Below are positions 1-64,000 of a stretch of 64,000 nt of DNA, piece by piece (position 1 is the stretch's first letter; every line of letters starts with the position of its first letter). The DNA is from Sphingomonas limnosediminicola (GTDB lineage Bacteria; Pseudomonadota; Alphaproteobacteria; Sphingomonadales; Sphingomonadaceae), in assembly GCF_039537965.1 (NCBI RefSeq), contig NZ_BAABBM010000001.1, forward strand, positions 2,765,501 to 2,829,500, in the 5' to 3' direction. A program made the position numbers and the translations under genes. The notes under the pieces were generated by a model. The model searched no databases. It saw only the letters and a program-made list of their open reading frames with translations, and was not told the DNA's origin.

Positions 1-103
1 CCAGCGCTGTCGGGTGCAACGTCAGCTCGGGAATGCGCACAAGTCGGGCCTGGCGCGCCCTGCGACCATCGGTGGTTATCCGTAGTTACGGGACGAACAG
101 GCC

Positions 104-508
104 TTAGAGCGGTGCTGGAGCTCTGTCTGGCCTCGCGCCGCCGAAACGCGCCAGGGCGAGAAGTCCGGACAATATCGCATGAAGAACGATTGCCGGCCAC
201 AAGAGCTTCCCGCCGCCTTGCCCGCTGATCGCCACTTCCGCGAGCACGAGTGTCGCGAGCACGCTGTAAACCAGCATCCCCAAGTAGGGCCCGTCCCGAG
301 TTGACGATCTGCTTGGCCAGCAAGCGATGCCAAGAGCGATAAGTGCGGCTCCGCCTATGCGCGCCACCGTCACTCCGGTCTTGTCCAATGGAGCTGCTAG
401 GAGGAGCGTCGCGACCATAGCCGGCGTTGCAATGAGTGCCAGTCCCGTTGCAGCTTCCAGGATCGCCGTGACTGCGAGCAAGCGCCGACGCTCAAGTTGA
501 ACGCTCAT
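104..508 (-). CDS. Small integral membrane protein, unknown function
   Basis: Encodes about 134 residues if translation begins at the ATG whose complement ends at 508, just before the basic N-terminus (MSVQLERRR). A longer in-frame start at 637 adds 43 residues with no hydrophobic or conserved look and is probably spurious. Four hydrophobic stretches are visible: LLAVTAILEAATGLALIATP, the IGGAALIALGIACW segment, the LGMLVYSVLATLVLAEVAI segment, and a last one before an Arg/Pro-rich tail. This suggests a four-helix inner-membrane protein. No catalytic motif is seen and I do not recognise a named family. It stands alone; its right neighbour is transcribed away from it. Confidence 0.6.
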   Translation of the reverse strand: MSVQLERRRLLAVTAILEAATGLALIATPAMVATLLLAAPLDKTGVTVARIGGAALIALGIACWPSRSSTRDGPYLGMLVYSVLATLVLAEVAISGQGGGKLLWPAIVLHAILSGLLALARFGGARPDRAPAPL

Positions 509-833
509 GGCCTGAAGTTGCAGACTTTTACGACAGCCTCCTTCGGCAGGGACGCCGAAGTTCATTTCGGCCAGCCCTATTTGAAGGCCCTTCGCATGCG
601 AGGGCCATCGGGCGAAATACCGAGCGCGATGCGGCATTCGGAGGTCTTTGAATCGCTTTGGGGTGCGCTTCTCGCAACGCCCCTTCTTTCCAGAAGAAGT
701 GAACAGTCGGTCGTCTTTCCTGAGCTCAAATCAGCGAAAGCATGTCTGACTAGGGATTTCTCCTAATGGCGGGTGCGCTGCTTCTGTCCTGATATAAGCA
801 CGACATGTAATCCGACCCGAAAGGCGAGAGACA
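509..833. other. Intergenic region between divergent genes
   Basis: I see no convincing gene here. Open frames on both strands lack a ribosome-binding site and protein-like composition. The stretch should hold the divergent promoters of the membrane protein (left) and the RcnB-like gene (right). A GGCGAG ribosome-binding site lies just before 834. Confidence 0.4.
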
Positions 834-1286
834 ATGAAAGAGTTCTTCCTGCTCGGGGTGGCGTTGCTGGCCGTCCCGTCGCTCGCCTCCGCGCAGCGCG
901 TCCACCGTTCATCAACCACAGTGCACAGGAGCGGTACGACCGTTCATCGATCGACAACGACCGTCAAACGCACCGGCCACGGTCACGCAAATTATCATCG
1001 CCCGGTGGCGGGTCATCCGGTCTATCATCCGGGCAATTGGAACCGAGCGGTGGTTCATGGCGGCGTTTATCACTACCCGCATGGCTACAGCTATCACCGG
1101 TGGACGGTCGGCCGTCCGTTGGCGCGCGTCTTCCTGACGCCGGCCTATTATTATGCGGGCTACGCGGCACTGGGTCTGATGGCGCCCCCGCCGAATTATC
1201 AATGGATTCGCTACGGTCCGGATTTGATGCTGGTCAACCTTGCCACGGGCAACGTCGTAGACATACGATACGGAGTATTCGGGTGA
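834..1286 (+). CDS. RcnB-like exported histidine-rich protein
   Basis: A 150-residue protein with a clear signal peptide (hydrophobic core residues 4-18, cleavage expected after the Ala of SLASA). The mature part opens with three copies of an HRS-TTV motif, then a His/Tyr-rich stretch with many HP and HY pairs. The C-terminus carries the pattern typical of the RcnB family (W-x-R-Y-G-P-D-L-x-L-V-N-x-x-T-G). In Escherichia coli RcnB is a periplasmic protein affecting nickel/cobalt homeostasis; in sphingomonads the family is expanded and its metals are unknown. The His-rich composition is consistent with metal binding, which is an inference. The next gene starts 4 bases after the stop, so the two may be cotranscribed. 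Confidence 0.75.
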   Translation: MKEFFLLGVALLAVPSLASAQRVHRSSTTVHRSGTTVHRSTTTVKRTGHGHANYHRPVAGHPVYHPGNWNRAVVHGGVYHYPHGYSYHRWTVGRPLARVFLTPAYYYAGYAALGLMAPPPNYQWIRYGPDLMLVNLATGNVVDIRYGVFG

Positions 1287-1289
1287 TCG

Positions 1290-2465
1290 ATGCCTACAAC
1301 GGTGGGGGGACCGCGTGGGATTTCGACGGTGATGCTTCAGCCTCGCGAGCCTGAACAGCCGCGCCCGACGCCGGACCGGGATTCTCGACCCGTCGAGCTG
1401 GGTGCGTCGAACAATGGGCGCGCTTGCGAGCGCATTGCCGGCTTGCCGCCTCTGGCTTGCATTGTCGGCGCGCCGCGCTGTGGAACGACGACCTACGCGC
1501 GATGGTTGCGACGTCGGCCCGAGGTCTGCTTTTCCAAGATCAAAGAGCCACACTTCTTCACGCTTGCCGATCTGCGCGACGCATCGGACGCCGAAGTTCC
1601 GACGATGCTCATGGAGCTTTATGTCGACCGGTTCTTCCCGCACCGGGAGGCCGCGACGGAGCTACTCGCTGAAGGATCGGTATCGTATCTTTACGCGCCT
1701 GAGCGGCTGCGGCCCATGCTCAAGGTTTGGCCGAACGCGAAGTTCATCATCGCTCTTCGCGACCCGTTCGCGATGCTGCCATCAGTTCACCAGAGACTGC
1801 TGTTTCAGGGCGACGAGGTAGTCAAAGATTTCGCGAGCGCCTGGCGTCTCCAGAAGGCGCGGCGAGAGGGACGCAGCATACCGCGCAGCTGCATCGATGC
1901 GCGCCAGCTTCAATATCTCGAAGTAGCCCGGCTCGGCGAGCATGTCCGCCGGATGTTCGCGACGGTTGGGCGAGAGAACTGTCACGTCATACTGTTCGAC
2001 GATCTGCAGAACGATCCCACCAGCACCTATCTCGAGCTGCTGGAATTTCTCGGGCTTGAGGATGACGGATTCCGTGACTTCAGTGTAAACCGGCCGTCGC
2101 GCAGCTTTCGCTATGGCTGGCTTCAGCGGCTTCTGAAGCGGCCGACATTTCTTACGAAGAACGCACTCGCGGGACAATCCTTCAAGTACCGCTTTGCCGC
2201 CGCACCGGCCAAGCCTAGCTCGCTGATCGAGCGCGCGCTGACGCGGGCCCGGCGCAAACTGCTGAAGTGGAACCAGCGAGTGGTGAAGACACACAATCTG
2301 CCGCCGGAACTGCAAGAGGAAATCCGGGAACTTCTGAGCGATGATGTGCAAGGTCTGGCGAAGCTGATCGGCCGAGATCTTAGCCATTGGCTGGGCGGAA
2401 AGAGCGACGACGGCCTGAGCAAGATGACGCCGGAGATTTCCCGGCGTGCTTCCAGCGCCGCCTGA
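1290..2465 (+). CDS. Sulfotransferase family protein
   Basis: A 391-residue protein. From about residue 55 the sequence VGAPRCGTTTYARWL is the 5'-phosphosulfate-binding loop of PAPS-dependent sulfotransferases, followed by an early KEPHFF motif. FIIALRDPFAMLPSVHQ matches the 3'-phosphate-binding region, with the Arg and Ser expected to contact PAPS. The enzyme should move a sulfuryl group from PAPS to a hydroxyl or amine; the acceptor cannot be told. The first 50 residues are not part of the fold, so an internal ATG at 1332 is an alternative start. An arylsulfatase lies 2 kb away, so sulfate-ester chemistry may be a theme of this stretch, though the two genes are not in one operon. Confidence 0.85.
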   Translation: MPTTVGGPRGISTVMLQPREPEQPRPTPDRDSRPVELGASNNGRACERIAGLPPLACIVGAPRCGTTTYARWLRRRPEVCFSKIKEPHFFTLADLRDASDAEVPTMLMELYVDRFFPHREAATELLAEGSVSYLYAPERLRPMLKVWPNAKFIIALRDPFAMLPSVHQRLLFQGDEVVKDFASAWRLQKARREGRSIPRSCIDARQLQYLEVARLGEHVRRMFATVGRENCHVILFDDLQNDPTSTYLELLEFLGLEDDGFRDFSVNRPSRSFRYGWLQRLLKRPTFLTKNALAGQSFKYRFAAAPAKPSSLIERALTRARRKLLKWNQRVVKTHNLPPELQEEIRELLSDDVQGLAKLIGRDLSHWLGGKSDDGLSKMTPEISRRASSAA

Positions 2466-2606
2466 TCGACAGCCGCTACCGAATTTACCTGAGTTCTGTA
2501 TCCCCGCAGACCGCGGTTCATCACGTATTAACTTAGGGGTTAATGCGGATGTCGCAGCGCATTACGCCGAGGCATGAGGGCCTTCTTTGAGAGGAAGGAT
2601 GCGATC

Positions 2607-3047
2607 ATGCGCAAATCAAACATTGCCTACCGGAATGTACTGCTTGCCTCGGTGCTTGCCGTCGGGGGACTATCCCTCAGCGCGTGCGCGACGGAAGACT
2701 ATGTGAACAAGCAGGTTGCGACCGTAAACGCCCGTGTCGACCAGACGGACTCCAGGCTCGGCGCTCTCGAAGGCCGTGTGAACGAAGTCTCGCAGAAGGC
2801 GGACGGTGCCATGAGCGCGGCGCAGCAGGCCGGAAGCGCGGCTCAGCAGGCCGGTAGTGCGGCGCAGGCCGCCTCCGCCGACGCGGCGCGCGCCAACGGG
2901 CGGCTGGACAAGGTCGAGGCCGAAGTGGCTCACCTGGAGCACCACCATGCGCACAAGACGTGGCGCGATGTAAGCCAGAGGAAGTCGCATTCCAAGAAGG
3001 CGCATTCGAAGAAGTCGCATTCGAAGAAAGCGGCCAAGAAGGGCTAA
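2607..3047 (+). CDS. Alanine-zipper lipoprotein with Lys/His-rich tail
   Basis: About 146 residues. The ATG at 2607 is chosen over an in-frame upstream start at 2574 because GAGAGGAAGG lies at the right distance. Residues 1-29 form a lipoprotein signal with lipobox LSAC, so Cys would be lipidated. The body is a continuous heptad-like coiled coil with repeated AAQQAGSA blocks, resembling the Lpp/OprI alanine-zipper class of outer-membrane lipoproteins. The C-terminus is unusual: repeated KSHSKKAHSKK units ending in AAKKG, a strongly basic tail that could bind peptidoglycan, LPS phosphate or nucleic acid. A hairpin terminator follows. Confidence 0.75.
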   Translation: MRKSNIAYRNVLLASVLAVGGLSLSACATEDYVNKQVATVNARVDQTDSRLGALEGRVNEVSQKADGAMSAAQQAGSAAQQAGSAAQAASADAARANGRLDKVEAEVAHLEHHHAHKTWRDVSQRKSHSKKAHSKKSHSKKAAKKG

Positions 3048-3070
3048 CGCCGCTGCGTTAGGTCTGATCG

Positions 3071-3097
3071 ATAGGGCTGCCTTTCCGGCAGCCCTAT
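3071..3097. terminator. Bidirectional hairpin between convergent genes
   Basis: An 11-bp perfect stem (ATAGGGCTGCC with its complement GGCAGCCCTAT) closes a five-base loop. It lies between the lipoprotein gene and the stop of the leftward methyltransferase, so it can serve both. Confidence 0.75.
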
Positions 3098-4393
3098 TCA
3101 CATCCCGCGACTAGATCGGCGCGCTCGTGCCGCGCGGAGTGCCGACGTATCGAACACGACCTGATCGTAATGCCAAAGCTGCTCGAACAATATGCGGGCG
3201 GTTTGGCGCTCCGCCTCGTTTGTGGCGATGTCGCCGATCGCTTTCACACCGTCGATGCGCTCGAAGATTTCTCGCTGAGGCGCTTCGATCGGAAAGTAGA
3301 TATCGGTGAAGGTGTGCCCCTGGTTGATCAGCACCGCCGCAGCGTTCGGGGGTAGGCGTTCCTCGACCATGATCGTCCGCGGCAGGCGGATCGGCACATA
3401 GTCGAGCCAGCTCTCACCTTCGAAGACCACCTGACGGTCACGTTTGCGATCCCGCCGGTACGCCACCAGACTGTGCCGGATCATCGAACCCCGGAAGAGT
3501 TCGAGTGCGGCGTACCGCTCTTCGGCGGGCAGCCGCATGATCCGCGGTCGATGAGGTGAGCGAACCATCGCCCCGCACGTCGGCAGGTATGGCGCTTGAT
3601 TTGCCCATCTCGCGAACTCAAGGTCTGCCGACCGCAGCAGCTCAAAGACTTGCGGCACCGAATAAGCGCGGTCCTGCGGGTTGAGCAACGCGTCCGCGAG
3701 GCCGGCCGGGGTGCGGAAGTCCGGAACCTTGCCAAGCAATGGAACGAGTGGGTGATCCGGGGGCAGCGCATTCAGGCTTTCGGCTAGGTCGCGAAGGTCC
3801 GCGACGCCGGTGCCGATGCCGAGGCGGCGGCAATAGTCCTGAAGCATGTAGATGCCGGTGCGACCGTAAGGCGCGTAAAGCATCAACTGCAGGGCGCCGT
3901 CTGGCTGAAGCGCGTCAGCCAGGGCGCGAAGCCCGGTCGCAGGATCGGGGAGATGGTGAAGCACACCCGTGCACACGATATGATCGAAGCTGCGACCGAG
4001 TTCACCAACAAGTTCGATCGATAGTTGCTGCAGTTCGAGATTGTGGATGCTGTGTTTACGCTTGAGCTTCGCCGTGGCGTCGATGCTGGACTGGCTGAAG
4101 TCGATCCCGGTCACGCGCGCTCTGGGCCAGCGGAGCGCATGCTTCGCGGCTTGCGACGTTCCGCAGCCGGCGATCAATATGGTGCGATCGTCGCGATAAG
4201 GTTCGCCTGGCCACAGCAAATGCGCCTCGACGCGGCGCCGTCTGTCGTCCCATGTCCGCGCGTAGCCGGTGAGATCGGTTACCGGAGGCGGATAGGGGTG
4301 CTCATCGTAGAATGCCCTTACACCGGCGCCAATGGCAGCGCCGGCGATATGCTCGTCGGACGCTGCCATTGGTACGTAACCAGGTCCATCCAC
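3098..4393 (-). CDS. Class I SAM-dependent methyltransferase
   Basis: A 431-residue protein. Motif I of a Rossmann-fold methyltransferase is seen as ILIAGCGTSQAAKHA near residue 73, followed by the acidic end of strand 2 (VTGIDFS). Motif IV/post-IV is FDHIVCTGVLHHLPDP, typical of small-molecule methyltransferases. The C-terminal 200 residues are an extra domain without a motif I can name; proteins of this two-part layout in proteobacteria are poorly characterised. The gene lies 9 bases downstream of the arylsulfatase on the same strand, so the pair is likely an operon. Substrate unknown. Confidence 0.8.
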   Translation of the reverse strand: MDGPGYVPMAASDEHIAGAAIGAGVRAFYDEHPYPPPVTDLTGYARTWDDRRRRVEAHLLWPGEPYRDDRTILIAGCGTSQAAKHALRWPRARVTGIDFSQSSIDATAKLKRKHSIHNLELQQLSIELVGELGRSFDHIVCTGVLHHLPDPATGLRALADALQPDGALQLMLYAPYGRTGIYMLQDYCRRLGIGTGVADLRDLAESLNALPPDHPLVPLLGKVPDFRTPAGLADALLNPQDRAYSVPQVFELLRSADLEFARWANQAPYLPTCGAMVRSPHRPRIMRLPAEERYAALELFRGSMIRHSLVAYRRDRKRDRQVVFEGESWLDYVPIRLPRTIMVEERLPPNAAAVLINQGHTFTDIYFPIEAPQREIFERIDGVKAIGDIATNEAERQTARILFEQLWHYDQVVFDTSALRAARARRSSRGM

Positions 4394-4402
4394 GGTAGGT
4401 CG

Positions 4403-5992
4403 TTACTTCGCCGGTTCCGGTTGCCTCTTTGACGCCGGCGTCGGGTCCGCCTTCGGCCTTGGAGACTGTGCGGCTTTGCCCATGGCCTGCGCCTGCTCCA
4501 TCACCGAATCGAGGTTGAACGACGCCGGCTTCTGCCGAGGCGGGAAGTTTACGAAGCCCTCGATTTGTTCGGCGATGACCCCCTGCATCAAATACATTTG
4601 CGGAGCATGGTCGACCATCCAATCCCAATAGGTGTTGGAATTGAAATCGGCGCGCTCGAACGGATCGCGACGCAGGTTCGTGATGTGCGGCAACCGAAGC
4701 TTGACGAACGGCTCGGCCCACTGCGCCATCGTGTTGGCCCGCTGAAGCGCGAGGTTGAACTTATAGTCGCCGACTCTCACCGCGACGACCTCGCCGTCAT
4801 CGCTGAAGTAGACCAGCGACTTCCTTGGGCTCTCCTTCACCTTGCCGGTGACGTACGGCAGCATGTTGTAGCCATCGAGGTGCACCTTGTAGGTGACATC
4901 GCCGACCTTATAGCCCGTCAGCAGCTTCTTGGTGACGTCGTCCGGGTCAGCACCGGCAACGGCCAACAGGGTCGGCAGCATGTCGATGTGCGAGACGATA
5001 CCGTTGAGCACCGACCCCGCCTTGATCTTGCCCGGCCAGCGGAGGAACGAAGGGACGCGCCAGCCGCCTTCCCAGTTCGAATCCTTTTGGCCGCGATACG
5101 GCGTGTTGGCGCCATCCGGCCAAGTGTCGTTCTCTGGCCCGTTGTCGGTCGAGTACATGACAATCGTGTTGTCGGCGATTCCAAGCTCGTCGAGCTTGTC
5201 GAGAATTTCGCCGATCTGCTCGTCATGGACGACCATGCGGTCGCTGTATGGATCCTGCCCACTCTTGCCGAGGTTCTTCTCGGCGACGTGGGTCCGGAAG
5301 TGCATCGCGGTGGAGTTGTACCAGAGGAAGAATGGCTGGTCGGCTTTGACCTGCTCTTCCATCCAGGCGATCGCGCGCGCAGTAATCTCCTCGTCGACCG
5401 TTTCCATCCGCTTCTTGGTCAGCGGTCCGGTATCGACGATCGTTTGCTTGCCGACCCGGCCGAAACGCTCATCGATCGTGGGATCGTCCTTGTCGGTCGC
5501 CTTGCAATCCAGCACGCCGCGCGGGCCGAACTGCGCGAAGAAGGCAGGGTCCTTCGGATAATCCGGAAGTTCGGGCTCTTCCTCGGCGTTGAGGTGGTAG
5601 AGGTTGCCGAAGAACGTGTCGAAGCCGTGCACCGTCGGCAGATATTCGTTGCGGTCGCCCAGGTGGTTCTTGCCGAATTGGCCCGTTGCATAGCCCAGCG
5701 GCTTCAGCAGTTCCGCGATCGTCGGATCTTCCTTCTGCAGGCCGACGTTGGCTCCTGGCATTCCGACTTTCGTCAGTCCGGTGCGAATGGGGTTCTGGCC
5801 GCAGATGAAGCAGGCTCTGCCCGCCGTGCAGCTTTGCTGCGAATAGTAATCGGTGAAGGTAACGCCTTCTTCGGCGATCCGGTCGATGTTCGGCGTGCGA
5901 TAGCCCATCGCACCACGGCTGAAGTGGCTGACGTTCCATATACCGATATCGTCGCCCCAGAGGATAAGGATATTGGGTTTCTTCGCAGACAT
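4403..5992 (-). CDS. Arylsulfatase (formylglycine type)
   Basis: About 529 residues from the ATG at 5992, preceded by GGAG; the in-frame upstream start at 6046 only adds a basic stretch. The N-terminus PNILILWGDDIG supplies the metal-binding Asp pair, and CTAGR at Cys55 is the C-x-A-x-R formylglycine signature of type I sulfatases. STDNGPEN and the HIDMLPTLL region follow as expected for the alkaline-phosphatase fold. No signal peptide is present, so it is probably cytoplasmic. It should hydrolyse a sulfate ester; the natural substrate cannot be told. Activity needs a formylglycine-generating enzyme, none of which is in this window. The downstream methyltransferase is probably cotranscribed. 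Confidence 0.9.
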   Translation of the reverse strand: MSAKKPNILILWGDDIGIWNVSHFSRGAMGYRTPNIDRIAEEGVTFTDYYSQQSCTAGRACFICGQNPIRTGLTKVGMPGANVGLQKEDPTIAELLKPLGYATGQFGKNHLGDRNEYLPTVHGFDTFFGNLYHLNAEEEPELPDYPKDPAFFAQFGPRGVLDCKATDKDDPTIDERFGRVGKQTIVDTGPLTKKRMETVDEEITARAIAWMEEQVKADQPFFLWYNSTAMHFRTHVAEKNLGKSGQDPYSDRMVVHDEQIGEILDKLDELGIADNTIVMYSTDNGPENDTWPDGANTPYRGQKDSNWEGGWRVPSFLRWPGKIKAGSVLNGIVSHIDMLPTLLAVAGADPDDVTKKLLTGYKVGDVTYKVHLDGYNMLPYVTGKVKESPRKSLVYFSDDGEVVAVRVGDYKFNLALQRANTMAQWAEPFVKLRLPHITNLRRDPFERADFNSNTYWDWMVDHAPQMYLMQGVIAEQIEGFVNFPPRQKPASFNLDSVMEQAQAMGKAAQSPRPKADPTPASKRQPEPAK

Positions 5993-6190
5993 GTGTTTCT
6001 CCGTTTCGCGCAGGCGCCGGAGCTGCCGAACCACGCGAATCCGCATTCAGCCCAAGCGTCGGGGCGGAGCTAGGCGAGCGTTCCGACCGCAAACATCGGT
6101 CAAAGTCCCTACGTTGGCAAAGGAAGCTAGCTACGAACGCGCCGAGCGGACGAACGGCGAAACCCGCAGGGACGATGGCGGCCGACGGCT

Positions 6191-6607
6191 TTATTCTACC
6201 CTCGTCCAAGTCTGCGACTTGCAGCCGATGCGCGCAAAAAGGCATCCGCGGGCCACGACGGTGTTCTGGTCCTTGACGGTCCCGGTTCCGGTAAAGACCT
6301 TGTTGAGATCGGGGACGAAGACCTTTCCCTTCCAGACTTTCGGGCTAACCTCATGGAACTCCCGGAACAGCTCCGTGCCTACCAATTTAGGCGTCCCACC
6401 GCGGGCCGAATCCGCCTTGGCCTTTTCGTTCGCCCATACGACCGTTCCGCAACGACTTTTGCCGCAGCGATGAATACGGACATGGACGCTGTTCGAGGGG
6501 TTGCGCAGAACCAGGTCCTGGGCGCTCGCCTGGGAAAAGGCCGCAGGGGAACAGGCGAAGCACGCCGTAACGGCGGCAAACTGCACGAATATCGTGAAAT
6601 GGCGCAT
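6191..6607 (-). CDS. DUF2147-like exported protein
   Basis: About 138 residues from the ATG at 6607, which has GGGGGAAC immediately upstream; an in-frame start at 6796 is unlikely. A signal peptide precedes SQASA. The mature part reads as a small beta-rich domain with paired cysteines (RCGKSRCGTVVW and GCLFARIGC), matching the shape of DUF2147 proteins, which describe small-molecule or cell-wall-linked periplasmic proteins of unknown role. It has no obvious operon partner: the copper operon upstream ends 340 bases away and its neighbour on the left points the same way 199 bases on. Confidence 0.65.
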   Translation of the reverse strand: MRHFTIFVQFAAVTACFACSPAAFSQASAQDLVLRNPSNSVHVRIHRCGKSRCGTVVWANEKAKADSARGGTPKLVGTELFREFHEVSPKVWKGKVFVPDLNKVFTGTGTVKDQNTVVARGCLFARIGCKSQTWTRVE

Positions 6608-6943
6608 CGTTCCCCCTGTCTCGCACACCCAGAGGGCTGCGTGCCGCCTGGAGTCATTAGCCCGTCTGCGTCCCGCAGTTGCCGTAGCTCGGGCGATGAC
6701 TAGGTTGGTCAGTGGCCCGCCAACATAGGGGTAATGACGGAGTTGAGCGCCGCCGCAGCTGGGTCCGCGCGCGCATGGGACTGGTGCACCCGCCATGAAT
6801 GGTGGGCACTCAGGTCATTGGGAAGTTTCTGTCTCGCTACGTCACTGATGTCGGCAATTAGCTAATCGAGGCATTTAGTGGACCGTGGCGGTAGGAGACG
6901 CCGCCGCCATCAGCGCCGACGCCTCTACTGTTCTTACGGGTTA
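6608..6943. other. Intergenic region downstream of copper operon
   Basis: No gene is convincing here. An imperfect inverted repeat around 6779-6806 (GTGCACCCGCCAT against ATGGTGGGCAC) may act as a terminator for the copper operon or belong to a decayed element. The promoter of the DUF2147 gene should also lie here. Confidence 0.3.
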
Positions 6944-7153
6944 TTAGGACTTATGGCCGCTGTGCTCCGCATGGCCCTTGTGCATCTTGGCCATCATTTC
7001 TTCGCAGCACTTGTGGCAGTCCGCCATTTCCTTCTCGCTCATCCTCATGTGCCCCATCTGCTGGTGCTGTGCATGAGCATGGGGTGGCGGAGTAGTGGTA
7101 GCCGCTGGTGCGGGCTGGGCGGCTGCGACAGCCGCTGCAATCAACATCATCAT
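6944..7153 (-). CDS. Small exported His/Met/Cys-rich metal-binding peptide
   Basis: A 69-residue protein beginning MMMLIAAAVAAAQ, a short signal sequence, then a Pro/Thr linker and a mature part packed with His, Met and Cys (HAHAQHQQMGHMRM, ADCHKCCEEMMAKMHKGH). Such composition suits binding of Cu(I) or Cu(II) in the periplasm. AGGAG sits 7 bases before the ATG. It is the last gene of the copA-cueR operon, which supports a copper buffer or chaperone role; this is inferred from composition and context only. Confidence 0.65.
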   Translation of the reverse strand: MMMLIAAAVAAAQPAPAATTTPPPHAHAQHQQMGHMRMSEKEMADCHKCCEEMMAKMHKGHAEHSGHKS

Positions 7154-7189
7154 GGTTGTTCTCCTGAGTTCGCGTGTCTGTGTCGAAGC

Positions 7190-7519
7190 TCAGGCTAGCT
7201 TGGGAGGTGGCGTGGCAATCTCCAGCAATATGCCATGCAATGTCTGCGCGGGCACCGGTGAAACGAGCTGATGATCCTTGAAGTGCGTCTCATCTCTCGC
7301 CAGCTCCTGCGCAGGCAATGTCGATCCGCACACCATTGAGCACGTTGCCAAGCCATCATTGTGTCGATGGCCGTTCGATTGCGCCGGGCATTGTCCCGTG
7401 GGAGTTCCGGCCATCATGGTATGAAGATGGGCGACAGGCGCAGATGCCGCAGCGGGCTGCATGCCAACTGGCATCAGCAACACCGCTAGGAGCACCAGCA
7501 GTCTACCAAGGATGCTCAT
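7190..7519 (-). CDS. Small exported protein of copper operon
   Basis: A 109-residue protein with a hydrophobic signal (LLVLLAVLLMPVGM) and a mature part with His, Met and three Cys (HLHTMMAG, CPAQSNGHRH, CSMVCGS). The arrangement resembles small periplasmic or surface copper-associated proteins that sit beside cop genes in sphingomonads, but I cannot name the family. It lies 36 bases upstream of the His/Met-rich peptide and 35 bases downstream of the DUF5676-like gene on the same strand. The start is the ATG at 7519; its ribosome-binding site is weak, so coupling to the upstream gene is likely. Confidence 0.6.
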   Translation of the reverse strand: MSILGRLLVLLAVLLMPVGMQPAAASAPVAHLHTMMAGTPTGQCPAQSNGHRHNDGLATCSMVCGSTLPAQELARDETHFKDHQLVSPVPAQTLHGILLEIATPPPKLA

Positions 7520-7554
7520 TGGCTCTATCTACGCCTCACGGGCAATGGTCACAA

Positions 7555-7836
7555 TCACTTCCGTCCGAGTGGGCCGAGGATATTGTAGACGATTGCGAGT
7601 ACCGCGCCCGAGAGTCCTCCGAAGAGGAAGGACCAGCACAAACCTGGCGCTAACGCCGCGTCGGAACTGATCTCGGCAGGCGTGAACAGGCGGATGTAAG
7701 CGTGTGTTGGGCTAGAGAAGGGAACGAGTGTTCCCAACCAACAAAGGGCGAACACGACCGCTGCTGTGATTGCACCAGTAAGTGCGAGACGCAGGACATC
7801 TAGCCTGTGCGTGGTGATCGACTGAGTAGCCATCAT
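7555..7836 (-). CDS. DUF5676-like small membrane protein
   Basis: A 93-residue protein with two long hydrophobic segments (LALTGAITAAVVFALCWLG and the C-terminal GLCWSFLFGGLSGAVLAIVYN). The length, the two-helix layout and the GGLSGAVLAIVYN ending resemble DUF5676 membrane proteins, which are frequently found in heavy-metal resistance clusters. AAGGAG precedes the double ATG. It lies 9 bases after cueR and is probably cotranscribed. Function unknown; a role in metal handling is inferred from position. Confidence 0.65.
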   Translation of the reverse strand: MMATQSITTHRLDVLRLALTGAITAAVVFALCWLGTLVPFSSPTHAYIRLFTPAEISSDAALAPGLCWSFLFGGLSGAVLAIVYNILGPLGRK

Positions 7837-7845
7837 CTTGCTCCT

Positions 7846-8268
7846 TCAGTTGGCAACCTTACGCGTCGACAGGGCGGCTGGTTTGCCTTCCAGCCCACCA
7901 ATGATGGGGCAGTCCGGACGGTCATCGCCGTGGCAACTTGCCGCGAGGTGCTGGAGCGACCGCCGCATCTCATGAAGCAGCAGTTCTTTCCGCTTGAGTT
8001 CCGCAACCCGAGCGAGAGCCAAAGCCTTAACATCCGCGCTCGCCCGGCTGCGGTCCTGCCACAGCTCCAAAAGCCGTTGGATTTCCTCCACAGCGAACCC
8101 GAGGTCACGAGCGCGGCCAATGAACCGCAACGTGTGCAGGTCCCGCTCGTCATAGTCGCGATAACCGGAGTCTCGCCTAGCCGCGGCCGGGATGAGACCA
8201 ATCTTTTCATAGTGGCGGATCATGCGTTCGCTGATGCCGCTCGCGGCTGACGCCTCACCGATCTTCAT
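7846..8268 (-). CDS. cueR: CueR-type MerR copper-responsive regulator
   Basis: A 140-residue MerR-family activator. The N-terminal winged helix-turn-helix is [24 protein letters not shown], with the family [13 protein letters not shown] wing. A long dimerisation helix follows. Cys112 and Cys120 enclose seven residues (CHGDDRPDC), the Cu(I)-binding loop of CueR, at the same positions as in E. coli. The gene overlaps the stop of copA by four bases, so activator and pump are made from one message. The predicted operator lies at 10480-10500 in front of copA, giving autoregulation. Confidence 0.9.
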
Positions 8269-10463
8269 AGCCGCACGCCATTGAGCCGCAGCGAGTTCCC
8301 AACCACGCTAACCGAGCTCAGCGCCATCGCAGCCCCCGCGATGATGGGCGATAGGAGTATGCCGAACCAAGGGTAGAGGATGCCCGCTGCGATGGGCACG
8401 CCGGCCGCATTGTAGACGAACGACAGGAACAGGTTCTCGCGGATGTTGCGCATTACCGCTCGACTCAATCGACGCGCGCGAACGATGCCAGTTAGGTCTC
8501 CTCTTACCAGCGTCACCGCCGCGCTTTCCATCGCCACGTCAGTTCCGGTTCCCATGGCGATCCCCACGTCTGCTGCGGCGAGCGCGGGCGCATCGTTGAT
8601 GCCGTCACCAGCCATGGCCACGCGACGTCCCTCGCGACGGAGTTGAGCGACCTTGGCTTGCTTCTCTTCGGGAAGCACCTCGGCGATCACTTCGTCGATG
8701 CCAAGTTTCTTCGCGACCGCTACGGCTGTCTGCCTGTTGTCCCCGGTGAGCATGACGACGCGGATGCCTTCTTTGTGGAGTTGGGCAATCGCGCCTGCTG
8801 CACTTTCCTTGATGGGGTCCGCCACGACAAGTAGCCCAGCCAGCTTGCCGTCGACTGCTGCGAACATCACGCCCTGTCCTTGACTGCGATAGCGGTCCGC
8901 TTCGCTCTGCAGGGGGGTTGGGTCGGCACCTACGCTGGCCAACATCGCAGCATTGCCCAAAGCCACCTTGTGTTCCTCGACGGTCCCCGAAACCCCGCGC
9001 CCGGTGTGCGACTGGAAGTCCGTCGTGGCAGGCACACCCAGGCCGCGTTCCAGCGCGCCTTCCACAATAGCTGCGGCAAGCGGGTGCTCGCTGCCACGTT
9101 CGAGTGCAGCGGAGAGTCGTACCAGCTCATCTGCGCTGATCCCCCCTTGAGGTATCACCTCGACCAGCTTTGGCTTGCCGAGCGTGAGCGTGCCGGTCTT
9201 ATCGCAAACCAGGGTGTCGATCTTCTCGGTCAGCTCAAGCGCTTCGGCATTCTTCACGAGTACGCCTGCGCTCGCACCGCGACCCGTTCCGACCATGATG
9301 GACATAGGTGTGGCGAGACCGAGAGCGCACGGGCACGCTATGATGAGAACGGCGATAGCGTTCACGAGAGCGTGGCTCAGACGCGGCTCCGGCCCGAACA
9401 GCGCCCACACCCCGAACGTGACAATGGCCGTCATCACCACGGCCGGCACGAAGAAGGCCGAGACCTTGTCAGCGAGCTTCTGGATGGGCGCACGGGAGCG
9501 CTGAGCATCCGCTACCATGCGGACGATCTGGGAAAGCACCGTGTCCCTGCCGACGCGCGTAGCGCGCACAAGCAACATGCCCGTACCGTTCACGGTTGCG
9601 CCAATGACCTTGTCGCCGGTCCCTTTTTCCACCGGCACCGGTTCGCCACTAATCATGGACTCGTCGACGGGACTTCGGCCTTCCACGACCTCACCGTCCA
9701 CCGGCAACTTCTCACCCGGTCGCACGCGCAGAAGGTCTCCGACATGTACGTCATTCAGCGGGACGTCCGTCTCGCTGCCATCCGCATCAACTCGACGCGC
9801 CGTTTTGGGAGCGAGGCCAAGCAGCGCTCGGATTGCCTTGCCGGTAGCCGAACGTGCCCGCAGCTCCAGCACCTGACCAAGAAGGACCAGGGTGGTTATG
9901 ATGGCAGCGGATTCGAAGTACACCGCGACCATTCCACCCATCGTCCTGAAGGAATTCGGAAAGGCCTGAGGGAAGAGGGCTGCAACCAGACTGTATCCGT
10001 AGGCGACACCGACGCCGAGCCCGATTAGCGTGAACATGTTGAGGTTCCGCGTCCTGAGCGATGCCCAGAAGCGGTCGAAGAATGGCCACCCGCCCCACAG
10101 CACGACTGGCGTGGAAAGGGCGAGTTGCGCCCACATTGACACGCGCATCGGGAGCGGTTCCCAGCCGAACAACTCGGACCCCATCGCAAGCACCAGCAGC
10201 GGAACCGAGAGTGCGGCGCTCACCCAGAAGCGCCGAGTCATGTCGACGAGCTCAGGGTTCGGCCCCTCGTCCAACGTGGGCTCGAGCGGCTCTAGCGCCA
10301 TCCCGCAGATTGGGCACTGACCGGGTCCGTTGCGTCTGACCTGCGGATGCATCGGGCAGGTCCAGACGCTGCCCGGTGGGGCTTCCAGGTGAACTTCGGG
10401 CGCTGCCGAATGATCGTGGCAGTGATGCCCGCAGTGGGCGTGTTCGTGCTCTTTTCGACTCAT
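8265..10463 (-). CDS. copA: Cu(+)-exporting P1B-type ATPase
   Basis: About 732 residues from the ATG at 10463 (a GTG at 10481 is also in frame but lies inside the operator). The N-terminus is His-rich and then has a short heavy-metal-binding domain (WTCPMHPQV and CPICGMAL) instead of the usual HMA domains. The pump core is complete: TGE phosphatase motif, the Cu-selective CPC at Cys377-Cys379 in the sixth helix, the phosphorylated Asp421 of DKTGT, the SEHP motif and [10 protein letters not shown]. It exports Cu(I) from the cytoplasm. No Shine-Dalgarno is seen before the ATG, and the promoter lies so close that the message may be nearly leaderless. Confidence 0.9.
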
Positions 10464-10479
10464 GATTAAAACGTTGTGC

Positions 10480-10500
10480 ACCCTGACATGATGTCAAGGT
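10480..10500 (-). promoter_or_regulatory. MerR/CueR-type operator in copA promoter
   Basis: A 21-bp dyad centred on the G at 10490, with half sites ACCTTGACAT and ACCCTGACAT differing at one base. It lies 17-37 bases before the copA ATG. Read on the minus strand, a TTGACC -35-like hexamer overlaps it, as in promoters with the long spacer used by MerR-family activators. With cueR as the second gene of the operon, this is the expected site of Cu(I)-dependent activation. Confidence 0.75.
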
Positions 10501-10598
10501 CAAGCGCGCGATCTATGAGCGCAATCTAATGGCGGCTTTCCACCCGAAACCTGCCCTCGAACGAGGGCGATCGTCTGATTCACGGCTTCAGAGATTCG

Positions 10599-11507
10599 TT
10601 AGTGAGCGATGACCAACGATATGGGGCAATCCTTGAGTAGCGTACGTGTTACTCCGCCAAAGACATATTCCCCCACGCGCGTGTGGCTGTATCCGCCCAT
10701 CACGACATAGGCCGCCCCAGCGCCTTTGGCTTCGGCGACGATCATGCCTGCGATCACGTCATGGCCGACGTCGCCCGTTGGCGAAGGTTCGACCATCAGT
10801 TCGGCATGGATTCCTTGACGCGAAAGATATTCGAGGAGTTTGGTCGCAGGGAAATCTTTCGGGCCTTGCTTGGTTTCCGGCACTTGGAGGACACGCACAT
10901 TGCTCGCGAGCTTCAGCAGACCCACCGAGGCGCGAACTGCATTCGCACCTTCGACACTTCCGCTCCAGGCGATCAGCGCCAATCCGGTGGGATCGAACGC
11001 GTTGCCGTCCGAGCCGGGGATCAGAAGCGGCGTGCGGGAGCGGTGCAGCAGGTCGCCAAGAAACCCGACCGTGGGTCCGGCGAAGTCGCGGCGCACCGGC
11101 TGGCGCGATGAAATGAGGATATCGGAAAGAGAAGCGCGGCTGAGCAGGATCGAGGCGACATTGCCGGTGACGTTCTCATAGTCCCAGCTGACATCTTCGC
11201 GTTTGAAGCGCTTCGTCACCCGCAACTCGAGATCGGCATTGCGTTCATCGAGTTTGCGCATGACGTCTTGCATGACAAACACGCCGCCGAAATTCTCGTA
11301 GGCGACATAGGCTTCTATCGGCGTAACGTGCAGGCACGAAACATGCGCCGAAGCCGCGCGAGCGAGTGTGAGTGCTGTCTCGATCCGCTGGTCGTGGAAC
11401 TCATCGTCGAGGACGTGGAGAAGGATTGTTTTAATGCCGGAATCAGGAGGGGTTTGAGCCTTCACCGGCTGGCCCTCGTGTTCCATCACTAGTTGTCGCT
11501 GAGACAT
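10599..11507 (-). CDS. Tandem universal stress protein (UspA type)
   Basis: About 302 residues from the ATG at 11507, which has GGAGGGC at the right distance; the upstream start at 11540 is less likely. It contains two Usp domains in tandem. The first begins IKTILLHVLDD and the second GLALIAWSGSVEGANAVRA. The C-terminal domain ends with GGYSHTRVGEYVFGGVTRTLL, close to the G-x2-G-x9-G-S/T nucleotide-binding pattern. It faces the P-type ATPase gene across a 109-bp divergent promoter region, suggesting shared regulation. Usp proteins of this double type accompany stress and low-oxygen genes in many proteobacteria. Confidence 0.85.
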   Translation of the reverse strand: MSQRQLVMEHEGQPVKAQTPPDSGIKTILLHVLDDEFHDQRIETALTLARAASAHVSCLHVTPIEAYVAYENFGGVFVMQDVMRKLDERNADLELRVTKRFKREDVSWDYENVTGNVASILLSRASLSDILISSRQPVRRDFAGPTVGFLGDLLHRSRTPLLIPGSDGNAFDPTGLALIAWSGSVEGANAVRASVGLLKLASNVRVLQVPETKQGPKDFPATKLLEYLSRQGIHAELMVEPSPTGDVGHDVIAGMIVAEAKGAGAAYVVMGGYSHTRVGEYVFGGVTRTLLKDCPISLVIAH

Positions 11508-11616
11508 TGTGCCCTCCGTAGGTCGAGATGACGGCATCACTCGTCCTTTCGACGGCCAACCAGAATCAGGAGTATCCCTTAATCCGGATGCACAGTAGCG
11601 AGACTAGGTGACGGCG

Positions 11617-14121
11617 ATGGCCGATCGGGCACTGCTCTCTGGTTTGACAAGCGAAGAGGCTGCGAAGCGGTTGGCCGAATTCGGCCCAAATGCGATCGCG
11701 CGGCAGGAACGCAGGAGCGTAGGCAGAATTGCCCGTGAGACGCTTCGCGAGCCGATGTTCCTTTTGCTCGTGGCCGCGGCGGGCCTCTACCTCATCTTTG
11801 GTGATCTCGCGGAGGGCATTTTCCTGTCTGCCGGCGCTCTGCTCTCACTCTCTTTGGTGGTGGCGCAGGAAGCCCGCAGCGAGCGAGCACTTGCGGCATT
11901 GAACGCCCTCGCGGAGCCGAGAGCGCGGGTGATGAGAGACTCCGTGCTTGTTACGATTGCAGCCACGCAATTGGTGCCGGGTGACATCGTTCTGATTGAC
12001 GAAGGCGGACGCATTCCAGCCGATGGATTACTGATCGAAGGGAACGCGCTGGAGGTCGACGAATCCACCCTGACGGGTGAAGCCGCGGCATGCACTAAGA
12101 TAGCCGCAAGCGCCGATCAAAATCCGACAGAATCGGACAGCTCCAAGGTATTTGCCTCAACGCTCGTGCTGCGTGGCCAGGCACTCGCGCAGGTCACGAG
12201 CACGGGGATGGCCACCCGCATCGGTCAAATCGGAGCCGCGCTCCAGAATATCCAGGAACAACCGACCCTGGTTCAACGGAACGTACGATGGCTCATCAGC
12301 CGTCTGGGTGTTCTCGCATTGCTGTTCTGCGTCGTGGTCGCGGTCACCTACGGCTTGGTACGTCACGACTGGTTTCAAGGTGCGCTCAGCGGGCTGACGC
12401 TTGCGATCTCGCTGATCCCTGAAGAATTTCCGATGGTGCTCGTGATATTCATGGCGCTGGGCGCCTGGAGAATGGCGAAGCACAACGTCTTGGTGAGGCG
12501 CTCAGCTGTCATTGAAACGTTAGGAGCGACGACTGTCTTGTGCGCTGACAAGACCGGCACAATTACTCAGAACCGGATGGCTCTCCGCACAATCTGGCGA
12601 TCCGGTCAGGGCCATGAGCTGTCCGACGAGCTTCTGGACGAGCCTCGGACTGTCATTGAGGCGGCGCAGCTTGCATCGGCAGTCCAGCCGCACGATCCGA
12701 TGGACGTTGCGGTTCATGCGGCTGCAGGCCCCCGTTCAGGCGTCGACCTGGTCCGTTCCTATCCACTCAGCCCCCAGTTCCTCGCAGTCGTTCAGGTCTG
12801 GAGGACCGACACTAAGGGTCAGCTCGTTTACGCGGCGAAAGGTGCTCCCGAAACCATCCTCGACCTGTGTCGGCTGGACGAGGGTACCCGCACCAAAGCG
12901 GAGCAGGCCATCCACGATATGGCAAGCAGTGGAATGCGCGTGCTTGGCGTCGCAACGGCAAGGACGGATAAAGCTGCCGAGCGGAAGCCGAGGGAAGTCG
13001 ATTACCAGTTCGAAGGGCTGCTTGGGTTCGAAGATCCGGTGCGATCGGACGTGCCTCCGGCGCTTCGTCTAGCCCGACAGGCGGGCGTTACCGTGGCTAT
13101 GATTACCGGTGACTACCCGGCCACCGCGCTCGCCGCTGCTCGCGAGGCGGGCATCGATACGGCCGCAGGCGTGCTGAGCGGCTCGGAAGCTGAGACTGCG
13201 CCAGACATTTCGCGATTCAGGATTTTCGCGCGGGTGATGCCGGAGCAGAAGCTGATGCTCGTTCGCCGGCTTCAGAGAGCAGGCCACGTCGTCGCGATGA
13301 CCGGCGATGGGGTGAACGACGCGCCGGCGCTCGCCGCAGCGGACGTCGGCATCGCGATGGGTCAGCGAGGAACCGATGTCGCGCGCGAAGCGGCCGACCT
13401 CATCGTTCTTGACGACCGGTTTGCCTCCGTCATCATCGGAATTGGATTGGGCCGGCGGATCTTCACCAATCTCCGGCGTGCCATGATCTACATCACAGCC
13501 ATCCATATCCCGGTCGCAGGACTGGCCTTGTTGCCGCTCCTGCTCGGGCTTCCACCGATATTGTATCCTATGCACCTAGTGCTTCTTGAGCTCATTATCG
13601 ACCCTCTCTGTTCTATCGTGTTTGAGGCGGAGCCGAGCGAAGGTAGTGCGATGACGAGACCGCCGCGCAACGCCCGTGAGCCGCTTTTCGGATCGGCGCA
13701 AATCGCGATGGCCGCCCTACAAGGCGCGATTCTGTTGGTCGGTATCCTTGTTTTCTATCTTTGGATGAGCCGCACGGGTGCCGAACCAGGTGAGGCTCGC
13801 GCAGCTTCATTCGTCGCGCTCGTCGCGGGTCATCTGGCGCTCGCACCAGCGGTTCTCGCCACGGATGCCCGCACAGCGCCACGTCATCATCGATGGACGT
13901 TGTGGCTTATAACGGCAGGCACGTCGCTGCTTTTGCTGCTGATGCTGGCGGTGCCAGAACTGCGTGAGATTATGCGCTTTTCGGTGCCGACGGCGCGTCA
14001 GCTAGGCGTGGGTCTTGCAGTTGGTATCGCCGCGGGCGGCTGGTCTGCTGCCCGAATCTTCTTCAGGTCGGGGCAAGCGACGACGGCGAACCCTGGACGA
14101 TACACGGCCACGATTGGCTGA
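11617..14121 (+). CDS. P2-type cation-transporting ATPase
   Basis: About 834 residues from the ATG at 11617, preceded by AGGTG (a GTG at 11608 is also in frame). The order is that of P2 ATPases: N-terminal cation_ATPase_N region, TGEAAA in the actuator domain, the PEEFP motif in the fourth helix, phosphorylated Asp311 in DKTGTITQNRM, KGAPE in the nucleotide domain, MTGDGVNDAPAL in the hinge and a C-terminal bundle of hydrophobic helices. The sequence departs from classical SERCA (PEGLP becomes PEEFP) and belongs to the bacterial group annotated as Ca2+- or cation-translocating; the ion is uncertain. It is divergent from the Usp gene. Confidence 0.85.
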   Translation: MADRALLSGLTSEEAAKRLAEFGPNAIARQERRSVGRIARETLREPMFLLLVAAAGLYLIFGDLAEGIFLSAGALLSLSLVVAQEARSERALAALNALAEPRARVMRDSVLVTIAATQLVPGDIVLIDEGGRIPADGLLIEGNALEVDESTLTGEAAACTKIAASADQNPTESDSSKVFASTLVLRGQALAQVTSTGMATRIGQIGAALQNIQEQPTLVQRNVRWLISRLGVLALLFCVVVAVTYGLVRHDWFQGALSGLTLAISLIPEEFPMVLVIFMALGAWRMAKHNVLVRRSAVIETLGATTVLCADKTGTITQNRMALRTIWRSGQGHELSDELLDEPRTVIEAAQLASAVQPHDPMDVAVHAAAGPRSGVDLVRSYPLSPQFLAVVQVWRTDTKGQLVYAAKGAPETILDLCRLDEGTRTKAEQAIHDMASSGMRVLGVATARTDKAAERKPREVDYQFEGLLGFEDPVRSDVPPALRLARQAGVTVAMITGDYPATALAAAREAGIDTAAGVLSGSEAETAPDISRFRIFARVMPEQKLMLVRRLQRAGHVVAMTGDGVNDAPALAAADVGIAMGQRGTDVAREAADLIVLDDRFASVIIGIGLGRRIFTNLRRAMIYITAIHIPVAGLALLPLLLGLPPILYPMHLVLLELIIDPLCSIVFEAEPSEGSAMTRPPRNAREPLFGSAQIAMAALQGAILLVGILVFYLWMSRTGAEPGEARAASFVALVAGHLALAPAVLATDARTAPRHHRWTLWLITAGTSLLLLLMLAVPELREIMRFSVPTARQLGVGLAVGIAAGGWSAARIFFRSGQATTANPGRYTATIG

Positions 14122-14254
14122 TCGGCGCACTGCGGATCCATCGCTAGGTAACTGCCCCTATTCGGCAGTCGGGACTGCACGGGCTACAAGAACTCGCGGA
14201 CCAGGAGATCGGAATGGCTGATCTCGTGAAGGGAGGAGCAAGCGGCGCAGCCGA

Positions 14255-14965
14255 ATGGACAATGTGCACGTCTATCGCGTCGAGGGGCTCTCCAAGACCT
14301 ACGGGCAGGGACCCACAGCCGTGCATGCGCTTCGCGGCGTCGATGTCGACATAGACGAAGGCCATATGATGGTGCTGCTCGGGCCTTCGGGCTCAGGCAA
14401 ATCAACCTTCCTCAACATTTTGGGCGGCCTCGATCGTGCAACAGCGGGCCATGCGTGGTTCTATGATCTCGATCTCACGACCTGCAATGACGATGAGTTG
14501 ACCCTCTACCGGCGTCAGAGCGTCGGCTTCGTCTTTCAATTCTATAACCTCATCGCGTCGCTCACAGCCCGGGAGAATGTCGCCCTCATCACAGAGATCA
14601 GCGACAAGCCGATGGAACCGGCCGAGGCGCTGGCGTTGGTGGGCTTGAAGGACCGCCTCGACCACTTCCCTGCCCAATTGTCGGGCGGCGAACAGCAACG
14701 CGTGGCAATTGCGCGGGCGATCGCCAAGAACCCCCGCGTGCTGCTCTGCGACGAGCCGACCGGTGCGCTCGACAGCGTCACCGGCGTGCAGGTGCTTGCG
14801 GCGCTGGACTCGATCAATCGCGAGCTCGGAACCACGGTCTTCATCATCACGCATAATGCAGTGGTTGCCGAGATGGCCGACGAGGTGGTCTCATTCGCAG
14901 ACGGGCGCATTGTCAGCCAACGCCAGAACGCCAAGCGCAAGCCGCCGCTGGAGCTCAAGTGGTGA
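14255..14965 (+). CDS. ABC transporter ATPase (MacB/LolD type)
   Basis: A 236-residue ATP-binding subunit. Walker A is GPSGSGKST near residue 45, the Q-loop is [11 protein letters not shown], the signature [15 protein letters not shown], Walker [12 protein letters not shown], and the switch His lies in IITHNA. The [12 protein letters not shown] segment and total length place it with the LolD/MacB group that works with FtsX-type permeases. The stop overlaps the possible GTG starts of the permease, so the two are translationally coupled. With the downstream membrane-fusion protein it forms a three-gene tripartite exporter. Confidence 0.9.
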
Positions 14966-14967
14966 GA

Positions 14968-17325
14968 ATGAAGCCGCTGACCATCAAGCTGTTCCGCGAC
15001 CTGTGGCGGCTGCGTACGCAGTCGGTTGCGATAGCCATGGTGATCGCCGCCGGCGTCGCCATGGTCGTGATGTCTTTCGGGATGATCCGATCGCTCGAGG
15101 CGACGCGTGCCGCCTATTACGACCGCTACCGCTTTGCCGACATATTCGCGCCTGTTCGACGGGCGCCGGATTTGGTGATTGCCCAGATACGAGCCGTGCC
15201 CGGGGTTGCTTATGCCGAAGGGCGGGTCAGCGCGACCGCCATCCTCGACGTTCCTAGCGTTGCGGAGCCGGTGTCCGCGCGCATCCACTCGCTGCCGACG
15301 TTCGGCGGGTTAAACCTCCTCGTTCTGCGAAGCGGTCGCTTGCCCGCAGCCAACAGTCCCGACGAGGCCGTGGTCAACGAGGCCTTTGCACGGGCCGCGC
15401 GGCTGGAAATTGGCGAAACGTTCGGTGCGCTCCTCTACGGCAAGCAGGTACGGCTGCGACTCGTCGGCACCGTACTCTCGCCCGAATATGTCTATGCCGT
15501 GGCTCCCGGGCAGATCTTTCCAGACAACCGGCGCTACGGCGTAGTCTGGATGAACCGCGACCCTCTCGCAGGAGCGCTCGATCTTGAAGGCTCGTTCAAC
15601 GAGGCGCTCGTCCGCATTGCGCCCAGAGGATCGCTGCCCGAAGTGATCCGCCGCATTGATCTACTGCTCGATCGCTACGGCGGGACCGGAGCATATGGCC
15701 GGGACTTGCAGATCTCGGACCGGTTCGTCTCGAATGAGATTGACCAGCTGTCCACGACCGTCGAACTCCTGCCGCCGATTTTCCTGGCCGTCGCCGCGTT
15801 CCTTCTGAACATCGTACTCGCGCGGCTCGTCGATACCGAGCGCGAGGTTATCGGGCTGATGAAGGCCTTCGGCTATTCGAACGTCGCCATCGTGGGGCAT
15901 TATGCAGCGCTCGCGCTCCTGCTTTCCGCAGGCGGGCTTGTCCTCGGCAGCTTTTTAGGAACCTGGCTCGGCCACGCCCTAGCGACGATGTACCAGCAAT
16001 ATTTCGTGTTCCCGTTCTTGCAGTTCCGGGCGGGCGCCGACAGCTATCTCATCGCCCTTGCCGCGACCGTCGCGGCCGCGCTTATCGGATCGGCGATCTC
16101 GGTTCGCCGGGCGTCGCAGCTGACGCCGGCCGAAGCGATGCGGCCTCCTGCGCCGTCCGACTATTCCGGCCGGTGGATATCGGGTCTGACGAGGCGCCTC
16201 GGACCCGACGAACCCAGCCGCATCGTGCTTCGCAATCTTCTCCGCAGGCCGTTGCGGACGAGCCTGACGGTGCTTGGACTCTCGGCTGCGCTCGCCCTCT
16301 ACATTGCGTCGGCAAGTTCGACCGACAATGTCGATAAGATGATCGACTTGGCATTCGGGCGTGCGGAGCGTGCCGATCTCGTGGTCACTTTTGCCGAACC
16401 AAGGGACGCTCGCGCGATCCATGAGCTCGCTCGCATTCCCGGTGTCATGCGCGTCGAGGCGTACCGGGCGGTGGGCGCAAAGCTGATTGCCGGCCATCAG
16501 ATCGTCCGCGAAGGCCTGACAAGCAATAGTGCAGGTGCTGACCTCAGCCGTTTGGTCGACCTGAACGGGAGGCTTGTCGAGCCGCCGGCTGCCGGAGTGA
16601 TCATTTCAAGCCGTTTGGCGAAGCAACTGCACGTGAACGCCGGGGAGACATTGCGCACTGAGATAGCGGAAGGCGAGCGACCTGCAGTCGATCTCAGTGT
16701 CTCCCAGGTAATTGATACTCCACTGGGCTCTTCCGCTCGGTTGGAGAGGTCAGCCCTGAACCGCATCATGCGGGAGGGAGATACGTCTTCCGGAGCCTAT
16801 CTCGAAGTCGATCCCCTGTTCGCCGACCGCATCTATCGAGAGCTGAAAGAGACCCCACAGATCGCTTCGGTGACGTCGGAAGCTGCGATCATCGAGGGCG
16901 TGCGCGATACGGTTGCGCAGCAGATGGGCATCGTCACCCTCTTCAATACCGGCCTCGCAGCGCTGATCGTGCTTGGCGTCGTCTACAACAGCGCCCGGAT
17001 CAGCCTGTCGGAGCAAGCTCGGGACCTTGCGTCAATGCGCGTGCTCGGCTTCCGGCGTGGAGAGACTGCATTTGTGCTGCTCGGCGAACTCGGCGTGCTC
17101 GTTCTCCTGTCGTTGCCGATTGGAATTCTGTTCGGAATTTGGCTCGCTCGCTATGTCACGGAGCAGTTCAGCGCCGATCTCTACACCATTCCCTTCGGCA
17201 TCCACGCCGCGACTCTTGCCGAGGGTGTGTTGGTGGTTATGGCCGCCGCTGTGGCGACCGCTCTCTTGATCCGCATCCGCGTCGATAAGCTCGATCTCGT
17301 GCAAGCTTTGAAGACGCGCGAATGA
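14968..17325 (+). CDS. FtsX-type ABC permease with two repeats
   Basis: About 785 residues; starts at GTG 14959 or ATG 14968 are both possible. One transmembrane helix lies near the N-terminus (VAIAMVIAAGVAMVVMSFGM) followed by a periplasmic MacB_PCD-like domain. A three-helix FtsX core covers roughly residues 270-390, then a second helix (SLTVLGLSAALALYIA), a second periplasmic domain and a second FtsX core at the C-terminus. This duplicated architecture is typical of permeases paired with LolD-like ATPases. It probably moves a hydrophobic or peptide substrate outward from the inner membrane. The last four bases overlap the next gene. Confidence 0.85.
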   Translation: MKPLTIKLFRDLWRLRTQSVAIAMVIAAGVAMVVMSFGMIRSLEATRAAYYDRYRFADIFAPVRRAPDLVIAQIRAVPGVAYAEGRVSATAILDVPSVAEPVSARIHSLPTFGGLNLLVLRSGRLPAANSPDEAVVNEAFARAARLEIGETFGALLYGKQVRLRLVGTVLSPEYVYAVAPGQIFPDNRRYGVVWMNRDPLAGALDLEGSFNEALVRIAPRGSLPEVIRRIDLLLDRYGGTGAYGRDLQISDRFVSNEIDQLSTTVELLPPIFLAVAAFLLNIVLARLVDTEREVIGLMKAFGYSNVAIVGHYAALALLLSAGGLVLGSFLGTWLGHALATMYQQYFVFPFLQFRAGADSYLIALAATVAAALIGSAISVRRASQLTPAEAMRPPAPSDYSGRWISGLTRRLGPDEPSRIVLRNLLRRPLRTSLTVLGLSAALALYIASASSTDNVDKMIDLAFGRAERADLVVTFAEPRDARAIHELARIPGVMRVEAYRAVGAKLIAGHQIVREGLTSNSAGADLSRLVDLNGRLVEPPAAGVIISSRLAKQLHVNAGETLRTEIAEGERPAVDLSVSQVIDTPLGSSARLERSALNRIMREGDTSSGAYLEVDPLFADRIYRELKETPQIASVTSEAAIIEGVRDTVAQQMGIVTLFNTGLAALIVLGVVYNSARISLSEQARDLASMRVLGFRRGETAFVLLGELGVLVLLSLPIGILFGIWLARYVTEQFSADLYTIPFGIHAATLAEGVLVVMAAAVATALLIRIRVDKLDLVQALKTRE

Positions 17326-18530
17326 AGCGCCCACTGATAACCGGGCCGCGTATTCTATTGGCACTGCTTTTGCTGGCGGTTGCGGCGGCGGTGACGTTCG
17401 CGCTGCACAAGCCGCCCGTCGCGGTGGAAATTGCCGAGGTGTCAAAAGGACCGCTGACCGTCACGGTCGATGATCTCGGCGAAACTCGCGTGCGCGATCT
17501 ATTTGTCGTCTCGGCGCCCGTGACCGGCCGCCTGCTTCGCGTTCCGCTGAAACCCGGGACGGCCGTCACTCCGCGCGCCACGGTTCTCGCGCGAATTCAG
17601 CCGATGCAACCCGCGCCGCTTGATGCGCGAGCCTATGCCCAGGCGCAGGCCGAAGTACGCTCGCTCGACGACCGCCTCGCCGCGGACCGCGAAAAGATTT
17701 CCGAGCTGCGCGCTGAGCTGGCGTTTGCAGAGCGCGATTTTGCCCGAACTTCCGATCTGTCGAGCCGGGGATTCATATCCAAGGCGAGCCTAGACCGCGC
17801 GCGAAGCGCGCGCGACCGTGGCCGCGCCGCCGTAGCGGAGGCGGTGCGGTCCGCAGAAGCGACGGCTCATAACCTGGAGGCAGCACGGGCCGCTCTGCTA
17901 TCTTCTACATCAGCTTCCAATGGCGAGGCACCGGTCAACGTTACATCACCCGTAGCGGGTTACATTCTGCAGGTGCCGCAGGAGAGCGAGCGAACCGTCG
18001 CTGCTGGCACGCCGCTTGTCGAAATCGGCGATCCGAAGAAGCTCGAGATCGTGGCAGACCTGCTCTCTTCGGACGCAGTTCGCGTAAAGCCGGGAGCAGC
18101 CGTCTTGATCGAAGATTGGGGTGGCGAACGCGCGCTTAATGGGCGGGTTCGCCTCGTAGAGCCTTACGGCTTCACCAAGGTATCGGCCTTGGGTGTCGAG
18201 GAGCAGCGCGTCAATGTCGTCATCGATTTCATCGAACCGTTCGACGCAATCCAGCGCCTTGGCCACGGCTATCGTGCGACCGTGCGCATCGTCACTTGGT
18301 CCGCGCCAAACATCCTCAAGGTCCCGATTAGCGCCTTGTTCCGGTCGGGAGGCGAGTGGAGCGTGTTCACGGTCGATTCTGAGGGCCGAGCGCGCCTCAA
18401 GAAGGTCATGGTCGGGCACATGAACGATAGCTCGGCCGAGGTCCTCGGCGGACTCAGCGCCGGAGAGAAAGTCTTGCTCCATCCAAGCGACAAGGTCCGC
18501 GATGGCATCAAAGTCGCTCAGCGAACCTAG
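17322..18530 (+). CDS. HlyD/MacA-type membrane-fusion protein
   Basis: A 402-residue periplasmic adaptor. An N-terminal signal anchor (ILLALLLLAVAAAVTFAL) is followed by a lipoyl/barrel-sandwich half (APVTGRLLRVPLKPGTAV), a coiled-coil hairpin with long Ala/Glu/Arg helices (residues about 105-200), the second lipoyl half (VTSPVAGYILQVPQ) and a beta-barrel domain. It starts in a four-base overlap with the permease, so the three genes form one operon. It would link the permease to an outer-membrane channel, none of which is encoded nearby; a TolC elsewhere in the genome is expected. Confidence 0.85.
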   Translation: MKRPLITGPRILLALLLLAVAAAVTFALHKPPVAVEIAEVSKGPLTVTVDDLGETRVRDLFVVSAPVTGRLLRVPLKPGTAVTPRATVLARIQPMQPAPLDARAYAQAQAEVRSLDDRLAADREKISELRAELAFAERDFARTSDLSSRGFISKASLDRARSARDRGRAAVAEAVRSAEATAHNLEAARAALLSSTSASNGEAPVNVTSPVAGYILQVPQESERTVAAGTPLVEIGDPKKLEIVADLLSSDAVRVKPGAAVLIEDWGGERALNGRVRLVEPYGFTKVSALGVEEQRVNVVIDFIEPFDAIQRLGHGYRATVRIVTWSAPNILKVPISALFRSGGEWSVFTVDSEGRARLKKVMVGHMNDSSAEVLGGLSAGEKVLLHPSDKVRDGIKVAQRT

Positions 18531-18726
18531 GGACGGCGGGGCTTGTTAGAGAGCAAACGCACCAGCTGGTGCGATACTGGTGGAACCGGTCTGAGTCGCT
18601 GTTCGCAGTGGACACTAGTCTGATCGAAGATTGGCTCGCTCGGCTTTTGAAGAAGCTCGGCTAGTCGTATTTTTCCGCAGCTGTTAAAAGCTCGCGTGAT
18701 ACTAAGCGGTTCTATTCGTAATGCGA

Positions 18727-19452
18727 TCAGGACGCTCTCTTCATGTGGAGAAAGCGCTCGTCAAAGTCCGCGATCTCCCTAAGACGCTCCCAGTCAGGAA
18801 CCGTGATCATACGGCCAGAGCGGCGAATGGCCCCATCGGTCGTCAGCTGTCTCAAGATGCGATTGATGTGAATAGGCGTGAGTCCAGTGGCATCGGCCAA
18901 CTGCTCTTGCGTAAATGGCAACTCGAATAGACTCGTCTCTATTTGTTGAGCCTTCGCTCGAACCAATAGCTCGCAGAGGAGATGCGCGACCCGACGCCGG
19001 GCGTCCCGTCGACCGACATTGACAACCCATTCGCGGGCAACGGACGCATCCGCGAGCAGCGTTCGCTCGATCGCCTGGCCCAGTTCGCGCCGATCATGCA
19101 GCAATGACTTGATCGCCTCGGTACGGACGCACGCGATCATGCCAGTTACCGCCATCTGCACACTGAAGTCGGCTTCGTCGAGAAATAGGCATTCGAAATC
19201 GAGCGGATCCCCCGGAAGGCTGAACGCCATGATCTGGCGCGTTCCCTCGCTCGTATGCTTTTGTCGCTGAGCAAACCCTGCGAGCAACACCGAAACTTCG
19301 TTTGGCCTGTCGCCTTCGCGCACGACATAGGAGAGCTTCGGGCGCTCAGCCACACGCCAAGGAAGTGCCTGGACCGCCTCAGCGCTTTCGTGGTTAAGAC
19401 CGCCATGAAAACGTAGCCGGCGAATGAATGACGAGATTCTTCTGTCTGTCAT
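18727..19452 (-). CDS. Crp/Fnr-family transcription regulator
   Basis: About 241 residues from the ATG at 19452; an earlier in-frame start at 19506 adds 18 residues of poor quality. The N-terminal cyclic-nucleotide-binding-like domain is recognisable (VREGDRPNEVSVLLAGFAQR, SLPGDPLDFECLF) and a long dimer helix follows. The C-terminal winged helix is LPFTQEQLADATGLTPIHINRILRQL. There is no N-terminal cysteine cluster, so it is not an oxygen-sensing Fnr by [4Fe-4S]; the ligand is unknown. It lies at the left border of the stress cluster and is a candidate regulator for it. Confidence 0.85.
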   Translation of the reverse strand: MTDRRISSFIRRLRFHGGLNHESAEAVQALPWRVAERPKLSYVVREGDRPNEVSVLLAGFAQRQKHTSEGTRQIMAFSLPGDPLDFECLFLDEADFSVQMAVTGMIACVRTEAIKSLLHDRRELGQAIERTLLADASVAREWVVNVGRRDARRRVAHLLCELLVRAKAQQIETSLFELPFTQEQLADATGLTPIHINRILRQLTTDGAIRRSGRMITVPDWERLREIADFDERFLHMKRAS

Positions 19453-19609
19453 CGGGGCGGTCGCAATGACGAAAATCCGGCACGTTGCACGCAGCCCGCT
19501 TATCACAGAATGTAATGAGCAACCGATACGAGGTTATACTTATCGTAGTGAACCTAGGTTAAGGTCATCAATTCGCAGGAAGTGCGAATCATTGAGCAGG
19601 GCGAGGTCC

Positions 19610-19849
19610 ATGCCGCTTTACTTTTTCCATCTGAGGGACGGCGAGGACACCCTGATCGACGGCGAAGGATTGGAGCTTGGCGGCATCGAGGCTGCGAAGG
19701 CCACAGCACTGCTGCAAGCGCGCGAAATCATCAGCCACGATGCCCTCGAAGGAGCCATCAACCTGGCTCAGCGGATTGACGTGCTCGACGAAGCAGGTGC
19801 GATAATTTGTTCGATGGGCTTCGAGGACGCTGTGCACGTTCGCCGATAG
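19610..19849 (+). CDS. DUF6894-like small protein
   Basis: A 79-residue protein starting at MPLYFFHLRDG, with GCGAGG upstream of the ATG. The opening pattern (YFFHLRDG-x5-D-x-EG-x-EL), the Ala-rich helix and the IxVLDEAG ending match the small proteins annotated as DUF6894 in alphaproteobacteria. Longer in-frame extension to 19424 crosses the divergent promoter and is rejected as the start. No function is known; related genes are common next to stress genes in sphingomonads and rhizobia. Confidence 0.75.
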   Translation: MPLYFFHLRDGEDTLIDGEGLELGGIEAAKATALLQAREIISHDALEGAINLAQRIDVLDEAGAIICSMGFEDAVHVRR

Positions 19850-19915
19850 TGCCGCCGCAGCTGGATATTCGGACTAGGCTTTTGTCGCCACTGCCCGGGA
19901 CCGCGTATATCTGGA

Positions 19916-20251
19916 CTAGATTGAACGCGGGCGACGATTGATTGGCGGTTCGTGCTGAACGACGGCGCGGAGTTCACTGGCCCGGAGTGCGTAACGATAT
20001 GCCAACTCAAAATGTGACGCTTTGGCACGCCTGTTTTTAGCCTTCCTGCCCGCTTGCATCTCTTCGTCATAACGCCGGTCAGTGTAGGTCAGTTCGTCGA
20101 GCGACTCTTTACGATAGGGGCGCGTGCGAACATTCCACTGCCATGTTGAATGTGCCGTAGCGAACAAAGCCTGTTGCCGATGCGAAGCTGATTGTTCGAG
20201 GTCTTCCGAGGTTGTTCGAGTGGCAGTGGCGGCACCTCCCGGAAAGGCCAT
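19916..20251 (-). CDS. Hypothetical protein, 111 residues
   Basis: I do not recognise the family. The start is chosen at the second of two adjacent ATGs (20251) because AGGAGG lies five bases upstream, the strongest ribosome-binding site in this neighbourhood; an extension to 20323 is less likely. The protein is hydrophilic, rich in Arg, Glu and Ala, with no membrane segment. The C-terminal third (DEEMQAGRKAKNRRAKASHF and on to YRYALRASELRA) looks helical and basic. It is convergent with the DUF6894 gene and stands alone. Confidence 0.55.
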   Translation of the reverse strand: MAFPGGAATATRTTSEDLEQSASHRQQALFATAHSTWQWNVRTRPYRKESLDELTYTDRRYDEEMQAGRKAKNRRAKASHFELAYRYALRASELRAVVQHEPPINRRPRSI

Positions 20252-20639
20252 CATCTCCTCCTGAACTCGGCTATTGAACCAAGCCCGATCATGCCTTGAC
20301 CACCGGGCCAATGCACTAAGCAATTCTCCGGACGTTGGTGCATCTGCCTGTCAGGGGTCTTGAGACATTCTCGGGTCAGGAGCCTGCTGAAGCCTCGCTT
20401 CGAGTGTTTCCGTGATTGGCTCCTCAGAAGCGGCTGCACCCGAGAATGCGGCATCGTATCAAATACTCTGTACTATCCTCGCCAGCTTCTCCCGCGCGTT
20501 TTTTCGGTGCCGACAATTTACTTCAGGAAGTGTCCCGTCCGCGACCGCCACGGGATTGGCTGCACGGCAGGTACGCATTCTTACGAATGGTTCGGATCAG
20601 CATTCAGGATCACATCGCCTCCCAGTAAAGGAGCGATAG
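20252..20639. other. Gene-free region with structured inverted repeats
   Basis: No coding region is supported over these 388 bases. It holds a nested inverted repeat (next entry) and, near 20572-20585, a minus-strand sequence TCGTAAGAATGCGTA that resembles the CCGTAA direct-repeat box found before three stress genes to the right. The promoter of the small proline-rich gene at 20640 must also lie here. Confidence 0.5.
20366..20448. other. Nested inverted repeat, possible structured RNA
   Basis: An 11-bp perfect outer stem (CATTCTCGGGT at 20366-20376 with ACCCGAGAATG at 20438-20448) encloses a 7-bp stem (AGGAGCC at 20378-20384 with GGCTCCT at 20418-20424) and a small hairpin (GAAGC, CTC, GCTTC). 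The three elements nest into one fold of 83 bases. This could be a non-coding RNA, an operator cluster or the remnant of a small mobile element; the sequence does not decide. Confidence 0.5.
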
Positions 20640-20801
20640 ATGGCTACCCGACCGGAAGAGCTGCCGTTTGACGAACCGTCCGGCCTCCCATCGCCGGAGC
20701 CGAGTCCGTTTACCGAGCCTTGTCCTCCCGAGAGACCGCAGCCGGCCCGGGAGCCAACAGCGCCGACGTACCCTCCCGAATGCCCCGACGAACCGGACTG
20801 A
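20640..20801 (+). CDS. Small proline/glutamate-rich protein, 53 residues
   Basis: Not of a family I recognise. The ATG follows AAAGGAG at seven bases. The product starts MATRPEELPFDEPSG and continues with repeated P-x-E/P-E-P units (SPEPSPFTEP, CPPERPQP, TYPPECPDEPD), with two cysteines and about one third proline. It is predicted to be disordered. Codon positions keep a strong GC third-base bias, which supports translation. It lies 140 bases before the alcohol dehydrogenase start and may be transcribed with it. Confidence 0.5.
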   Translation: MATRPEELPFDEPSGLPSPEPSPFTEPCPPERPQPAREPTAPTYPPECPDEPD

Positions 20802-20941
20802 CCATGGGTAATCTCGACCGGAGTGCTATCGAGTTCGGGCGGCCAGGGATTTGCTACTCGCCCGCATGAAGGCAATGCTGAGATCACCATCCTCACCAAG
20901 TCCCTCGCCCGACTTAGCCGGCCGTCCCCTGAGGCGGACGC

Positions 20942-22006
20942 ATGCGCTTACGCACGGCCGAATTCGCCAACAACTGTGTGGTGCCTGAAGTGGCGGACCT
21001 CCCCAGTCCGGCTCCAGACGTCAAAATGCGCGCGATGCAGCTCGATTCCCCCGGCTCTCCACTCCGGTCTATCGAACGGACGCTTCCCAAACCGTCGGGG
21101 CAGGACCTGCTCGTCAGCGTGCGCGCCTGCGGTGTCTGCCGTACTGATCTTCATGTCGTCGACGGCGACCTTCGTGGGCGGCTCCCAATCGTCCCTGGCC
21201 ATGAGATTGTCGGTTCAGTGATTGCCGTCGGAAGTTTAGTCGAGGGTTTCGAAGTCGGCGACCGCGTTGGCATCCCATGGCTTGGCGGGGCGTGCGGAAC
21301 GTGTTCTTATTGCCGTTCGGGCCGTGAGAACCTGTGTGACAATCCCGTTTTCACCGGCTTTACGCGAGATGGCGGCTTTGCCACCCATTGCCTGGCCGAT
21401 GCACGCTTTTGCCTGCCGCTCCCCGCATCTTTCTCGGACGTCGAGGCCGCCCCTTTGCTGTGTGCTGGCCTGATCGGTTATCGTTCGCTTAGGGCAGCCG
21501 GGGAGGGTAGTCCGCTCGGACTCTATGGGTTCGGTGCTGCGGCACATATCGTCGCGCAGGTTGCGGCCTTCGAAGATCGACAGGTCTATGCCTTCACGCG
21601 GGCGGGTGACGAAGCCGGGCAGACGTTCGCCCGCTCGCTTGGATGTAGCTGGACCGGCAGTTCGGAGGAGGCGCCGCCCGAGCCCATGGCCGCCGCAATC
21701 ATCTTCGCACCGGTTGGCGATCTCGTCCCACAGGCACTACGGCACGTCCGCAAGGGTGGGCGCGTCGTATGCGCGGGGATTCACATGAGCGACATCCCGG
21801 CCTTTCCCTACGAGCAGTTGTGGGGAGAGCGATCGATCGTGTCGGTCGCTAACCTAACACGGGCCGATGGACGGGAGTTTCTCGCGCTTGCCGAGCGAAT
21901 CCCCATCAACACGGCGACAACGGCGTTTCCGCTTCCCGCGGCGAATGTTGCGCTGGAGAGGCTGCGCGCCGGAACAATCGAGGGAGCTGCAGTCCTCGTC
22001 CCGTGA
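20942..22006 (+). CDS. Zinc-dependent alcohol dehydrogenase (MDR family)
   Basis: 354 residues from the ATG at 20942, which has a GAGG site; family members usually begin at the equivalent of the ATG at 21026 (MRAMQLDSPG), so the first 28 residues may not be made. Catalytic zinc ligands appear in CGVCRTDLH and GHEIVG, and the structural zinc loop has four Cys in GACGTCSYCRSGRENLC. The nucleotide-binding domain carries GLYGFGAAAHI. It should oxidise alcohols or reduce aldehydes with NAD(P). AdhA-type enzymes of this group are found near stress and low-oxygen genes, consistent with its neighbours. Confidence 0.85.
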   Translation: MRLRTAEFANNCVVPEVADLPSPAPDVKMRAMQLDSPGSPLRSIERTLPKPSGQDLLVSVRACGVCRTDLHVVDGDLRGRLPIVPGHEIVGSVIAVGSLVEGFEVGDRVGIPWLGGACGTCSYCRSGRENLCDNPVFTGFTRDGGFATHCLADARFCLPLPASFSDVEAAPLLCAGLIGYRSLRAAGEGSPLGLYGFGAAAHIVAQVAAFEDRQVYAFTRAGDEAGQTFARSLGCSWTGSSEEAPPEPMAAAIIFAPVGDLVPQALRHVRKGGRVVCAGIHMSDIPAFPYEQLWGERSIVSVANLTRADGREFLALAERIPINTATTAFPLPAANVALERLRAGTIEGAAVLVP

Positions 22007-22067
22007 GTTCAATCTAGCGAGAGAGCGGGGCGCCAGACAATGTTTCTAGGCGGCCGCGACCTTTCAT

Positions 22068-24500
22068 TCACCCGATGATCGCGACTTTCTCAAGACAGGG
22101 TTTTTGGATCGGCCTTTGAGCAGCAAGCCCTGACAACGCGCCCGTCTCGGCCGCCGTCACGGACTTGAGGGTCCTTACGAAGCTGTCGGGATTGAGCGAC
22201 ATGGAATCGATCCCGCACCGGACCAGGAAATCCGCGAACTCGGGGTCATTGCTTGGCGCTTCGCCGCAAATTCCGATCTTGATACCCGCGGCGTGCGCGT
22301 CGGCAATGACCGAAGCGATCGACCGCGTGACGGCCTCATTTCGCTCGTCGAACAGCTTTGCGAGAATGTCGGAATCCCTGTCGACCCCCAACACGAGTTG
22401 CGTGAGGTCATTGGAGCCGATCGAGAATCCGTCAAAGCGGCTGGCGAATTCGCGGGCGAGGATTACGTTCGAGGGAATTTCGCACATCATGTAAACTTGG
22501 AGCCCCGCTTCGCCACGCCTGAGTCCTTCCTCGGCCATGACTTCAAGTACGCGGTCGGCTTCAGTCGGCGTCCGGCAGAAGGGGATCATGACGGCGATAT
22601 TCTTGAAGCCAAGCATCTGCCGAGCCCGCTTCAGAGCCTCGCATTCGAGCGCGAAGCCGTCGCGGTAACGCTCATCATAATAGCGTGAAGCTCCCCGGAA
22701 CCCGAGCATCGGATTTTCTTCGCCTGGCTCGAAGGTGGCTCCGCCGATCAGATGGGCATATTCGTTTGTTTTGAAATCGCTGAGGCGGACGATTGCAATT
22801 TCGGGATGGTAAGGCACTGCGAGCTTAGCGATGCCGCGCGCAAGATTGTCGACGAAGAATTCCCGCGGCGTCGCATAGCCTATGCTCAGCTCGGCAATCG
22901 TCTGACGGTCCTCATCGCTGATCCGCTCCGGATGGACGAGGGCCATTGGATGGACACGCAGTAGATTGCTGATGATGAACTCCATGCGCGCGAGACCCAC
23001 GCCTCTGGCCGGCAACTGCCAAGACCGGAACGCCTGATCTGGATCGGCAAGGTTGACCATGAGCGCCGTTTTCGAAGTCGGCAGCTTTGCCGGATCGATT
23101 TCCTCCCGGGTGAAGTCGATGCGGCCCTTGTAGATCTTTCCCCTTTCACCTTCGGCGCAGGAAACGGTGATTTCCTGTCCGCTGTTGAGCATGCTGGCTG
23201 CACCTTCCACTCCGACGATTGCCGGGATGCCCAGCTCGCGGCTGATGATCGCCGCGTGGCTGGTTGTGCCACCATGCTCGGTGACGATCGCAGCTGCGCG
23301 CTTCATGATAGGCGTCCAGTCGGGGTCAGTCCGGCGCGTGACAAGGATCGATCCTTCCTTGAACCGTTCGATCTTGGCGGCGTTCGCAATCACACACGCC
23401 TCACCCGACGCAATCGAGGTGCCGACCGCCTGGCCCTCGAGCAAGCAGTTTCCCTTGGACCGTACCTTGTATTGGATCAGATGGCTGCCCGCACCCGATT
23501 GCACGGTCTCCGGACGCGCCTGGACCATGAACAACTCTCCGGTCACACCGTCCTTGGCCCACTCCATGTCCATGGGCCTGCCGTAATGCTCCTCGACGAG
23601 CAGCGCCCACCGGCTGAGCTCGGATAAGTCGGCGTCCGACAAGACCCAGGATTGCTGCTCGTCGACGAGGGTGTCGACCGTCTTTGTCCCGCCAGTCTTA
23701 TCGAGAATGACCTTTAATTTTTTGCCGCCGCGGCGCTTCTCAATCAGCGGGAGAGATCCTGACGTCTTCATCAGCGGCTTGAACACTACGTATTTGTCAG
23801 GATCAACGGCGCCCTGGACGATCGCTTCGCCAAGTCCCCAGGCGGCGTTGATGACCACTACCCGTGGAAATCCGCTGTCGGGATCGAGCGAGAACATGAC
23901 GCCGGACGATCCAATGTCGGACCTCACCATCTGCTGGACGCCGATCGACAAGGCAACCGCGAGATCGTCGATCCCCTTAGCCTGGCGATAAGCGATGGCT
24001 CGATCCGTGAAGAGCGAGGCATAGCAGCTGCGGCACGCGCCCAGCAGTTGCTCCTCGCCGACAACGTTAAGGTAGCTTTCCTGCTGCCCGGCAAAGCTCG
24101 CCTCGGGCAAGTCTTCCGCCGTCGCGCTGCTCCGCACCGCTACCGCCGGATTGGCCTCGCCGGTGGCCGCCCCGAGCTTGCGGTAAGCGCTGAGGATGTC
24201 AGCCGCGAGATCTGTGGGGATTGTTGCGTTTCCGACGAGCTCGCGGATTCTTGCGCCTGCAGCCGACAGGCTGGTCTCGGACTTTCTCAACGCGCTAAGC
24301 GCTCTAGCGATCGGATCCCGCAACTTGTTGGCGCTGATGAGGTCGCGATATCCCGCTGCCGATACGGCAAAGCCTCGCGGAACGCGGATTCCAACCGTCG
24401 ACAAGGCGCGAATGAGCTCGCCCGACGACGCATTCTTTCCGCCGACGAGCGGAACCTCGCCCATGCCGACGTCGGCCAGGTTGAAGATGTATTCATTCAT
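22068..24500 (-). CDS. ppsA: Phosphoenolpyruvate synthase
   Basis: About 810 residues starting MNEYIFNLADVG; the open frame continues upstream to 24695 but this is not needed by the family. The N-terminal PEP/pyruvate-binding ATP-grasp domain shows VGGKNASSGEL and RSSATAEDLPEASFAGQQ. The swivelling phosphohistidine domain has GGTTSHAAI with catalytic His415. The C-terminal TIM barrel holds GFRGASRYY, the MCEIPSNV segment and GSNDLTQLVLGVDRDS. The enzyme makes PEP from pyruvate and ATP, releasing AMP and phosphate. It is divergent from the SDR gene; the 160-bp region between has a CCGTAA direct-repeat box. Confidence 0.95.
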   Translation of the reverse strand: MNEYIFNLADVGMGEVPLVGGKNASSGELIRALSTVGIRVPRGFAVSAAGYRDLISANKLRDPIARALSALRKSETSLSAAGARIRELVGNATIPTDLAADILSAYRKLGAATGEANPAVAVRSSATAEDLPEASFAGQQESYLNVVGEEQLLGACRSCYASLFTDRAIAYRQAKGIDDLAVALSIGVQQMVRSDIGSSGVMFSLDPDSGFPRVVVINAAWGLGEAIVQGAVDPDKYVVFKPLMKTSGSLPLIEKRRGGKKLKVILDKTGGTKTVDTLVDEQQSWVLSDADLSELSRWALLVEEHYGRPMDMEWAKDGVTGELFMVQARPETVQSGAGSHLIQYKVRSKGNCLLEGQAVGTSIASGEACVIANAAKIERFKEGSILVTRRTDPDWTPIMKRAAAIVTEHGGTTSHAAIISRELGIPAIVGVEGAASMLNSGQEITVSCAEGERGKIYKGRIDFTREEIDPAKLPTSKTALMVNLADPDQAFRSWQLPARGVGLARMEFIISNLLRVHPMALVHPERISDEDRQTIAELSIGYATPREFFVDNLARGIAKLAVPYHPEIAIVRLSDFKTNEYAHLIGGATFEPGEENPMLGFRGASRYYDERYRDGFALECEALKRARQMLGFKNIAVMIPFCRTPTEADRVLEVMAEEGLRRGEAGLQVYMMCEIPSNVILAREFASRFDGFSIGSNDLTQLVLGVDRDSDILAKLFDERNEAVTRSIASVIADAHAAGIKIGICGEAPSNDPEFADFLVRCGIDSMSLNPDSFVRTLKSVTAAETGALSGLAAQRPIQKPCLEKVAIIG

Positions 24501-24595
24501 GGCTTCGCTCGTCCCGTTCGTGGAGGCCGTTGCGCCCCACCGGCTCGCTGTCGCTTCCGAAGCCTCTCCTACGCGCGCGCGATGCCAAGCGCCGT

Positions 24596-24610
24596 CCGTA
24601 ACATCCCGTA
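24596..24610 (+). promoter_or_regulatory. CCGTAA direct-repeat box before SDR gene
   Basis: CCGTAACATCCCGTA, two CCGTA units with a 10-base period, ending 50 bases before the SDR start codon. The same box, in the same orientation and at similar distance, is seen before the CBS gene and the erythromycin-esterase gene. It could also act on ppsA on the other strand. Confidence 0.5.
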
Positions 24611-24660
24611 GTGCTCTTCGAGACAGACATCCCCATTCACCGCCAAAGGAGGAACTGCCC

Positions 24661-25419
24661 ATGGTCGTTGGCGAAAAACAGGTCGCGCTCGTCACTGGAG
24701 CCAGTTCGGGGATTGGTCGCGCGACGGCCCGCGCATTTGCGAAAGCCGGTTACACGACCGTGCTTGCCGACGTTCATGAGCAGGAAGGCTCCGACGCGGC
24801 CGCAGAATGCACGCGTGAGGGAGCGACCTGTCGCTTCATTCAGTGTGATGTTTCAAACGAAACGAGCGTCAAGAGCCTCATGTCCGAGATCGTCTCGAGC
24901 TTCGGCCGGCTTGACGCAGCCTTCAACAACGCCGGAATTGAAGGTGCCCAAGCTGCGACAGCTGAATGCGCAACAGACAATTTCGACCGCGTGGTCGGCG
25001 TGAACCTGCGTGGTGTCTTCTTTTGCATGCGTGAGGAGTTGCGGCAGATGGTGAAGCAGGACGGCGGCGGAGCGATCGTCAACTGCTCGTCAGTAGCCGG
25101 ACTCGTTGGCTTCGCCGGTATCCCCGCTTATGTTGCCTCGAAGCATGGCGTGGTGGGGCTCACGCGCAATGCCGCTCTTGAATATGCGCAGCAGAAGATC
25201 CGTGTGAACGCTGTCTGCCCGGGAGCCATCGAGACGCCGATGCTGGAGCGATTGATGTCCGGCGGCGTACCGCGCGAGAGCGTCGTCGCGACGGAACCCG
25301 TCGGGCGCCTCGGCACGCCCGAGGAGATCGCCGCGGCTGTCCTATGGCTGTGCAACCCCGCCGCGAGTTTCGTCACCGGACAGGCGCTTGCGGTGGACGG
25401 AGGCTGGACGGCCAGATGA
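24661..25419 (+). CDS. Short-chain dehydrogenase/reductase
   Basis: 252 residues from an ATG with AGGAGG upstream; the open frame extends 155 codons further upstream but that part is antisense to ppsA. The classical SDR motifs are complete: TGASSGIG cofactor loop at residues 12-19, FNNAG, the catalytic Ser in NCSSVAG, and YVASK with the Tyr-Lys pair. The C-terminus has the usual VTGQALAVDGGW. The acidic residue after strand 2 (ADVHE) suggests NAD(H) preference. Substrate unknown. It is preceded by a CCGTAA box and followed at a distance by the CBS gene. Confidence 0.9.
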   Translation: MVVGEKQVALVTGASSGIGRATARAFAKAGYTTVLADVHEQEGSDAAAECTREGATCRFIQCDVSNETSVKSLMSEIVSSFGRLDAAFNNAGIEGAQAATAECATDNFDRVVGVNLRGVFFCMREELRQMVKQDGGGAIVNCSSVAGLVGFAGIPAYVASKHGVVGLTRNAALEYAQQKIRVNAVCPGAIETPMLERLMSGGVPRESVVATEPVGRLGTPEEIAAAVLWLCNPAASFVTGQALAVDGGWTAR

Positions 25420-25580
25420 TCCTATAAAGGAGTGCGCCGGCTCCCATGCAACAATCTAGATCGAAGGCGTTCCCTCAGAGTGCGGCGGCATTGAGATCGT
25501 AATATTTGCGAATCCGGAGCGAGGAAGCGCAACATGGGGAGTTTTCCATAGTCGGCGCCGCGGCACCGCTACGGATATTT

Positions 25581-25595
25581 CCGTAACGCGCCGAA
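25581..25595 (+). promoter_or_regulatory. CCGTAA direct-repeat box before CBS gene
   Basis: CCGTAACGCGCCGAA, with the first half identical to the SDR box and a degenerate second half, ending 41 bases before the CBS start. It overlaps a separate inverted repeat, TACGGA-TATT-TCCGTA (25570-25585), giving a Crp/Fnr-like dyad; either could be the true operator. Confidence 0.4.
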
Positions 25596-25636
25596 CGTGG
25601 CCAGCTGCAATTACTGGGCCTTCGACGGAGGACCCA

Positions 25637-26086
25637 ATGAAAGTCAGAGATATCATGACGGCATCGGTGGACTCGATCGAATCCTCCGATACAATCGCTT
25701 ACGCCGCGCTGCGCATGGCCGAAGACGATGTCGGCGCTTTGCCGATTCTGAGTTCCGGAGAACTGGTCGGGATCGTCACGGATCGCGACATTACGGTCCG
25801 CGGCGTTGCACTTGGCGTTAAGGCCGACACGCCAATTCACCGGATCATGACCGAAGAGGTCGCGACTTGTTCGCCCGACGACGATATCGAAACCGCGCTT
25901 CTCTTGATGGGGCGCGAGCAAATCCGCAGGATGCCGGTTTGCGATGACCGCAACCGACTGGTTGGAATCGTCGCCCTTTCCGATCTCGCTGACCACGACC
26001 CTGACAAGAAAGAGGTGACCGAGACTCTCGCAGACATATGCGAACCGAGCGGCATGCACTGCCAGGCGCCACTGTTCGCCGGCTGA
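25637..26086 (+). CDS. Tandem CBS-domain protein
   Basis: 149 residues forming one Bateman module: the first CBS begins KVRDIMTASVDSI and ends LVGIVTDRDI, the second begins IHRIMTEEVATCSPDD and ends LVGIVALSDLA. Such stand-alone pairs bind adenine nucleotides or similar ligands and usually act as sensors. A GGAGGACC ribosome-binding site is present. The gene is followed 24 bases later by the hydrolase-phosphoribosyltransferase fusion, with which it is likely cotranscribed. Its presence beside Usp, Hsp20 and ppsA fits an energy-stress regulon. Confidence 0.9.
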   Translation: MKVRDIMTASVDSIESSDTIAYAALRMAEDDVGALPILSSGELVGIVTDRDITVRGVALGVKADTPIHRIMTEEVATCSPDDDIETALLLMGREQIRRMPVCDDRNRLVGIVALSDLADHDPDKKEVTETLADICEPSGMHCQAPLFAG

Positions 26087-26110
26087 GCGCGCTAAAGACT
26101 GGAGGCCGCC

Positions 26111-27427
26111 ATGACGAGTACAGATCCTGCCCGGGTTGTCATCGGACCGCATAATCTGGAAGGTCTTCTTGGACGCCCCGCCAATCCTAAAGGCTTGATT
26201 ATTTTCGCTCACGGCAGTGGCAGCGGACGTTTCAGCCCGCGCAACAATTACGTCGCGCGCCGACTTGAAGCAGCAGGATTTGCGACCTTGCTCCTGGATC
26301 TTCTCAGTCCCGAAGAAGAAGCTGACCGCCGCAATGTCTTCGACATCGAGCTGCTTGCATCTCGGGTGGTCGAGGCAACTGAATGGGCAAGAGCACACGC
26401 GCAGCTGGCGAAGCTCCCAATTGCATATTTCGGGGCGAGCACCGGTGGCGGGGCGGCGCTTGCAGCTGCCGCCATGAATCCCGCACACGTCTGCGCAGTA
26501 GTATCGAGAGGGGGTCGCCCAGACCTCGCCGGCGACGCACTCCCGGTTGTTGAAGCACCGACTCTGCTGCTGGTCGGAAGTCGGGACGAGCAAGTGATCG
26601 CGCTCAATCAGTGGGCGATGGATCGAATGAAGTGCACCGTGGAGTTGTGCATCGTGCCCGGTGCAACCCATCTGTTCGAAGAGCATGGGACGCTGGACTT
26701 TGTCGTTCAGATGGCGACCAATTGGTTCCAACGTTTCGCAAACTCCGGCGCGTCAGAGCTGGTCAAGTTGCCTTTTACGAACCGCAGGCAGGCGGGAAAG
26801 CTCTTGGGCCAAGAGCTCGTCAAGTTCGCGAAGGATCGTCCGCTCGTCCTTGCGCTGCCCCGCGGCGGTGTGCCGGTGGCTTACGAAGTCGCCACCAAGC
26901 TGAATGCCGATCTCGACGTGCTTCTGGTCAGGAAGATCGGTGCTCCGCATCATGCGGAATTTGGGATTGGTGCAGTGGTCGACGGCGAACATCCGCAGGT
27001 TCTCGTCAACCACGACATTGCGGAACAGCTCGGCGTTCCGACAGGGTACATCCACAACGAGGCCCACAGACAGCTTAGGGAAATCGAGCGCCGCCGCGAA
27101 GAATACCTCGGCGGGCGAAAGCCCACGCCCGTGACCGGACGCACGGTAATCGTGGTGGACGACGGAATTGCCACTGGTAACACGGTGCGCGCAGCCTTGC
27201 GCGCGATCCGTCAGAAGACGCCGGCGAAACTTATTCTTGCCGTGCCAGTGGCAGCGCCGGACACCATCCTGTCGCTTCAGGATGAATGCGACGAGGTGAT
27301 CTGCCTGGTAACGCCCGATCCGTTTTATGCAGTCGGGGTTCACTACGAAGACTTCGACCAAACCTCTGACGAGGAGGTTCGCCAGCTGCTCGAGCGTCGC
27401 TTGGAGGCGACCAGCGAAACGGGCTGA
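26111..27427 (+). CDS. Alpha/beta hydrolase fused to phosphoribosyltransferase
   Basis: 438 residues with two domains. Residues about 1-215 are an alpha/beta hydrolase of the dienelactone-hydrolase-like type: oxyanion region AHGSGSGR, nucleophile Ser in GASTGG, acid in GSRDEQV and His in GATHLFEE. Residues about 220-438 are a type I phosphoribosyltransferase: ALPRGGVPVAYEVA and the PRPP loop VVDDGIATGNT. In many proteobacteria these are two neighbouring genes; here they are one polypeptide, with no sign of a frameshift at the junction. The physiological reaction is unknown. GGAGG precedes the ATG. Confidence 0.9.
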   Translation: MTSTDPARVVIGPHNLEGLLGRPANPKGLIIFAHGSGSGRFSPRNNYVARRLEAAGFATLLLDLLSPEEEADRRNVFDIELLASRVVEATEWARAHAQLAKLPIAYFGASTGGGAALAAAAMNPAHVCAVVSRGGRPDLAGDALPVVEAPTLLLVGSRDEQVIALNQWAMDRMKCTVELCIVPGATHLFEEHGTLDFVVQMATNWFQRFANSGASELVKLPFTNRRQAGKLLGQELVKFAKDRPLVLALPRGGVPVAYEVATKLNADLDVLLVRKIGAPHHAEFGIGAVVDGEHPQVLVNHDIAEQLGVPTGYIHNEAHRQLREIERRREEYLGGRKPTPVTGRTVIVVDDGIATGNTVRAALRAIRQKTPAKLILAVPVAAPDTILSLQDECDEVICLVTPDPFYAVGVHYEDFDQTSDEEVRQLLERRLEATSETG

Positions 27428-27498
27428 TCCGGACAATTGCGTATCAGGATTGGGACTGCAGTTCTGTAATTCCCGAGTTCCGCAAAGGGAGTGGAACG

Positions 27499-27996
27499 AT
27501 GGACACCAAACAGACAGCAAAACCGCCCGTCACAACTCGTCAGGCCGCCGATTTTACCGACCAGCTGATTGAGCCGTTTACCCAGCTCAGAACCGAGGTG
27601 GACCGCCTTTTCGAAAGCTTCCCGTTTCGGCTTCCGTCTTTGAAGCTGGGGAGGTTCGCCACTGCCCCGGCCCTCGAGATGAGCGAGACGAACAAGGCCT
27701 ACAAGATCACCGCCGAGCTTCCCGGCATCGACCCGGACAATGTCGACGTGACGTTCGAGGATGGTCTTCTGAGGATCGCTGGCGAGAAGAAGGAAGAGCG
27801 CGAAGAGAATGAGCGGGGCTATCGCTTGTCGGAGCGCAGCTACGGTAGCTTCGAGCGTGTTATTTCGCTTCCGAGCGCTGCCAACCCAGACAAGATCGAC
27901 GCCAAGTTCAAGAACGGCGTTTTGACGATTACCATCGCGAAGGATGGCGAGGAAAAACAGAACGTCCGAAAGATCAAGATCGGCCGCGAAGGTTAG
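27499..27996 (+). CDS. Hsp20 small heat-shock protein
   Basis: 165 residues. The alpha-crystallin domain starts near residue 55 (APALEMSETNKAYKITAELPG) and contains the GLLRIAGEKKEE strand and the conserved RSYGSFERVISLP region, ending with KNGVLTITIAK. A GGGAGTGG site precedes the ATG. It is an ATP-independent chaperone that holds unfolded proteins. A strong terminator follows directly, so it ends the transcript. Confidence 0.95.
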   Translation: MDTKQTAKPPVTTRQAADFTDQLIEPFTQLRTEVDRLFESFPFRLPSLKLGRFATAPALEMSETNKAYKITAELPGIDPDNVDVTFEDGLLRIAGEKKEEREENERGYRLSERSYGSFERVISLPSAANPDKIDAKFKNGVLTITIAKDGEEKQNVRKIKIGREG

Positions 27997-28011
27997 GGGC
28001 AGTCGCGGCCC

Positions 28012-28046
28012 AGGAGGCCCAGCGCAAGCTGGGCCTCCTCATTTTT
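28012..28046 (+). terminator. Rho-independent terminator after hsp20
   Basis: A 12-bp perfect stem (AGGAGGCCCAGC with GCTGGGCCTCCT) closed by a GCAA tetraloop, followed by CATTTTT. Confidence 0.9.
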
Positions 28047-28193
28047 GCTAGCCTGCGCCCAAACGCATTTCGGCCTCCGGCACAGAGGCTCTCGCCGGTG
28101 CGATTCCTATGGGTGGGCGGCAATCGATGCGCGCGAGTTGCTAGCCAAGCCCGGATCTACGGCTGAATGACTAAGTCCTGGAAGACGACCACG

Positions 28194-28658
28194 TTAGCCG
28201 GCGGGCTGATGTCGATGCTGGGAGGATGGCACACGCAGCTCTGACAACACCTCGTCCACATGCCCGGCGCCGTGCCAGTAGCGGTGCAAACCACCACCGC
28301 GCGTGAACAGGAAAGTCGCGCCGCTGCTCCGATCCATTTCTTCCGGATGCGTTGTCAGGTTACGGAACGCGACCCATGCCCGTTTCTCGGGATCGGGGAT
28401 CGTCAAAACGCGCTCATCACCGTCAACCGACAAATCGTCGCAATGGTCCGCGAATGTGAGCAGCCATGCGTCACGTTTCACGAGCTCAACGCTATGTTGT
28501 CGATACGCGGCAATCTCTTGAGCGGACTTGGCGACATCAATGGGGCAGAACAACGCAATCAGCTCATGCCCTGCAAAGCTCGCCGGATTAAGCTTGGCCC
28601 CCGAAGCACAGCACAGTTCGAGGTCAGGTATGCCGAACTTGAGATCGGTCGATGCCAT
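28194..28658 (-). CDS. Redoxin-like protein without peroxidatic cysteine
   Basis: 154 residues with the outline of an AhpC/Bcp-type thioredoxin fold: IPDLELCCASGAKLNPASFAGHELIALFCPIDVAKSAQE corresponds in layout to the strand-loop-helix that carries the peroxidatic Cys in peroxiredoxins (split here: residues about 10-28 and 29-48). The Cys expected in the P-x3-T-x2-C motif is absent; an Ala-Lys-Ser-Ala stretch stands in its place, though Cys occurs just before it (FCP). The protein may therefore be redox-inactive or use another Cys. It stands alone and is convergent with hsp20. Confidence 0.6.
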   Translation of the reverse strand: MASTDLKFGIPDLELCCASGAKLNPASFAGHELIALFCPIDVAKSAQEIAAYRQHSVELVKRDAWLLTFADHCDDLSVDGDERVLTIPDPEKRAWVAFRNLTTHPEEMDRSSGATFLFTRGGGLHRYWHGAGHVDEVLSELRVPSSQHRHQPAG

Positions 28659-28799
28659 GAATTAGAGAATTGCGCAGTCTAGCCAAACACGCTCTCCGTA
28701 TTTGTACTTACGCACGGACCGAACGCTCCGCCGTACTCATCCACTAAATGCCGAAAGCATTGCTGGCGCCCCAATATATGGGAGGACGGGGCGGAGCAT

Positions 28800-28814
28800 C
28801 CGTAAGGTTGCGTA
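28800..28814 (+). promoter_or_regulatory. CCGTAA direct-repeat box before esterase gene
   Basis: CCGTAAGGTTGCGTA, a third copy of the direct-repeat box, ending 60 bases before the start codon at 28875. A TAGACT hexamer about 22 bases downstream could be the -10 element. Confidence 0.45.
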
Positions 28815-28874
28815 AAGACGTTCTGGCGGCACCGCGTAGACTGGCAGTTTCATTATTCGAAGCAGCGGTGATCT

Positions 28875-30218
28875 ATGGGATTCGCAACGCGCCCCGAGGT
28901 CGGAAAGATTCAAGACGCCGACAGGCTGGCGGACGAGCTACGGCCGCATCTGGAGCCTTTACCGCGTCCCGAAAAAGCGGACGAATTCGGTGCCTTCTTC
29001 GATCGCTTTGGCGATGCCGAAGTCGTCCTCTTGGGCGAAGCGACCCACGGGACTTCGGAATTTTATAGGGCCCGTGCCGCCATCACGCGCCGGCTCATTG
29101 AAAAACACGGGTTCACCGTCGTCGCAGTCGAGGCCGACTGGCCAGACGCCGCGCGGATCGATGGCTATGTCCGGCATCATGCCAAGCGTCCACGCCGCGG
29201 CGAATCCTTCATCCGTTTCCCCACCTGGATGTGGCGCAATGTCGAGGTACTTGAATTCGCCGACTGGCTGCGGGCCTTCAACGAAGGCAAGTCAGCGGAG
29301 CGCCACGCATCGTTTCACGGATTGGACGTCTATAGCATGGGCGAGTCGATGCATGCGGTTGTTTCGTACCTCGACGGCGTTGATCCAGAAGCATCGGAGC
29401 GAGCCCGTTACCGCTATGGTTGCCTGTCTCCGTGGCAAGAGGATCCAGCGAAATATGGACAGGCAGTGGTCCATGGCCACCTTGATCCGTGCGAGGCCAG
29501 CGTCGTCAAGCAACTCAAGGAAATGCTCGCAAAGCGTCTCGACTGGATCGACCGTGATGGCGAGGCCTGGTTCGATGCAGCCCAGAATGCCCGCATCGTT
29601 CGCGCGGCCGAACGTTACTATCGGGTCATGTATCAGGGCTCGAACGAGTCCTGGAATTTGCGTGACCGGCACATGTTCGACACGCTTCAGGCCGTCATTG
29701 CCCACCGCGGTTTCGGAACCAAGGCCGTCGTCTGGGCGCATAACAGCCACGTCGGCAATGCCGCGGCGACGGGAATGGGCTGGCGCGGTCAGTTCAACAT
29801 CGGCGAGCTGGCCCGCATCGCATACGGCGATGCCGCTGTTCTCGTCGGGTTTGGGACCGACACGGGAACGGTTGCCGCAGCCAGCGACTGGGGCGCTGAC
29901 ATGGAGATCAAGTCCGTGCGGCCGGCGAGGGAAGACAGCTACGAGCATGTCTTTCGCCGGTCTGGGGTCGCCCGCAGCCTGACCGAATGGCGAGGTGGAG
30001 AAAAGGGGAATCTCCGCGAATTGTTACGGGAGCCGCGTCTCGAGCGCGCAATCGGGGTCGTCTACCGTCCCGAGACTGAACTCTATAGCCACTATTTTGA
30101 GGCGGTGCTGTCGGAGCAGTTCGACTGCTGGGTGTGGTTCGAGCATACGTCGCCCGTCACTCCGCTTGGGCACGAAAGGCCACACGGCGCCCCGGAGACG
30201 TACCCGTTCGGTCTTTGA
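28875..30218 (+). CDS. Erythromycin-esterase family protein
   Basis: 447 residues. The family signature LLGEATHGTSEFYRARAAIT gives the conserved Glu and His, VVAVEADWPDAARI the second Glu, and VVWAHNSHVGNA the catalytic-region His pair. True Ere enzymes hydrolyse the macrolide lactone, but most chromosomal members of this family, especially those beside stress genes, are of unknown substrate; I would not predict antibiotic resistance from sequence alone. Preceded by a CCGTAA box. Confidence 0.85.
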   Translation: MGFATRPEVGKIQDADRLADELRPHLEPLPRPEKADEFGAFFDRFGDAEVVLLGEATHGTSEFYRARAAITRRLIEKHGFTVVAVEADWPDAARIDGYVRHHAKRPRRGESFIRFPTWMWRNVEVLEFADWLRAFNEGKSAERHASFHGLDVYSMGESMHAVVSYLDGVDPEASERARYRYGCLSPWQEDPAKYGQAVVHGHLDPCEASVVKQLKEMLAKRLDWIDRDGEAWFDAAQNARIVRAAERYYRVMYQGSNESWNLRDRHMFDTLQAVIAHRGFGTKAVVWAHNSHVGNAAATGMGWRGQFNIGELARIAYGDAAVLVGFGTDTGTVAAASDWGADMEIKSVRPAREDSYEHVFRRSGVARSLTEWRGGEKGNLRELLREPRLERAIGVVYRPETELYSHYFEAVLSEQFDCWVWFEHTSPVTPLGHERPHGAPETYPFGL

Positions 30219-30271
30219 GCAGCGACAATTGACGTAGGATCAAGGGGCAACCAATCGCATCGATTGGATGC

Positions 30272-30286
30272 CCGTAACATTCCGTA
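30272..30286 (+). promoter_or_regulatory. Orphan CCGTAA direct-repeat box
   Basis: CCGTAACATTCCGTA, the most symmetric copy of the box. No protein-coding gene follows on the plus strand before 32984: the nearest genes converge on this site. It may drive an unannotated small transcript across 30300-30450, which includes a palindromic repeat. Confidence 0.4.
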
Positions 30287-30340
30287 AAGCCGTCACGGCG
30301 CCAATCTGATTTGAACGAAGCGCCATGCGCCAGAGTACAG

Positions 30341-30400
30341 TTTTGGGTCGAAAGCTGCCACTGCACTAGTGGCAGGACTAGGTTGAAAGCGGCGATTAGC
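30341..30400. repeat. Dispersed palindromic repeat (copy 1)
   Basis: Two half elements: TTTGGGTCGAAAGCTGCCACT and, after CTAGTGGCAG, a degenerate AGGTTGAAAGCGGCGATTAGC unit. First copy of the family whose core is AATGGGTCGAAA between short inverted arms. Confidence 0.7.
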
Positions 30401-30453
30401 CGTGGTCTTAAGCGCGACAGTCCTTGGGCGATCCTTGAACTAACAAGACGCGA

Positions 30454-31509
30454 TCAATGTCCGGACGAAGCAGCCAACGCGGAATCTACCGGCTGGTTAG
30501 GACGGAATAGATCGGCGCGTGCCTCGCCGGAGACCTCGATCGTGCCCTTGAGTCCTTTCTCCACGCGAGAAAGCGCGTGATCGACAAGGAAGAATTTGCC
30601 TGGAACTGCCGGCTTGAACTCGACGACGGCCGCGCCGCCTGGCGGGACGGTAATCGTCTGGACGTTGCCGACTGCAGGTGCGTCGAATGAACCGTACGGC
30701 AAGGCGGAGTCGAAGATCCCACCTATGATGTGGAAGCTCGAGTCCTTGTCTGGACCGCCATCGCCGAAGAAAATGCGTACGGTTTCGCCGGTCTTCGCCT
30801 TGAGCGGCTTGCGCGCTAGACCGTCCACAGCGCCATTGAATACCATGTAATCCGGCTGTTCGGCGATCAGCTTGTCGATGCTCTGCGTAAGCTCGCCCTT
30901 CGTTCCGTTTGGCTGCTCAGTGTAGATTTCGCCCTGCATGACGTAATATTCGTGATCGACCTTCGGCAGCCCCTGTCCGGGTTCGACCAGGATCATCCCG
31001 TACATCCCGTTAGCGATGTGCTGCGCTGCCATCGGTACGGCGCAATGGTAGACGTAAAGGCCTGGGTGCAGCGCCTTGAACGTGAAGCCTTTGGCCTCGC
31101 CGGGCCTCGCCATGGTGGCGACTGCGCCGCCGCCGGGACCACTGACTGCGTGCAGATCGATGTTGTGCATCATCCCGCTAGTGCCGTCGTTTTTCAAGTT
31201 GACGACAACGGTGTCACCGACGCGCACCCTTATGAACGGCCCTGGGACCTTTCGATTGTAGGTCCAGTAATCGTAGGTCGTGCCGTCATCGAGACGCCCG
31301 GTAATTTCGACGGTCTCAAGATTGACGGTCACCGTCGCTGGAGTCCGACGGGCGAGCGGGCCGGGTAGGTCGGCCGGATCGCGGACGATATCGGCGGCAT
31401 TGCTGACCGGTGCGGCAGGCTGAACAGCTGGCCCTTCGGCGGCGAAGGCCGGCACGGCAAGTAAAAGCGCAGCAACACTAGCTAAAAGAAGCTGTCGATG
31501 GGGTTTCAT
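30454..31509 (-). CDS. nirK: Copper-containing nitrite reductase
   Basis: 351 residues with a signal peptide ending AFAAE. Two cupredoxin domains. Type 1 copper ligands are His115, Cys156, His164 and Met169; type 2 ligands His120 and His155 plus the His in FFLVDHALSR from the neighbouring subunit. The catalytic Asp118 and the second-sphere His in SFHIIGG are present. It reduces nitrite to nitric oxide in the periplasm. It follows the HiPIP gene by 44 bases, so the HiPIP is a probable electron donor. The quinol NO reductase 1.5 kb away would remove the product. Confidence 0.95.
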   Translation of the reverse strand: MKPHRQLLLASVAALLLAVPAFAAEGPAVQPAAPVSNAADIVRDPADLPGPLARRTPATVTVNLETVEITGRLDDGTTYDYWTYNRKVPGPFIRVRVGDTVVVNLKNDGTSGMMHNIDLHAVSGPGGGAVATMARPGEAKGFTFKALHPGLYVYHCAVPMAAQHIANGMYGMILVEPGQGLPKVDHEYYVMQGEIYTEQPNGTKGELTQSIDKLIAEQPDYMVFNGAVDGLARKPLKAKTGETVRIFFGDGGPDKDSSFHIIGGIFDSALPYGSFDAPAVGNVQTITVPPGGAAVVEFKPAVPGKFFLVDHALSRVEKGLKGTIEVSGEARADLFRPNQPVDSALAASSGH

Positions 31510-31553
31510 TACTTCAATCCTCCTCGAAGGCGCGTATCGATTTCAGGATACAC

Positions 31554-31835
31554 TCAGCCCTTCGGCGCGTAGAGCACGCACCATCCCGCGGGGCTCACTG
31601 ACCCCTCAACCTGCTGGCAGGACGTTGGCGCTTCCCAAAGCGCACACGTCTGACAACGCTGTCCCGATTTCGGAACCGGTTGATAGTGCGCCTGCTGCTG
31701 AGTGAACTTCTTTTGTGCCGCAGAACTCGTCGTCGGCACGCTGACTGCGAAAATCGCACCGGTCCCGACTGCAGCGATGCTCAGGAAGTCACGGCGAGAC
31801 ACTCGCTCACCGTGGGTTTTTCTATCGCCCAACAT
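31554..31835 (-). CDS. High-potential iron-sulfur protein (HiPIP)
   Basis: 93 residues. A Tat signal (SRRDFLSIAAVGTGAIF) leads to a small mature domain with four cysteines at 61, 64, 73 and 86 (C-x2-C-x8-C-x12-C), the [4Fe-4S] ligands of HiPIPs, ending with the usual GWCVLYAPKG. HiPIPs carry single electrons in the periplasm. Position directly upstream of nirK on the same strand suggests it donates to nitrite reductase. A degenerate CCGTA-type box (31879-31893, minus strand) lies 43 bases upstream. Confidence 0.9.
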   Translation of the reverse strand: MLGDRKTHGERVSRRDFLSIAAVGTGAIFAVSVPTTSSAAQKKFTQQQAHYQPVPKSGQRCQTCALWEAPTSCQQVEGSVSPAGWCVLYAPKG

Positions 31836-32096
31836 GACAACTCCTACAACGTCACTTGTCGAGACGAGAGTGCGCCAGTCGGGTCAGGTACGGAATAAGT
31901 AGTTTATCTTATCTCTTTTGGTGCTGCCGCTCTCCGATGCTTTGCAGCAGCCCGCATACCTTCGCATCCAGCGCTGGCAATACTGTTGGACAGAGATTTG
32001 AAGAGACGGCTTGGGACATGGTTCGTCCATATTCCGCGACACTCGGCGACCCTTGTGTCTGCAAGGCCTACCGCGGTCCCTATCGGGTAGTTGCAG

Positions 32097-32139
32097 AAAT
32101 GGGTCGAGAGCTGCCGGGCAGGTTCGGGTGGAAAGCGCA
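32097..32139. repeat. Dispersed palindromic repeat (copy 2)
   Basis: AAATGGGTCGAGAGCTGCC followed by GGGCAGGTTCGGGTGGAAAGCGC; double copy of the core with inverted CTGCC/GGCAG arms. Located at the 3' end of the Crp/Fnr gene. Confidence 0.65.
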
Positions 32140-32161
32140 ATTTACGGGCGGCTGAAGAAGA

Positions 32162-32866
32162 TCAGCCATCAGATCCGTCGCCAATTCGCTTGAGCTCAGT
32201 CGGTTTAATGATGGAGATGCGTTGTCTACTCGAGGCCAGGATTCCGCACCGCTGCCAGGCAGACATCGTCCTGCTAGCAGTATGAAGTGTTGTTGCGGAC
32301 ATCGCCGCTATGTCCTTCCGGGCTAACGGCATCAGCATTTCAATGCCTCCATCAATCCGCGGTTCGCTTCCCTTTCGGGCTAATCGGAGGAGCGCGTTCG
32401 CGATGCGCGGTTCAGCGCGTTGCGTCGAGATCTCCCGCACCCGCTCCTGCAAATCTGCCAGCCGGCGAGCGGCTACCGCCATGAGGTTCATCGCGATGGA
32501 AGGGTACTGGTCGATCAGTTGACGGAGTTGAGCTTCGGTCCAGCTCAACTCGACAGCGTCCGCAGCGGCGATCGCATCGGCTGGGTACCCCCTCTCGGTA
32601 AACAGCGCGAACGATCCAAATACCTCGCCCGGTCCGACGAAGCGTACGACCGAGAGCCCGCCGTCTGCGCCCGCCTGCAAAATCCGAACCCAGCCAGAAA
32701 GTAGCACATGGAAGCGCGTAGGCCGGTCACCCTGGTGGAAGACCGGCTCCCCCTTGAAGAGAAGGCGTCGGAGGGCACTCCTGGCACATTGCATCTGGGC
32801 GGCATCGTCCAGGTCTGCAAACACACTTACAGTCGCGAGTTCGCTGCTCTCATGCCGGACGGTCAT
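32162..32866 (-). CDS. Crp/Fnr-family regulator, NnrR/Dnr-like
   Basis: About 234 residues from the ATG at 32866 (GAGGAG upstream); an in-frame start at 32944 would run through the palindrome in the promoter and is rejected. The effector domain shows LFKGEPVFHQGDRPTRFHVLLSGWVRI and GPGEVFGSFALF. The recognition helix is in MPLARKDIAAMSATTLHTASRTM. No Fnr-type N-terminal Cys cluster is present, in agreement with NnrR/Dnr proteins that respond to NO. It is divergent from the NO reductase, with the palindrome at 32915-32932 in between. Confidence 0.85.
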   Translation of the reverse strand: MTVRHESSELATVSVFADLDDAAQMQCARSALRRLLFKGEPVFHQGDRPTRFHVLLSGWVRILQAGADGGLSVVRFVGPGEVFGSFALFTERGYPADAIAAADAVELSWTEAQLRQLIDQYPSIAMNLMAVAARRLADLQERVREISTQRAEPRIANALLRLARKGSEPRIDGGIEMLMPLARKDIAAMSATTLHTASRTMSAWQRCGILASSRQRISIIKPTELKRIGDGSDG

Positions 32867-32914
32867 TTTGACACTCCTCGGTTCCTGCAGACTCGAGCGG
32901 GGGAGTGCACGGTA

Positions 32915-32932
32915 GTTTGCGCTAGCGCAAAC
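32915..32932. promoter_or_regulatory. Perfect palindrome, candidate NnrR/Dnr operator
   Basis: GTTTGCGCTAGCGCAAAC, an 18-bp perfect palindrome containing TTG-N8-CAA, the general Crp/Fnr/NnrR consensus. It is centred about 60 bases from both the regulator and the NO-reductase start codons, so one site could serve both promoters. Confidence 0.7.
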
Positions 32933-32983
32933 TCGTCGGGCCATGAAATCGTATAGCAGGGCAACCCTTGACGGGAGTAGTCC

Positions 32984-35398
32984 ATGTCGGAAGCACGTAA
33001 CGAAAGCGCACCTCGAGACCTCGCTTCCTCAGTTGATCCCGTCAGTGACATTCTGAAGTGGATACTGCTCATCGTCGCAGTAATCTGTTTCGGCCTCCTC
33101 GGCTGGGCGACGATCCAAACTTACGAACAGGCGCCTCCGCACCCGCACGTATTCACGGATCGCGCCGGGAACGTTCTGATGACGGCCGACGACATCGTCG
33201 CAGGCAAAGGCGGCTTTCAAAAAGCCGACCTCATGGACTACGGCAGCATCTACGGCATGGGGTCCTACTTCGGCGAGGATTACACCGCGTCGGCACTCGT
33301 CCGCCTCGCCGTGCTTACTAAGCAGGGTCTAACCAAGTCAGGCGCAACGCCACCAGGCACCCCGGCTCCGGCCAATAAGTCGCTCGCCACCACTGGGCCT
33401 GCTGGAACGCCGCCCGAACCCACGACCCCAGCTGCCACGTCGGCTGCGGATGCCCTGGTCGACGCTGCCGCGACGGCCACGATGCAGAAACAGCTTCAGT
33501 CGATTAATCTTACGCAGCCCAAGGTGGTCTTGCCGGACGAGGTGGCGCAGGCGGTCCGTGGTCTGCAGAGCGAGCTCACCAAAAAGCTCAACAGTGAGAA
33601 CCTCTCCGCGGGCTGGGTTCCCGCGAAAAGTCTCGATCCGCAGCTGCGCAAGCAAACTGCAGACTTCATCATCTATTCGGCCATCACGACGGTCGCGCGG
33701 AGGCCGGATCATCCGAACACGTCATGGACCGAGAACTGGCCATACGAGCCATCAGTCGGGAACACGCCTACCACCAATACCTTCCAGTGGACCTGGATCA
33801 GCTTCTGCTTCACCTTTTTTGCAATGGGGTTCGTGCTGTGGCTGTATCGAGCCTATCTCGACCATCCCGACGACGCGCCGATGGAGCGCGGTCTCGCAAT
33901 TTACCGGGCGCTGACGCCAAGTCAGATCAAGACAGGGAAATACTTTCTGGTCGTGGCGCTGGTGTTCCTTGCCTCACAAGGTGCCGGCGCGATCATGGCG
34001 CACTCTTATTATGACCGCGCGACCTTCTATGGCGTGCAACTCAATTATATCCTGCCATTCAATTTCCTCAGGAGCTTCCACCTGCAAGCGCCGATTATCT
34101 GGATCGGCCTCGGATGGATTGCGAGCGGTCTGTTCATCGCACCAGCGATCGCTGGCGGCCGCGAAGCCAAAGGACAGGGTTTCCTAGTCGATCTTCTGTT
34201 CTGGGTATCGCTGTTTGTCGTGGGCGCCGCGCTCCTCGGCAACTACCTCGGCATTCAAGGCGTCATTGATCAGGGTTGGTTCTGGTTCGGAAACCAGGGC
34301 CTGTCCTACATTCAGCTCGGCCGCTTCTGGCAAATATTGTTCTTCGTCGCCCTGATGAGTTGGAGCGGGCTCATGTTTCGCGCCCTGTGGCCAAGTCGCG
34401 ACACAGTGCTCGAGGCTACCCGGCAATTTTGGAGCGGGAAGATCAGACTTGAGCATCTGATCTGGGCAGCGACGATCAACGTCGCCGTCCTTTACATCTT
34501 TGGGATGATCCCGCTGACCGGTATCGAGAAAAGCTTCACGATCACCGACTTCTGGCGTTGGTGGGTCGTCCATCTCTGGGTCGAGCAATCGTTCGAGTTC
34601 TTCGCCGTCGCGATGAGTGCCTACCTGTTGATGTCGCTCGGTCTCGTTTCACGCAAGCTTGCAGAGCGCTCGGTCTATCTCGAACTTATCCTCATCTTCC
34701 TCGGCGGCGTGCTCGGCACGGGCCATCACTTGTATTGGGGCGGCGGTCCCGGAATGTGGGTTCCGCTAGGGTCGATGTTCTCCTTCATCGAAGTTCTGCC
34801 GCTAGTGCTTCTAATCCTGGAAGCGATATCGCAGCATCGTTTGATCAAGGGCAGCGCGAGCTTTGATTATGGTCTCGCCTACCTCTACATCCTCGGCTCC
34901 GCCTTCTGGAATTTTGTCGGCGCCGGCGTGTTCGGGGGCGGGACACTGAATGCACCGCTCGTCAATTATTATGAGCACGGCACCTTCCTGACTCTCAATC
35001 ATGCTCACACCTCCTTGTTTGGAGCGTTTGGTCTGCTCGCCCTGGGCCTGATTTACTTTTGCCTCAGGTATCGCGCGGGGCCAGAAGCGGAGTTCAATGA
35101 AACTCCCGGTCGTATCGCTTTCTGGCTCTATAATCTCGGCCTCGGGATGTGGATATTCCTGCACTTCTTCCCCATTGGCTGGCCGCAACTCAATGCCGTG
35201 TTCGAGCACGGCTACGCATGGGCGCGCAGCCAGGCATTTTATGATCAGACGCTCTTCTGGCAGTGGATGCGCTTGCCTGGCGACGTTGTGTTCTCCGCGG
35301 GCGGGCTGCTGATGAGCTGGGATTTCATTGTCAAACTGCGCAAGGGACGCGGCCTTGAAGAACCACGGGGACGATTAGCCACAGTCCCTGCCGAGTAG
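32984..35398 (+). CDS. norZ: Quinol-dependent nitric oxide reductase
   Basis: 804 residues. The N-terminal extension (fused NorC-like region without haem c) marks the quinol type. The catalytic NorB-like part has about 12 helices and the haem/non-haem iron ligands in WWVVHLWVEQSFEFFA and GTGHHLYWGGG, and the later NHAHTSLFGAFG. It reduces 2 NO to N2O with electrons from quinol. A Pro/Thr/Ala-rich stretch at residues about 118-165 lies in the periplasmic extension and looks like a species-specific insertion. Followed by cupin and NnrS genes in a likely operon. Confidence 0.93.
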   Translation: MSEARNESAPRDLASSVDPVSDILKWILLIVAVICFGLLGWATIQTYEQAPPHPHVFTDRAGNVLMTADDIVAGKGGFQKADLMDYGSIYGMGSYFGEDYTASALVRLAVLTKQGLTKSGATPPGTPAPANKSLATTGPAGTPPEPTTPAATSAADALVDAAATATMQKQLQSINLTQPKVVLPDEVAQAVRGLQSELTKKLNSENLSAGWVPAKSLDPQLRKQTADFIIYSAITTVARRPDHPNTSWTENWPYEPSVGNTPTTNTFQWTWISFCFTFFAMGFVLWLYRAYLDHPDDAPMERGLAIYRALTPSQIKTGKYFLVVALVFLASQGAGAIMAHSYYDRATFYGVQLNYILPFNFLRSFHLQAPIIWIGLGWIASGLFIAPAIAGGREAKGQGFLVDLLFWVSLFVVGAALLGNYLGIQGVIDQGWFWFGNQGLSYIQLGRFWQILFFVALMSWSGLMFRALWPSRDTVLEATRQFWSGKIRLEHLIWAATINVAVLYIFGMIPLTGIEKSFTITDFWRWWVVHLWVEQSFEFFAVAMSAYLLMSLGLVSRKLAERSVYLELILIFLGGVLGTGHHLYWGGGPGMWVPLGSMFSFIEVLPLVLLILEAISQHRLIKGSASFDYGLAYLYILGSAFWNFVGAGVFGGGTLNAPLVNYYEHGTFLTLNHAHTSLFGAFGLLALGLIYFCLRYRAGPEAEFNETPGRIAFWLYNLGLGMWIFLHFFPIGWPQLNAVFEHGYAWARSQAFYDQTLFWQWMRLPGDVVFSAGGLLMSWDFIVKLRKGRGLEEPRGRLATVPAE

Positions 35399-35423
35399 AC
35401 AGATTGCCAATTGCGTCCGGCCG

Positions 35424-35453
35424 CCAAGCCAGCTTCCACCTCGCGGCACGTTG
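35424..35453. repeat. Degenerate copy of palindromic repeat, minus orientation
   Basis: Read on the minus strand, TGCCGCGAGGTGGAAGCTGGC keeps the arm and GGTGGAAGC parts of the dispersed repeat. It sits in the short gap between the NO reductase and cupin genes. Confidence 0.35.
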
Positions 35454-35512
35454 GTCCGGCATCCATGCCGCTTGAGGTTTCAGTGCGAAATTGAGCAAGA
35501 GAGTTAAAACCG

Positions 35513-35833
35513 ATGGCCCTCCACCACCTTGCACCGGGCGAGAAATTCCCACTCCTGTCTACTGCTGCGACGGGCGGACGAAAGACGAGGGCACTTGTCA
35601 AAACCGACCGGTTTGAAGTGGTGCAACTCGTGCTTAACGCCCGTGACGAAATCTCCGGACACCCCGTGCCCGGATACACGATATTACAATGCATCGAAGG
35701 AGCGGTGTCACTTAGGACTCCGGAGGATGTGCGGCTGAATATAGGTGAGTGGCTCTACCTCGCTAGGGCTCAGAAGTATTCCCTAAGCGCCATCGAGGAT
35801 AGCTCGCTGCTGCTAACCATCCTGTTCGAGTGA
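35513..35833 (+). CDS. Small cupin-domain protein
   Basis: 106 residues forming a single cupin barrel: FEVVQLVLNARDEISGHPVPGYTILQCIEG and the second half LNIGEWLYLARAQKYSLSAIEDSSLLLTILFE. The usual metal-binding His residues are mostly missing (only HPVPG remains), so it may not be an enzyme. Its stop overlaps the possible GTG start of nnrS, and it follows norZ; small cupins are recurrent in NO/nitrite clusters. Role unknown. Confidence 0.75.
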   Translation: MALHHLAPGEKFPLLSTAATGGRKTRALVKTDRFEVVQLVLNARDEISGHPVPGYTILQCIEGAVSLRTPEDVRLNIGEWLYLARAQKYSLSAIEDSSLLLTILFE

Positions 35834-37077
35834 TTGCGAGAGTGTCCGGCACTCCGACAAGCAAAGCCACGCGGGGCGAGCAGATGCTGGCACTCCGAAA
35901 GAAGCGGATGGCCAACACGCATCCGTTTCTGCGTGGCGGCTTTCGTCCGTTCTTCTTCGGCGCCGCCACCTGGGCGGTGATCGCTCTAACGCTGTGGCTG
36001 TGCGAGCTTGCCGGGAAGATCACGGTCCCGAGCGGCTTCGACGGGGTCGCCTGGCACCGTCACGAAATGCTGTTTGGCTTTGTCGGCGCGGCAGTCGCGG
36101 GCTTTCTTTTGACAGCTATCCCGAACTGGACCGGACGATTGCCAATCGCGGGTAAACCACTGCTCACTCTATTTGCCTGGTGGGCCGCGGCGCGCATCGC
36201 GGTCCTCACTTCGGCGTTGAGCGGCTTCTGGCCTGCAGCCATCCTGGACGTCGGCCTATTCTTGTCACTCGCGATGCTCGCTGCGAGAGAAGTTATCGCA
36301 ACCAATAATCGCAATTTCCCCATTGTAGGGATGGTATTTGCCTTTGGTGTTGCGGATGCAGCCGACTACGCAGGGTCCGCGGGTGTTATCCCAACCGACC
36401 TCGGCTGGCGCAGCGCAGTCGCGTTGATGACAATCATGATATCGATGATTGGCGGTCGCATCATTCCATCGTTCACCCGGAACTGGATGGTCAAACGTCG
36501 TGTGCCGGCCACGCAGCTTCCAACTCAGCCGCAGGCGCTCGATCTGCTCGTGATTGCATCTACTGCGATGGCCCTCCTGTTTTGGCTTATCTTTCCCAAC
36601 AACTGGCTTACAGGCATCGTTCTCATGCTAGCGGCCGGCTCGCAGCTTATGCGGCAATATCGCTGGGGCGGACATCGCACCGGAAGCGACCCGTTGGTCC
36701 TTGTGCTTCATCTTGGTTACATCTGGCTGCCCGTCGGCCTGCTGCTCCTCGGTCTGTCGATTGCAGGGCGAGACATCCCTGCAAGTGCAGGGGTGCACGC
36801 GCTTACGGCAGGGGGAATGACAACGATGATCCTCGCAGTCATGACCCGCGCTAGCCTAGGCCACACCGCGCGGGAGCTCAGAGCCGCACCGACAACTGTG
36901 GCCGCGTACGTCTGCGTCACCTTTGGTGCGGTTCTAAGGGTCGCCGCGTCGCTTGGATTGGGGCCTTACGGGATCATGCTCGATGTAGCCGGCGCGTTCT
37001 GGGGGTTGGCCCTAATTCTGTTCCTGGTCGTTTATGGGCCTATCCTCTGGCAACCCCGCCTTGGCGAACAGCACTAA
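35830..37077 (+). CDS. nnrS: NnrS family haem-copper membrane protein
   Basis: 415 residues if started at the GTG overlapping the cupin stop; an ATG at 35884 is a good alternative because family members begin just before HPFLRGGFRPFFFGAA. About 12 transmembrane helices. WHRHEMLFGFVGAAVAGFLLTAIPNWTG is the family signature, with further conserved GRIIPSFTRNWM and THALTAGGM-like (GVHALTAGGMTTMILAVMTR, residues about 320-340). NnrS proteins contribute to resistance against NO stress. Operon with norZ and cupin. Confidence 0.9.
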   Translation: MIARVSGTPTSKATRGEQMLALRKKRMANTHPFLRGGFRPFFFGAATWAVIALTLWLCELAGKITVPSGFDGVAWHRHEMLFGFVGAAVAGFLLTAIPNWTGRLPIAGKPLLTLFAWWAAARIAVLTSALSGFWPAAILDVGLFLSLAMLAAREVIATNNRNFPIVGMVFAFGVADAADYAGSAGVIPTDLGWRSAVALMTIMISMIGGRIIPSFTRNWMVKRRVPATQLPTQPQALDLLVIASTAMALLFWLIFPNNWLTGIVLMLAAGSQLMRQYRWGGHRTGSDPLVLVLHLGYIWLPVGLLLLGLSIAGRDIPASAGVHALTAGGMTTMILAVMTRASLGHTARELRAAPTTVAAYVCVTFGAVLRVAASLGLGPYGIMLDVAGAFWGLALILFLVVYGPILWQPRLGEQH

Positions 37078-37100
37078 TGTCCTAGCGCGAAGATCGGCTG

Positions 37101-37167
37101 ATGTCCGAAATGGGTCGTTAGCGGCCACTCGGCTAGCGGCAGGAATGGGTGGAAAGCGGACATTAGC
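37101..37167. repeat. Dispersed palindromic repeat (copy 3, double)
   Basis: Outer arms ATGTCCG (37101-37107) and CGGACAT (37157-37163) enclose two cores, AAATGGGTCGTTAGCGGCCACT and GGCTAGCGGCAGGAATGGGT. It is the clearest composite element and lies between the convergent nnrS and protease-like genes. Confidence 0.75.
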
Positions 37168-37173
37168 TATCCG

Positions 37174-38235
37174 TCACGAATTGGTGCTTCGCTTGATGGC
37201 TAGTTGAACCTGCTCCGAGCGCCGTTTCACCGTCAAAGTCACTTTGCTGCTCGCGGCGTCAAGCAATCGGCTAAGTTCGGAGGCGCTCGATATCGGGTGG
37301 CCATCGACCGTCGTGATGACATCTCCTGCTTGAAGTCCCGCTTTCTCGGCGGATGACTTGGCTTGCACGATCGCCACCCCTGCACCGGACCGGAAATCCC
37401 CCAGCCGCGAGGAGAAAGGCGCGGCATAGTCGATCGTGCGAAAACCGAATTTAGTCGATGCTGAGAGGCTGTTGCGAATGAGCTCGTCGAGAATGACACT
37501 GGCAATGGGCGCTGGGATCAGCGCGCCGAGCGGCGCATCCGTCCCGATTCCCACGACCTGGCCATCAGCGGCCACCAACGGCGTTCCCGCAGTCCAATCA
37601 TCCGGCGCTGGCCGCAGCCGAAAGTAGCCGACGCCACTGCCCCCGTCCGCCAGAAAGTCGCTGCCGATCATCGACACGGCTGCACTGCAACCGCTACCAA
37701 TCGCCGTCGTTATCGCCATTCCGAATTGGCCGACGCGTGGAAACGTTTGGTCACTGAATGTCAGTGGAGCGACAGTCGTTTCCGCCTTGACGATCGCCAA
37801 GCCAGAGACCGGGTCCTTCCTTTGGTCCACCAGGTTCACCCTGCGCCCGTCGCCGAAGACAGCGTCAAGGGGCATCGGTGGCAATTCGGCGGCAGAAGTT
37901 ACCAGCCAGCCGTCGGCCGAATAAGCCGAGGCGGGTACCACCGCGGTACCGTCGGCTTCGGAGGTCACATCCAAACCGTGCGGTACGATGACTGCTACCG
38001 AGGGACAAAGCCGGTCTACGAGGTCGGCGAGGTCAGGAAGACCGGGCTGCTGCCGTACAATTTGGACGATCGGTCGTCCCGGCGAAGGAGCGACAGGTGG
38101 ATGGCGGAGAGGTCGCTCGTCGGGCGACAGCAACCGGACCACGAATGCGCCCCCCAGAACGACCGCGAGCAACCCGCTTCCTAGCGATACAGCACGAAAA
38201 GAGGGCCAACGCGGCGGTTGCTCCGCATCATTCAC
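37174..38235 (-). CDS. HtrA-like protein with degenerate catalytic triad and PDZ
   Basis: About 353 residues. The start is taken as the GTG at 38235, eight bases inside the end of the ClC gene, because GGGAG precedes it; the longer frame to 38325 is antisense-like. A single transmembrane anchor (LGSGLLAVVLGGAFVVRLL) leads to a trypsin-like double barrel and a C-terminal PDZ domain (AGLQAGDVITTVDGHPISS). The catalytic positions appear lost: GWLVTSAAEL lacks the His of TNxHV, DPVSGLAIVK lacks the Asp of D-x3-DLAVLK, and TAGTPLVA replaces GNSGGPL. It is probably a pseudoprotease that binds or senses rather than cuts. Confidence 0.7.
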   Translation of the reverse strand: MNDAEQPPRWPSFRAVSLGSGLLAVVLGGAFVVRLLSPDERPLRHPPVAPSPGRPIVQIVRQQPGLPDLADLVDRLCPSVAVIVPHGLDVTSEADGTAVVPASAYSADGWLVTSAAELPPMPLDAVFGDGRRVNLVDQRKDPVSGLAIVKAETTVAPLTFSDQTFPRVGQFGMAITTAIGSGCSAAVSMIGSDFLADGGSGVGYFRLRPAPDDWTAGTPLVAADGQVVGIGTDAPLGALIPAPIASVILDELIRNSLSASTKFGFRTIDYAAPFSSRLGDFRSGAGVAIVQAKSSAEKAGLQAGDVITTVDGHPISSASELSRLLDAASSKVTLTVKRRSEQVQLAIKRSTNS

Positions 38236-39988
38236 CGAACATCTCCCGCTGAGCTTTTTCGACCTCGTCGGAATAACGGCGGTGGACAAACCTCTCGGAG
38301 AGCGTACCGAGCACGGAGCCCTCATCGTCGATCACGGCAAGATAATCCGCTTCGCTCAGGTCGAAATGTTGAATGGCAGAGCGTACGTTCTGATCCGGAG
38401 TAAGCGCCACATCCGGGAGAATCCCAAGCGTGCCTATCTCCACGTCGGACGACATCCCGCCATCAAAAGCCTTAGCTGTCTCCACGATACCCGAATAGCG
38501 GCCCGAGGAATCGACAAGCACAACCTTGTTCGTCGAACCTAATGGAAAGCGGCGTCGAAACTCGGCCACCGACATTGTGGCAACGGCGGTCTCCGCACCA
38601 CGCTGCATCATCTTTCCGACGGTGAGTGTGCGCATCCATCCTATGTCGCGGGCGCTTCGAATGCTCTCACCCCGCATATGCAGTCGCCACGTGGAGAAGG
38701 AGAAACCGAAAGTCTCACGGACGAAGGTGCTCGCGCAAAGCGCTGCAGTGATCGCGACGCTTGTTAGTGCGAAGTCATGCGTCACTTCGAGGACCAACAT
38801 GGACATGGTCATCGGGCCCCCGACAATCGCAACCGCCATTGCCGCCATCCCGATGAGGGCCGCGTCCGAAGGGTCAAGGGGGGGGAAGACAGCCAAGTGA
38901 CCAATGGCGCCTGCGAACAGCTGTCCGACCAAAGAACCGATGAAGAGCGACGCGAAGAACAATCCACCTCTGAAGCCGAATCCAAGCGAGATGGTGGACG
39001 CCGCGACCTTCACCGCAAGCACCAGAAGAATGAAACGGAGCGCAACCTCGGCCCCGAGGTCGATGTGCAGTGCGCCGTGGCCTGCGGAGAGCACCTGAGG
39101 CGTGATCATGGCCAGGGGGATCAGCAACAATCCACCAATTGCCGGCCGCCAAAGCTCTGGGATTGGAGAACGGCGCACTAGCGCTTCGAGTGAGGTCACG
39201 CCGCGCATGACGGCGATTCCGACGAAGGCGCAGATAAGGCCCAAACCCGCATAAAGGAGGTAATCAACCGTGGTGATCGCCTTCGCGCCAGGTAGCGCAA
39301 CAACATAGGCTTCGATGCCGACCAGCCGAACGAGCACCACTGCCGACAGACATGCCGCTGCAACCGGTGCGATTGCGGCTGGCGTGTAGGCGCCGATCAC
39401 GATTTCGAAGGCGTAGAACGCTCCGGTGAGGGGGGCGCCAAAAGCGGCACCCACGGCCGCCCCCGCTCCCGCGCCCACTAGGACCCGCATGTCTGCGCGC
39501 CTGAGTCGGAGCCACGCCCCGAGAGTTGATGCCAGTCCGCCGCCAGCCTGTGCGTACGCGGCTTCAAGCCCAACTGATGCTCCTGCGCCGTTTGAAACGA
39601 TCGTTTGAGCGCAGACGATCATCGTATCTCGAATTGAAATGGCGCCCCCATGAAGGGCATTTGCTTCAACGACGTCGACAGGCGTCCGCCACCGGCGGAT
39701 CGCCGCTCGGGAGCCAATACTCAGCACCAGTCCGGCGACCGGGAGCGCAAAAAACCGGATTGGAGGGATCGAGGCCGCTGCACTTAAGCTTGCGCCACTT
39801 AATCCATAGAATAGCGCTTGCATGCCATGGGCGATCGCATGCTGCGCGATCATGAGCAGCCCAGCACCAATCCCAACAAGAACAGCAAGGCCGATGAGCG
39901 CGGCTTCGCTCGACCGGAATGCTTGCCGAAAAGAGCTAACCCCGCGGTTGTAAGCCGGAGCCAAAAGCATCGGTCGAAACAGCCTCAA
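38228..39988 (-). CDS. ClC-type chloride channel/antiporter with CBS pair
   Basis: 586 residues from a TTG at 39988, coupled to the small gene upstream; an ATG at 39970 is also plausible. The ClC membrane core includes GAGASVGLEAAYAQ (the GxEx selectivity helix region with its Glu), GAAFGAPLTGAFYAFE and GFGFRGGLFFASLFIGSLVGQ. Two CBS domains follow at residues about 450-575. ClC proteins of this ClcB-like group move chloride or other anions, many as Cl-/H+ exchangers. The gene overlaps the HtrA-like gene downstream and the 60-residue gene upstream by a few bases, so all three form one operon. Confidence 0.85.
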   Translation of the reverse strand: MRLFRPMLLAPAYNRGVSSFRQAFRSSEAALIGLAVLVGIGAGLLMIAQHAIAHGMQALFYGLSGASLSAAASIPPIRFFALPVAGLVLSIGSRAAIRRWRTPVDVVEANALHGGAISIRDTMIVCAQTIVSNGAGASVGLEAAYAQAGGGLASTLGAWLRLRRADMRVLVGAGAGAAVGAAFGAPLTGAFYAFEIVIGAYTPAAIAPVAAACLSAVVLVRLVGIEAYVVALPGAKAITTVDYLLYAGLGLICAFVGIAVMRGVTSLEALVRRSPIPELWRPAIGGLLLIPLAMITPQVLSAGHGALHIDLGAEVALRFILLVLAVKVAASTISLGFGFRGGLFFASLFIGSLVGQLFAGAIGHLAVFPPLDPSDAALIGMAAMAVAIVGGPMTMSMLVLEVTHDFALTSVAITAALCASTFVRETFGFSFSTWRLHMRGESIRSARDIGWMRTLTVGKMMQRGAETAVATMSVAEFRRRFPLGSTNKVVLVDSSGRYSGIVETAKAFDGGMSSDVEIGTLGILPDVALTPDQNVRSAIQHFDLSEADYLAVIDDEGSVLGTLSERFVHRRYSDEVEKAQREMFGE

Positions 39989-40167
39989 ACCTTCCTACGC
40001 ACGACGTGGAGAAGAACCAGCAACATAACGAGAGCGCCGGCGCCGATGAGGACGGGCCCTACTGCTGTGGATGACGACAGGAAGACCCCTAGGAACATCG
40101 TTAGGGTGGCGGCGAATGCTATCGCATCCAGTTTGGAATTGGCCTTCACCGTAAGCTGCGTCCGCAT
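39985..40167 (-). CDS. Small two-helix membrane protein
   Basis: 60 residues: a short polar N-terminus, then two hydrophobic segments (AIAFAATLTMFLGVFLSS and VGPVLIGAGALVMLLVLLHVV) and a basic RRKV tail. The stop overlaps the ClC start, so it is translationally coupled to it. I do not recognise the family; an accessory subunit of the channel is possible but unproven. Confidence 0.55.
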   Translation of the reverse strand: MRTQLTVKANSKLDAIAFAATLTMFLGVFLSSSTAVGPVLIGAGALVMLLVLLHVVRRKV

Positions 40168-40321
40168 TCAAGGAAGGGTTGGGGAGCGACGCAATCGCCC
40201 GATTACCAACGATCTGCAATGGGGGGGGCTCGGCTCCTCTACTACTTAGAGGCCGATGCTGCTTTCATTTTTCCAAAGCATGCAAGCGGCCACTACGAAG
40301 ATGAGAAATGCTGCACTGCAA

Positions 40322-40350
40322 GAGTCCGCAATGGGTCGAAAACGGACGCT
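40322..40350. repeat. Dispersed palindromic repeat (copy 4)
   Basis: GTCCG (40324-40328) and CGGAC (40343-40347) flank CAATGGGTCGAAAA. The element supplies the last bases of the esterase gene, whose TAG stop is at its edge. Confidence 0.75.
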
Positions 40351-41233
40351 ACCGGTCTGAGCAATTTAGGTTGAACCCGTACCCGATCGGTGGAGGGGCT
40401 AGAGGCGGCAGCAGGTATTGAACCGCTTGGGGCGTCAGCTGCTGGTAGATTGTTGCGTGCGTGAGATTTGGACGGGCCATTGTGCAGTAAGTCAGCCCCC
40501 GTTGCTTCAACAAAGAGACCAGGCGCTTAATCGCGGCGGCATCATCCAGCTGTTCCTTGGCTGCCGCCAGCATCAAACGATGACCTTTCTGCCTGCCATT
40601 CAATTTTGCGGCAGCCGAATTTGAAAGAGACTCCTTGTCCCACCAGAGGCTAGGATCCACAGCCGCGTAACCATCGAAAAGCGACGGCTCGACAAGGTAC
40701 GTTTCGGTCACGAACAAGCCCGCCAAAGACTCCCCCAGAACAACGTCATGTCCGTCGCCGCGATAGGTGCGCTCAATTAGGGGTTTCACCTCCTTACGGA
40801 TGAACTCGCGAAACTTGGCTGAAGAGCCCGCTGTCGGGTAACGCTTCACCAGCTCGGGATCGGCTGTCGGGCCCACAAGTTCCTTGCGTCGGTCCTTTGT
40901 CTCAAGGCCGACAACAATGGCTTCGGCCGACCGGCCCCACATTGCGCCTAGCTGCACCACGCCAGCCACGTGAAGGAGGTCTTGGTCCAAACCGCCGTCG
41001 AGCAGATATAGGACCGGATATCGTCGCAACGGATCTTTGCTGTAGCTCGCAGGCAGAACGACATTGACCGTCCGCAACTCATGGAGCGTCTTTGATTGCA
41101 AGCTGTAACTCGAACCGATTTGGATCGGGACCTGCGACGCTTCCGAGCCGGGCTGAGCTGTTGCCGCGCCTGCAAGAATGAAGCCGCAAACCAGGGCAAC
41201 GCACAAGCGTGTTGTGACGAACGTGAAATCCAT
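40349..41233 (-). CDS. Exported esterase-type alpha/beta hydrolase
   Basis: About 294 residues (start at the ATG at 41233 or 41248). A signal peptide ends at GAATAQ. The fold is that of the esterase D/Fes group: RYPVLYLLDGG strand, nucleophile Ser in VVLGESLAGLFV (G-x-S-x-A), and a late LTHATIY His. Related proteins hydrolyse siderophore, feruloyl or small ester bonds; the substrate cannot be told. The C-terminus (PLAPPPIGYGFNLNCSDR) runs up to a dispersed repeat, which may have set the stop codon. Confidence 0.75.
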   Translation of the reverse strand: MDFTFVTTRLCVALVCGFILAGAATAQPGSEASQVPIQIGSSYSLQSKTLHELRTVNVVLPASYSKDPLRRYPVLYLLDGGLDQDLLHVAGVVQLGAMWGRSAEAIVVGLETKDRRKELVGPTADPELVKRYPTAGSSAKFREFIRKEVKPLIERTYRGDGHDVVLGESLAGLFVTETYLVEPSLFDGYAAVDPSLWWDKESLSNSAAAKLNGRQKGHRLMLAAAKEQLDDAAAIKRLVSLLKQRGLTYCTMARPNLTHATIYQQLTPQAVQYLLPPLAPPPIGYGFNLNCSDR

Positions 41234-41260
41234 TCTTTGAGAGAACACACGCGCTCAAAG

Positions 41261-41313
41261 GGCGCAATGGTCGAAAGCTGCCGTGCAGGAATGGGTCGCG
41301 AGCTGCCACAAGC
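41261..41313. repeat. Dispersed palindromic repeat (copy 5, double)
   Basis: CAATGGTCGAAAGCTGCCG and GCAGGAATGGGTCGCGAGCTGCC in tandem; inverted CAG/CTG arms. Lies in the divergent promoter region of the esterase and PEP-CTERM genes. Confidence 0.7.
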
Positions 41314-41485
41314 CCCCCGGGCAATGTCGTTAACAATGCGTTAATTGAATTAGCAATTAGGCCTTCGCACGTATAAGATCGCAGCAGGGCGGCATTGGAC
41401 TTGCCGGCGGATGGGTCGATCTGACCACGCTGCCCCCAGTTGCGAGGCGCTGATGCTGTCGTAACCCAGGGGAGCACACAAGCAT

Positions 41486-42091
41486 ATGCGCAAGGTCATC
41501 CTCGCTGCGTTCGGCGCGACGGCGTTCGGCCTGTCGGCGCCAGCAACCGCCACGCAAGAACTAGTCACCAACGGTGGGTTCGAAACCGGGGATTTCGGCG
41601 GATGGCTGCAGACCGGACTGACCAGTCGCACGGTAGTATGCGGGTCATCCTGCGCGCACAGCGGATCGTTGGGCGCCGCACTTGGTGCAACTTTCGGGAC
41701 GGGCACGCTCAGCCAGGTTCTAACGACCATTCCCGGTCAGTCGTACGACGTGTCTTTCTGGCTTGCGAATGAACCTGATCTGCCAATTTACAGTTTCGAT
41801 TTCCGCTGGGGCGGCGGCACTCGGCTCTCGTTGGGCAGCGGGTCGGGTCCCTTTGGCTATTCGCTTGAGACTTTCACTCTGATCGCGACGGACACCGCCA
41901 CGCAGATCGCATTCGAGTTCGAGCACGACCGGACATTCTGGTACCTCGATGACGTTTCGGTTCGGGCGACGAGTGGCGTGCCGGAGCTCGGCACTTGGAC
42001 GATGCTACTGCTCGGCTTTGGTACAGTGGGGCTTGCCTTGCGTCGCCGCAGGTCCGGCAAGATTGGCGAGGTGGGCCAGCTTCACGCTTAG
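41486..42091 (+). CDS. PEP-CTERM-type exported protein
   Basis: 201 residues. Signal peptide to about residue 22, then a jelly-roll-like beta domain starting LVTNGGFETGDFGGWLQTG, as in carbohydrate-binding-like PEP-CTERM proteins. The C-terminal sorting signal is VPELGTWTMLLLGFGTVGLALRRRR: a PEP-like tetrapeptide (PELG), the W, a transmembrane helix and a basic tail. It should be processed by an exosortase in sphingomonads that make exopolysaccharide; no exosortase is in this window. The ATG follows GGGGAGC. Confidence 0.85.
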   Translation: MRKVILAAFGATAFGLSAPATATQELVTNGGFETGDFGGWLQTGLTSRTVVCGSSCAHSGSLGAALGATFGTGTLSQVLTTIPGQSYDVSFWLANEPDLPIYSFDFRWGGGTRLSLGSGSGPFGYSLETFTLIATDTATQIAFEFEHDRTFWYLDDVSVRATSGVPELGTWTMLLLGFGTVGLALRRRRSGKIGEVGQLHA

Positions 42092-42141
42092 GGTCCGTAC
42101 TGTTGGCGGAGCTGGCTTGCGGGCTTTTACCAGGCCATCGG

Positions 42142-42561
42142 TCAGTGCGCGGCGCCCGCTTTCCAAGAAGCATAGAAGCTAACGACCGCCATCCCAACGA
42201 TGACGATCGGCGCCAGCCAGAGGCGCGGCGTTGAAGCTATCTCTGCGACCTCGGGTTTGTCGGACCGATACAGAACTGCCACCGTCTCGCCGATCTGGAA
42301 TGGCTTTGAAGTGCTGCCCATCCGCGATTGGAACTCAACCGGTGAACCGCCAGCTGGACGGTAGCGCACAAGGGGCATGTATTGCCTCTTCGCGCCCAAT
42401 CGCTCCCGCATGCGCTTTTGGTAGCCGATAATCTGACCTTGAGCGCGTTGCCCGCCAGCAAGCCTCAGGCGAGCTACCATCAGCGCCAAACCCGCAGCAA
42501 ACAGGGCAAAGCCGACCACGGCGAAGTAAATCGCCAGCGGATTTGCAAACAGTCGCATCAC
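42142..42561 (-). CDS. DUF3592-like membrane protein
   Basis: 139 residues with one hydrophobic segment at each end (YFAVVGFALFAAGLALMVA and LAPIVIVGMAVVSFYA) and an SH3-like beta domain in between (AQGQIIGYQKRM, YMPLVRYRPAGG, FQIGETVAVLYRSDKPEVAEI), the DUF3592 layout. It overlaps the upstream gene by four bases (ATGA). Function unknown. Confidence 0.8.
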   Translation of the reverse strand: MMRLFANPLAIYFAVVGFALFAAGLALMVARLRLAGGQRAQGQIIGYQKRMRERLGAKRQYMPLVRYRPAGGSPVEFQSRMGSTSKPFQIGETVAVLYRSDKPEVAEIASTPRLWLAPIVIVGMAVVSFYASWKAGAAH

Positions 42562-42875
42562 GGGTGTCGCAGGCGATCGACGGACCGGCCAACCAGCCAG
42601 AAGAGTGACGCCGTCACAGCGACGGCTGGAACATAGTACAAGGCATGATCCATGAGATAGCCATGACCCTCTGGCATGAGGACGGAAGTCTCACCCAGCG
42701 CATAGGCCAATATTAGGTCGACCGCCGTGACTGGCAGGGTCGCCACAAACAGGCCCAGGTTCGCGAGCCCATCGTGGTTGGTGTTGGCGAAATCAATCCA
42801 CCCGTAGACCGCGAAAGCTATGTAGAGCGCTGGCAGAATGTAGCGCAGACGCCCCTTGTGCCTCTGACCCTTCAC
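42558..42875 (-). CDS. Small membrane protein coupled to DUF3592 gene
   Basis: About 105 residues from the GTG at 42875, chosen because GGGGGAGG lies six bases upstream; the frame opens at a GTG at 42902. Three hydrophobic segments (YILPALYIAFAVYGWIDFA, GLFVATLPVTAVDLILAYA, ALYYVPAVAVTASLFWLVG) suggest a small polytopic protein. It shares a four-base overlap with the DUF3592 gene, so the two are an operon. I do not recognise the family. Confidence 0.65.
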   Translation of the reverse strand: MKGQRHKGRLRYILPALYIAFAVYGWIDFANTNHDGLANLGLFVATLPVTAVDLILAYALGETSVLMPEGHGYLMDHALYYVPAVAVTASLFWLVGRSVDRLRHP

Positions 42876-42949
42876 TGGTGCCTCCCCCTTCGACGTGAAC
42901 ACCTACCCGTTCCCGGTTTACGTTAGGTTCCGGCTTCCCGGAATGGCTC

Positions 42950-42995
42950 GGTAGCGGCAAGTTTGGGTCGAAACGGAATGGGTGGAAGCTGACGC
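42950..42995. repeat. Dispersed palindromic repeat (copy 6)
   Basis: GGTAGCGGCAAGTTTGGGTC then GAAACGGAATGGGTGGAAGC; double core with degenerate arms. Confidence 0.6.
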
Positions 42996-43125
42996 GGATG
43001 CCGCGCTCTCAGCGCCACAAAGGTCGTCCAGGATCCGCTGTTTGAAGCGACGCGCAAGGCAAACTGAAGCCTTACCTGGCATTTCGTGATAGTGACGGGG
43101 TCCCCTATGGAATTGGGAGTCGGCT

Positions 43126-43422
43126 ATGTCGCGTATCATCGTCGCCGCAATCGCCCTCTGCGCTGCTGCTGCGGCCCCAGCGCAAACCATCAGCATCGAA
43201 AACTCTAATGCTTCCGTGAAGCCGCCGCCGCTTCCAGAAAACAATCTCGAGCAAGTCGTCTGCGAGCGCGTGATGCGGACCGGCAGTCGACTGGCAATCG
43301 ACAAAGTCTGCCTGACGGTCGCCGAGTGGAAGGAGAAGCGCGACGTTCAGCGCTGGGATTTCGAGCGGGTTCAGCGGGTCGTAAACCAGGAGCCTTCCGA
43401 TCTGGCGGGATATACCCGTTAG
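43126..43422 (+). CDS. Small exported protein with CERV motif
   Basis: 98 residues. A signal peptide ends AAAPAQ. The mature part has VVCERVMRTGSRLAIDKVC and LTVAEWKEKR: two Cys 18 residues apart followed by a W-containing helix. This is a recurring layout among small secreted proteins of sphingomonads that have no known function. The ATG follows GGAGTC at a good distance. Flanked by dispersed repeats on both sides. Confidence 0.7.
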   Translation: MSRIIVAAIALCAAAAAPAQTISIENSNASVKPPPLPENNLEQVVCERVMRTGSRLAIDKVCLTVAEWKEKRDVQRWDFERVQRVVNQEPSDLAGYTR

Positions 43423-43496
43423 TCGGGAACTCCCAAGTCGAACTCGACCTCCAAACTCGGCTCCCTTGGACATCCTGGCCACCGGGACAAATCGAG

Positions 43497-43560
43497 TCTG
43501 TCTGGGGTCGGACACTGCCGCCGCACGCTGGCGGCAGGGATGGGTCGAAAGCTGCCATTA
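43497..43560. repeat. Dispersed palindromic repeat (copy 7, double)
   Basis: A degenerate unit GTCTGTCTGGGGTCGGACAC (43497-43516) and a clean one, GGCAG (43533-43537) and CTGCC (43552-43556) around GGATGGGTCGAAAG. Confidence 0.7.
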
Positions 43561-43571
43561 GGGGGGAGCTA

Positions 43572-44099
43572 TCAAGCAGACAGCCGCTCGTAGTCGCTTC
43601 CCCTTACCCATGTCCTGAACCGGTCGAATGCAGGAACATCCCCGGCTCGCGGCGTGCGCTGCTCCATCCTTTCGGCGAGCCATTGCAGCCACTCGAACAA
43701 GTTCGGCCAGCCGTTCTGCCTTCGCTCTTCGATATACGGCCGTAGCTTTTGCCAGCACAGCACTGTCACCCCACGATAGGAATCGGCATACATTTCAATT
43801 GGCACGTGACCTCGCGCAACTAAGGGGCCCAGACTTTCGAAGAGCGCAAGCACACCCATCACCGCACCGAAATTCTTCCCGAGACTGCGTGTGAGTTGCG
43901 CCTCAGTTAACCCGTCCGGCAGACCATGGATCAACATCAATGCTTCGGCGGCCTGAGGTGCCTGCAGCGGTCGCAGTAACTCGATGCCCGCTTGGACTTC
44001 GCGCTGCACGCGAAGCTGCCGAAGCTGAACCAGGCCGAAGACCACTCCGATGATAACTGCCAAGGTTTCCAAGGCTTGCAGGATCAGGTCCCAAGACAT
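43572..44099 (-). CDS. DUF4760-like membrane-anchored protein
   Basis: About 175 residues from the ATG at 44099 (MSWDLILQALETL); the frame opens at 44171. One N-terminal transmembrane helix (ETLAVIIGVVFGLVQL) is followed by a cytoplasmic helical domain with RQLRVQREVQAGIELLRPLQ and later WQKLRPYIEERRQ, the pattern of DUF4760 proteins. Function unknown. Repeats flank it on both sides. Confidence 0.65.
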   Translation of the reverse strand: MSWDLILQALETLAVIIGVVFGLVQLRQLRVQREVQAGIELLRPLQAPQAAEALMLIHGLPDGLTEAQLTRSLGKNFGAVMGVLALFESLGPLVARGHVPIEMYADSYRGVTVLCWQKLRPYIEERRQNGWPNLFEWLQWLAERMEQRTPRAGDVPAFDRFRTWVRGSDYERLSA

Positions 44100-44197
44100 C
44101 TGTCGGTGTCTCCGTTGCGGTCTTCGATGGCCTATCAGAAGCTGCCTCGTCCGCAACGAGTTCTCGAACACCTAGTCCCAGCCTGCTCCGCACCAAG

Positions 44198-44243
44198 CTG
44201 ACACTAGGCTAGCGGCAGCTTTGGGTCGGAAGTGGCTACCCGC
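44198..44243. repeat. Dispersed palindromic repeat (copy 8)
   Basis: GCTAGCGGCAGCTTTGGGTC then GGAAGTGGCTACCCGCT; degenerate core with inverted GGC/GCC arms. Confidence 0.6.
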
Positions 44244-44257
44244 TATAGCGGCACACA

Positions 44258-45517
44258 TCAGGCGAGAAATCGACTAAGCTCGTTCCACAGTTCCGGCCAA
44301 CCCTCGTCCGTAATCTGCGGGAGGTGGTTTCTTCCCTCCAACGGCACGAACTCGGCACCTGGAATGCTTGACGCGATAAAGCGTCCTGCGTCGAACGACA
44401 CTACCTGATCGTCCTTGCTGTGCATGACCAGCGTCGGTGCCCGGATTTTCGCGAGCGACGCCGTCACATCGAAGTCGCCCAGCATCTCGATATAGCGGAG
44501 CGCCATGCTCGGGGTGGAGCTCTGCTCCTGAATCTTGTTCCACCAGTCCGTCTGCGCTCGTGTCGCGCCGGGGAAGTACTGGCTGGTGAATATTTTGCGC
44601 AAGCCAGGTGGCAGATTGCTGTCGCCAGATCTGGCGAGCACGCAAAGTGCCTCCCAGCTGTCTACGAAGTCGCGGTCTGGCGAAAATCGCCAACCGCGGG
44701 CGAACCCGTTGACGAGGACGAGCCTCTTGACCCGCTCGGGATAGCGTGCCGAAAATGCGATCGCTGTTGGACATCCCTGCGAGATCGCGAACAGGTCAAA
44801 TTGTACCAAGCCGGCCGCGTTCACGACAGCGACCAAGTCTTCAACGAGCAGATCGAATTTCAAATCGGTTATTTCGCGAGCCGACATTCCGGTGCCGCGT
44901 TGGTCGTAGCGAACGAGCGTGTTGCGGCTAGCTAACTCTTCGATCCAGTTGCGCCACAACGGGTTTTCCAGTTCATGTTCCAGATGGTTATTGCCGTTGG
45001 CCGCCTTCACCAACACGGGTCCATCGCCCAGCAGACCATAGGCAAGAGTCACACCGTCATCTGCACGCGCGAATGTGATGCGCTGACGGCCCCGCACTGG
45101 ACTCTTGCGTGTGACTTCCTTGTCCTTCGGAAGATCAATCGGCCCGAGCGACAGTTCCAATTCGTCTGGTAATCCACCGATTGGGCTCGCCAGCCAACGA
45201 GAAAGATCGATTGTGTGGAACTGGCGGAACCCGAGGGGCGGGGTCGTGCCATCAATAGTCAACGGGACGAGCTTTGCCGCTTCGATCGCTGAAGTGGCCT
45301 CGTCACGAACCCAAGGCGAGGTTTTAGACTGTGTCGACCACAGGACGATGACCTTCTCGCTTGAACCAAGCGCCTCCTCGATTTCGCGGCTGTATTCTGC
45401 TCCGCCCGTTATCCGGCGATCCCACCAGACCGAGTGACCCGCTTGCTCAAGCGCTTCAGCGAGAGCTTCGGCAACCGCCACGTCGCTTCGCGCGTAACTG
45501 ATGAAGATTGTCGCCAA
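44258..45517 (-). CDS. TIR domain fused to alpha/beta hydrolase
   Basis: 419 residues. Residues 1-130 are a TIR domain: FISYARSDVAVAEALAEALE (box 1), WWDRRITGG (BB loop), and SPWVRDE with Glu73 at the NADase catalytic position. Residues 145-419 are an alpha/beta hydrolase: YDQRGTGMS, nucleophile Ser246 in AISQG (Ala replaces the first Gly of G-x-S-x-G), acid at Asp369/Asp370, His398 in EGRNHLP. The hydrolase resembles those fused to bacterial cyclase or LuxR-type domains. TIR domains can scaffold signalling or cleave NAD+; which applies here is unknown. A second, paralogous TIR gene lies 0.8 kb away. Confidence 0.85.
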   Translation of the reverse strand: MATIFISYARSDVAVAEALAEALEQAGHSVWWDRRITGGAEYSREIEEALGSSEKVIVLWSTQSKTSPWVRDEATSAIEAAKLVPLTIDGTTPPLGFRQFHTIDLSRWLASPIGGLPDELELSLGPIDLPKDKEVTRKSPVRGRQRITFARADDGVTLAYGLLGDGPVLVKAANGNNHLEHELENPLWRNWIEELASRNTLVRYDQRGTGMSAREITDLKFDLLVEDLVAVVNAAGLVQFDLFAISQGCPTAIAFSARYPERVKRLVLVNGFARGWRFSPDRDFVDSWEALCVLARSGDSNLPPGLRKIFTSQYFPGATRAQTDWWNKIQEQSSTPSMALRYIEMLGDFDVTASLAKIRAPTLVMHSKDDQVVSFDAGRFIASSIPGAEFVPLEGRNHLPQITDEGWPELWNELSRFLA

Positions 45518-45561
45518 GGCTTTGCTCAGTATTTGAGATCGGCAGAAGCATCTCCCGTTTC

Positions 45562-45597
45562 GCTAATGTCTGCAATGGGTCGAAAGCCGCCACTAGC
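45562..45597. repeat. Dispersed palindromic repeat (copy 9)
   Basis: GCTAATGTCTGCAATGGGTC then GAAAGCCGCCACTAGC; outer GCTA/TAGC arms. Sits between the divergent TIR-hydrolase and GST genes. Confidence 0.75.
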
Positions 45598-45634
45598 TCA
45601 AGAGAGATTTTGAGTGGGCGGCTGACATGCTGCT

Positions 45635-46303
45635 ATGGTCAGCGGCATGGCCAATCTCGCCCAGCCCGTTCGACTTTTTGATAGCTTTGGGCTTGCGCCA
45701 CGAATGGTCCGCTTTTTCTTGCTTGAGAAGCACATCGATATCCCCAGGTACCAAATAGACCTTCTTCTCGGCGAGAATCGCGACGAGGAGTTCCTAAAGC
45801 TCAACCCGTCAGGACAAACCCCTGCTCTAGAGCTCGAGGACGGCACAATCCTGGCTGAAGCGCCTGCGATTTGCGAATATGTCGAAGAGGCCTGCCAAGA
45901 GCCCGTTCTAATCGGCGAAACCCCATTACAGCGCGCGATCACGCGCATGTGGTGGCGTAGAGTTGAGTTAAACATCTGCCAACCGATGATCATGGGGTAT
46001 TATTTCGGCGAAGGGCTCGAACTGTTCCGGACGCGCACTCGCTGCATCCCCCAAGCAGCCGAGGGGATGAAGGAGCGGGCGCGGGACGGCATGCGCTGGC
46101 TCAACGCGTTGCTTACCGATGAGTGGATCGTCGGCCCTCGCTTTTCAATCGCGGATATGTGCCTCTACGGTTACCTCGACGAACTTGCTGACAAGGGGCA
46201 ACCGTTGCCCGAAGATTGTACGAATGTCAGGCGCTGGTTTAAGGCCGTGAGCACTCGTTCAACCGCCGACCGGAGCGTGTGGAGATTGACCCGGTCAGCA
46301 TGA
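45635..46303 (+). CDS. Glutathione S-transferase family protein
   Basis: 222 residues. The N-terminal thioredoxin-like domain shows RLFDSFGLAPRMVRFFLLEK and the cis-Pro/GSH-binding region NPSGQTPALELEDGTILAEAPAICEY (in two parts, residues about 57-82). The all-helical C-terminal domain follows with FSIADMCLYGYLDEL, the conserved N-capping Asp. Substrate unknown. Start at 45635 or the in-frame ATG at 45647. It lies between the two TIR genes but is transcribed in the opposite direction. Confidence 0.85.
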   Translation: MVSGMANLAQPVRLFDSFGLAPRMVRFFLLEKHIDIPRYQIDLLLGENRDEEFLKLNPSGQTPALELEDGTILAEAPAICEYVEEACQEPVLIGETPLQRAITRMWWRRVELNICQPMIMGYYFGEGLELFRTRTRCIPQAAEGMKERARDGMRWLNALLTDEWIVGPRFSIADMCLYGYLDELADKGQPLPEDCTNVRRWFKAVSTRSTADRSVWRLTRSA

Positions 46304-46343
46304 AGCGGCGCTCTGCTGAGTACTACCGAACACAGACGTGCTG

Positions 46344-47432
46344 TTAGAGTCGGTTGGTAGATTCAATGGCCTCGATACACTTGCTCGCTCGGCCGAGCAT
46401 TGCCTGATAGGCGCGTGTGTCGTGTATCCGCTCCCACGCCGGGTCAGCCTGAAGAAGCGCCAAGTGAATACGGTTCTGCGCCGCCTCCACGAATGGTTCT
46501 ATCACATCTAAGGCTGCTTCCGGCTCTTCCAGGAACTGGACCAGGGTCGCCGCAAGATTATAGCGCATACGCAGATTTCCGGGATCGACGCTCAGCGCTT
46601 TCCGAATCCATTTTCTAGCGCGGTCCCGATGACCAAGTGCTGCCAAGCCCTTGGCCCCCGATGCGAAAGCCGCCCCATTGGAAGAAGCCGCTGCAATCGC
46701 CTGTTCAGCGCGCTCAACCGTGAGCGTTGCAGCACGATCCATACCATCATCATCTTTGATTGCCCGGTAACAAGAAACCAGCATCGCCGGGCTTTCGTGA
46801 TCGCTCTTTGAGTGCAACGCCGCCTTCTCATAGAACGCGATCGCTTCGACCGCTCTCCCTTGAACATAATGAAGGGAGCCGGCTTCCTTGTTCAGGTCGA
46901 TATTGTCAGGGTCCAGAACCAAGGCTGCCTGGATTTCTCGGACGGCACTCTTGAAGTCACCTCGCTCTTGGAGATTGCGCGCCTTTGCAACGATGGCGAC
47001 CGCAGACGACGTGCTCGCCTGCGGAAGATCGCGTGTGGCGGAAGGCGAGAGACCGGCATCACACTTGGCGGCAATCGACTTCAAGATGTTGTCTAACGCG
47101 TTTTCGAGACCATGATCCGTCGGAATGGTCTGGAATTGTCTGAAGCCTAGCGGTGGCTTGCAGTCGTCCAGCGAGACTGGCAGCAGCCGATCCGTGTCAC
47201 GACCTTCGGCGGCCTCGTCGAGAACCCACGCGGAAGCGATCGCGTCCTTCGACCAGAGAACGAGGACAACGTCGGCAGCTGTAAGGGCTTGCTCAATTTC
47301 GGCTGCAAATCTCGATCCTCCGCTGATGTGCTTATCCCACCAGACGTCGTGATCGCGTTCACTCAGCGAAGCAGAGATCACCTTCGCGGCGTCTGCGTCC
47401 TTACGCGAGTAACTGAGGAAGATTCGCGCCAC
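46344..47432 (-). CDS. TIR domain protein with TPR repeats
   Basis: About 362 residues from the GTG at 47432 (the frame opens at 47498). The TIR domain (ARIFLSYSRKDADAAKVISA, WWDKHISGG, SAWVLDE) aligns without gaps to that of the TIR-hydrolase through Glu73, and both share PPLGFRQFQTI/PPLGFRQFHTI, so they are paralogues. A linker of about 40 residues leads to TPR-like helical repeats (LQERGDFKSAVREIQAALVL, YVQGRAVEAIAFYEKAALH, ALGHRDRARKWIRKALSVDP). TIR-TPR proteins may act as scaffolds or sensors; function unknown. Confidence 0.8.
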   Translation of the reverse strand: MARIFLSYSRKDADAAKVISASLSERDHDVWWDKHISGGSRFAAEIEQALTAADVVLVLWSKDAIASAWVLDEAAEGRDTDRLLPVSLDDCKPPLGFRQFQTIPTDHGLENALDNILKSIAAKCDAGLSPSATRDLPQASTSSAVAIVAKARNLQERGDFKSAVREIQAALVLDPDNIDLNKEAGSLHYVQGRAVEAIAFYEKAALHSKSDHESPAMLVSCYRAIKDDDGMDRAATLTVERAEQAIAAASSNGAAFASGAKGLAALGHRDRARKWIRKALSVDPGNLRMRYNLAATLVQFLEEPEAALDVIEPFVEAAQNRIHLALLQADPAWERIHDTRAYQAMLGRASKCIEAIESTNRL

Positions 47433-47507
47433 AGCTGCTCGCCGCTTAGGGCTTTGGCGGGTTAGACGGTCGGTACAACATGGCGGAGAATTTCGCACTC
47501 GAGGCCG

Positions 47508-47561
47508 ATGTCCGCAATGGGTCGAAAGTCGCCGCGGCAGGTCGGGATGGAAAGCTACCCT
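47508..47561. repeat. Dispersed palindromic repeat (copy 10, double)
   Basis: ATGTCCGCAATGGGTCGAAA with GTCGCC, then GGCAGGTCGGGATGGAAAGC. Lies between the divergent TIR-TPR and YdeI-like genes. Confidence 0.7.
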
Positions 47562-47606
47562 TGGAACTGACGTGGTTGCGAGAACTGATGTGTCGGCTAT
47601 GCCACT

Positions 47607-48194
47607 TTGGTGACTGAGCAGCGCGGCGGTTTACCTGTTCTTGCTTTCCGCGATGGAGAGAGTTTCGAAGAGTGGCTGGATCAGCAACCTGCGGATGCCG
47701 CCGGGGCATGGGTGAAGCTCCCGAAGCAGTCGGCTAGCACACCTGGCATGACAAAAGCTGAAGCGATCGACGCGGCACTTTGTCATGGGTGGATCGACGG
47801 CCAGCTCGACAAATATGACGACCAATATTGGCTCGTCCGTTTCACCCCCAGAAAAGCTCGCAGCAAATGGTCGCAGGTGAACAAGAAGCGGGCGACTGAG
47901 CTGATTGCCGAAGGCCGGATGCGAAGATCAGGCGCTGCACAAATCGAGGCCGCAAGGAGAGACGGCAGGTGGGACGCCGCCTACGCGCCTGCAAGTTCCG
48001 CGAAAGTCCCGGCTGATCTTCAGGATGCACTCGACGCCAATCCGCAGGCGGCGAAGTTCTTCGCAACGTTGAAGGGGACGAACCGGTACGCGATCCTCTA
48101 CCGCATCGGCTCGGTCAAACGGCCGGAGACGCGCGCCAGGAAGATCGCCGAATATGTCTCCATGCTGGAGCGCGGCGAGACCATTCACGGTTGA
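47607..48194 (+). CDS. YdeI/OmpD-associated family protein
   Basis: 195 residues; start at TTG 47607 or GTG 47610. The family core is seen in SFEEWLDQQPADAAGAWVKL, EAIDAALCHGWIDGQ, YWLVRFTPRKARSKWSQVN and NRYAILYRIGSVKRPETRARK. Proteins of this group are linked by annotation to bacteriocin or polymyxin tolerance, but the biochemical role is not known. A dispersed repeat precedes it and another follows. Confidence 0.85.
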   Translation: MVTEQRGGLPVLAFRDGESFEEWLDQQPADAAGAWVKLPKQSASTPGMTKAEAIDAALCHGWIDGQLDKYDDQYWLVRFTPRKARSKWSQVNKKRATELIAEGRMRRSGAAQIEAARRDGRWDAAYAPASSAKVPADLQDALDANPQAAKFFATLKGTNRYAILYRIGSVKRPETRARKIAEYVSMLERGETIHG

Positions 48195-48217
48195 AGTTAC
48201 GACTTCGGAGACCTGCA

Positions 48218-48250
48218 AATGTCTGCCATCGGCGCAAAGCAGACACTAGC
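48218..48250. repeat. Dispersed palindromic repeat (copy 11, variant stem)
   Basis: TGTCTGC (48220-48226) and GCAGACA (48239-48245) form a perfect 7-bp stem around CATCGGCGCAAA. Compared with GTCCG/CGGAC copies both arms changed together. Confidence 0.75.
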
Positions 48251-48306
48251 TTCCAGCGCGAGATGCGCCCAACTGTAGCAGCCGCCTTCGCGGCCGGAGG
48301 TGGGAC

Positions 48307-48807
48307 ATGAACGTCTTGCGATGTCATCGGTTTGCGTGGGCGGTTTCGGCAACAATAATCTTTACGCAGCCGTCACTGGCCGCAATTCCAGCCCCCGCGG
48401 ATCAGACCGTCGATGAGCGGGCGGTCTTGGCGGCAGACGCGCAGCAGCGGCTGGCTGTGGCATCAAAGGACATTGTTGCGATTGGCAGGATCTCAGATCC
48501 GCATTTGCGCGTGAACGCACCCAATAACCGCATTCTGACGCGAGAAGACTTGATGAGAATGGTTGCGTCGGGCGAAATCCGAAACGAGGTGTTCGAGCGC
48601 ACTCCCGAGGATGTGGTCATCACAGGCGATGTCGGTGTGGTGATGGGCCACGAGGTGGTCGTCGCAGGCGCGGCGAGCGAGCAGGCCCGCATGTATGGTC
48701 GCAAGACCCTGAACCGACGCTACACCAACGTTTACATTCGTACTGGCGAAGGTTGGCGGCATCTCGCCCGGCACGCCAACATCATGGTGAGTGTACCTTC
48801 ACAGTGA
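48307..48807 (+). CDS. Exported NTF2-like (SnoaL/DUF4440) protein
   Basis: 166 residues with a signal peptide ending SLAAIP. The mature domain has the helix-sheet order of NTF2-like proteins: DERAVLAADAQQRLAVASKD, ISDPHLRVNAPNNRILTRED, and the closing sheet TLNRRYTNVYIRTGEGWRHLARHANIM. DUF4440-type exported proteins are common in sphingomonads and of unknown function. AGGTGGGAC precedes the ATG. Confidence 0.75.
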   Translation: MNVLRCHRFAWAVSATIIFTQPSLAAIPAPADQTVDERAVLAADAQQRLAVASKDIVAIGRISDPHLRVNAPNNRILTREDLMRMVASGEIRNEVFERTPEDVVITGDVGVVMGHEVVVAGAASEQARMYGRKTLNRRYTNVYIRTGEGWRHLARHANIMVSVPSQ

Positions 48808-48986
48808 TGTCCGCTTGGGTGGAACTCAGAATGGCAATTGAGCACATAGTCGAACTTGTTGCGGACCACGTACTGGACTGACCCGCAAAGGCACTTACCT
48901 CGTAGCTGTTTGGCACGAGGTCACGTTACCCGTGCCGGCGATGTCTGAAATGGCTGGTACGCGGACATCAACGTTGCCGGGAGCAC
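48808..48986. other. Gap with degenerate repeat copies
   Basis: Contains a decayed copy beginning ATGTCCGCTTGGGTGGAACT at 48808 and a clean copy (next entry). No gene is seen. Confidence 0.4.
48940..48969. repeat. Dispersed palindromic repeat (copy 12)
   Basis: GATGTCTG (48940-48947) and CGGACATC (48962-48969) flank AAATGGCTGGTACG; one G-T mismatch in the arms. Confidence 0.7.
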
Positions 48987-49085
48987 TTAGCCTCGCAGCC
49001 AAGCTCGGGCATAAATTGCAGCCCCAACGAAGAAAGGGACGGCAAGAAGTAGTAACGGCCACACGGTGGTAAGTTGCATGGGCAT
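48987..49085 (-). CDS. Putative 32-residue single-helix membrane peptide
   Basis: MPMQLTTVWPLLLLAVPFFV continues to a GAAIYARAWLRG ending: one transmembrane helix with a basic tail. GAGG lies five bases before the ATG. The frame stays open upstream to a GTG at 49127, which would add a charged amphipathic N-terminus of 14 residues. Not a family I recognise; support is the ribosome-binding site and membrane-like composition only. Confidence 0.4.
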   Translation of the reverse strand: MPMQLTTVWPLLLLAVPFFVGAAIYARAWLRG

Positions 49086-49354
49086 CAAGGCCTCGATTTC
49101 GGCACGAACCCTATCTCGCTGCCTCACGACAGTGCATTGGGTATTGTACGTAACTGAGGCGCGAAAGCAGTTTCAGTCTGAAGCTAGATTTTCCGGAGGT
49201 CCGCAATCGGAAATCGTCGAGGCGCCGATTTAGGCACTACTCCGTATTTCGCCATCGGATCTGAGTGTTATACGCGAAACCATCGCCGTGCCGAGCATCA
49301 GCGCGACGGCGACTGAGAGACATACGAGAGCTCCCGCTGTGACGGAGCTTCATT
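49086..49354. other. Intergenic region, no other gene seen
   Basis: A short GGTCCGCAATCGGAAATC segment near 49198 resembles a decayed repeat core. The promoter of the 70-residue gene at 49355 should lie here. Confidence 0.3.
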
Positions 49355-49567
49355 ATGTCCGCGCCAGACCATCACAAGATTATGCATGAGATCGTCACCC
49401 ACTTCGAGACGCTTGCGGCAACGATTGAGCATGCAATTGTAGCCTTTGCTGACGACGAAAGGGGCATCGTCAACCTTGCTGCGTTGCAGCGGGCAAAAGA
49501 TGCTGCTCACAGCGGCGCCCAACAGGCCCGCAACGCAACTTCAGTAATGAGAAGGGCACTCGACTGA
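49355..49567 (+). CDS. Small helical protein, 70 residues
   Basis: Unrecognised. GGAG precedes the ATG at about nine bases. The product is amphipathic and helical (HKIMHEIVTHFETLAATIEH, NLAALQRAKDAAHSGAQQAR) with no signal or membrane segment. It lies at the right border of the repeat-rich accessory region. Confidence 0.5.
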   Translation: MSAPDHHKIMHEIVTHFETLAATIEHAIVAFADDERGIVNLAALQRAKDAAHSGAQQARNATSVMRRALD

Positions 49568-49681
49568 ATGCTGGAAGCCGGGGCTAGGGCCGTCGTTGAA
49601 TGTTCCTCGCGGGCGTCGCCCTGGCCGTTTTGGCAGTGACTGTCGCTGTCCTCTAGCCTTCGCTCACCCCGCTTGAGGCGA

Positions 49682-49745
49682 GATGTGGCTTCGGGTCGAA
49701 AGTCGCCCTCGCTAGCGGCAGGAATGGGTCGAAACCTGCCACAAG
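49682..49745. repeat. Dispersed palindromic repeat (copy 13, double)
   Basis: TTCGGGTCGAAAGTCGCC then GCTAGC and GGCAGG (49717-49722) with CCTGCC (49735-49740) around AATGGGTCGAAA. The last clear copy of the family in the window. Confidence 0.75.
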
Positions 49746-49776
49746 CGGATCGTCAGCTAACGGCCAATCTGAGACG

Positions 49777-50030
49777 TCGCGATCCTCGCGTCGCGCTTGT
49801 CCCCACGCCTCGCCCGCGTGCTTTTCTTGTCCGTCTTCACTCACCGTGTTGCCCTCTGCGTTGAGAGAAGGCCGCGATTCACTCGAATTCACTCAAGCTC
49901 GGCAATGTCGCGCGGCGCTCAGCCCCGCGCCTCGCCCGCGCGCTTTTCGTACCGGTTTTTAGTCACCTTCTCCCCCTCTGCGTTACGAGAGGAGAGCCCG
50001 TCATTCGATTTCAGTCACCTAGACGGGGTC
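49777..50030. repeat. GC-rich ~130-bp tandem repeat, first pair
   Basis: Two diverged units starting near 49777 and 49908. Each has a GC block (CCCCGCGCCTCGCCCGCG or close), then CTTTTC, a T-rich stretch, CCCTCTGCGTT, GAGAG and a short TCACT/TCACC segment. The GC block can fold on itself (CGCGCGGCGC against GCCCCGCGC). A second pair lies at 50351. Open frames across these units are repeat artefacts. No gene lies between 49568 and 50062. Confidence 0.6.
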
Positions 50031-50062
50031 TCCAGGAGTTCGTTCGAGCACCAGAGCAGACT

Positions 50063-50272
50063 TTAGGCTGGACGATCGGCTAGCTCGTTTTCGAGTTCTG
50101 CGATCAGGGCTCCGATCGGTTCAGTTGACCCATTTGCAAGCTCCTGACGGGCGTGATTGAGAAGATCCTTCCAATGGCCAAGTGTATCGCCGTGGATGGG
50201 GTGGCCCCTTAAACGCCGAGCGCTCTGGACCGCTGACGCAAGATTGTTTGCAATGCTTCCATGAATTTCCAT
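50063..50272 (-). CDS. Small hydrophilic protein, 69 residues
   Basis: Unrecognised. The sequence (SAVQSARRLRGHPIHGDTLG, WKDLLNHARQELANGSTEPI, GALIAELENELADRP) looks like a real folded helical protein. No Shine-Dalgarno is visible before the ATG, so translation is uncertain. It sits between the two pairs of GC-rich repeats. Confidence 0.45.
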   Translation of the reverse strand: MEIHGSIANNLASAVQSARRLRGHPIHGDTLGHWKDLLNHARQELANGSTEPIGALIAELENELADRPA

Positions 50273-50350
50273 CCGGAGGATTTAGTGGAGTTTCCGGCGA
50301 AGAGCACTTGCTCAGCTTAAATGACAGCACTCGCGCTCTGGAAAAGTGGG

Positions 50351-50595
50351 CGCGCGGCGCTTGGCCCCGCGCCTCGCCCGCGTGCTTTTCCTATCGGTTT
50401 TGACGCAAGTAGTTTCCCTCTGACACAAGAGAGAAGGGTCGCTGACGCGTTTTGATGCACCTGGCGCATCGCCAAACGGCGTCGCGCGGCGCTTGGCCCC
50501 GCGCCTCGCCCGCGTGCTTTTCGTGTCGGTTTTGATGCACCTCACTGCCCTCTGGCGCCCGAGAGGAAGGCGATTGACGCACTTTGATGCACCTG
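50351..50595. repeat. GC-rich ~130-bp tandem repeat, second pair
   Basis: Units starting near 50351 and 50483, closer to each other than to the first pair: CGCGCGGCGCTTGGCCCCGC, GCCTCGCCCGCGTGCTTTTC, GGTTTTGA, CCCTCTG, GAGAG, then TTTGATGCACCTGG. In the minus-strand frames they give repeated KSTRARRGAKRRA peptides, which I regard as non-coding. From 50596 to 50784 I see nothing further. Confidence 0.6.
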
Positions 50596-50784
50596 GAGGG
50601 AGTTCGAAGTGTTCGCTCTCGCGTCCGAGACAGCCAAGCGAGCGTTAGACCATTCTGGACAAGCGTGTGTCAGGGATTAGCGGGTACCCATGGGGGAACC
50701 ACGCACGCATCCGATCAGAGGGCTACTCTCGGGTAAGAAGCCTAGGCACAGGTCGTGAACTGGCGGGGACACAGATCTGCCCCC

Positions 50785-51415
50785 TTATGCCTTTGGGTGA
50801 GCGGTCGGCAGCGTTAGCGTCTCGCTTGCTCCCGTACCCCTGTCTCGAACTATGAGTTGGAACCTGTAGCCTTCCTGTAGTCCGTCATCGCCGATCTTGT
50901 CTCTTAATGTCGGGTCGATCGGACCCTTGATCACGTAGGCAAGATGGCCCGTCGTATGGCCGCCTGCGGCTAGGCGTATTGGGGACAGGAGCCAACAACG
51001 TGAAGTCACGTGGTGTCAGCTCCCAACTTCGGGGACCGTCCCTTAGCATCAGCATGAGCGGCGGCCGGGGAAGGGCCGGAAGCTGCACAGGCTTGGGCTG
51101 GTAGCGGGCTTCGACACGTTCAACAGCAAAGCACGCCAAGGTTAGCCCTAAAGCTGCGCCCACTTTCGTACGCGAGGGCCAGCGTGCGGCAGGCGCCGAT
51201 CTAAATATAAACAGCAGACCGACTACCCATGCCGCCACTAGAAGCAGCCTTGCGACCGTCAACGTGTTAAGGCCCGCCGCCGCGAGTGACGACAGTAACG
51301 CCGCTGATGCCAGCCCGATGGCCAAGGCCGTAGTGCCGTCGGCCCACGGCCTAAGCCCCACTAGCTCACGATCTGGGCGACGTTGCTTTCTGCGCGGCGG
51401 CTTGGTTGTAGACAA
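50785..51415 (-). pseudogene. Membrane protein gene broken by one-base frameshift
   Basis: Two overlapping frames make one protein. The upstream part (TTG at 51415) has three hydrophobic segments (LAIGLASAALLSSLAAAGL, ARLLLVAAWVVGLLFIF, KVGAALGLTLACFAVERV) and runs to LTPRDFTLLAPVP. The downstream frame continues IRLAAGGHTTGHLAYVIKGP to the stop at 50785. Removing one G from the run of four at 50981-50984 joins them smoothly. This is either a recent mutation or a sequencing error. The intact product would be about 209 residues, with a soluble C-terminal domain. Family not recognised. Confidence 0.6.
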
Positions 51416-51524
51416 TACGCGCTACCCCCCTCAGTGCGTCCCAATAATGGGACCTGCTTTGACTAGCGTAGTCTAATGCTTAATGTGAACTTTGTGCCGA
51501 TCAGGGGGGAGGGATGGGTGAGTT

Positions 51525-52373
51525 ATGCCCAAGTCCATTACGGTGCGCTTTTTCGAGATAGGTAAGCTTACCCAGCACGGTGCTTCGCTCCGGCAAGCTC
51601 TTCAAGAAATCTACGATAGCGGACCACCCGGCGACCGGGAGGTGAAGTTATCCGAGAGCTTCTCTTGTCGGCTGGAACGGCTTCATACCACTGCTGGCTT
51701 CGTGTCGGGCGAAATGTTGCGCGTACGGACTACGGATTTCCCGTGCGAGGTCTTGCCTCAAGGTACTCGGAGATTGGGGGTCGATGGCCCCATAGGGGAT
51801 GGCGTAGCGTTCAGGTTCCGGGAAGCCGACAGTCGCCTTGCAATCCAGTACGACCCTCGGGTTGTGTCTCCTGGCCGGATGTTTGACTACATCGCCCAGT
51901 GGCACCGCACGCCGCTGTTTGAGTTCACTCCAACGATGGACGATGATGCAATCGCACGGTTCCGCGCGCAGCCGTTGCGCAAGGTAAAGATCAAGCTGGC
52001 GACCCCAAGGAACCTAGCGGCTATCGAGGACGCAGCTGCTCCAGCCGCCCTAGCCCTGCGCGACTTAGGCGAAGACTACGAGGCCCCCGTTGTCACTCTC
52101 GAACTGAGCATGGGTCATGCGAAAGGCCATCTAGCAGATGGGGCTAAGCAGATGACCGAAGGCTTCCTGCGGATGCTCGGCCAAGGCGCTGACGTTAGGG
52201 GTATCGTGGTTACGCCAGATGCCGGGGAGGGCATAGATAATGAGGACATAAATCTGCTAGATCAGCTGCTCTCTGATAAAGACGAGATAGCCTCCCCACC
52301 TAACGACCCAGACGCTATCTATGAGGCTTGCGCTAGGCACGTTGAGCGTGTGCTTGCACGACACCAACAATGA
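51525..52373 (+). CDS. Soluble protein of unrecognised family, paired with 4-TM protein
   Basis: 282 residues, no signal or membrane segment. It begins KSITVRFFEIGKLTQ, and has an N-terminal alpha/beta region to about residue 150 (GFVSGEMLRVRTTDFPCEVL, PGRMFDYIAQWHRTPLFEFT) and a second region with KVKIKLATPRNLAAIED and VTLELSMGHAKGHL. I cannot assign a family with confidence. The stop overlaps the next start (ATGA), so the two are coupled. Codon use is looser than in flanking genes (frequent CTA, AGG, ATA), suggesting recent acquisition. The two-gene layout recalls membrane-plus-soluble phage-defence pairs. Confidence 0.6.
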   Translation: MPKSITVRFFEIGKLTQHGASLRQALQEIYDSGPPGDREVKLSESFSCRLERLHTTAGFVSGEMLRVRTTDFPCEVLPQGTRRLGVDGPIGDGVAFRFREADSRLAIQYDPRVVSPGRMFDYIAQWHRTPLFEFTPTMDDDAIARFRAQPLRKVKIKLATPRNLAAIEDAAAPAALALRDLGEDYEAPVVTLELSMGHAKGHLADGAKQMTEGFLRMLGQGADVRGIVVTPDAGEGIDNEDINLLDQLLSDKDEIASPPNDPDAIYEACARHVERVLARHQQ

Positions 52374-52870
52374 AACTCGGTAAGACTACACTCTTCCTAG
52401 AAAGCTGGGGTCCGCTGCTCGTTGGCGGGCTTACCTTCGTTGCGCTGGAGCTTTGGCAGGGTGCCGTAGTCTCGCAGTTCGCAAACCACGGATGGAAGGC
52501 CGAGGGCCTATACGGAGCGGTCTTCAACTGGGCTGCAATCCAGACCGGCTTTGCCTTCGGGGTCTACGGCTTCGTAGCGAGTAAGGCGGGGGGCTTCATC
52601 GATGCGGTCCGGGGTACGGTCGCCATGGACCGTTTCCACCGTTACGTGAAAGCCGCAAACGTGTTGGGCTTTGTCCTGACCGTTCTTTCCATACCGCTGC
52701 TTGTGATAAATCCGGACCTTAAGGCCCCCACCTCGGTCGTCTACGCGGTGGTCTCCGCATGGTTTGCATTGTTCGTGTGGGCGTTCGTAACGTTTCTGCG
52801 CATAGCCTACACCTTCGGCCACCTGTCCGGGGTCAAGGACAACGCGCCGTTCTACCCAGCCGGGTCTTGA
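52370..52870 (+). CDS. Four-helix membrane protein coupled to the 51525 gene
   Basis: 166 residues with four hydrophobic helices: LLVGGLTFVALELWQGAVV, NWAAIQTGFAFGVYGFVAS, VLGFVLTVLSIPLLVI and VVYAVVSAWFALFVWAFVTF. There are no enzyme motifs. Size and topology resemble the small membrane subunits of two-gene defence systems such as KwaA of Kiwa, but I see no sequence identity that proves it. It overlaps the soluble gene by four bases. Confidence 0.6.
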   Translation: MKLGKTTLFLESWGPLLVGGLTFVALELWQGAVVSQFANHGWKAEGLYGAVFNWAAIQTGFAFGVYGFVASKAGGFIDAVRGTVAMDRFHRYVKAANVLGFVLTVLSIPLLVINPDLKAPTSVVYAVVSAWFALFVWAFVTFLRIAYTFGHLSGVKDNAPFYPAGS

Positions 52871-53049
52871 TCGCGCCGAGCTTCGCTTGCAGGCATATGT
52901 GAAACTGTTACATCTGGCTGGCCCAACTGATACACCCACGGTTGGGCGGGCCTAATGTTTTCAATAGGTTAGGAGTGTGATGCGATAGTCCTCTCCTGGG
53001 CACCACCCGGCCTTCTTGAGCTTCGGCTGCCAGAACTGATTCAACGCCG

Positions 53050-53078
53050 GCTGTTGTAGAAGGCGAGCTTACAACAGC
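53050..53078. repeat. Inverted repeat upstream of the recombinase genes
   Basis: GCTGTTGTA and TACAACAGC, 9-bp perfect arms separated by 11 bases. It lies in the 269-base gap before the small gene at 53140 and may be a regulator or recombinase site, or a terminator for the 4-TM gene. Confidence 0.45.
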
Positions 53079-53116
53079 AGGGTGTTGCACCGGCCTATTT
53101 TCGGGTCACCTCAGGA

Positions 53117-53137
53117 AACCCTCACCAGCGGAGGGTT
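53117..53137 (+). promoter_or_regulatory. Hairpin covering the ribosome-binding site
   Basis: AACCCTC (53117-53123) pairs with GAGGGTT (53131-53137) around a seven-base loop. The right arm contains the GGAGGG ribosome-binding site of the gene at 53140, so folding would block its translation. Confidence 0.5.
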
Positions 53138-53139
53138 AA

Positions 53140-53373
53140 ATGCTAAAACATGGTTCAGTGCAGGCGGCGACGAGCATCGCGCCGATGCCAAATCCAGCCA
53201 ACGACATTACTGTGCTGAACGGACTGCCGCCCTTGGTTGTGCCGGAAAGAAACGCTCCGGCCAACGATAACCCGCCTGTCAATGATCTGCCGACTTGCCT
53301 TGCAGTCACGGACGATGAAGTAAGACTGCTTCATCTGTATCTTGGCAGAGAAATTCTCGCCTTGTTTGGTTGA
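53140..53373 (+). CDS. Small protein upstream of serine recombinase
   Basis: 77 residues with GGAGGG before the ATG. The N-terminal half is Pro/Asn-rich and probably disordered; the C-terminal part (TCLAVTDDEVRLLHLYLGRE) looks like a short helical motif. The stop lies eight bases before the recombinase start, inside its ribosome-binding site, so the two are coupled. A role as recombination directionality factor or repressor is possible but only inferred from position. Confidence 0.55.
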   Translation: MLKHGSVQAATSIAPMPNPANDITVLNGLPPLVVPERNAPANDNPPVNDLPTCLAVTDDEVRLLHLYLGREILALFG

Positions 53374-53381
53374 GGAGTATC

Positions 53382-55087
<1,706 letters not shown>

Positions 55088-55115
55088 TTCGCGGCCGACT
55101 TAGCGACGGCGGCTG

Positions 55116-56213
55116 CTAGCGGCAAGGCGTCAGGAAGGCTTTCAGCGCCTCGTGCAGGCGAGCCCGGGCCGAGCCGACGATCATCCCGACGTGACCCGAC
55201 TGAATGCCGATCGTCTCTCCGGCCGCGACGGTGATGGCCGGGGCGATCTGGTCGCGCTCGGCGGTGAGGTTGAGAAGCGGGACGCTCAATCGCTCGGTTA
55301 CGGTCCGGCCGCCGACCTCCCATTGGCCTGCGCCGGGAAGGTCCCGGCCGAAAATGTCCTCGATGAGCTCGCGCGCAGCGGGGAGGGGCAGGGGTTCGCC
55401 CTCGTTCGCCCAATCTTCGAGCTCGACGAAGCGCGCAGCTTCAGGGCTTGCGGGATCGAGGCGGCCGAACTCGGCGAATTTTTGCACCGTGCGCTCCGGA
55501 GCGAGCGACCAGAAACTGGCCTGAAGCACTTCCATCGGCAGCGCGCCGAGCTCGCGGCTCGCCGCCTGCGCATGTCGCCACATGTCGTCGAGCGCCCGCC
55601 GCGACGCGTCGGGATAATGGTCGAAATGCCACGGCGCTGCGAGCGTGACGACACGCTCGCACTTCGCAAGGTTCGCCGCAGCGAGCGCCATCGTACCGCC
55701 CAGACAGTAGCCGATCAGCGCGGGCGGTTTGCCGATGCTTCGCAGCAGCGGTAGAAGCAGCTCTTCGATGTGACCCGCCACGTCGAGTTCCGCCCTGGCC
55801 TTGGCTTCGCCCCAATCGAGCAAGAGCGTGCGCCGGCCCATGCGCGTCACTGCACCTGCGAGCGAGACCTGCTCATCGAGATCGAGGATGCGGGGCGGAT
55901 TGATGAGCGACGGAATGAGGACGGCCGCCGGTCCGTCGCCGCCGTGGTCGCGCAAGCAGGCACCGTGAATGCGCGCCGTTTCAGGCTTTGCTGCGGGACG
56001 CGTGCGACGCGCCGCGCTCTCATAAGCGCGCAACCCAACGAGGGCTTCGCGCGCGATCTCAGCGTCCGTCTCGCCTACGCGCCGTACCAATTCGAGAAAG
56101 AGCGGGAGTGGGCGTGGCGCCTTGCCGTTCGCCGGTTCATGTTGCAGCGCACTAATCTGCGGTAGTAAGGCCTCGGGCGCAGTAGGCTGAGAAGTCCTTG
56201 GGGAACGGTTCAT
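55116..56213 (-). CDS. PhaC-like alpha/beta hydrolase
   Basis: About 365 residues. The nucleophile region is [11 protein letters not shown]-x-C-x-G with Cys as in PHA synthases; the acid is the Asp of AERDQIAP and the His lies in SGHVGMIVG. Earlier [12 protein letters not shown] matches the conserved strand of the PhaC family. Length is close to class III synthases, but the full PhaC N-terminus is missing, so it could be a related hydrolase. The start is uncertain: the ATG at 56213 shares two bases with the divergent phaR start. The location beside phaR and 4 kb from phaZ supports a polyhydroxyalkanoate role. Confidence 0.75.
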
Positions 56214-56730
56214 GGCGAAATCTTCGGGTAAGGTGACGATCAAGAAATACGCCAACCGGCGGCTCTACGACACCGAAAGCTCAACTTACATCACGCTCGA
56301 CCGGCTTGCGCAAATGGTGCGCGAAGGACGCGAGTTCGAAGTCGTCGATGCGAAGAGCGGCGAAGACATCACTCGCCAGGTGCTGACCCAGATTATCGTC
56401 GACGAAGAAGCGCGCGGTTCGACGATGCTGCCGATCAACTTTCTGAAGCAGTTGATCGGCCTTTACGGCAACTCGATGCAGAATTTCGTGCCGCAATATC
56501 TCGAGGCGGCGATGGATGCATTTTCGCGCAACCAGAATGCGGCGAAGGATGCGTTCAGCGGAAACGTCTTCGCCGACCTCGCGAAGCGCAACATGGCAAT
56601 GTTCGAAGACGCGAGCCGGGCCTTCACCGGCAAGAAAATCGAAAAGTCCGCTACGGACAGCAGCGAACTCGACCAGTTGCGCGCAGAACTCGCCGAGCTG
56701 CAGGCCAAAGTCGAACGCCTCAACCGTTAA
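56212..56730 (+). CDS. phaR: Polyhydroxyalkanoate synthesis repressor PhaR
   Basis: 172 residues. The DNA-binding PHB_acc_N domain is KVTIKKYANRRLYDTESSTY followed by ITLDRLAQMVREGREFEVVD; the PHB-accumulation domain follows with TRQVLTQIIVDEE and LPINFLKQLIGLYGNSM. A C-terminal coiled coil ends the protein. PhaR binds PHA granules and represses phasin and its own gene until polymer forms. GGGGAACG precedes the ATG. Confidence 0.93.
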   Translation: MAKSSGKVTIKKYANRRLYDTESSTYITLDRLAQMVREGREFEVVDAKSGEDITRQVLTQIIVDEEARGSTMLPINFLKQLIGLYGNSMQNFVPQYLEAAMDAFSRNQNAAKDAFSGNVFADLAKRNMAMFEDASRAFTGKKIEKSATDSSELDQLRAELAELQAKVERLNR

Positions 56731-56737
56731 GCCAGTC

Positions 56738-57214
56738 ATGATCATTCGATTTGCCGCAGCGCTCGCGCTGACCGCCGCCGCCACGTCGCTCAACGCTCAA
56801 ACTGCGACAACCATGACAACGACAGTCGACTACAGCATTGCGACACCGATCCAGGGCAACTGGAGCTACGCGCCCGTAACCGGCGGTAGCGAGGCGACAT
56901 TCAGCAATGTTGCGAACCAGATGCAACTGAGCGTTCGCTGCACCGTCGCCGCTCGAAGCGTCACGATCTCCAGACCGGCGACTGGCGCGGCTCCGTTCCT
57001 CTTCGTCTGGACGAGCACTCAATCGCGGAATCTCCCGGCGAGCTTTCAGCCGGCGACGGCGCGACTCACTGCGAATCTCAGCGCCTATGACCAATTGCTC
57101 GATGCGATTGCATTCAGCCGCGGGCGCTTCGCGATCGGCATCGGCGCGCAAGCCGCGATCATATTTCCCGCCTGGGCGGAGGTCGCTCGTGTAGTGGAGG
57201 ATTGCCGCGCCTGA
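56738..57214 (+). CDS. Exported protein, 158 residues
   Basis: Starts MIIRFAAALALTAAATSLNA, a clear signal peptide. The mature part looks beta-rich with two widely spaced Cys (SVRCTVAARSVTISR, VVEDC) and resembles small periplasmic proteins of sphingomonads without known function. It lies seven bases after phaR and is probably cotranscribed. A longer in-frame reading from 56516 is antisense-like overlap with phaR and is rejected. Confidence 0.65.
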   Translation: MIIRFAAALALTAAATSLNAQTATTMTTTVDYSIATPIQGNWSYAPVTGGSEATFSNVANQMQLSVRCTVAARSVTISRPATGAAPFLFVWTSTQSRNLPASFQPATARLTANLSAYDQLLDAIAFSRGRFAIGIGAQAAIIFPAWAEVARVVEDCRA

Positions 57215-57327
57215 ATAGCGCGAAGCGATGAAGATTGCCGAATGTTCACCTCATTACAAGTCTTGCGTTGAGGTCGAATCCGACTCATCTTCAAGGCTGC
57301 TTCAACGCAGCGAAAGGAGGTGATCCG

Positions 57328-57378
57328 ATGTCTCATGGTTCAGCACAGAGGTCGGAAAGGGGTGTTCGTAAGCTTTAA
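57328..57378 (+). CDS. 16-residue ORF with extended Shine-Dalgarno
   Basis: MSHGSAQRSERGVRKL. The ATG is preceded by GAAAGGAGGTGATCC (57312-57326), a 15-base exact complement of the usual 16S rRNA 3' end, with GGAGG seven bases from the ATG. Such a site is far stronger than any other in the window. Two hairpins follow. It may be a leader peptide, a microprotein, or an RNA whose purpose is ribosome binding; its sequence alone does not tell. Confidence 0.5.
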   Translation: MSHGSAQRSERGVRKL

Positions 57379-57419
57379 TCGCTGACGAACGGCCACACCT
57401 TCGGCCGCTGACCATGTCG

Positions 57420-57455
57420 AAGGGCATCGCTGCAGGGAATGCGGCGGTGCCCTTT
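57420..57455 (+). terminator. Strong hairpin after the 16-residue ORF
   Basis: A 14-bp stem with two G-U pairs (AAGGGCATCGCTGC with GCGGCGGTGCCCTT) and a seven-base loop. The T-run is short, so it may be an RNA-stabilising or attenuator hairpin rather than a simple terminator. Confidence 0.6.
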
Positions 57456-57579
57456 AACATATCTGGAATACCTGAATTTCGCCTCAGGAATTGACCGGCT
57501 TTAAAGTCTTCGCGGGTTTCGTTAGGGAACCGTCACGGCAATTCAAATGTCTTTCCGCCCAATGGATGGAGATAAAGTG

Positions 57580-58215
57580 ATGGCCAAACCTTCGAAAAAG
57601 ACTTCGGGCTCGTCGTCGAGCAGCGACACGATGGACAAGCTCGCCAAGGCGGCGATGAGTAAGGAGATGCTCGCGGCCGGTCTCGCGGCTGCGGCAGCAG
57701 CAATCAGCGCCAGTCCAGCTGCGCGGCGCAAAATTCGCGACGCCGGTCTCGACGCGGCGGACACGGCTTCGGCCGCGGCAAGCAATGTCGTCAGCAGCGC
57801 GACCAAGCTCGGTTCGATCATCGCGGAAGCGGTCGCCGAAGCGGCGCAGCGCGTGATGTCGGGCAAATGGTCGCTCGAAGGCAGCGCGAGCACGTCTTCC
57901 GGTTCGACTTCGGCGTCGGCTGGAGCAGGCCGCGGCGGCGGTGCGCGCAAGGCCTCGACTGGCACGAAGCGCAAGGCATCGGGCACCCGCAAGACGTCGA
58001 CGCGCGCCAAGTCGGCGACAGGCGCCACGCGCTCGACGGCGGCGAAGAGCACTGCCGCGAAAAGGCCGGCTGCGCGTTCGACTGGCGCGGCCAAGAAGCC
58101 GCGTGCTGCGGCTTCGCGTACGCGCGGAAGCGGAACGCGAGCACGCACGACGCGCGGCGGTGGCCGTGGCGGACGTGGCGGGTCCGGAGGCGGTTCGGGC
58201 GCAACCCCGAGCTAA
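57580..58215 (+). CDS. Histone H1/AlgP-like Ala/Lys/Arg-rich protein
   Basis: About 211 residues from the ATG at 57580 with GGAG upstream; the frame opens at 57547. The N-terminal 90 residues form Ala-rich helices (SKEMLAAGLAAAAAAISASP and ARRKIRDAGLDAADTASAAA); the C-terminal half is low-complexity with KSTAAKRPAARSTG-type repeats and ends in RGGG repeats. Proteins of this kind bind DNA non-specifically or, near pha genes, can resemble phasin-like PHA granule proteins with a histone-like tail. It lies four bases before the convergent ABC exporter stop region. Confidence 0.7.
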   Translation: MAKPSKKTSGSSSSSDTMDKLAKAAMSKEMLAAGLAAAAAAISASPAARRKIRDAGLDAADTASAAASNVVSSATKLGSIIAEAVAEAAQRVMSGKWSLEGSASTSSGSTSASAGAGRGGGARKASTGTKRKASGTRKTSTRAKSATGATRSTAAKSTAAKRPAARSTGAAKKPRAAASRTRGSGTRARTTRGGGRGGRGGSGGGSGATPS

Positions 58216-58217
58216 GC

Positions 58218-60002
58218 TTAGGCAGCGCGATCCTCGAACTGGAGGCGCGCAAGCCGGGCATAGAGGCCGCCGCGGGCATTGAGGCTCGCGTGCGTGCCCT
58301 CTTCGACGATGCGGCCTTCGTCCAGGACGACTATGCGGTTTGCCGCGCGCACGGTCGCGAGGCGGTGAGCGATGACGATCGTCGTGCGGTGTTCCATCAG
58401 GCGGTCGAGCGCGTCTTGCACCAGCCGCTCACTTTCGGCGTCCAGCGCCGAGGTCGCCTCGTCGAGCAAAAGGAGAGGGGCATCGCGCAACAACGCGCGA
58501 GCAATCGCGATGCGCTGGCGCTGACCGCCGGACAGACGCGCGCCGCCTTCGCCCATGAACGTGTCGAGCCCTTCCGGTAGCGCGCGCAGGAATTCCTCGG
58601 CATTCGCATCGCGCGCGGCCTGCCAAATCTGCTCCTCGCTCGCGTCCCAATTGCCGTAGCGAAGATTGTCGCGCGCGCTTGCCGCGAAGATCACCGTGTC
58701 CTGCGGCACCATCGCAATGCGCTGGCGAATGTCGGCGGGGTCGGCTGCCTTGAGATCGACGCCGTCGAGCAGCACGCGGCCGGATTGCGGATCGTAGAAG
58801 CGTTCGGCGAGCTGGAAGATGGTCGTCTTGCCGGCGCCTGAAGGCCCGACGACGGCGAGCCGCTCGCGCGGCTTCACGCGCAGGCTGAAGTCCTTGAGCG
58901 CTGAAGTCTCGCGGCGCGTCGGATAATGAAAGGTGACGGCGTCAAACTCGAGCTCGCCTAGAGGCGGTGTCGGCAGCGCGATCGCATCGGCGGGAGCCTG
59001 GATGTCCGGCCTGGCATCCAGCAATTCCGACAGGCGTTCGGACGCACCCGCCGCTCGCAGCAAGTCGCCGACGACTTCGGACAAGGCGCCAACCGCGCCG
59101 GCAAGCAAGCCACCGCACAGGACGAAGGCGGCAATCGTGCCGCCGCTCATGCTGCCCTTGGCGACGTCGACGGCCCCTTGCCAGATCACCATCACGATCG
59201 AACCGATCATCAGAAAGATCATGATCGCAGTCAGAATGGAGCGGAGCGCGATGCGCCGCTTGGCGGTTGCAAACACGCGCTCCACCGCCTCGCTGAAGCG
59301 CGAGGACTCACGCTGCTGCTGGTTGAAGGCCTGGACGATCTTCATCGAGCCGAGGACTTCGCTGGTGACGGTTCCGACGTCGGCGATCCGATCCTGATTG
59401 CGGGTCGAGATTGCCCGGACGCGGCGGCCAAGCGTCAGGATCGGTCCAAGCACGAGCGGAATGCCCAGGAGCATCAGGCCGGCCAGCTTCGGCGCGAGGA
59501 CGAACATCGTCGCCACGCAGCCCAGTCCCATGACGACGTTTCGCAGCGCGACCGAAACCGTGGTGCCGACCACCTGCTCGATGATCGTGGTATCGACCGT
59601 GATGCGCGAGGTGATTTCGGCTGGCCTGTTCTCCTCGAAAAAGCCCGGGGACAGGCGCAGCAGATTGCGGTGCACCGCCAAGCGGATGTCGGCGACGGTT
59701 CGCTCACCGAGCCAGGAGACGAAATAATAGCGTGTGGCGGTGGCGACAGCCATGACCGCGACGATCGCGAGGAGAGTTTCGAACCATGGCGCGATCGACT
59801 GGGCATTGCCCGCGCCCGACCCGAAGCCCTTGTCGATAACGAACTTGAAGCCCCACGGGATTGAGATCGCGGCTCCCGCGGCAACCAGCAGCGCAATCGC
59901 CGCAACCGCGATGTGACCGGGGTAGCGAAGCGCGAAACTCCACACCATGCGAAGGTTTTTGATGGAGCGGCCCTTGGGCCGGCTCTGGGGTGTGGTAGCC
60001 AT
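58218..60002 (-). CDS. ABC exporter, fused permease and ATPase (MsbA-like)
   Basis: 594 residues. Six transmembrane helices in the first 330 residues (IAVAAIALLVAAGAAISIPW onward), then the nucleotide-binding domain: Walker A GPSGAGKTT, Q-loop MVPQDTVIF, signature LSGGQRQRIAIARAL, Walker B LLLLDEATSALD and switch His in IVIAHRL. It works as a homodimer or heterodimer and exports lipids or hydrophobic compounds; the substrate is unknown. It is divergent from phaZ. Confidence 0.92.
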   Translation of the reverse strand: MATTPQSRPKGRSIKNLRMVWSFALRYPGHIAVAAIALLVAAGAAISIPWGFKFVIDKGFGSGAGNAQSIAPWFETLLAIVAVMAVATATRYYFVSWLGERTVADIRLAVHRNLLRLSPGFFEENRPAEITSRITVDTTIIEQVVGTTVSVALRNVVMGLGCVATMFVLAPKLAGLMLLGIPLVLGPILTLGRRVRAISTRNQDRIADVGTVTSEVLGSMKIVQAFNQQQRESSRFSEAVERVFATAKRRIALRSILTAIMIFLMIGSIVMVIWQGAVDVAKGSMSGGTIAAFVLCGGLLAGAVGALSEVVGDLLRAAGASERLSELLDARPDIQAPADAIALPTPPLGELEFDAVTFHYPTRRETSALKDFSLRVKPRERLAVVGPSGAGKTTIFQLAERFYDPQSGRVLLDGVDLKAADPADIRQRIAMVPQDTVIFAASARDNLRYGNWDASEEQIWQAARDANAEEFLRALPEGLDTFMGEGGARLSGGQRQRIAIARALLRDAPLLLLDEATSALDAESERLVQDALDRLMEHRTTIVIAHRLATVRAANRIVVLDEGRIVEEGTHASLNARGGLYARLARLQFEDRAA

Positions 60003-60133
60003 CTGTACGCTCTAACAGCGTGCCATAATCGGCTCAATTGCCGCACTGCGGCTTTCGCGGTGCAACATTCGCCTTGTCAGTGGAGCAAACGGGGGCCACA
60101 TCGGTTGGGACAGAGCGCTTTTGTGAGGTTCTA

Positions 60134-61363
60134 TTGCTATACGACGCCTATGAGGTTCAGCGTTCTTTTCTCGCAGGTGCGAGCAAGCTAGCGGGCCTGG
60201 GAGCCGGCTGGCTCTCCAATCCGGCCAATCCCTGGGGATACAATTCGATGAGCCCGCTGGTTGGGGCGAGCCTCGAAGTGTTTGCTCATGCTTCGGCGCC
60301 GCGCGGAAAACCTGACTTCGACATTCAGTCGACGAAGATCGGCCGCAAGGTTGTCGCGGTCCACGAACGGATACTGCTCCGCAAGCCGTTCGGCCAGCTG
60401 AAGCATTTCGAGCGCGAGGGCGTCGAAGGCGGCCCGGCGCTGCTGATTGTGGCACCGATGTCGGGCCACTATGCGACGCTTCTTCGCGGGACGGTGGCTC
60501 GGATGCTGCCGAGCGCGGACGTTTACATCACGGACTGGCGCGACGCGAAGATGGTTCCGCTGTCCGACGGCACGTTCGATCTCGACGATTATGTCGATTA
60601 TCTAATCGAGTTCCTGGAAGTGATCGGCAAGCGCACGGGTGAGCGGCCGCATATGCTGGCGGTTTGCCAGCCGGCCGTCCCGGCTTACGCGGCAACGGCG
60701 GTGATGAACGCCGCCAAGAACCCATGGCGGCCTAAGTCGCTGACCATGATGGGTGGCCCGATCGACACGCGAAAGGCTCCAACCGCGGTCAATACCCTGG
60801 CGACGCAGCGGCCGTTCGGCTGGTTCGAGAACAACGTTATCGCCACCGTGCCGATTATCTACCCGGGGGCTGGGCGAAAGGTTTATCCGGGCTTCCTGCA
60901 GCTCGCGGGCTTCATGACCATGAACCTTGGCTCGCACCTCATCAGCCACTGGGAGATGTTCAAGCATCTCGTGGTCGGCGACGAGGAAAGCGCCGATTCC
61001 ACGCGCGGTTTCTATGATGAATATCGGTCTGTCTGCGACATGACCTCGGAATTCTATCTTCAGACCGTCGACGTCGTGTTCCAGCGGCACCTCCTTCCCG
61101 AAGGCCAGATGATGCATCGCGGGAAGCGCGTCGATCCGGCGGTGATCAAGGATACTGCGCTGCTGGCGATCGAAGGCGAGCGTGACGATATTTCGGGCAT
61201 CGGCCAGACCAAGGCCGCGCTCGACATCGCGACCAAGCTGCCGCGGGCGAAGAAGCAATATCTGCTCGCCAAGGATGTCGGTCACTACGGCATCTTCAAC
61301 GGCCGCAAGTGGCGCGAGCGCATTGCGCCGGTCGTCGAGAAGTTCATCGCCGCCAACGACTAG
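60134..61363 (+). CDS. phaZ: Intracellular polyhydroxyalkanoate depolymerase
   Basis: About 409 residues. The start is set at a TTG (60134), giving the family opening MLYDAYEVQR, with GTGAGG six bases upstream; the frame continues to 60038 without need. LLIVAPMSGHYATLLRGTV and VYITDWRDAKMVPL are family landmarks; the nucleophile Cys lies in LAVCQPAVPAYA. The Asp and His are in EGERDDISGI and KDVGHYGIFNG. It mobilises stored PHA granules. With phaR and the PhaC-like gene it forms a PHA locus. Confidence 0.92.
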   Translation: MLYDAYEVQRSFLAGASKLAGLGAGWLSNPANPWGYNSMSPLVGASLEVFAHASAPRGKPDFDIQSTKIGRKVVAVHERILLRKPFGQLKHFEREGVEGGPALLIVAPMSGHYATLLRGTVARMLPSADVYITDWRDAKMVPLSDGTFDLDDYVDYLIEFLEVIGKRTGERPHMLAVCQPAVPAYAATAVMNAAKNPWRPKSLTMMGGPIDTRKAPTAVNTLATQRPFGWFENNVIATVPIIYPGAGRKVYPGFLQLAGFMTMNLGSHLISHWEMFKHLVVGDEESADSTRGFYDEYRSVCDMTSEFYLQTVDVVFQRHLLPEGQMMHRGKRVDPAVIKDTALLAIEGERDDISGIGQTKAALDIATKLPRAKKQYLLAKDVGHYGIFNGRKWRERIAPVVEKFIAAND

Positions 61364-61370
61364 GCGGCGA

Positions 61371-62768
61371 TCAACCCTTCTTCATTTTGACTCCGCCGAG
61401 CATCGTCAGCGCGACGAGGCTCCCGGCAGCCGCGACGGCAGCGGAGACGAACATCGCGCCGTGAAATCCAGCAAAGAGTTCGTCGCCTTTGCTCGACAGT
61501 ACGGCGCCGAGCAGGGCGGTCGCGATGAGGCCACCGGTGCGCGCGACCGCACTGTTGAAGCCGGAGGCCATGGCGACATGCTGTTCTTCGACCGAAGCCA
61601 GCACCGATGAGGTGAGCGGCGCAACCGCGATGGTCATGCCGACCGCCATCACCAGGATCATCGGAAAGGCGCCCGTCCAATAGCTTCCGCTTGGGGTCAC
61701 GAGTACGGCGAGAACCATGCCAGCCGCAACGATCATCGGCCCGACGCTCAGCGGGATGCGCGGGCCAAGGCGTGCGGCGAGGCTGCCCATCGTTGGCGAG
61801 ATCGACGTCATGAGGATCGGAAGCGGGAGCATCGCGAGCCCCGCCTGCACCGGCGAATAGCCGCCACTCGAAATCAGCACGTACGGAATGAGCAGCATCG
61901 CCGCGCCGAACGCTCCGTAGAGTAGGAACGTCAGCAGGTTGAGGCCGGAGAAGCAGCGGTTGGCGAACAAGCTCAACGGCATCATTGCCCGCAGGCCACG
62001 CTTCTTCTCTGCCCAGAGGAAAGCCGCGAATGTGACAATGCCGATGGCGAGGGCGATTGCCGCTTCCCCGGTGAAGCTGCGCGTCGCTGACCACAACGTG
62101 AGCGCATAGGTAAGGCCGCCGAGCCCGAGCGTCGCCAGCAGTGCACCCGGATAATCGGTCCGGCCGGCGCCCGCCTCGCTGCTTTCCTCGACAAAGCGCG
62201 AGGCGATGATGATCGCGCCAAGCGCCAGCGGCAGGTTGATGTAGAAGATCGCCGGCCAGCCGACGGTACCGACCAGCCAGCCCCCGATCAGCGGCGCAAT
62301 CGCCGCGGCAGCCGCTCCCGCAGCAGCCCAAATGCCGACCGCCCGTCCGCGCTTTTCACCCTGGAACGCGGCATTGAGCAACGCGAGGCTGTTCGGAAGC
62401 AGAAGGGCAGCACCCACACCTTGAGCGGCACGCGCGGCGAGCAGCAGCGGAAGGCTCGGCGCCAGCGCGCACACCAGTGAGGTGAGCGCAAAGATACTCG
62501 TGCCAATGAGCAGCAGCCGCTTGCGCCCGAAGTGATCGCCAAGCGCGCCGCCGAGAAGCAGGAGCGCGGAGAGCGGCAGCAGATAGGCATTGACGACCCA
62601 CTGCACTTCCTGCGTGCCGGCGCCGTAGCTCCCGCGGATCGCGGGCAGGGCGACGCTGAGGACCGAGCCTTCGACGAAGGACAGGCTGGAAGCGAGGACG
62701 CAGGCCACCAGAGTCCAGCGCGGATCGACCCGCGTCTTTGAACGACCGCTGGAGTCGAGCGGACTCAA
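61371..62768 (-). CDS. DHA2-type MFS drug/proton antiporter
   Basis: About 465 residues if translation begins at the TTG at 62768, which overlaps the stop of the upstream gene; a GTG at 62810 is also in frame. Fourteen hydrophobic segments are visible. Motif A is GGALGDHFGRKRLLLIG and motif C-like AAAAAIAPLIGGWLVGTVGW lies in helix 5. This is the EmrB/QacA group, which exports toxic compounds with protons; substrates are unknown. Its stop is eight bases from that of phaZ. Confidence 0.88.
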   Translation of the reverse strand: MSPLDSSGRSKTRVDPRWTLVACVLASSLSFVEGSVLSVALPAIRGSYGAGTQEVQWVVNAYLLPLSALLLLGGALGDHFGRKRLLLIGTSIFALTSLVCALAPSLPLLLAARAAQGVGAALLLPNSLALLNAAFQGEKRGRAVGIWAAAGAAAAAIAPLIGGWLVGTVGWPAIFYINLPLALGAIIIASRFVEESSEAGAGRTDYPGALLATLGLGGLTYALTLWSATRSFTGEAAIALAIGIVTFAAFLWAEKKRGLRAMMPLSLFANRCFSGLNLLTFLLYGAFGAAMLLIPYVLISSGGYSPVQAGLAMLPLPILMTSISPTMGSLAARLGPRIPLSVGPMIVAAGMVLAVLVTPSGSYWTGAFPMILVMAVGMTIAVAPLTSSVLASVEEQHVAMASGFNSAVARTGGLIATALLGAVLSSKGDELFAGFHGAMFVSAAVAAAGSLVALTMLGGVKMKKG

Positions 62769-63016
62769 CCGACCTTTTCGCCGATCGCTGCTTCGACCAT
62801 CTTGCGCCACACGTCGGCATCGCCATCACTTGCCATGTCCTCGTCTGGCTCACGGATGGCATGGAGCACGGCGAGCGCTTGGTTCACATGTTGGCGCCAG
62901 ACGAGGTCGACTTTCTCTCCTGCGGAAGGGTCGCTGCCCTCGGCATTGCTGCTGTGTGCTGCGCCGGCAAGGACGCGGGCGATACGCTCGACGAGCGGCT
63001 GATCGGAAACGGGCAT
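62765..63016 (-). CDS. Small conserved sphingomonad-type protein
   Basis: About 83 residues from the ATG at 63016, with GGGAGGAAC upstream; the frame opens at 63070. MPVSDQPLVERIARVLAG, then DPSAGEKVDLVWRQHVNQAL and ALHAIREPDEDM. Soluble and acidic; I recall similar small proteins in sphingomonads but know no function. It overlaps the TTG start of the MFS gene. Confidence 0.65.
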   Translation of the reverse strand: MPVSDQPLVERIARVLAGAAHSSNAEGSDPSAGEKVDLVWRQHVNQALAVLHAIREPDEDMASDGDADVWRKMVEAAIGEKVG

Positions 63017-63041
63017 CTTCGTTCCTCCCTCTTTGCCGCAT

Positions 63042-63641
63042 TCAACCCGTCGAGGGCCGTTTGGGTTCAAGGATGCGCTTTAACAAACGTCGCGCCGCCA
63101 GAACGAGCCACAGCGAAAGGATGACGAGGATAAGCGCGATCAGCACCGCGGCGATCGGATTGGCAATGGCGAGCCCGAGTAGTCCCGCGGTTGCGATGTC
63201 TTCGCCGGTCGAGACGATGACATTTGAGAAGGGCTCTGGACTGGCGTTCACGAGCGCCCGCGCGCCTGCCTTGCCGGCATGGGCGACCAGGGCCGCGCCG
63301 CCGCCGAGCAGGAAGCTCCCGACCTGCCAGGCCGGATCGCCGCCGTCGATGATCGCCATCGAGAGAAGCGCGCCGCCGATCGGCCGGACGACGGAATGAA
63401 CCGCGTCCCACAGGCTATCGACCCAGGGAATCTTGTCGGCGAAGAATTCCGCAACCGCGCCGACGCCCGCAATCCCGAGGATCCAGTTGTTCGCGAGCAC
63501 GTCGAGCGCGTGCAGTTGCTCGGGTAGCGGCACCCAGCCGAAACGCATCGCCAGCCCGACCGCGAACGTGACGAGGTAAAGCCGCCAGCCGGCAAGCAGG
63601 CTAACCGTGGACGCCAGCGCGATCAGTTCGACAGGCGACAC
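63042..63641 (-). CDS. DUF4126 membrane protein
   Basis: 199 residues (GTG start at 63641). Five or six hydrophobic segments: ALASTVSLLAGWRLYLVTFA, NNWILGIAGVGAVAEF, IGGALLSMAIIDGG, GSFLLGGGAALVAHAGKAGA and a last double helix. The ADKIPWVDSLWDAVHSVVRP stretch is characteristic of DUF4126. Function unknown. It is in a leftward run with the SPFH gene upstream. Confidence 0.85.
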   Translation of the reverse strand: MSPVELIALASTVSLLAGWRLYLVTFAVGLAMRFGWVPLPEQLHALDVLANNWILGIAGVGAVAEFFADKIPWVDSLWDAVHSVVRPIGGALLSMAIIDGGDPAWQVGSFLLGGGAALVAHAGKAGARALVNASPEPFSNVIVSTGEDIATAGLLGLAIANPIAAVLIALILVILSLWLVLAARRLLKRILEPKRPSTG

Positions 63642-63649
63642 GCCCAGGG

Positions 63650-64000
63650 TCAGTCGTCGGTTGCGTCGGGCATGCCGGCAATCTTGCGAGCCGCGTGGAC
63701 GAGCTCGACCGGAAGCATGGCGATGATCGTGCTGTTGTGCTCGACGCCGATCTCGCTGAGCGTCTGGAGGCGCCTAAGCTCAAGGGCGCCGGGCGCCTTG
63801 CTGATGACCTCCGCTGCCTCGCTAAGTTTCGCCGCGGCTTCCTGCTCGCCTTGCGCCCGGATGATGCGCGCGCGCTTCTCGCGGATCGCTTCGGCCTCCT
63901 TGGCGATCGCCCGCTGCATTTGCTCGGGGATGTCGACGTCCTTGATTTCGACGGCATCGATCTCGACGCCCCACTTCAGCGATGCTTCGCGCAGCAGCTG
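63650..64000 (-). CDS. SPFH/band 7 protein (slipin), cut by window edge
   Basis: Only the C-terminal 116 residues are in the window. They begin LLREASLKWGVEIDAVEIKD and continue to the slipin hallmark DIPEQMQRAIAKEAEAIREK, a long Ala/Glu coiled coil and the ending LQTLSEIGVEHNSTIIAMLP. Slipins form membrane-bound oligomers and usually pair with an NfeD protease-like gene, which would lie to the right of the window. Confidence 0.85.
   Translation of the reverse strand, partial: QLLREASLKWGVEIDAVEIKDVDIPEQMQRAIAKEAEAIREKRARIIRAQGEQEAAAKLSEAAEVISKAPGALELRRLQTLSEIGVEHNSTIIAMLPVELVHAARKIAGMPDATDD

Follow-up and report, generated by a model that had tools for sequence, protein, structure and literature searches.

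The Site Run and Its Genes

The window, a stretch of 64,000 nucleotides from Sphingomonas limnosediminicola, carries a run of short, similar sites that alternate with genes lying on both strands. A weight-matrix search called 16 copies of 36 nt at 30330-49746 and one weak copy at 10525, and the core AATGGGTCGAAA with its variants was matched 16 times at up to two mismatches, against a mean of 4.09 and a maximum of 10 in 100 shuffled sequences. The features of the run are listed below; all sites were called by the matrix, the first one being also recognized in the sequence and that at 42950 also in the core search.

30330..30400, + strand: leftmost site of the run, double (30330-30365 and 30365-30400, spacing 35)
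30454..31509, - strand: single-gene segment between sites, multicopper-oxidase-like protein
32086..32121, + strand: site copy with core AATGGGTCGAGA
37097..37167, + strand: double site (37097-37132 and 37132-37167)
40318..40353, + strand: site copy with two B-type arms
41278..41313, + strand: site copy, weak score (12.6)
42950..42985, + strand: site copy; a second core, 42977-42988, overlaps it
42986..43510, + strand: putative cassette, duplicated at C1:1234671-1235198 (92.6%, 528 bp)
43527..43562, + strand: site copy
43552..44232, + strand: putative DUF4760 cassette (gene at 43572-44171, - strand), with a second copy at C1:1239698-1240380 (95.3%, 683 bp)
44208..44243, + strand: site copy
44258..45517, - strand: single-gene segment, TIR domain and alpha/beta hydrolase
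45562..45597, + strand: site copy with unlike arms (B left, A right)
45635..46303, + strand: glutathione S-transferase-like gene between sites
46344..47498, - strand: gene with TIR domain and TPR between sites
47504..47565, + strand: double site (47504-47539 and 47530-47565, spacing 26)
47607..48194, + strand: OmdA/YdeI-like gene, with an 82% match in genome G010 that also lies between two sites
48215..48250, + strand: site copy with degenerate core and two B-type arms
48236..48824, + strand: putative DUF4440 cassette (gene at 48307-48807), with a second copy at C1:1409532-1410117 (96.4%, 589 bp)
48937..48972, + strand: site copy, weak score (10.8)
49711..49746, + strand: final site of the run

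The original prediction, made on the window alone, had described at least 13 intergenic copies of a shared core, some of them double, and these points are borne out. Its statement that the family occurs only from 30 to 50 kb is nearly correct for the window, but the sites recur in further zones of the genome. In fact, the genome-wide model search proposed with it returned many more copies than those originally listed, 209 within 316 kb of the 2.85-Mb genome, where 0.6 are expected. The exact core is found 44 times (23 forward and 21 reverse), and the reversed pattern used as a control never. Weak and degenerate copies are also present among the matrix calls; 16 of the 209, scoring below 14, were left out of the statistics, which are based on the other 193. 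The copies are intergenic, since the centre of only 2 of the 193 lies deeper than 30 nt within a gene as defined by our own simple caller, the other 191 lying outside, and they form doublets at two spacings, 26 nt (19 pairs) and 35-38 nt (12 pairs). Neighbouring copies, counted when at most 6,000 bp apart, share the same orientation in 154 of 175 pairs, with 8 convergent and 13 divergent.

Arms Within a Copy and Across Genes

The centre of each site, GGGT[C/G]G, is short and asymmetric; the arms on its two sides are inverted and, in some copies, extended by TTT/AAA. Two arm types can be distinguished, GGCAG (A) and GTC[C/T]G (B), and they combine independently within a copy (52/38/33/16 copies for the four combinations, 54 of the 193 being unclassed; odds ratio 0.66, p = 0.28). 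It had been predicted that the arms differ between copies while remaining complementary, as expected from selection on a hairpin. The examples originally given do match; however, when pairs were counted over 69 aligned copies (72 regex hits minus one intragenic hit and two adjoining or overlapping another copy), 59.7% of them matched, against 60.7 +/- 1.1% after shuffling (a value reached in 423 of 500 shuffles), and the score for covariation was 0.168 against 0.183. Arm covariation within the copy is therefore absent, an outcome that the original prediction had itself named as a refutation, and the covarying hairpin was rejected.

A different pairing emerges when successive copies are compared. 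The right arm of one copy matches the left arm of the next one, on the other side of the intervening segment, with z 3.40 (1 of 4000 permutations; 123 segments longer than 60 bp), while four distinct control pairings and the same-copy pairing are flat in the same test (z between -1.79 and +0.34). The matching is retained when duplicates are removed and the permutation is confined within zones (11 of 5000). In other species, permuting within each species that offers at least three pairs leaves no more than a trend (z 1.51, 228 of 3000). A pooled test of these species gave positive values for every pairing, even for the controls and for the arms of one copy (odds ratio 3.7 for singles, p 0.002), which we ascribe to differences in arm composition among species, since the within-copy z becomes -1.27 once stratified by species.

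The C/G position of the centre was also considered as a marker of crossover, and it was dropped as ambiguous because its state is associated with the right arm (odds ratio 5.4), is mostly G beside the recombinase described below (27 of 30), and differs between the two copies of one duplicated cassette.

Segments That End in Sites

The genome contains 24 pairs of duplicated segments, and 30 of their 94 ends lie within 20 nt of the centre of a copy, where 2.4 would be expected; the remaining 64 are away from any recognized copy. Breaks that do lie within copies are located at the core. Three of the duplicated segments are in the window. The two ends of 43552..44232 are +7 and +6 nt away from site centres, and its duplicate ends at +6 on the right and has no recognized site on the left. 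The segment 48236..48824 starts at the AAAGC of the site on its left; on the right it stops within the core of a site-like stretch (~48802-48837) that is under the matrix threshold in the window and is called at the duplicate locus. For the pair that includes 42986..43510, one of the four ends is at a recognized site centre (+2), one is 18 nt off, and two are in site-like sequence uncalled by the matrix. Sharing of segments across species is sparse. Clean empty sites were not found in relatives, where DNA queries gave mostly gene-sized matches, and neither a cassette circle nor an excised site was seen.

A Tyrosine Recombinase Between Divergent Arrays

Between two divergent arrays of sites lies the gene of a 197-aa tyrosine recombinase that consists of the catalytic domain only (structure model with pLDDT 85.4). 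Alignment to XerD of 31 recombinase sequences shows R48, K76, H145, R148 and Y180 invariant and H171 conserved in at least 90%; these residues correspond to the R-K-H-R-H-Y catalytic set of tyrosine recombinases. In the closer clade (67-100% identity, 18 full-length genes), 16 loci, one per genome, were counted, and in all of them the copies on the left are on the minus strand and those on the right on the plus strand, so that 62 of 62 copies (33 + 29) point away from the recombinase gene. A 17th full-length gene and one fragment, both in G010, agree with this arrangement; the gene of G022 is outside the count. Genomes with a recombinase of this clade hold a median of 48 copies (n = 16), compared with 12 in those without (n = 45; one-sided p = 2e-4). 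The original prediction had suggested that the non-palindromic core may be recognized by a protein or transposase, and the arrangement of the copies around this gene supports it.

The association has exceptions. Copy number varies strongly among related species (0-122), and four genomes without a recombinase of this kind, G014, G457, G032 (85% complete) and G452, hold 88, 80, 76 and 51 copies, respectively. The source genome has one array recombinase but 13 divergent turning points, many arrays being far from the gene. Among 14 Pseudomonas records with a site copy, 10 have no recombinase match at 1e-8 and one more has a partial match only. Relatives of this ~200-aa “integrase” are abundant, at least 8000 at E <= 0.001 and 392 plasmid records at 1e-30. 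In three Pseudomonas genomes and a Bosea plasmid, similar sites with weak scores flank the gene in inverted orientation. Among five plasmid loci, that of Bosea has a clear inverted pair (30/36), whereas those of Acetobacter, Ruegeria, Thauera and Asticcacaulis reach 19-22. Around a divergent clade of the same genus, the site family is absent in 12 of 14 loci and represented by one copy in each of the other two, and the 11 loci tried for a flanking inverted repeat have no clear one (at most 23/36, against 19-22 in shuffles).

Cassettes, Repeats or Hairpins

Taken together, these data lead us to consider it probable that each 36-nt copy is the junction of two mobile gene cassettes, each bounded by inverted ends, and that the recombinase exchanges them at the core GGGT[C/G]G. 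What is established at the level of sequence is the number of copies, their polarity, the matching of arms across segments, the breakpoints of duplicates, the position of the recombinase gene and the conservation of its catalytic residues. A cassette would be a stretch of DNA, in most cases holding a single gene, that has the “right arm” GC[TGCC or GGAC]ATTAGC at its start and the inverted “left arm” GCTAAT[GGCA or GTCC]GC at its end. Cassettes would be joined head to tail via the shared core, and the arms of one copy would not covary because they belong to different cassettes. The asymmetric centre would set the polarity of the site, in a layout like that of a simple tyrosine-recombinase site. 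The 197-aa protein is likely the enzyme acting on the sites; it presumably cuts in their centre, the cassettes may be excised as circles and then reinserted, and the system may be active at present.

Short, high-copy, intergenic imperfect palindromes, grouped in doublets and differing strongly in number between related species, recall REP or MITE-like elements, placed between genes by a transposase acting in trans while the genes stay where they are. REP elements have a conserved 5' tetranucleotide beside the hairpin. Mobilization by RAYT had been originally suggested, but the Y1 transposase PF01797 has no match in the source genome at E <= 0.001 (control positive in 5 of 14 genomes), so RAYT was rejected for this genome, and the recombinase found is of the tyrosine type. 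Since, in addition, arms are unmatched within the copy, this explanation is unlikely; arms matching across genes, duplicated gene segments ending inside copies as if the genes moved along, and polar runs around a tyrosine recombinase also speak against it. In the table of the RepRanger survey (PMC12306157), a permissive search assigns 3,055 “REPs” to Erythrobacter cryptus, and the passages of that survey available to us include no such site family. If, instead, scattered repeats let segments spread through homologous or illegitimate recombination, with the recombinase as a passenger or fossil, then 36-62 nt repeats adjoining accessory genes, weak and degenerate copies and the four high-copy genomes devoid of the gene would be accounted for. 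We judge it rather improbable: breaks within copies are at the core, the copies of all 16 loci point away from the gene, and inverted arms would not be expected at the ends of each segment.

That the copies act as RNA hairpins after each gene, e.g., terminators or processing sites as also predicted, would fit their intergenic location, and single copies with matching arms may fold. We consider it very improbable: covariation is lacking, the Rfam scan of the window gave two matches, neither on a copy, at gathering scores, and it leaves unexplained why runs of like-oriented sites contain genes whose strand is independent of that of the sites (39 opposite to the polarity, 30 along it), why arms match across genes and why duplicates end in copies. 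That the system is a true but divergent integron, its sites being attC, has almost no credence, despite the tyrosine recombinase gene adjoining polar arrays of mostly single-gene accessory cassettes, a feature that integrons (IntI, attC, attI) share. The attC consensus consists of R' GTTRRRY and R'' RYYYAAC; at least one of the two boxes occurs in 17 of 193 copies, against 9.4% of random stretches, so that there is no enrichment, and both occur in none. Among six PF00589 proteins, none passes the cut-off of the integron integrase family TIGR02249 (265 bits); two reach 93.3 and 104.8 bits and match XerC/XerD better, and the array recombinase has no match. The integron was therefore rejected; unlike it, the present system has a 197-aa recombinase with the catalytic domain only, arms that would belong to two neighbouring cassettes and that match across the gene rather than within the site, arrays to the left and to the right of the recombinase gene, and genes in both orientations.

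Two other systems are comparable with the cassette arrangement. In the pdif modules of Acinetobacter plasmids, genes are flanked by short-centred Xer/dif sites of tyrosine recombinases. The pdif sites alternate in orientation, whereas here neighbouring sites mostly share it, exceed 200 chromosomal copies and differ in sequence; no copy lies near the XerC/XerD-like genes of the source genome, which is uninformative on XerC/XerD binding. FimB and FimE are catalytic-domain tyrosine recombinases of ~200 aa acting on short inverted sites. The array recombinase is of about that size and matches their profiles weakly, with 27.4 bits for NF007370 and 19.3 for NF007371, far under the cut-offs of 221 and 222, and it is surrounded by cassette arrays rather than by one invertible switch.

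Implications

More tentatively, and as something close to an even call, the system may be a separate cassette platform that is not derived from integrons, in which a catalytic-domain-only tyrosine recombinase between divergent arrays would use lox-like double-stranded sites with half-sites on neighbouring cassettes. Different dialects of the site would accompany related recombinases, on plasmids as well as across Pseudomonadota (Sphingomonas, Pseudomonas, Bosea), and the platform would hold a large share of the accessory genes of these bacteria, including those for TIR-domain proteins. Cassette capture is known mainly from integrons, and a second solution, in which a minimal recombinase works on other sites, would reveal how platforms of this kind come about. 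If this is true, the common ~200-aa “integrase” would gain a role, and the accessory gene islands of sphingomonads could be read cassette by cassette.

Occurrence of the Repeat

The genome of S. limnosediminicola (2,848,166 bp on one contig, C1, with the window at C1:2765501-2829500) holds 44 exact occurrences of the core of a 36-nt repeat, in which the asymmetric centre GGGT[C/G]G lies between a left and a right arm, and none of a control pattern. From 69 copies we built both a sequence model, which gave 161 matches at E <= 1, and a weight matrix, which found 209 copies scoring > 8 in 316 kb, namely the window and 20 stretches picked for holding copies, vs. 0.6 in shuffled sequence. Copies are present in 55 of the 61 genomes of the genus, ranging from 0 to 122 per genome; in a sample of 385 genomes of the class, in which ours is the sole genome of its genus, a stricter pattern was matched in 20, with one or two matches each except in ours. 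In named genomes, a 24-nt pattern occurs in 63 stretches, 42 from Sphingomonas (two of these on a 127,878-bp plasmid), 15 from Pseudomonas and 6 from elsewhere, and two viral contigs also match it.

Arms Within One Copy and Across Segments

The original prediction was a family of hairpins with covarying arms, either REP/RAYT elements or RNA terminators or processing sites. The arms are of two types, A (GGCAG) and B (GTC[C/T]G), which combine freely inside a copy: among 193 copies the left and right arms were AA in 52, AB in 38, BA in 33 and BB in 16, with 54 unclassed. Pair counts in the 69-copy alignment gave no covariation between arms; the odds ratio within a copy was 1.07 among the 122 copies without a close neighbor and 0.18 (p 0.03), i.e., mismatched arms, among the 71 that have one. 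This free combination and the null pair counts refute the covarying hairpin, and the arm-matching examples first listed are real but had been selected.

Matching was instead sought between consecutive copies on the same strand, at either end of the segment that separates them: the right arm of one (i) and the left arm of the next (i+1). Over 123 segments > 60 bp their identity was 6.76/12 vs. 6.36 permuted, a value reached in 1/4000 permutations, while the control z values were -1.37 for the same copy, -0.35 for L(i)-R(i+1), -0.61 for L-L, 0.34 for R-R and -1.79 for R(i)-L(i+2). Without 5 duplicated segments, and permuting inside 60-kb zones only, the figure was 11/5000; the effect is modest and is best shown by arm type (27/12/21/28). 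For other species a pooled test was confounded and set aside; permutation within species at 64 loci gave z 1.51 for cassette ends (228/3000) and -1.27 to 0.01 for other pairings, the same direction as in our genome and not significant.

We read each copy as the junction of two gene cassettes. It is built like a simple tyrosine-recombinase site, with a short asymmetric centre between inverted arms. Excision of the segment between two copies would join its ends into left arm-core-right arm with matching arms (A-A, B-B), and this rejoining would account for the matching across segments; insertion beside another cassette would make mixed junctions, which would be why the arms within a copy do not match. 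The C/G base of the centre follows the right arm, yet it changes between duplicates, a behavior that might conceivably fit a position inside the exchanged strands.

Polarity, Content and Breakpoints of the Segments

The sites run mostly one way: 154 of 175 neighbor pairs are co-oriented, the rest being convergent (8) or divergent (13). Counted with our own simple gene caller, the 105 segments of 200-2500 bp hold one gene in 69 cases, none in 23, two in 11 and three in 2, the single genes lying along the site polarity in 30 and opposite to it in 39. The segments carry accessory functions (PEP-CTERM proteins, DUF4440, TIR-hydrolase, TIR-TPR, GST, OmdA, esterases, histidine kinases, serpin); the Pfam scan covered 30 hand-picked proteins of the 97 in segments, five of which had no family, and 20 window ORFs. 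TIR-domain genes at window 44258-45517 and 46344-47498, in nearby cassettes, partially match defence TIR profiles. In double copies spaced 26 nt, which may be gene-less cassettes, the palindrome CTGCCGCGGCAG often sits between the cores.

Self-comparison of the zones holding copies gave 24 pairs of duplicated segments, of whose ends 30/94 lie <= 20 nt from a copy centre vs. 2.4 expected, the other 64/94 being farther off. Duplicated cassettes inside the window are 42986-43510, 43552-44232 and 48236-48824. In most of seven aligned pairs homology takes in the next copy's left arm and core and ends there; a start at AAAGC of the preceding copy is clear in some of the seven only.

Other features lie nearby. 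Window 18711-19849 (1.14 kb), which lies 8 kb from the closest called site, is 90% identical to C1:2260984-2262115, within an array zone. Directly right of the last site, at window 49787-50600, is another repeat, about 50-190 bp long and present in several copies that are 73-90% alike; it recurs near C1:1219.6k (L050). An Rfam match at window 27975-28047 (+) is to the sRNA BjrC68, a family of the Bradyrhizobiaceae (RF02353; 40.8 bits vs. a gathering score of 39).

The Candidate Recombinase

Six PF00589 loci are found in our genome: two XerC/XerD-like, three for integrases of 411-480 aa, and one for a 197-aa protein, the candidate enzyme:

C1:2258589-2259179, 197-aa recombinase, at the turn from '-' copies to '+' copies

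Its catalytic residues align to XerD and are conserved, and its structure model is confident (pLDDT 85.4, pTM 0.82). A relative at 1e-15 occurs in 34 of the 61 genomes of the genus. The closer clade (67-100% identity) comprises 18 full-length genes, and at the 16 for which loci were taken, one per genome, left-side copies are '-' in 33/33 and right-side copies '+' in 29/29, with copies on one side only at 2/16; the gene itself occurs in either orientation. A 17th full-length gene and one fragment, both in genome G010, agree with this layout; the 18th, of G022, is outside the count. The variable base is G in 27/30 copies adjoining the recombinase, and we conjecture that the site there could be a fixed one.

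Genomes with the closer clade have a median of 48 copies vs. 12 without it. Four high-copy genomes lack it, and among their 19 PF00589 loci two have copies within 1.5 kb and neither of these has the two-sided layout. A second clade of the genus (L168-L178, 57-62% identity) is mostly without these sites. At five head-to-head doublets (- then +, spacing 34-35; C1:1185222, 1227903, 1230995, 2269172 and 2284893) array polarity turns with no recombinase in between; possibly these are former places of the recombinase, the gene having since been lost.

Outside the genus, the recombinase was found at 1e-8 in 7 of 20 named or viral records holding a copy: two from sphingomonads, one from Brevundimonas and four of the 14 from Pseudomonas (one a partial match). 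In Pseudomonas rubra, P. japonica and Pseudomonas sp. BP8 (60-61% identity) the gene is flanked by inverted, weakly scoring [T/A]TGGGTCGG sites pointing towards it, which in P. rubra are plain at 1/3 full-length genes. On a Bosea plasmid the gene lies between an inverted pair with TGTCCGC arms (30/36); flanking sites are absent or unclear at four further plasmid loci, in Brevundimonas and in the second genus clade. Some copies at L073, L077, L109 and other Pseudomonas loci are chained arm-core-hairpin-core in alternating orientation, unlike the one-way runs of sphingomonads.

Relation to Known Systems

The accessible text of the open-licence literature searched, which includes integrons, pdif modules, rulB integron-like elements and GInts, and that of PMC12306157, PMC4741004 and PMC8138268, does not describe these sites or this layout; open-licence papers only are no proof of novelty. 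For integrons, pdif modules and REPs alike, the system lacks one or more of the defining marks tested. Its kind is already known, a tyrosine recombinase moving gene cassettes. Sites are carried by plasmid p_unnamed1 of Sphingomonas daechungensis (127,878 bp; loci L111 and L122), and such a plasmid may be a route by which cassettes travel.
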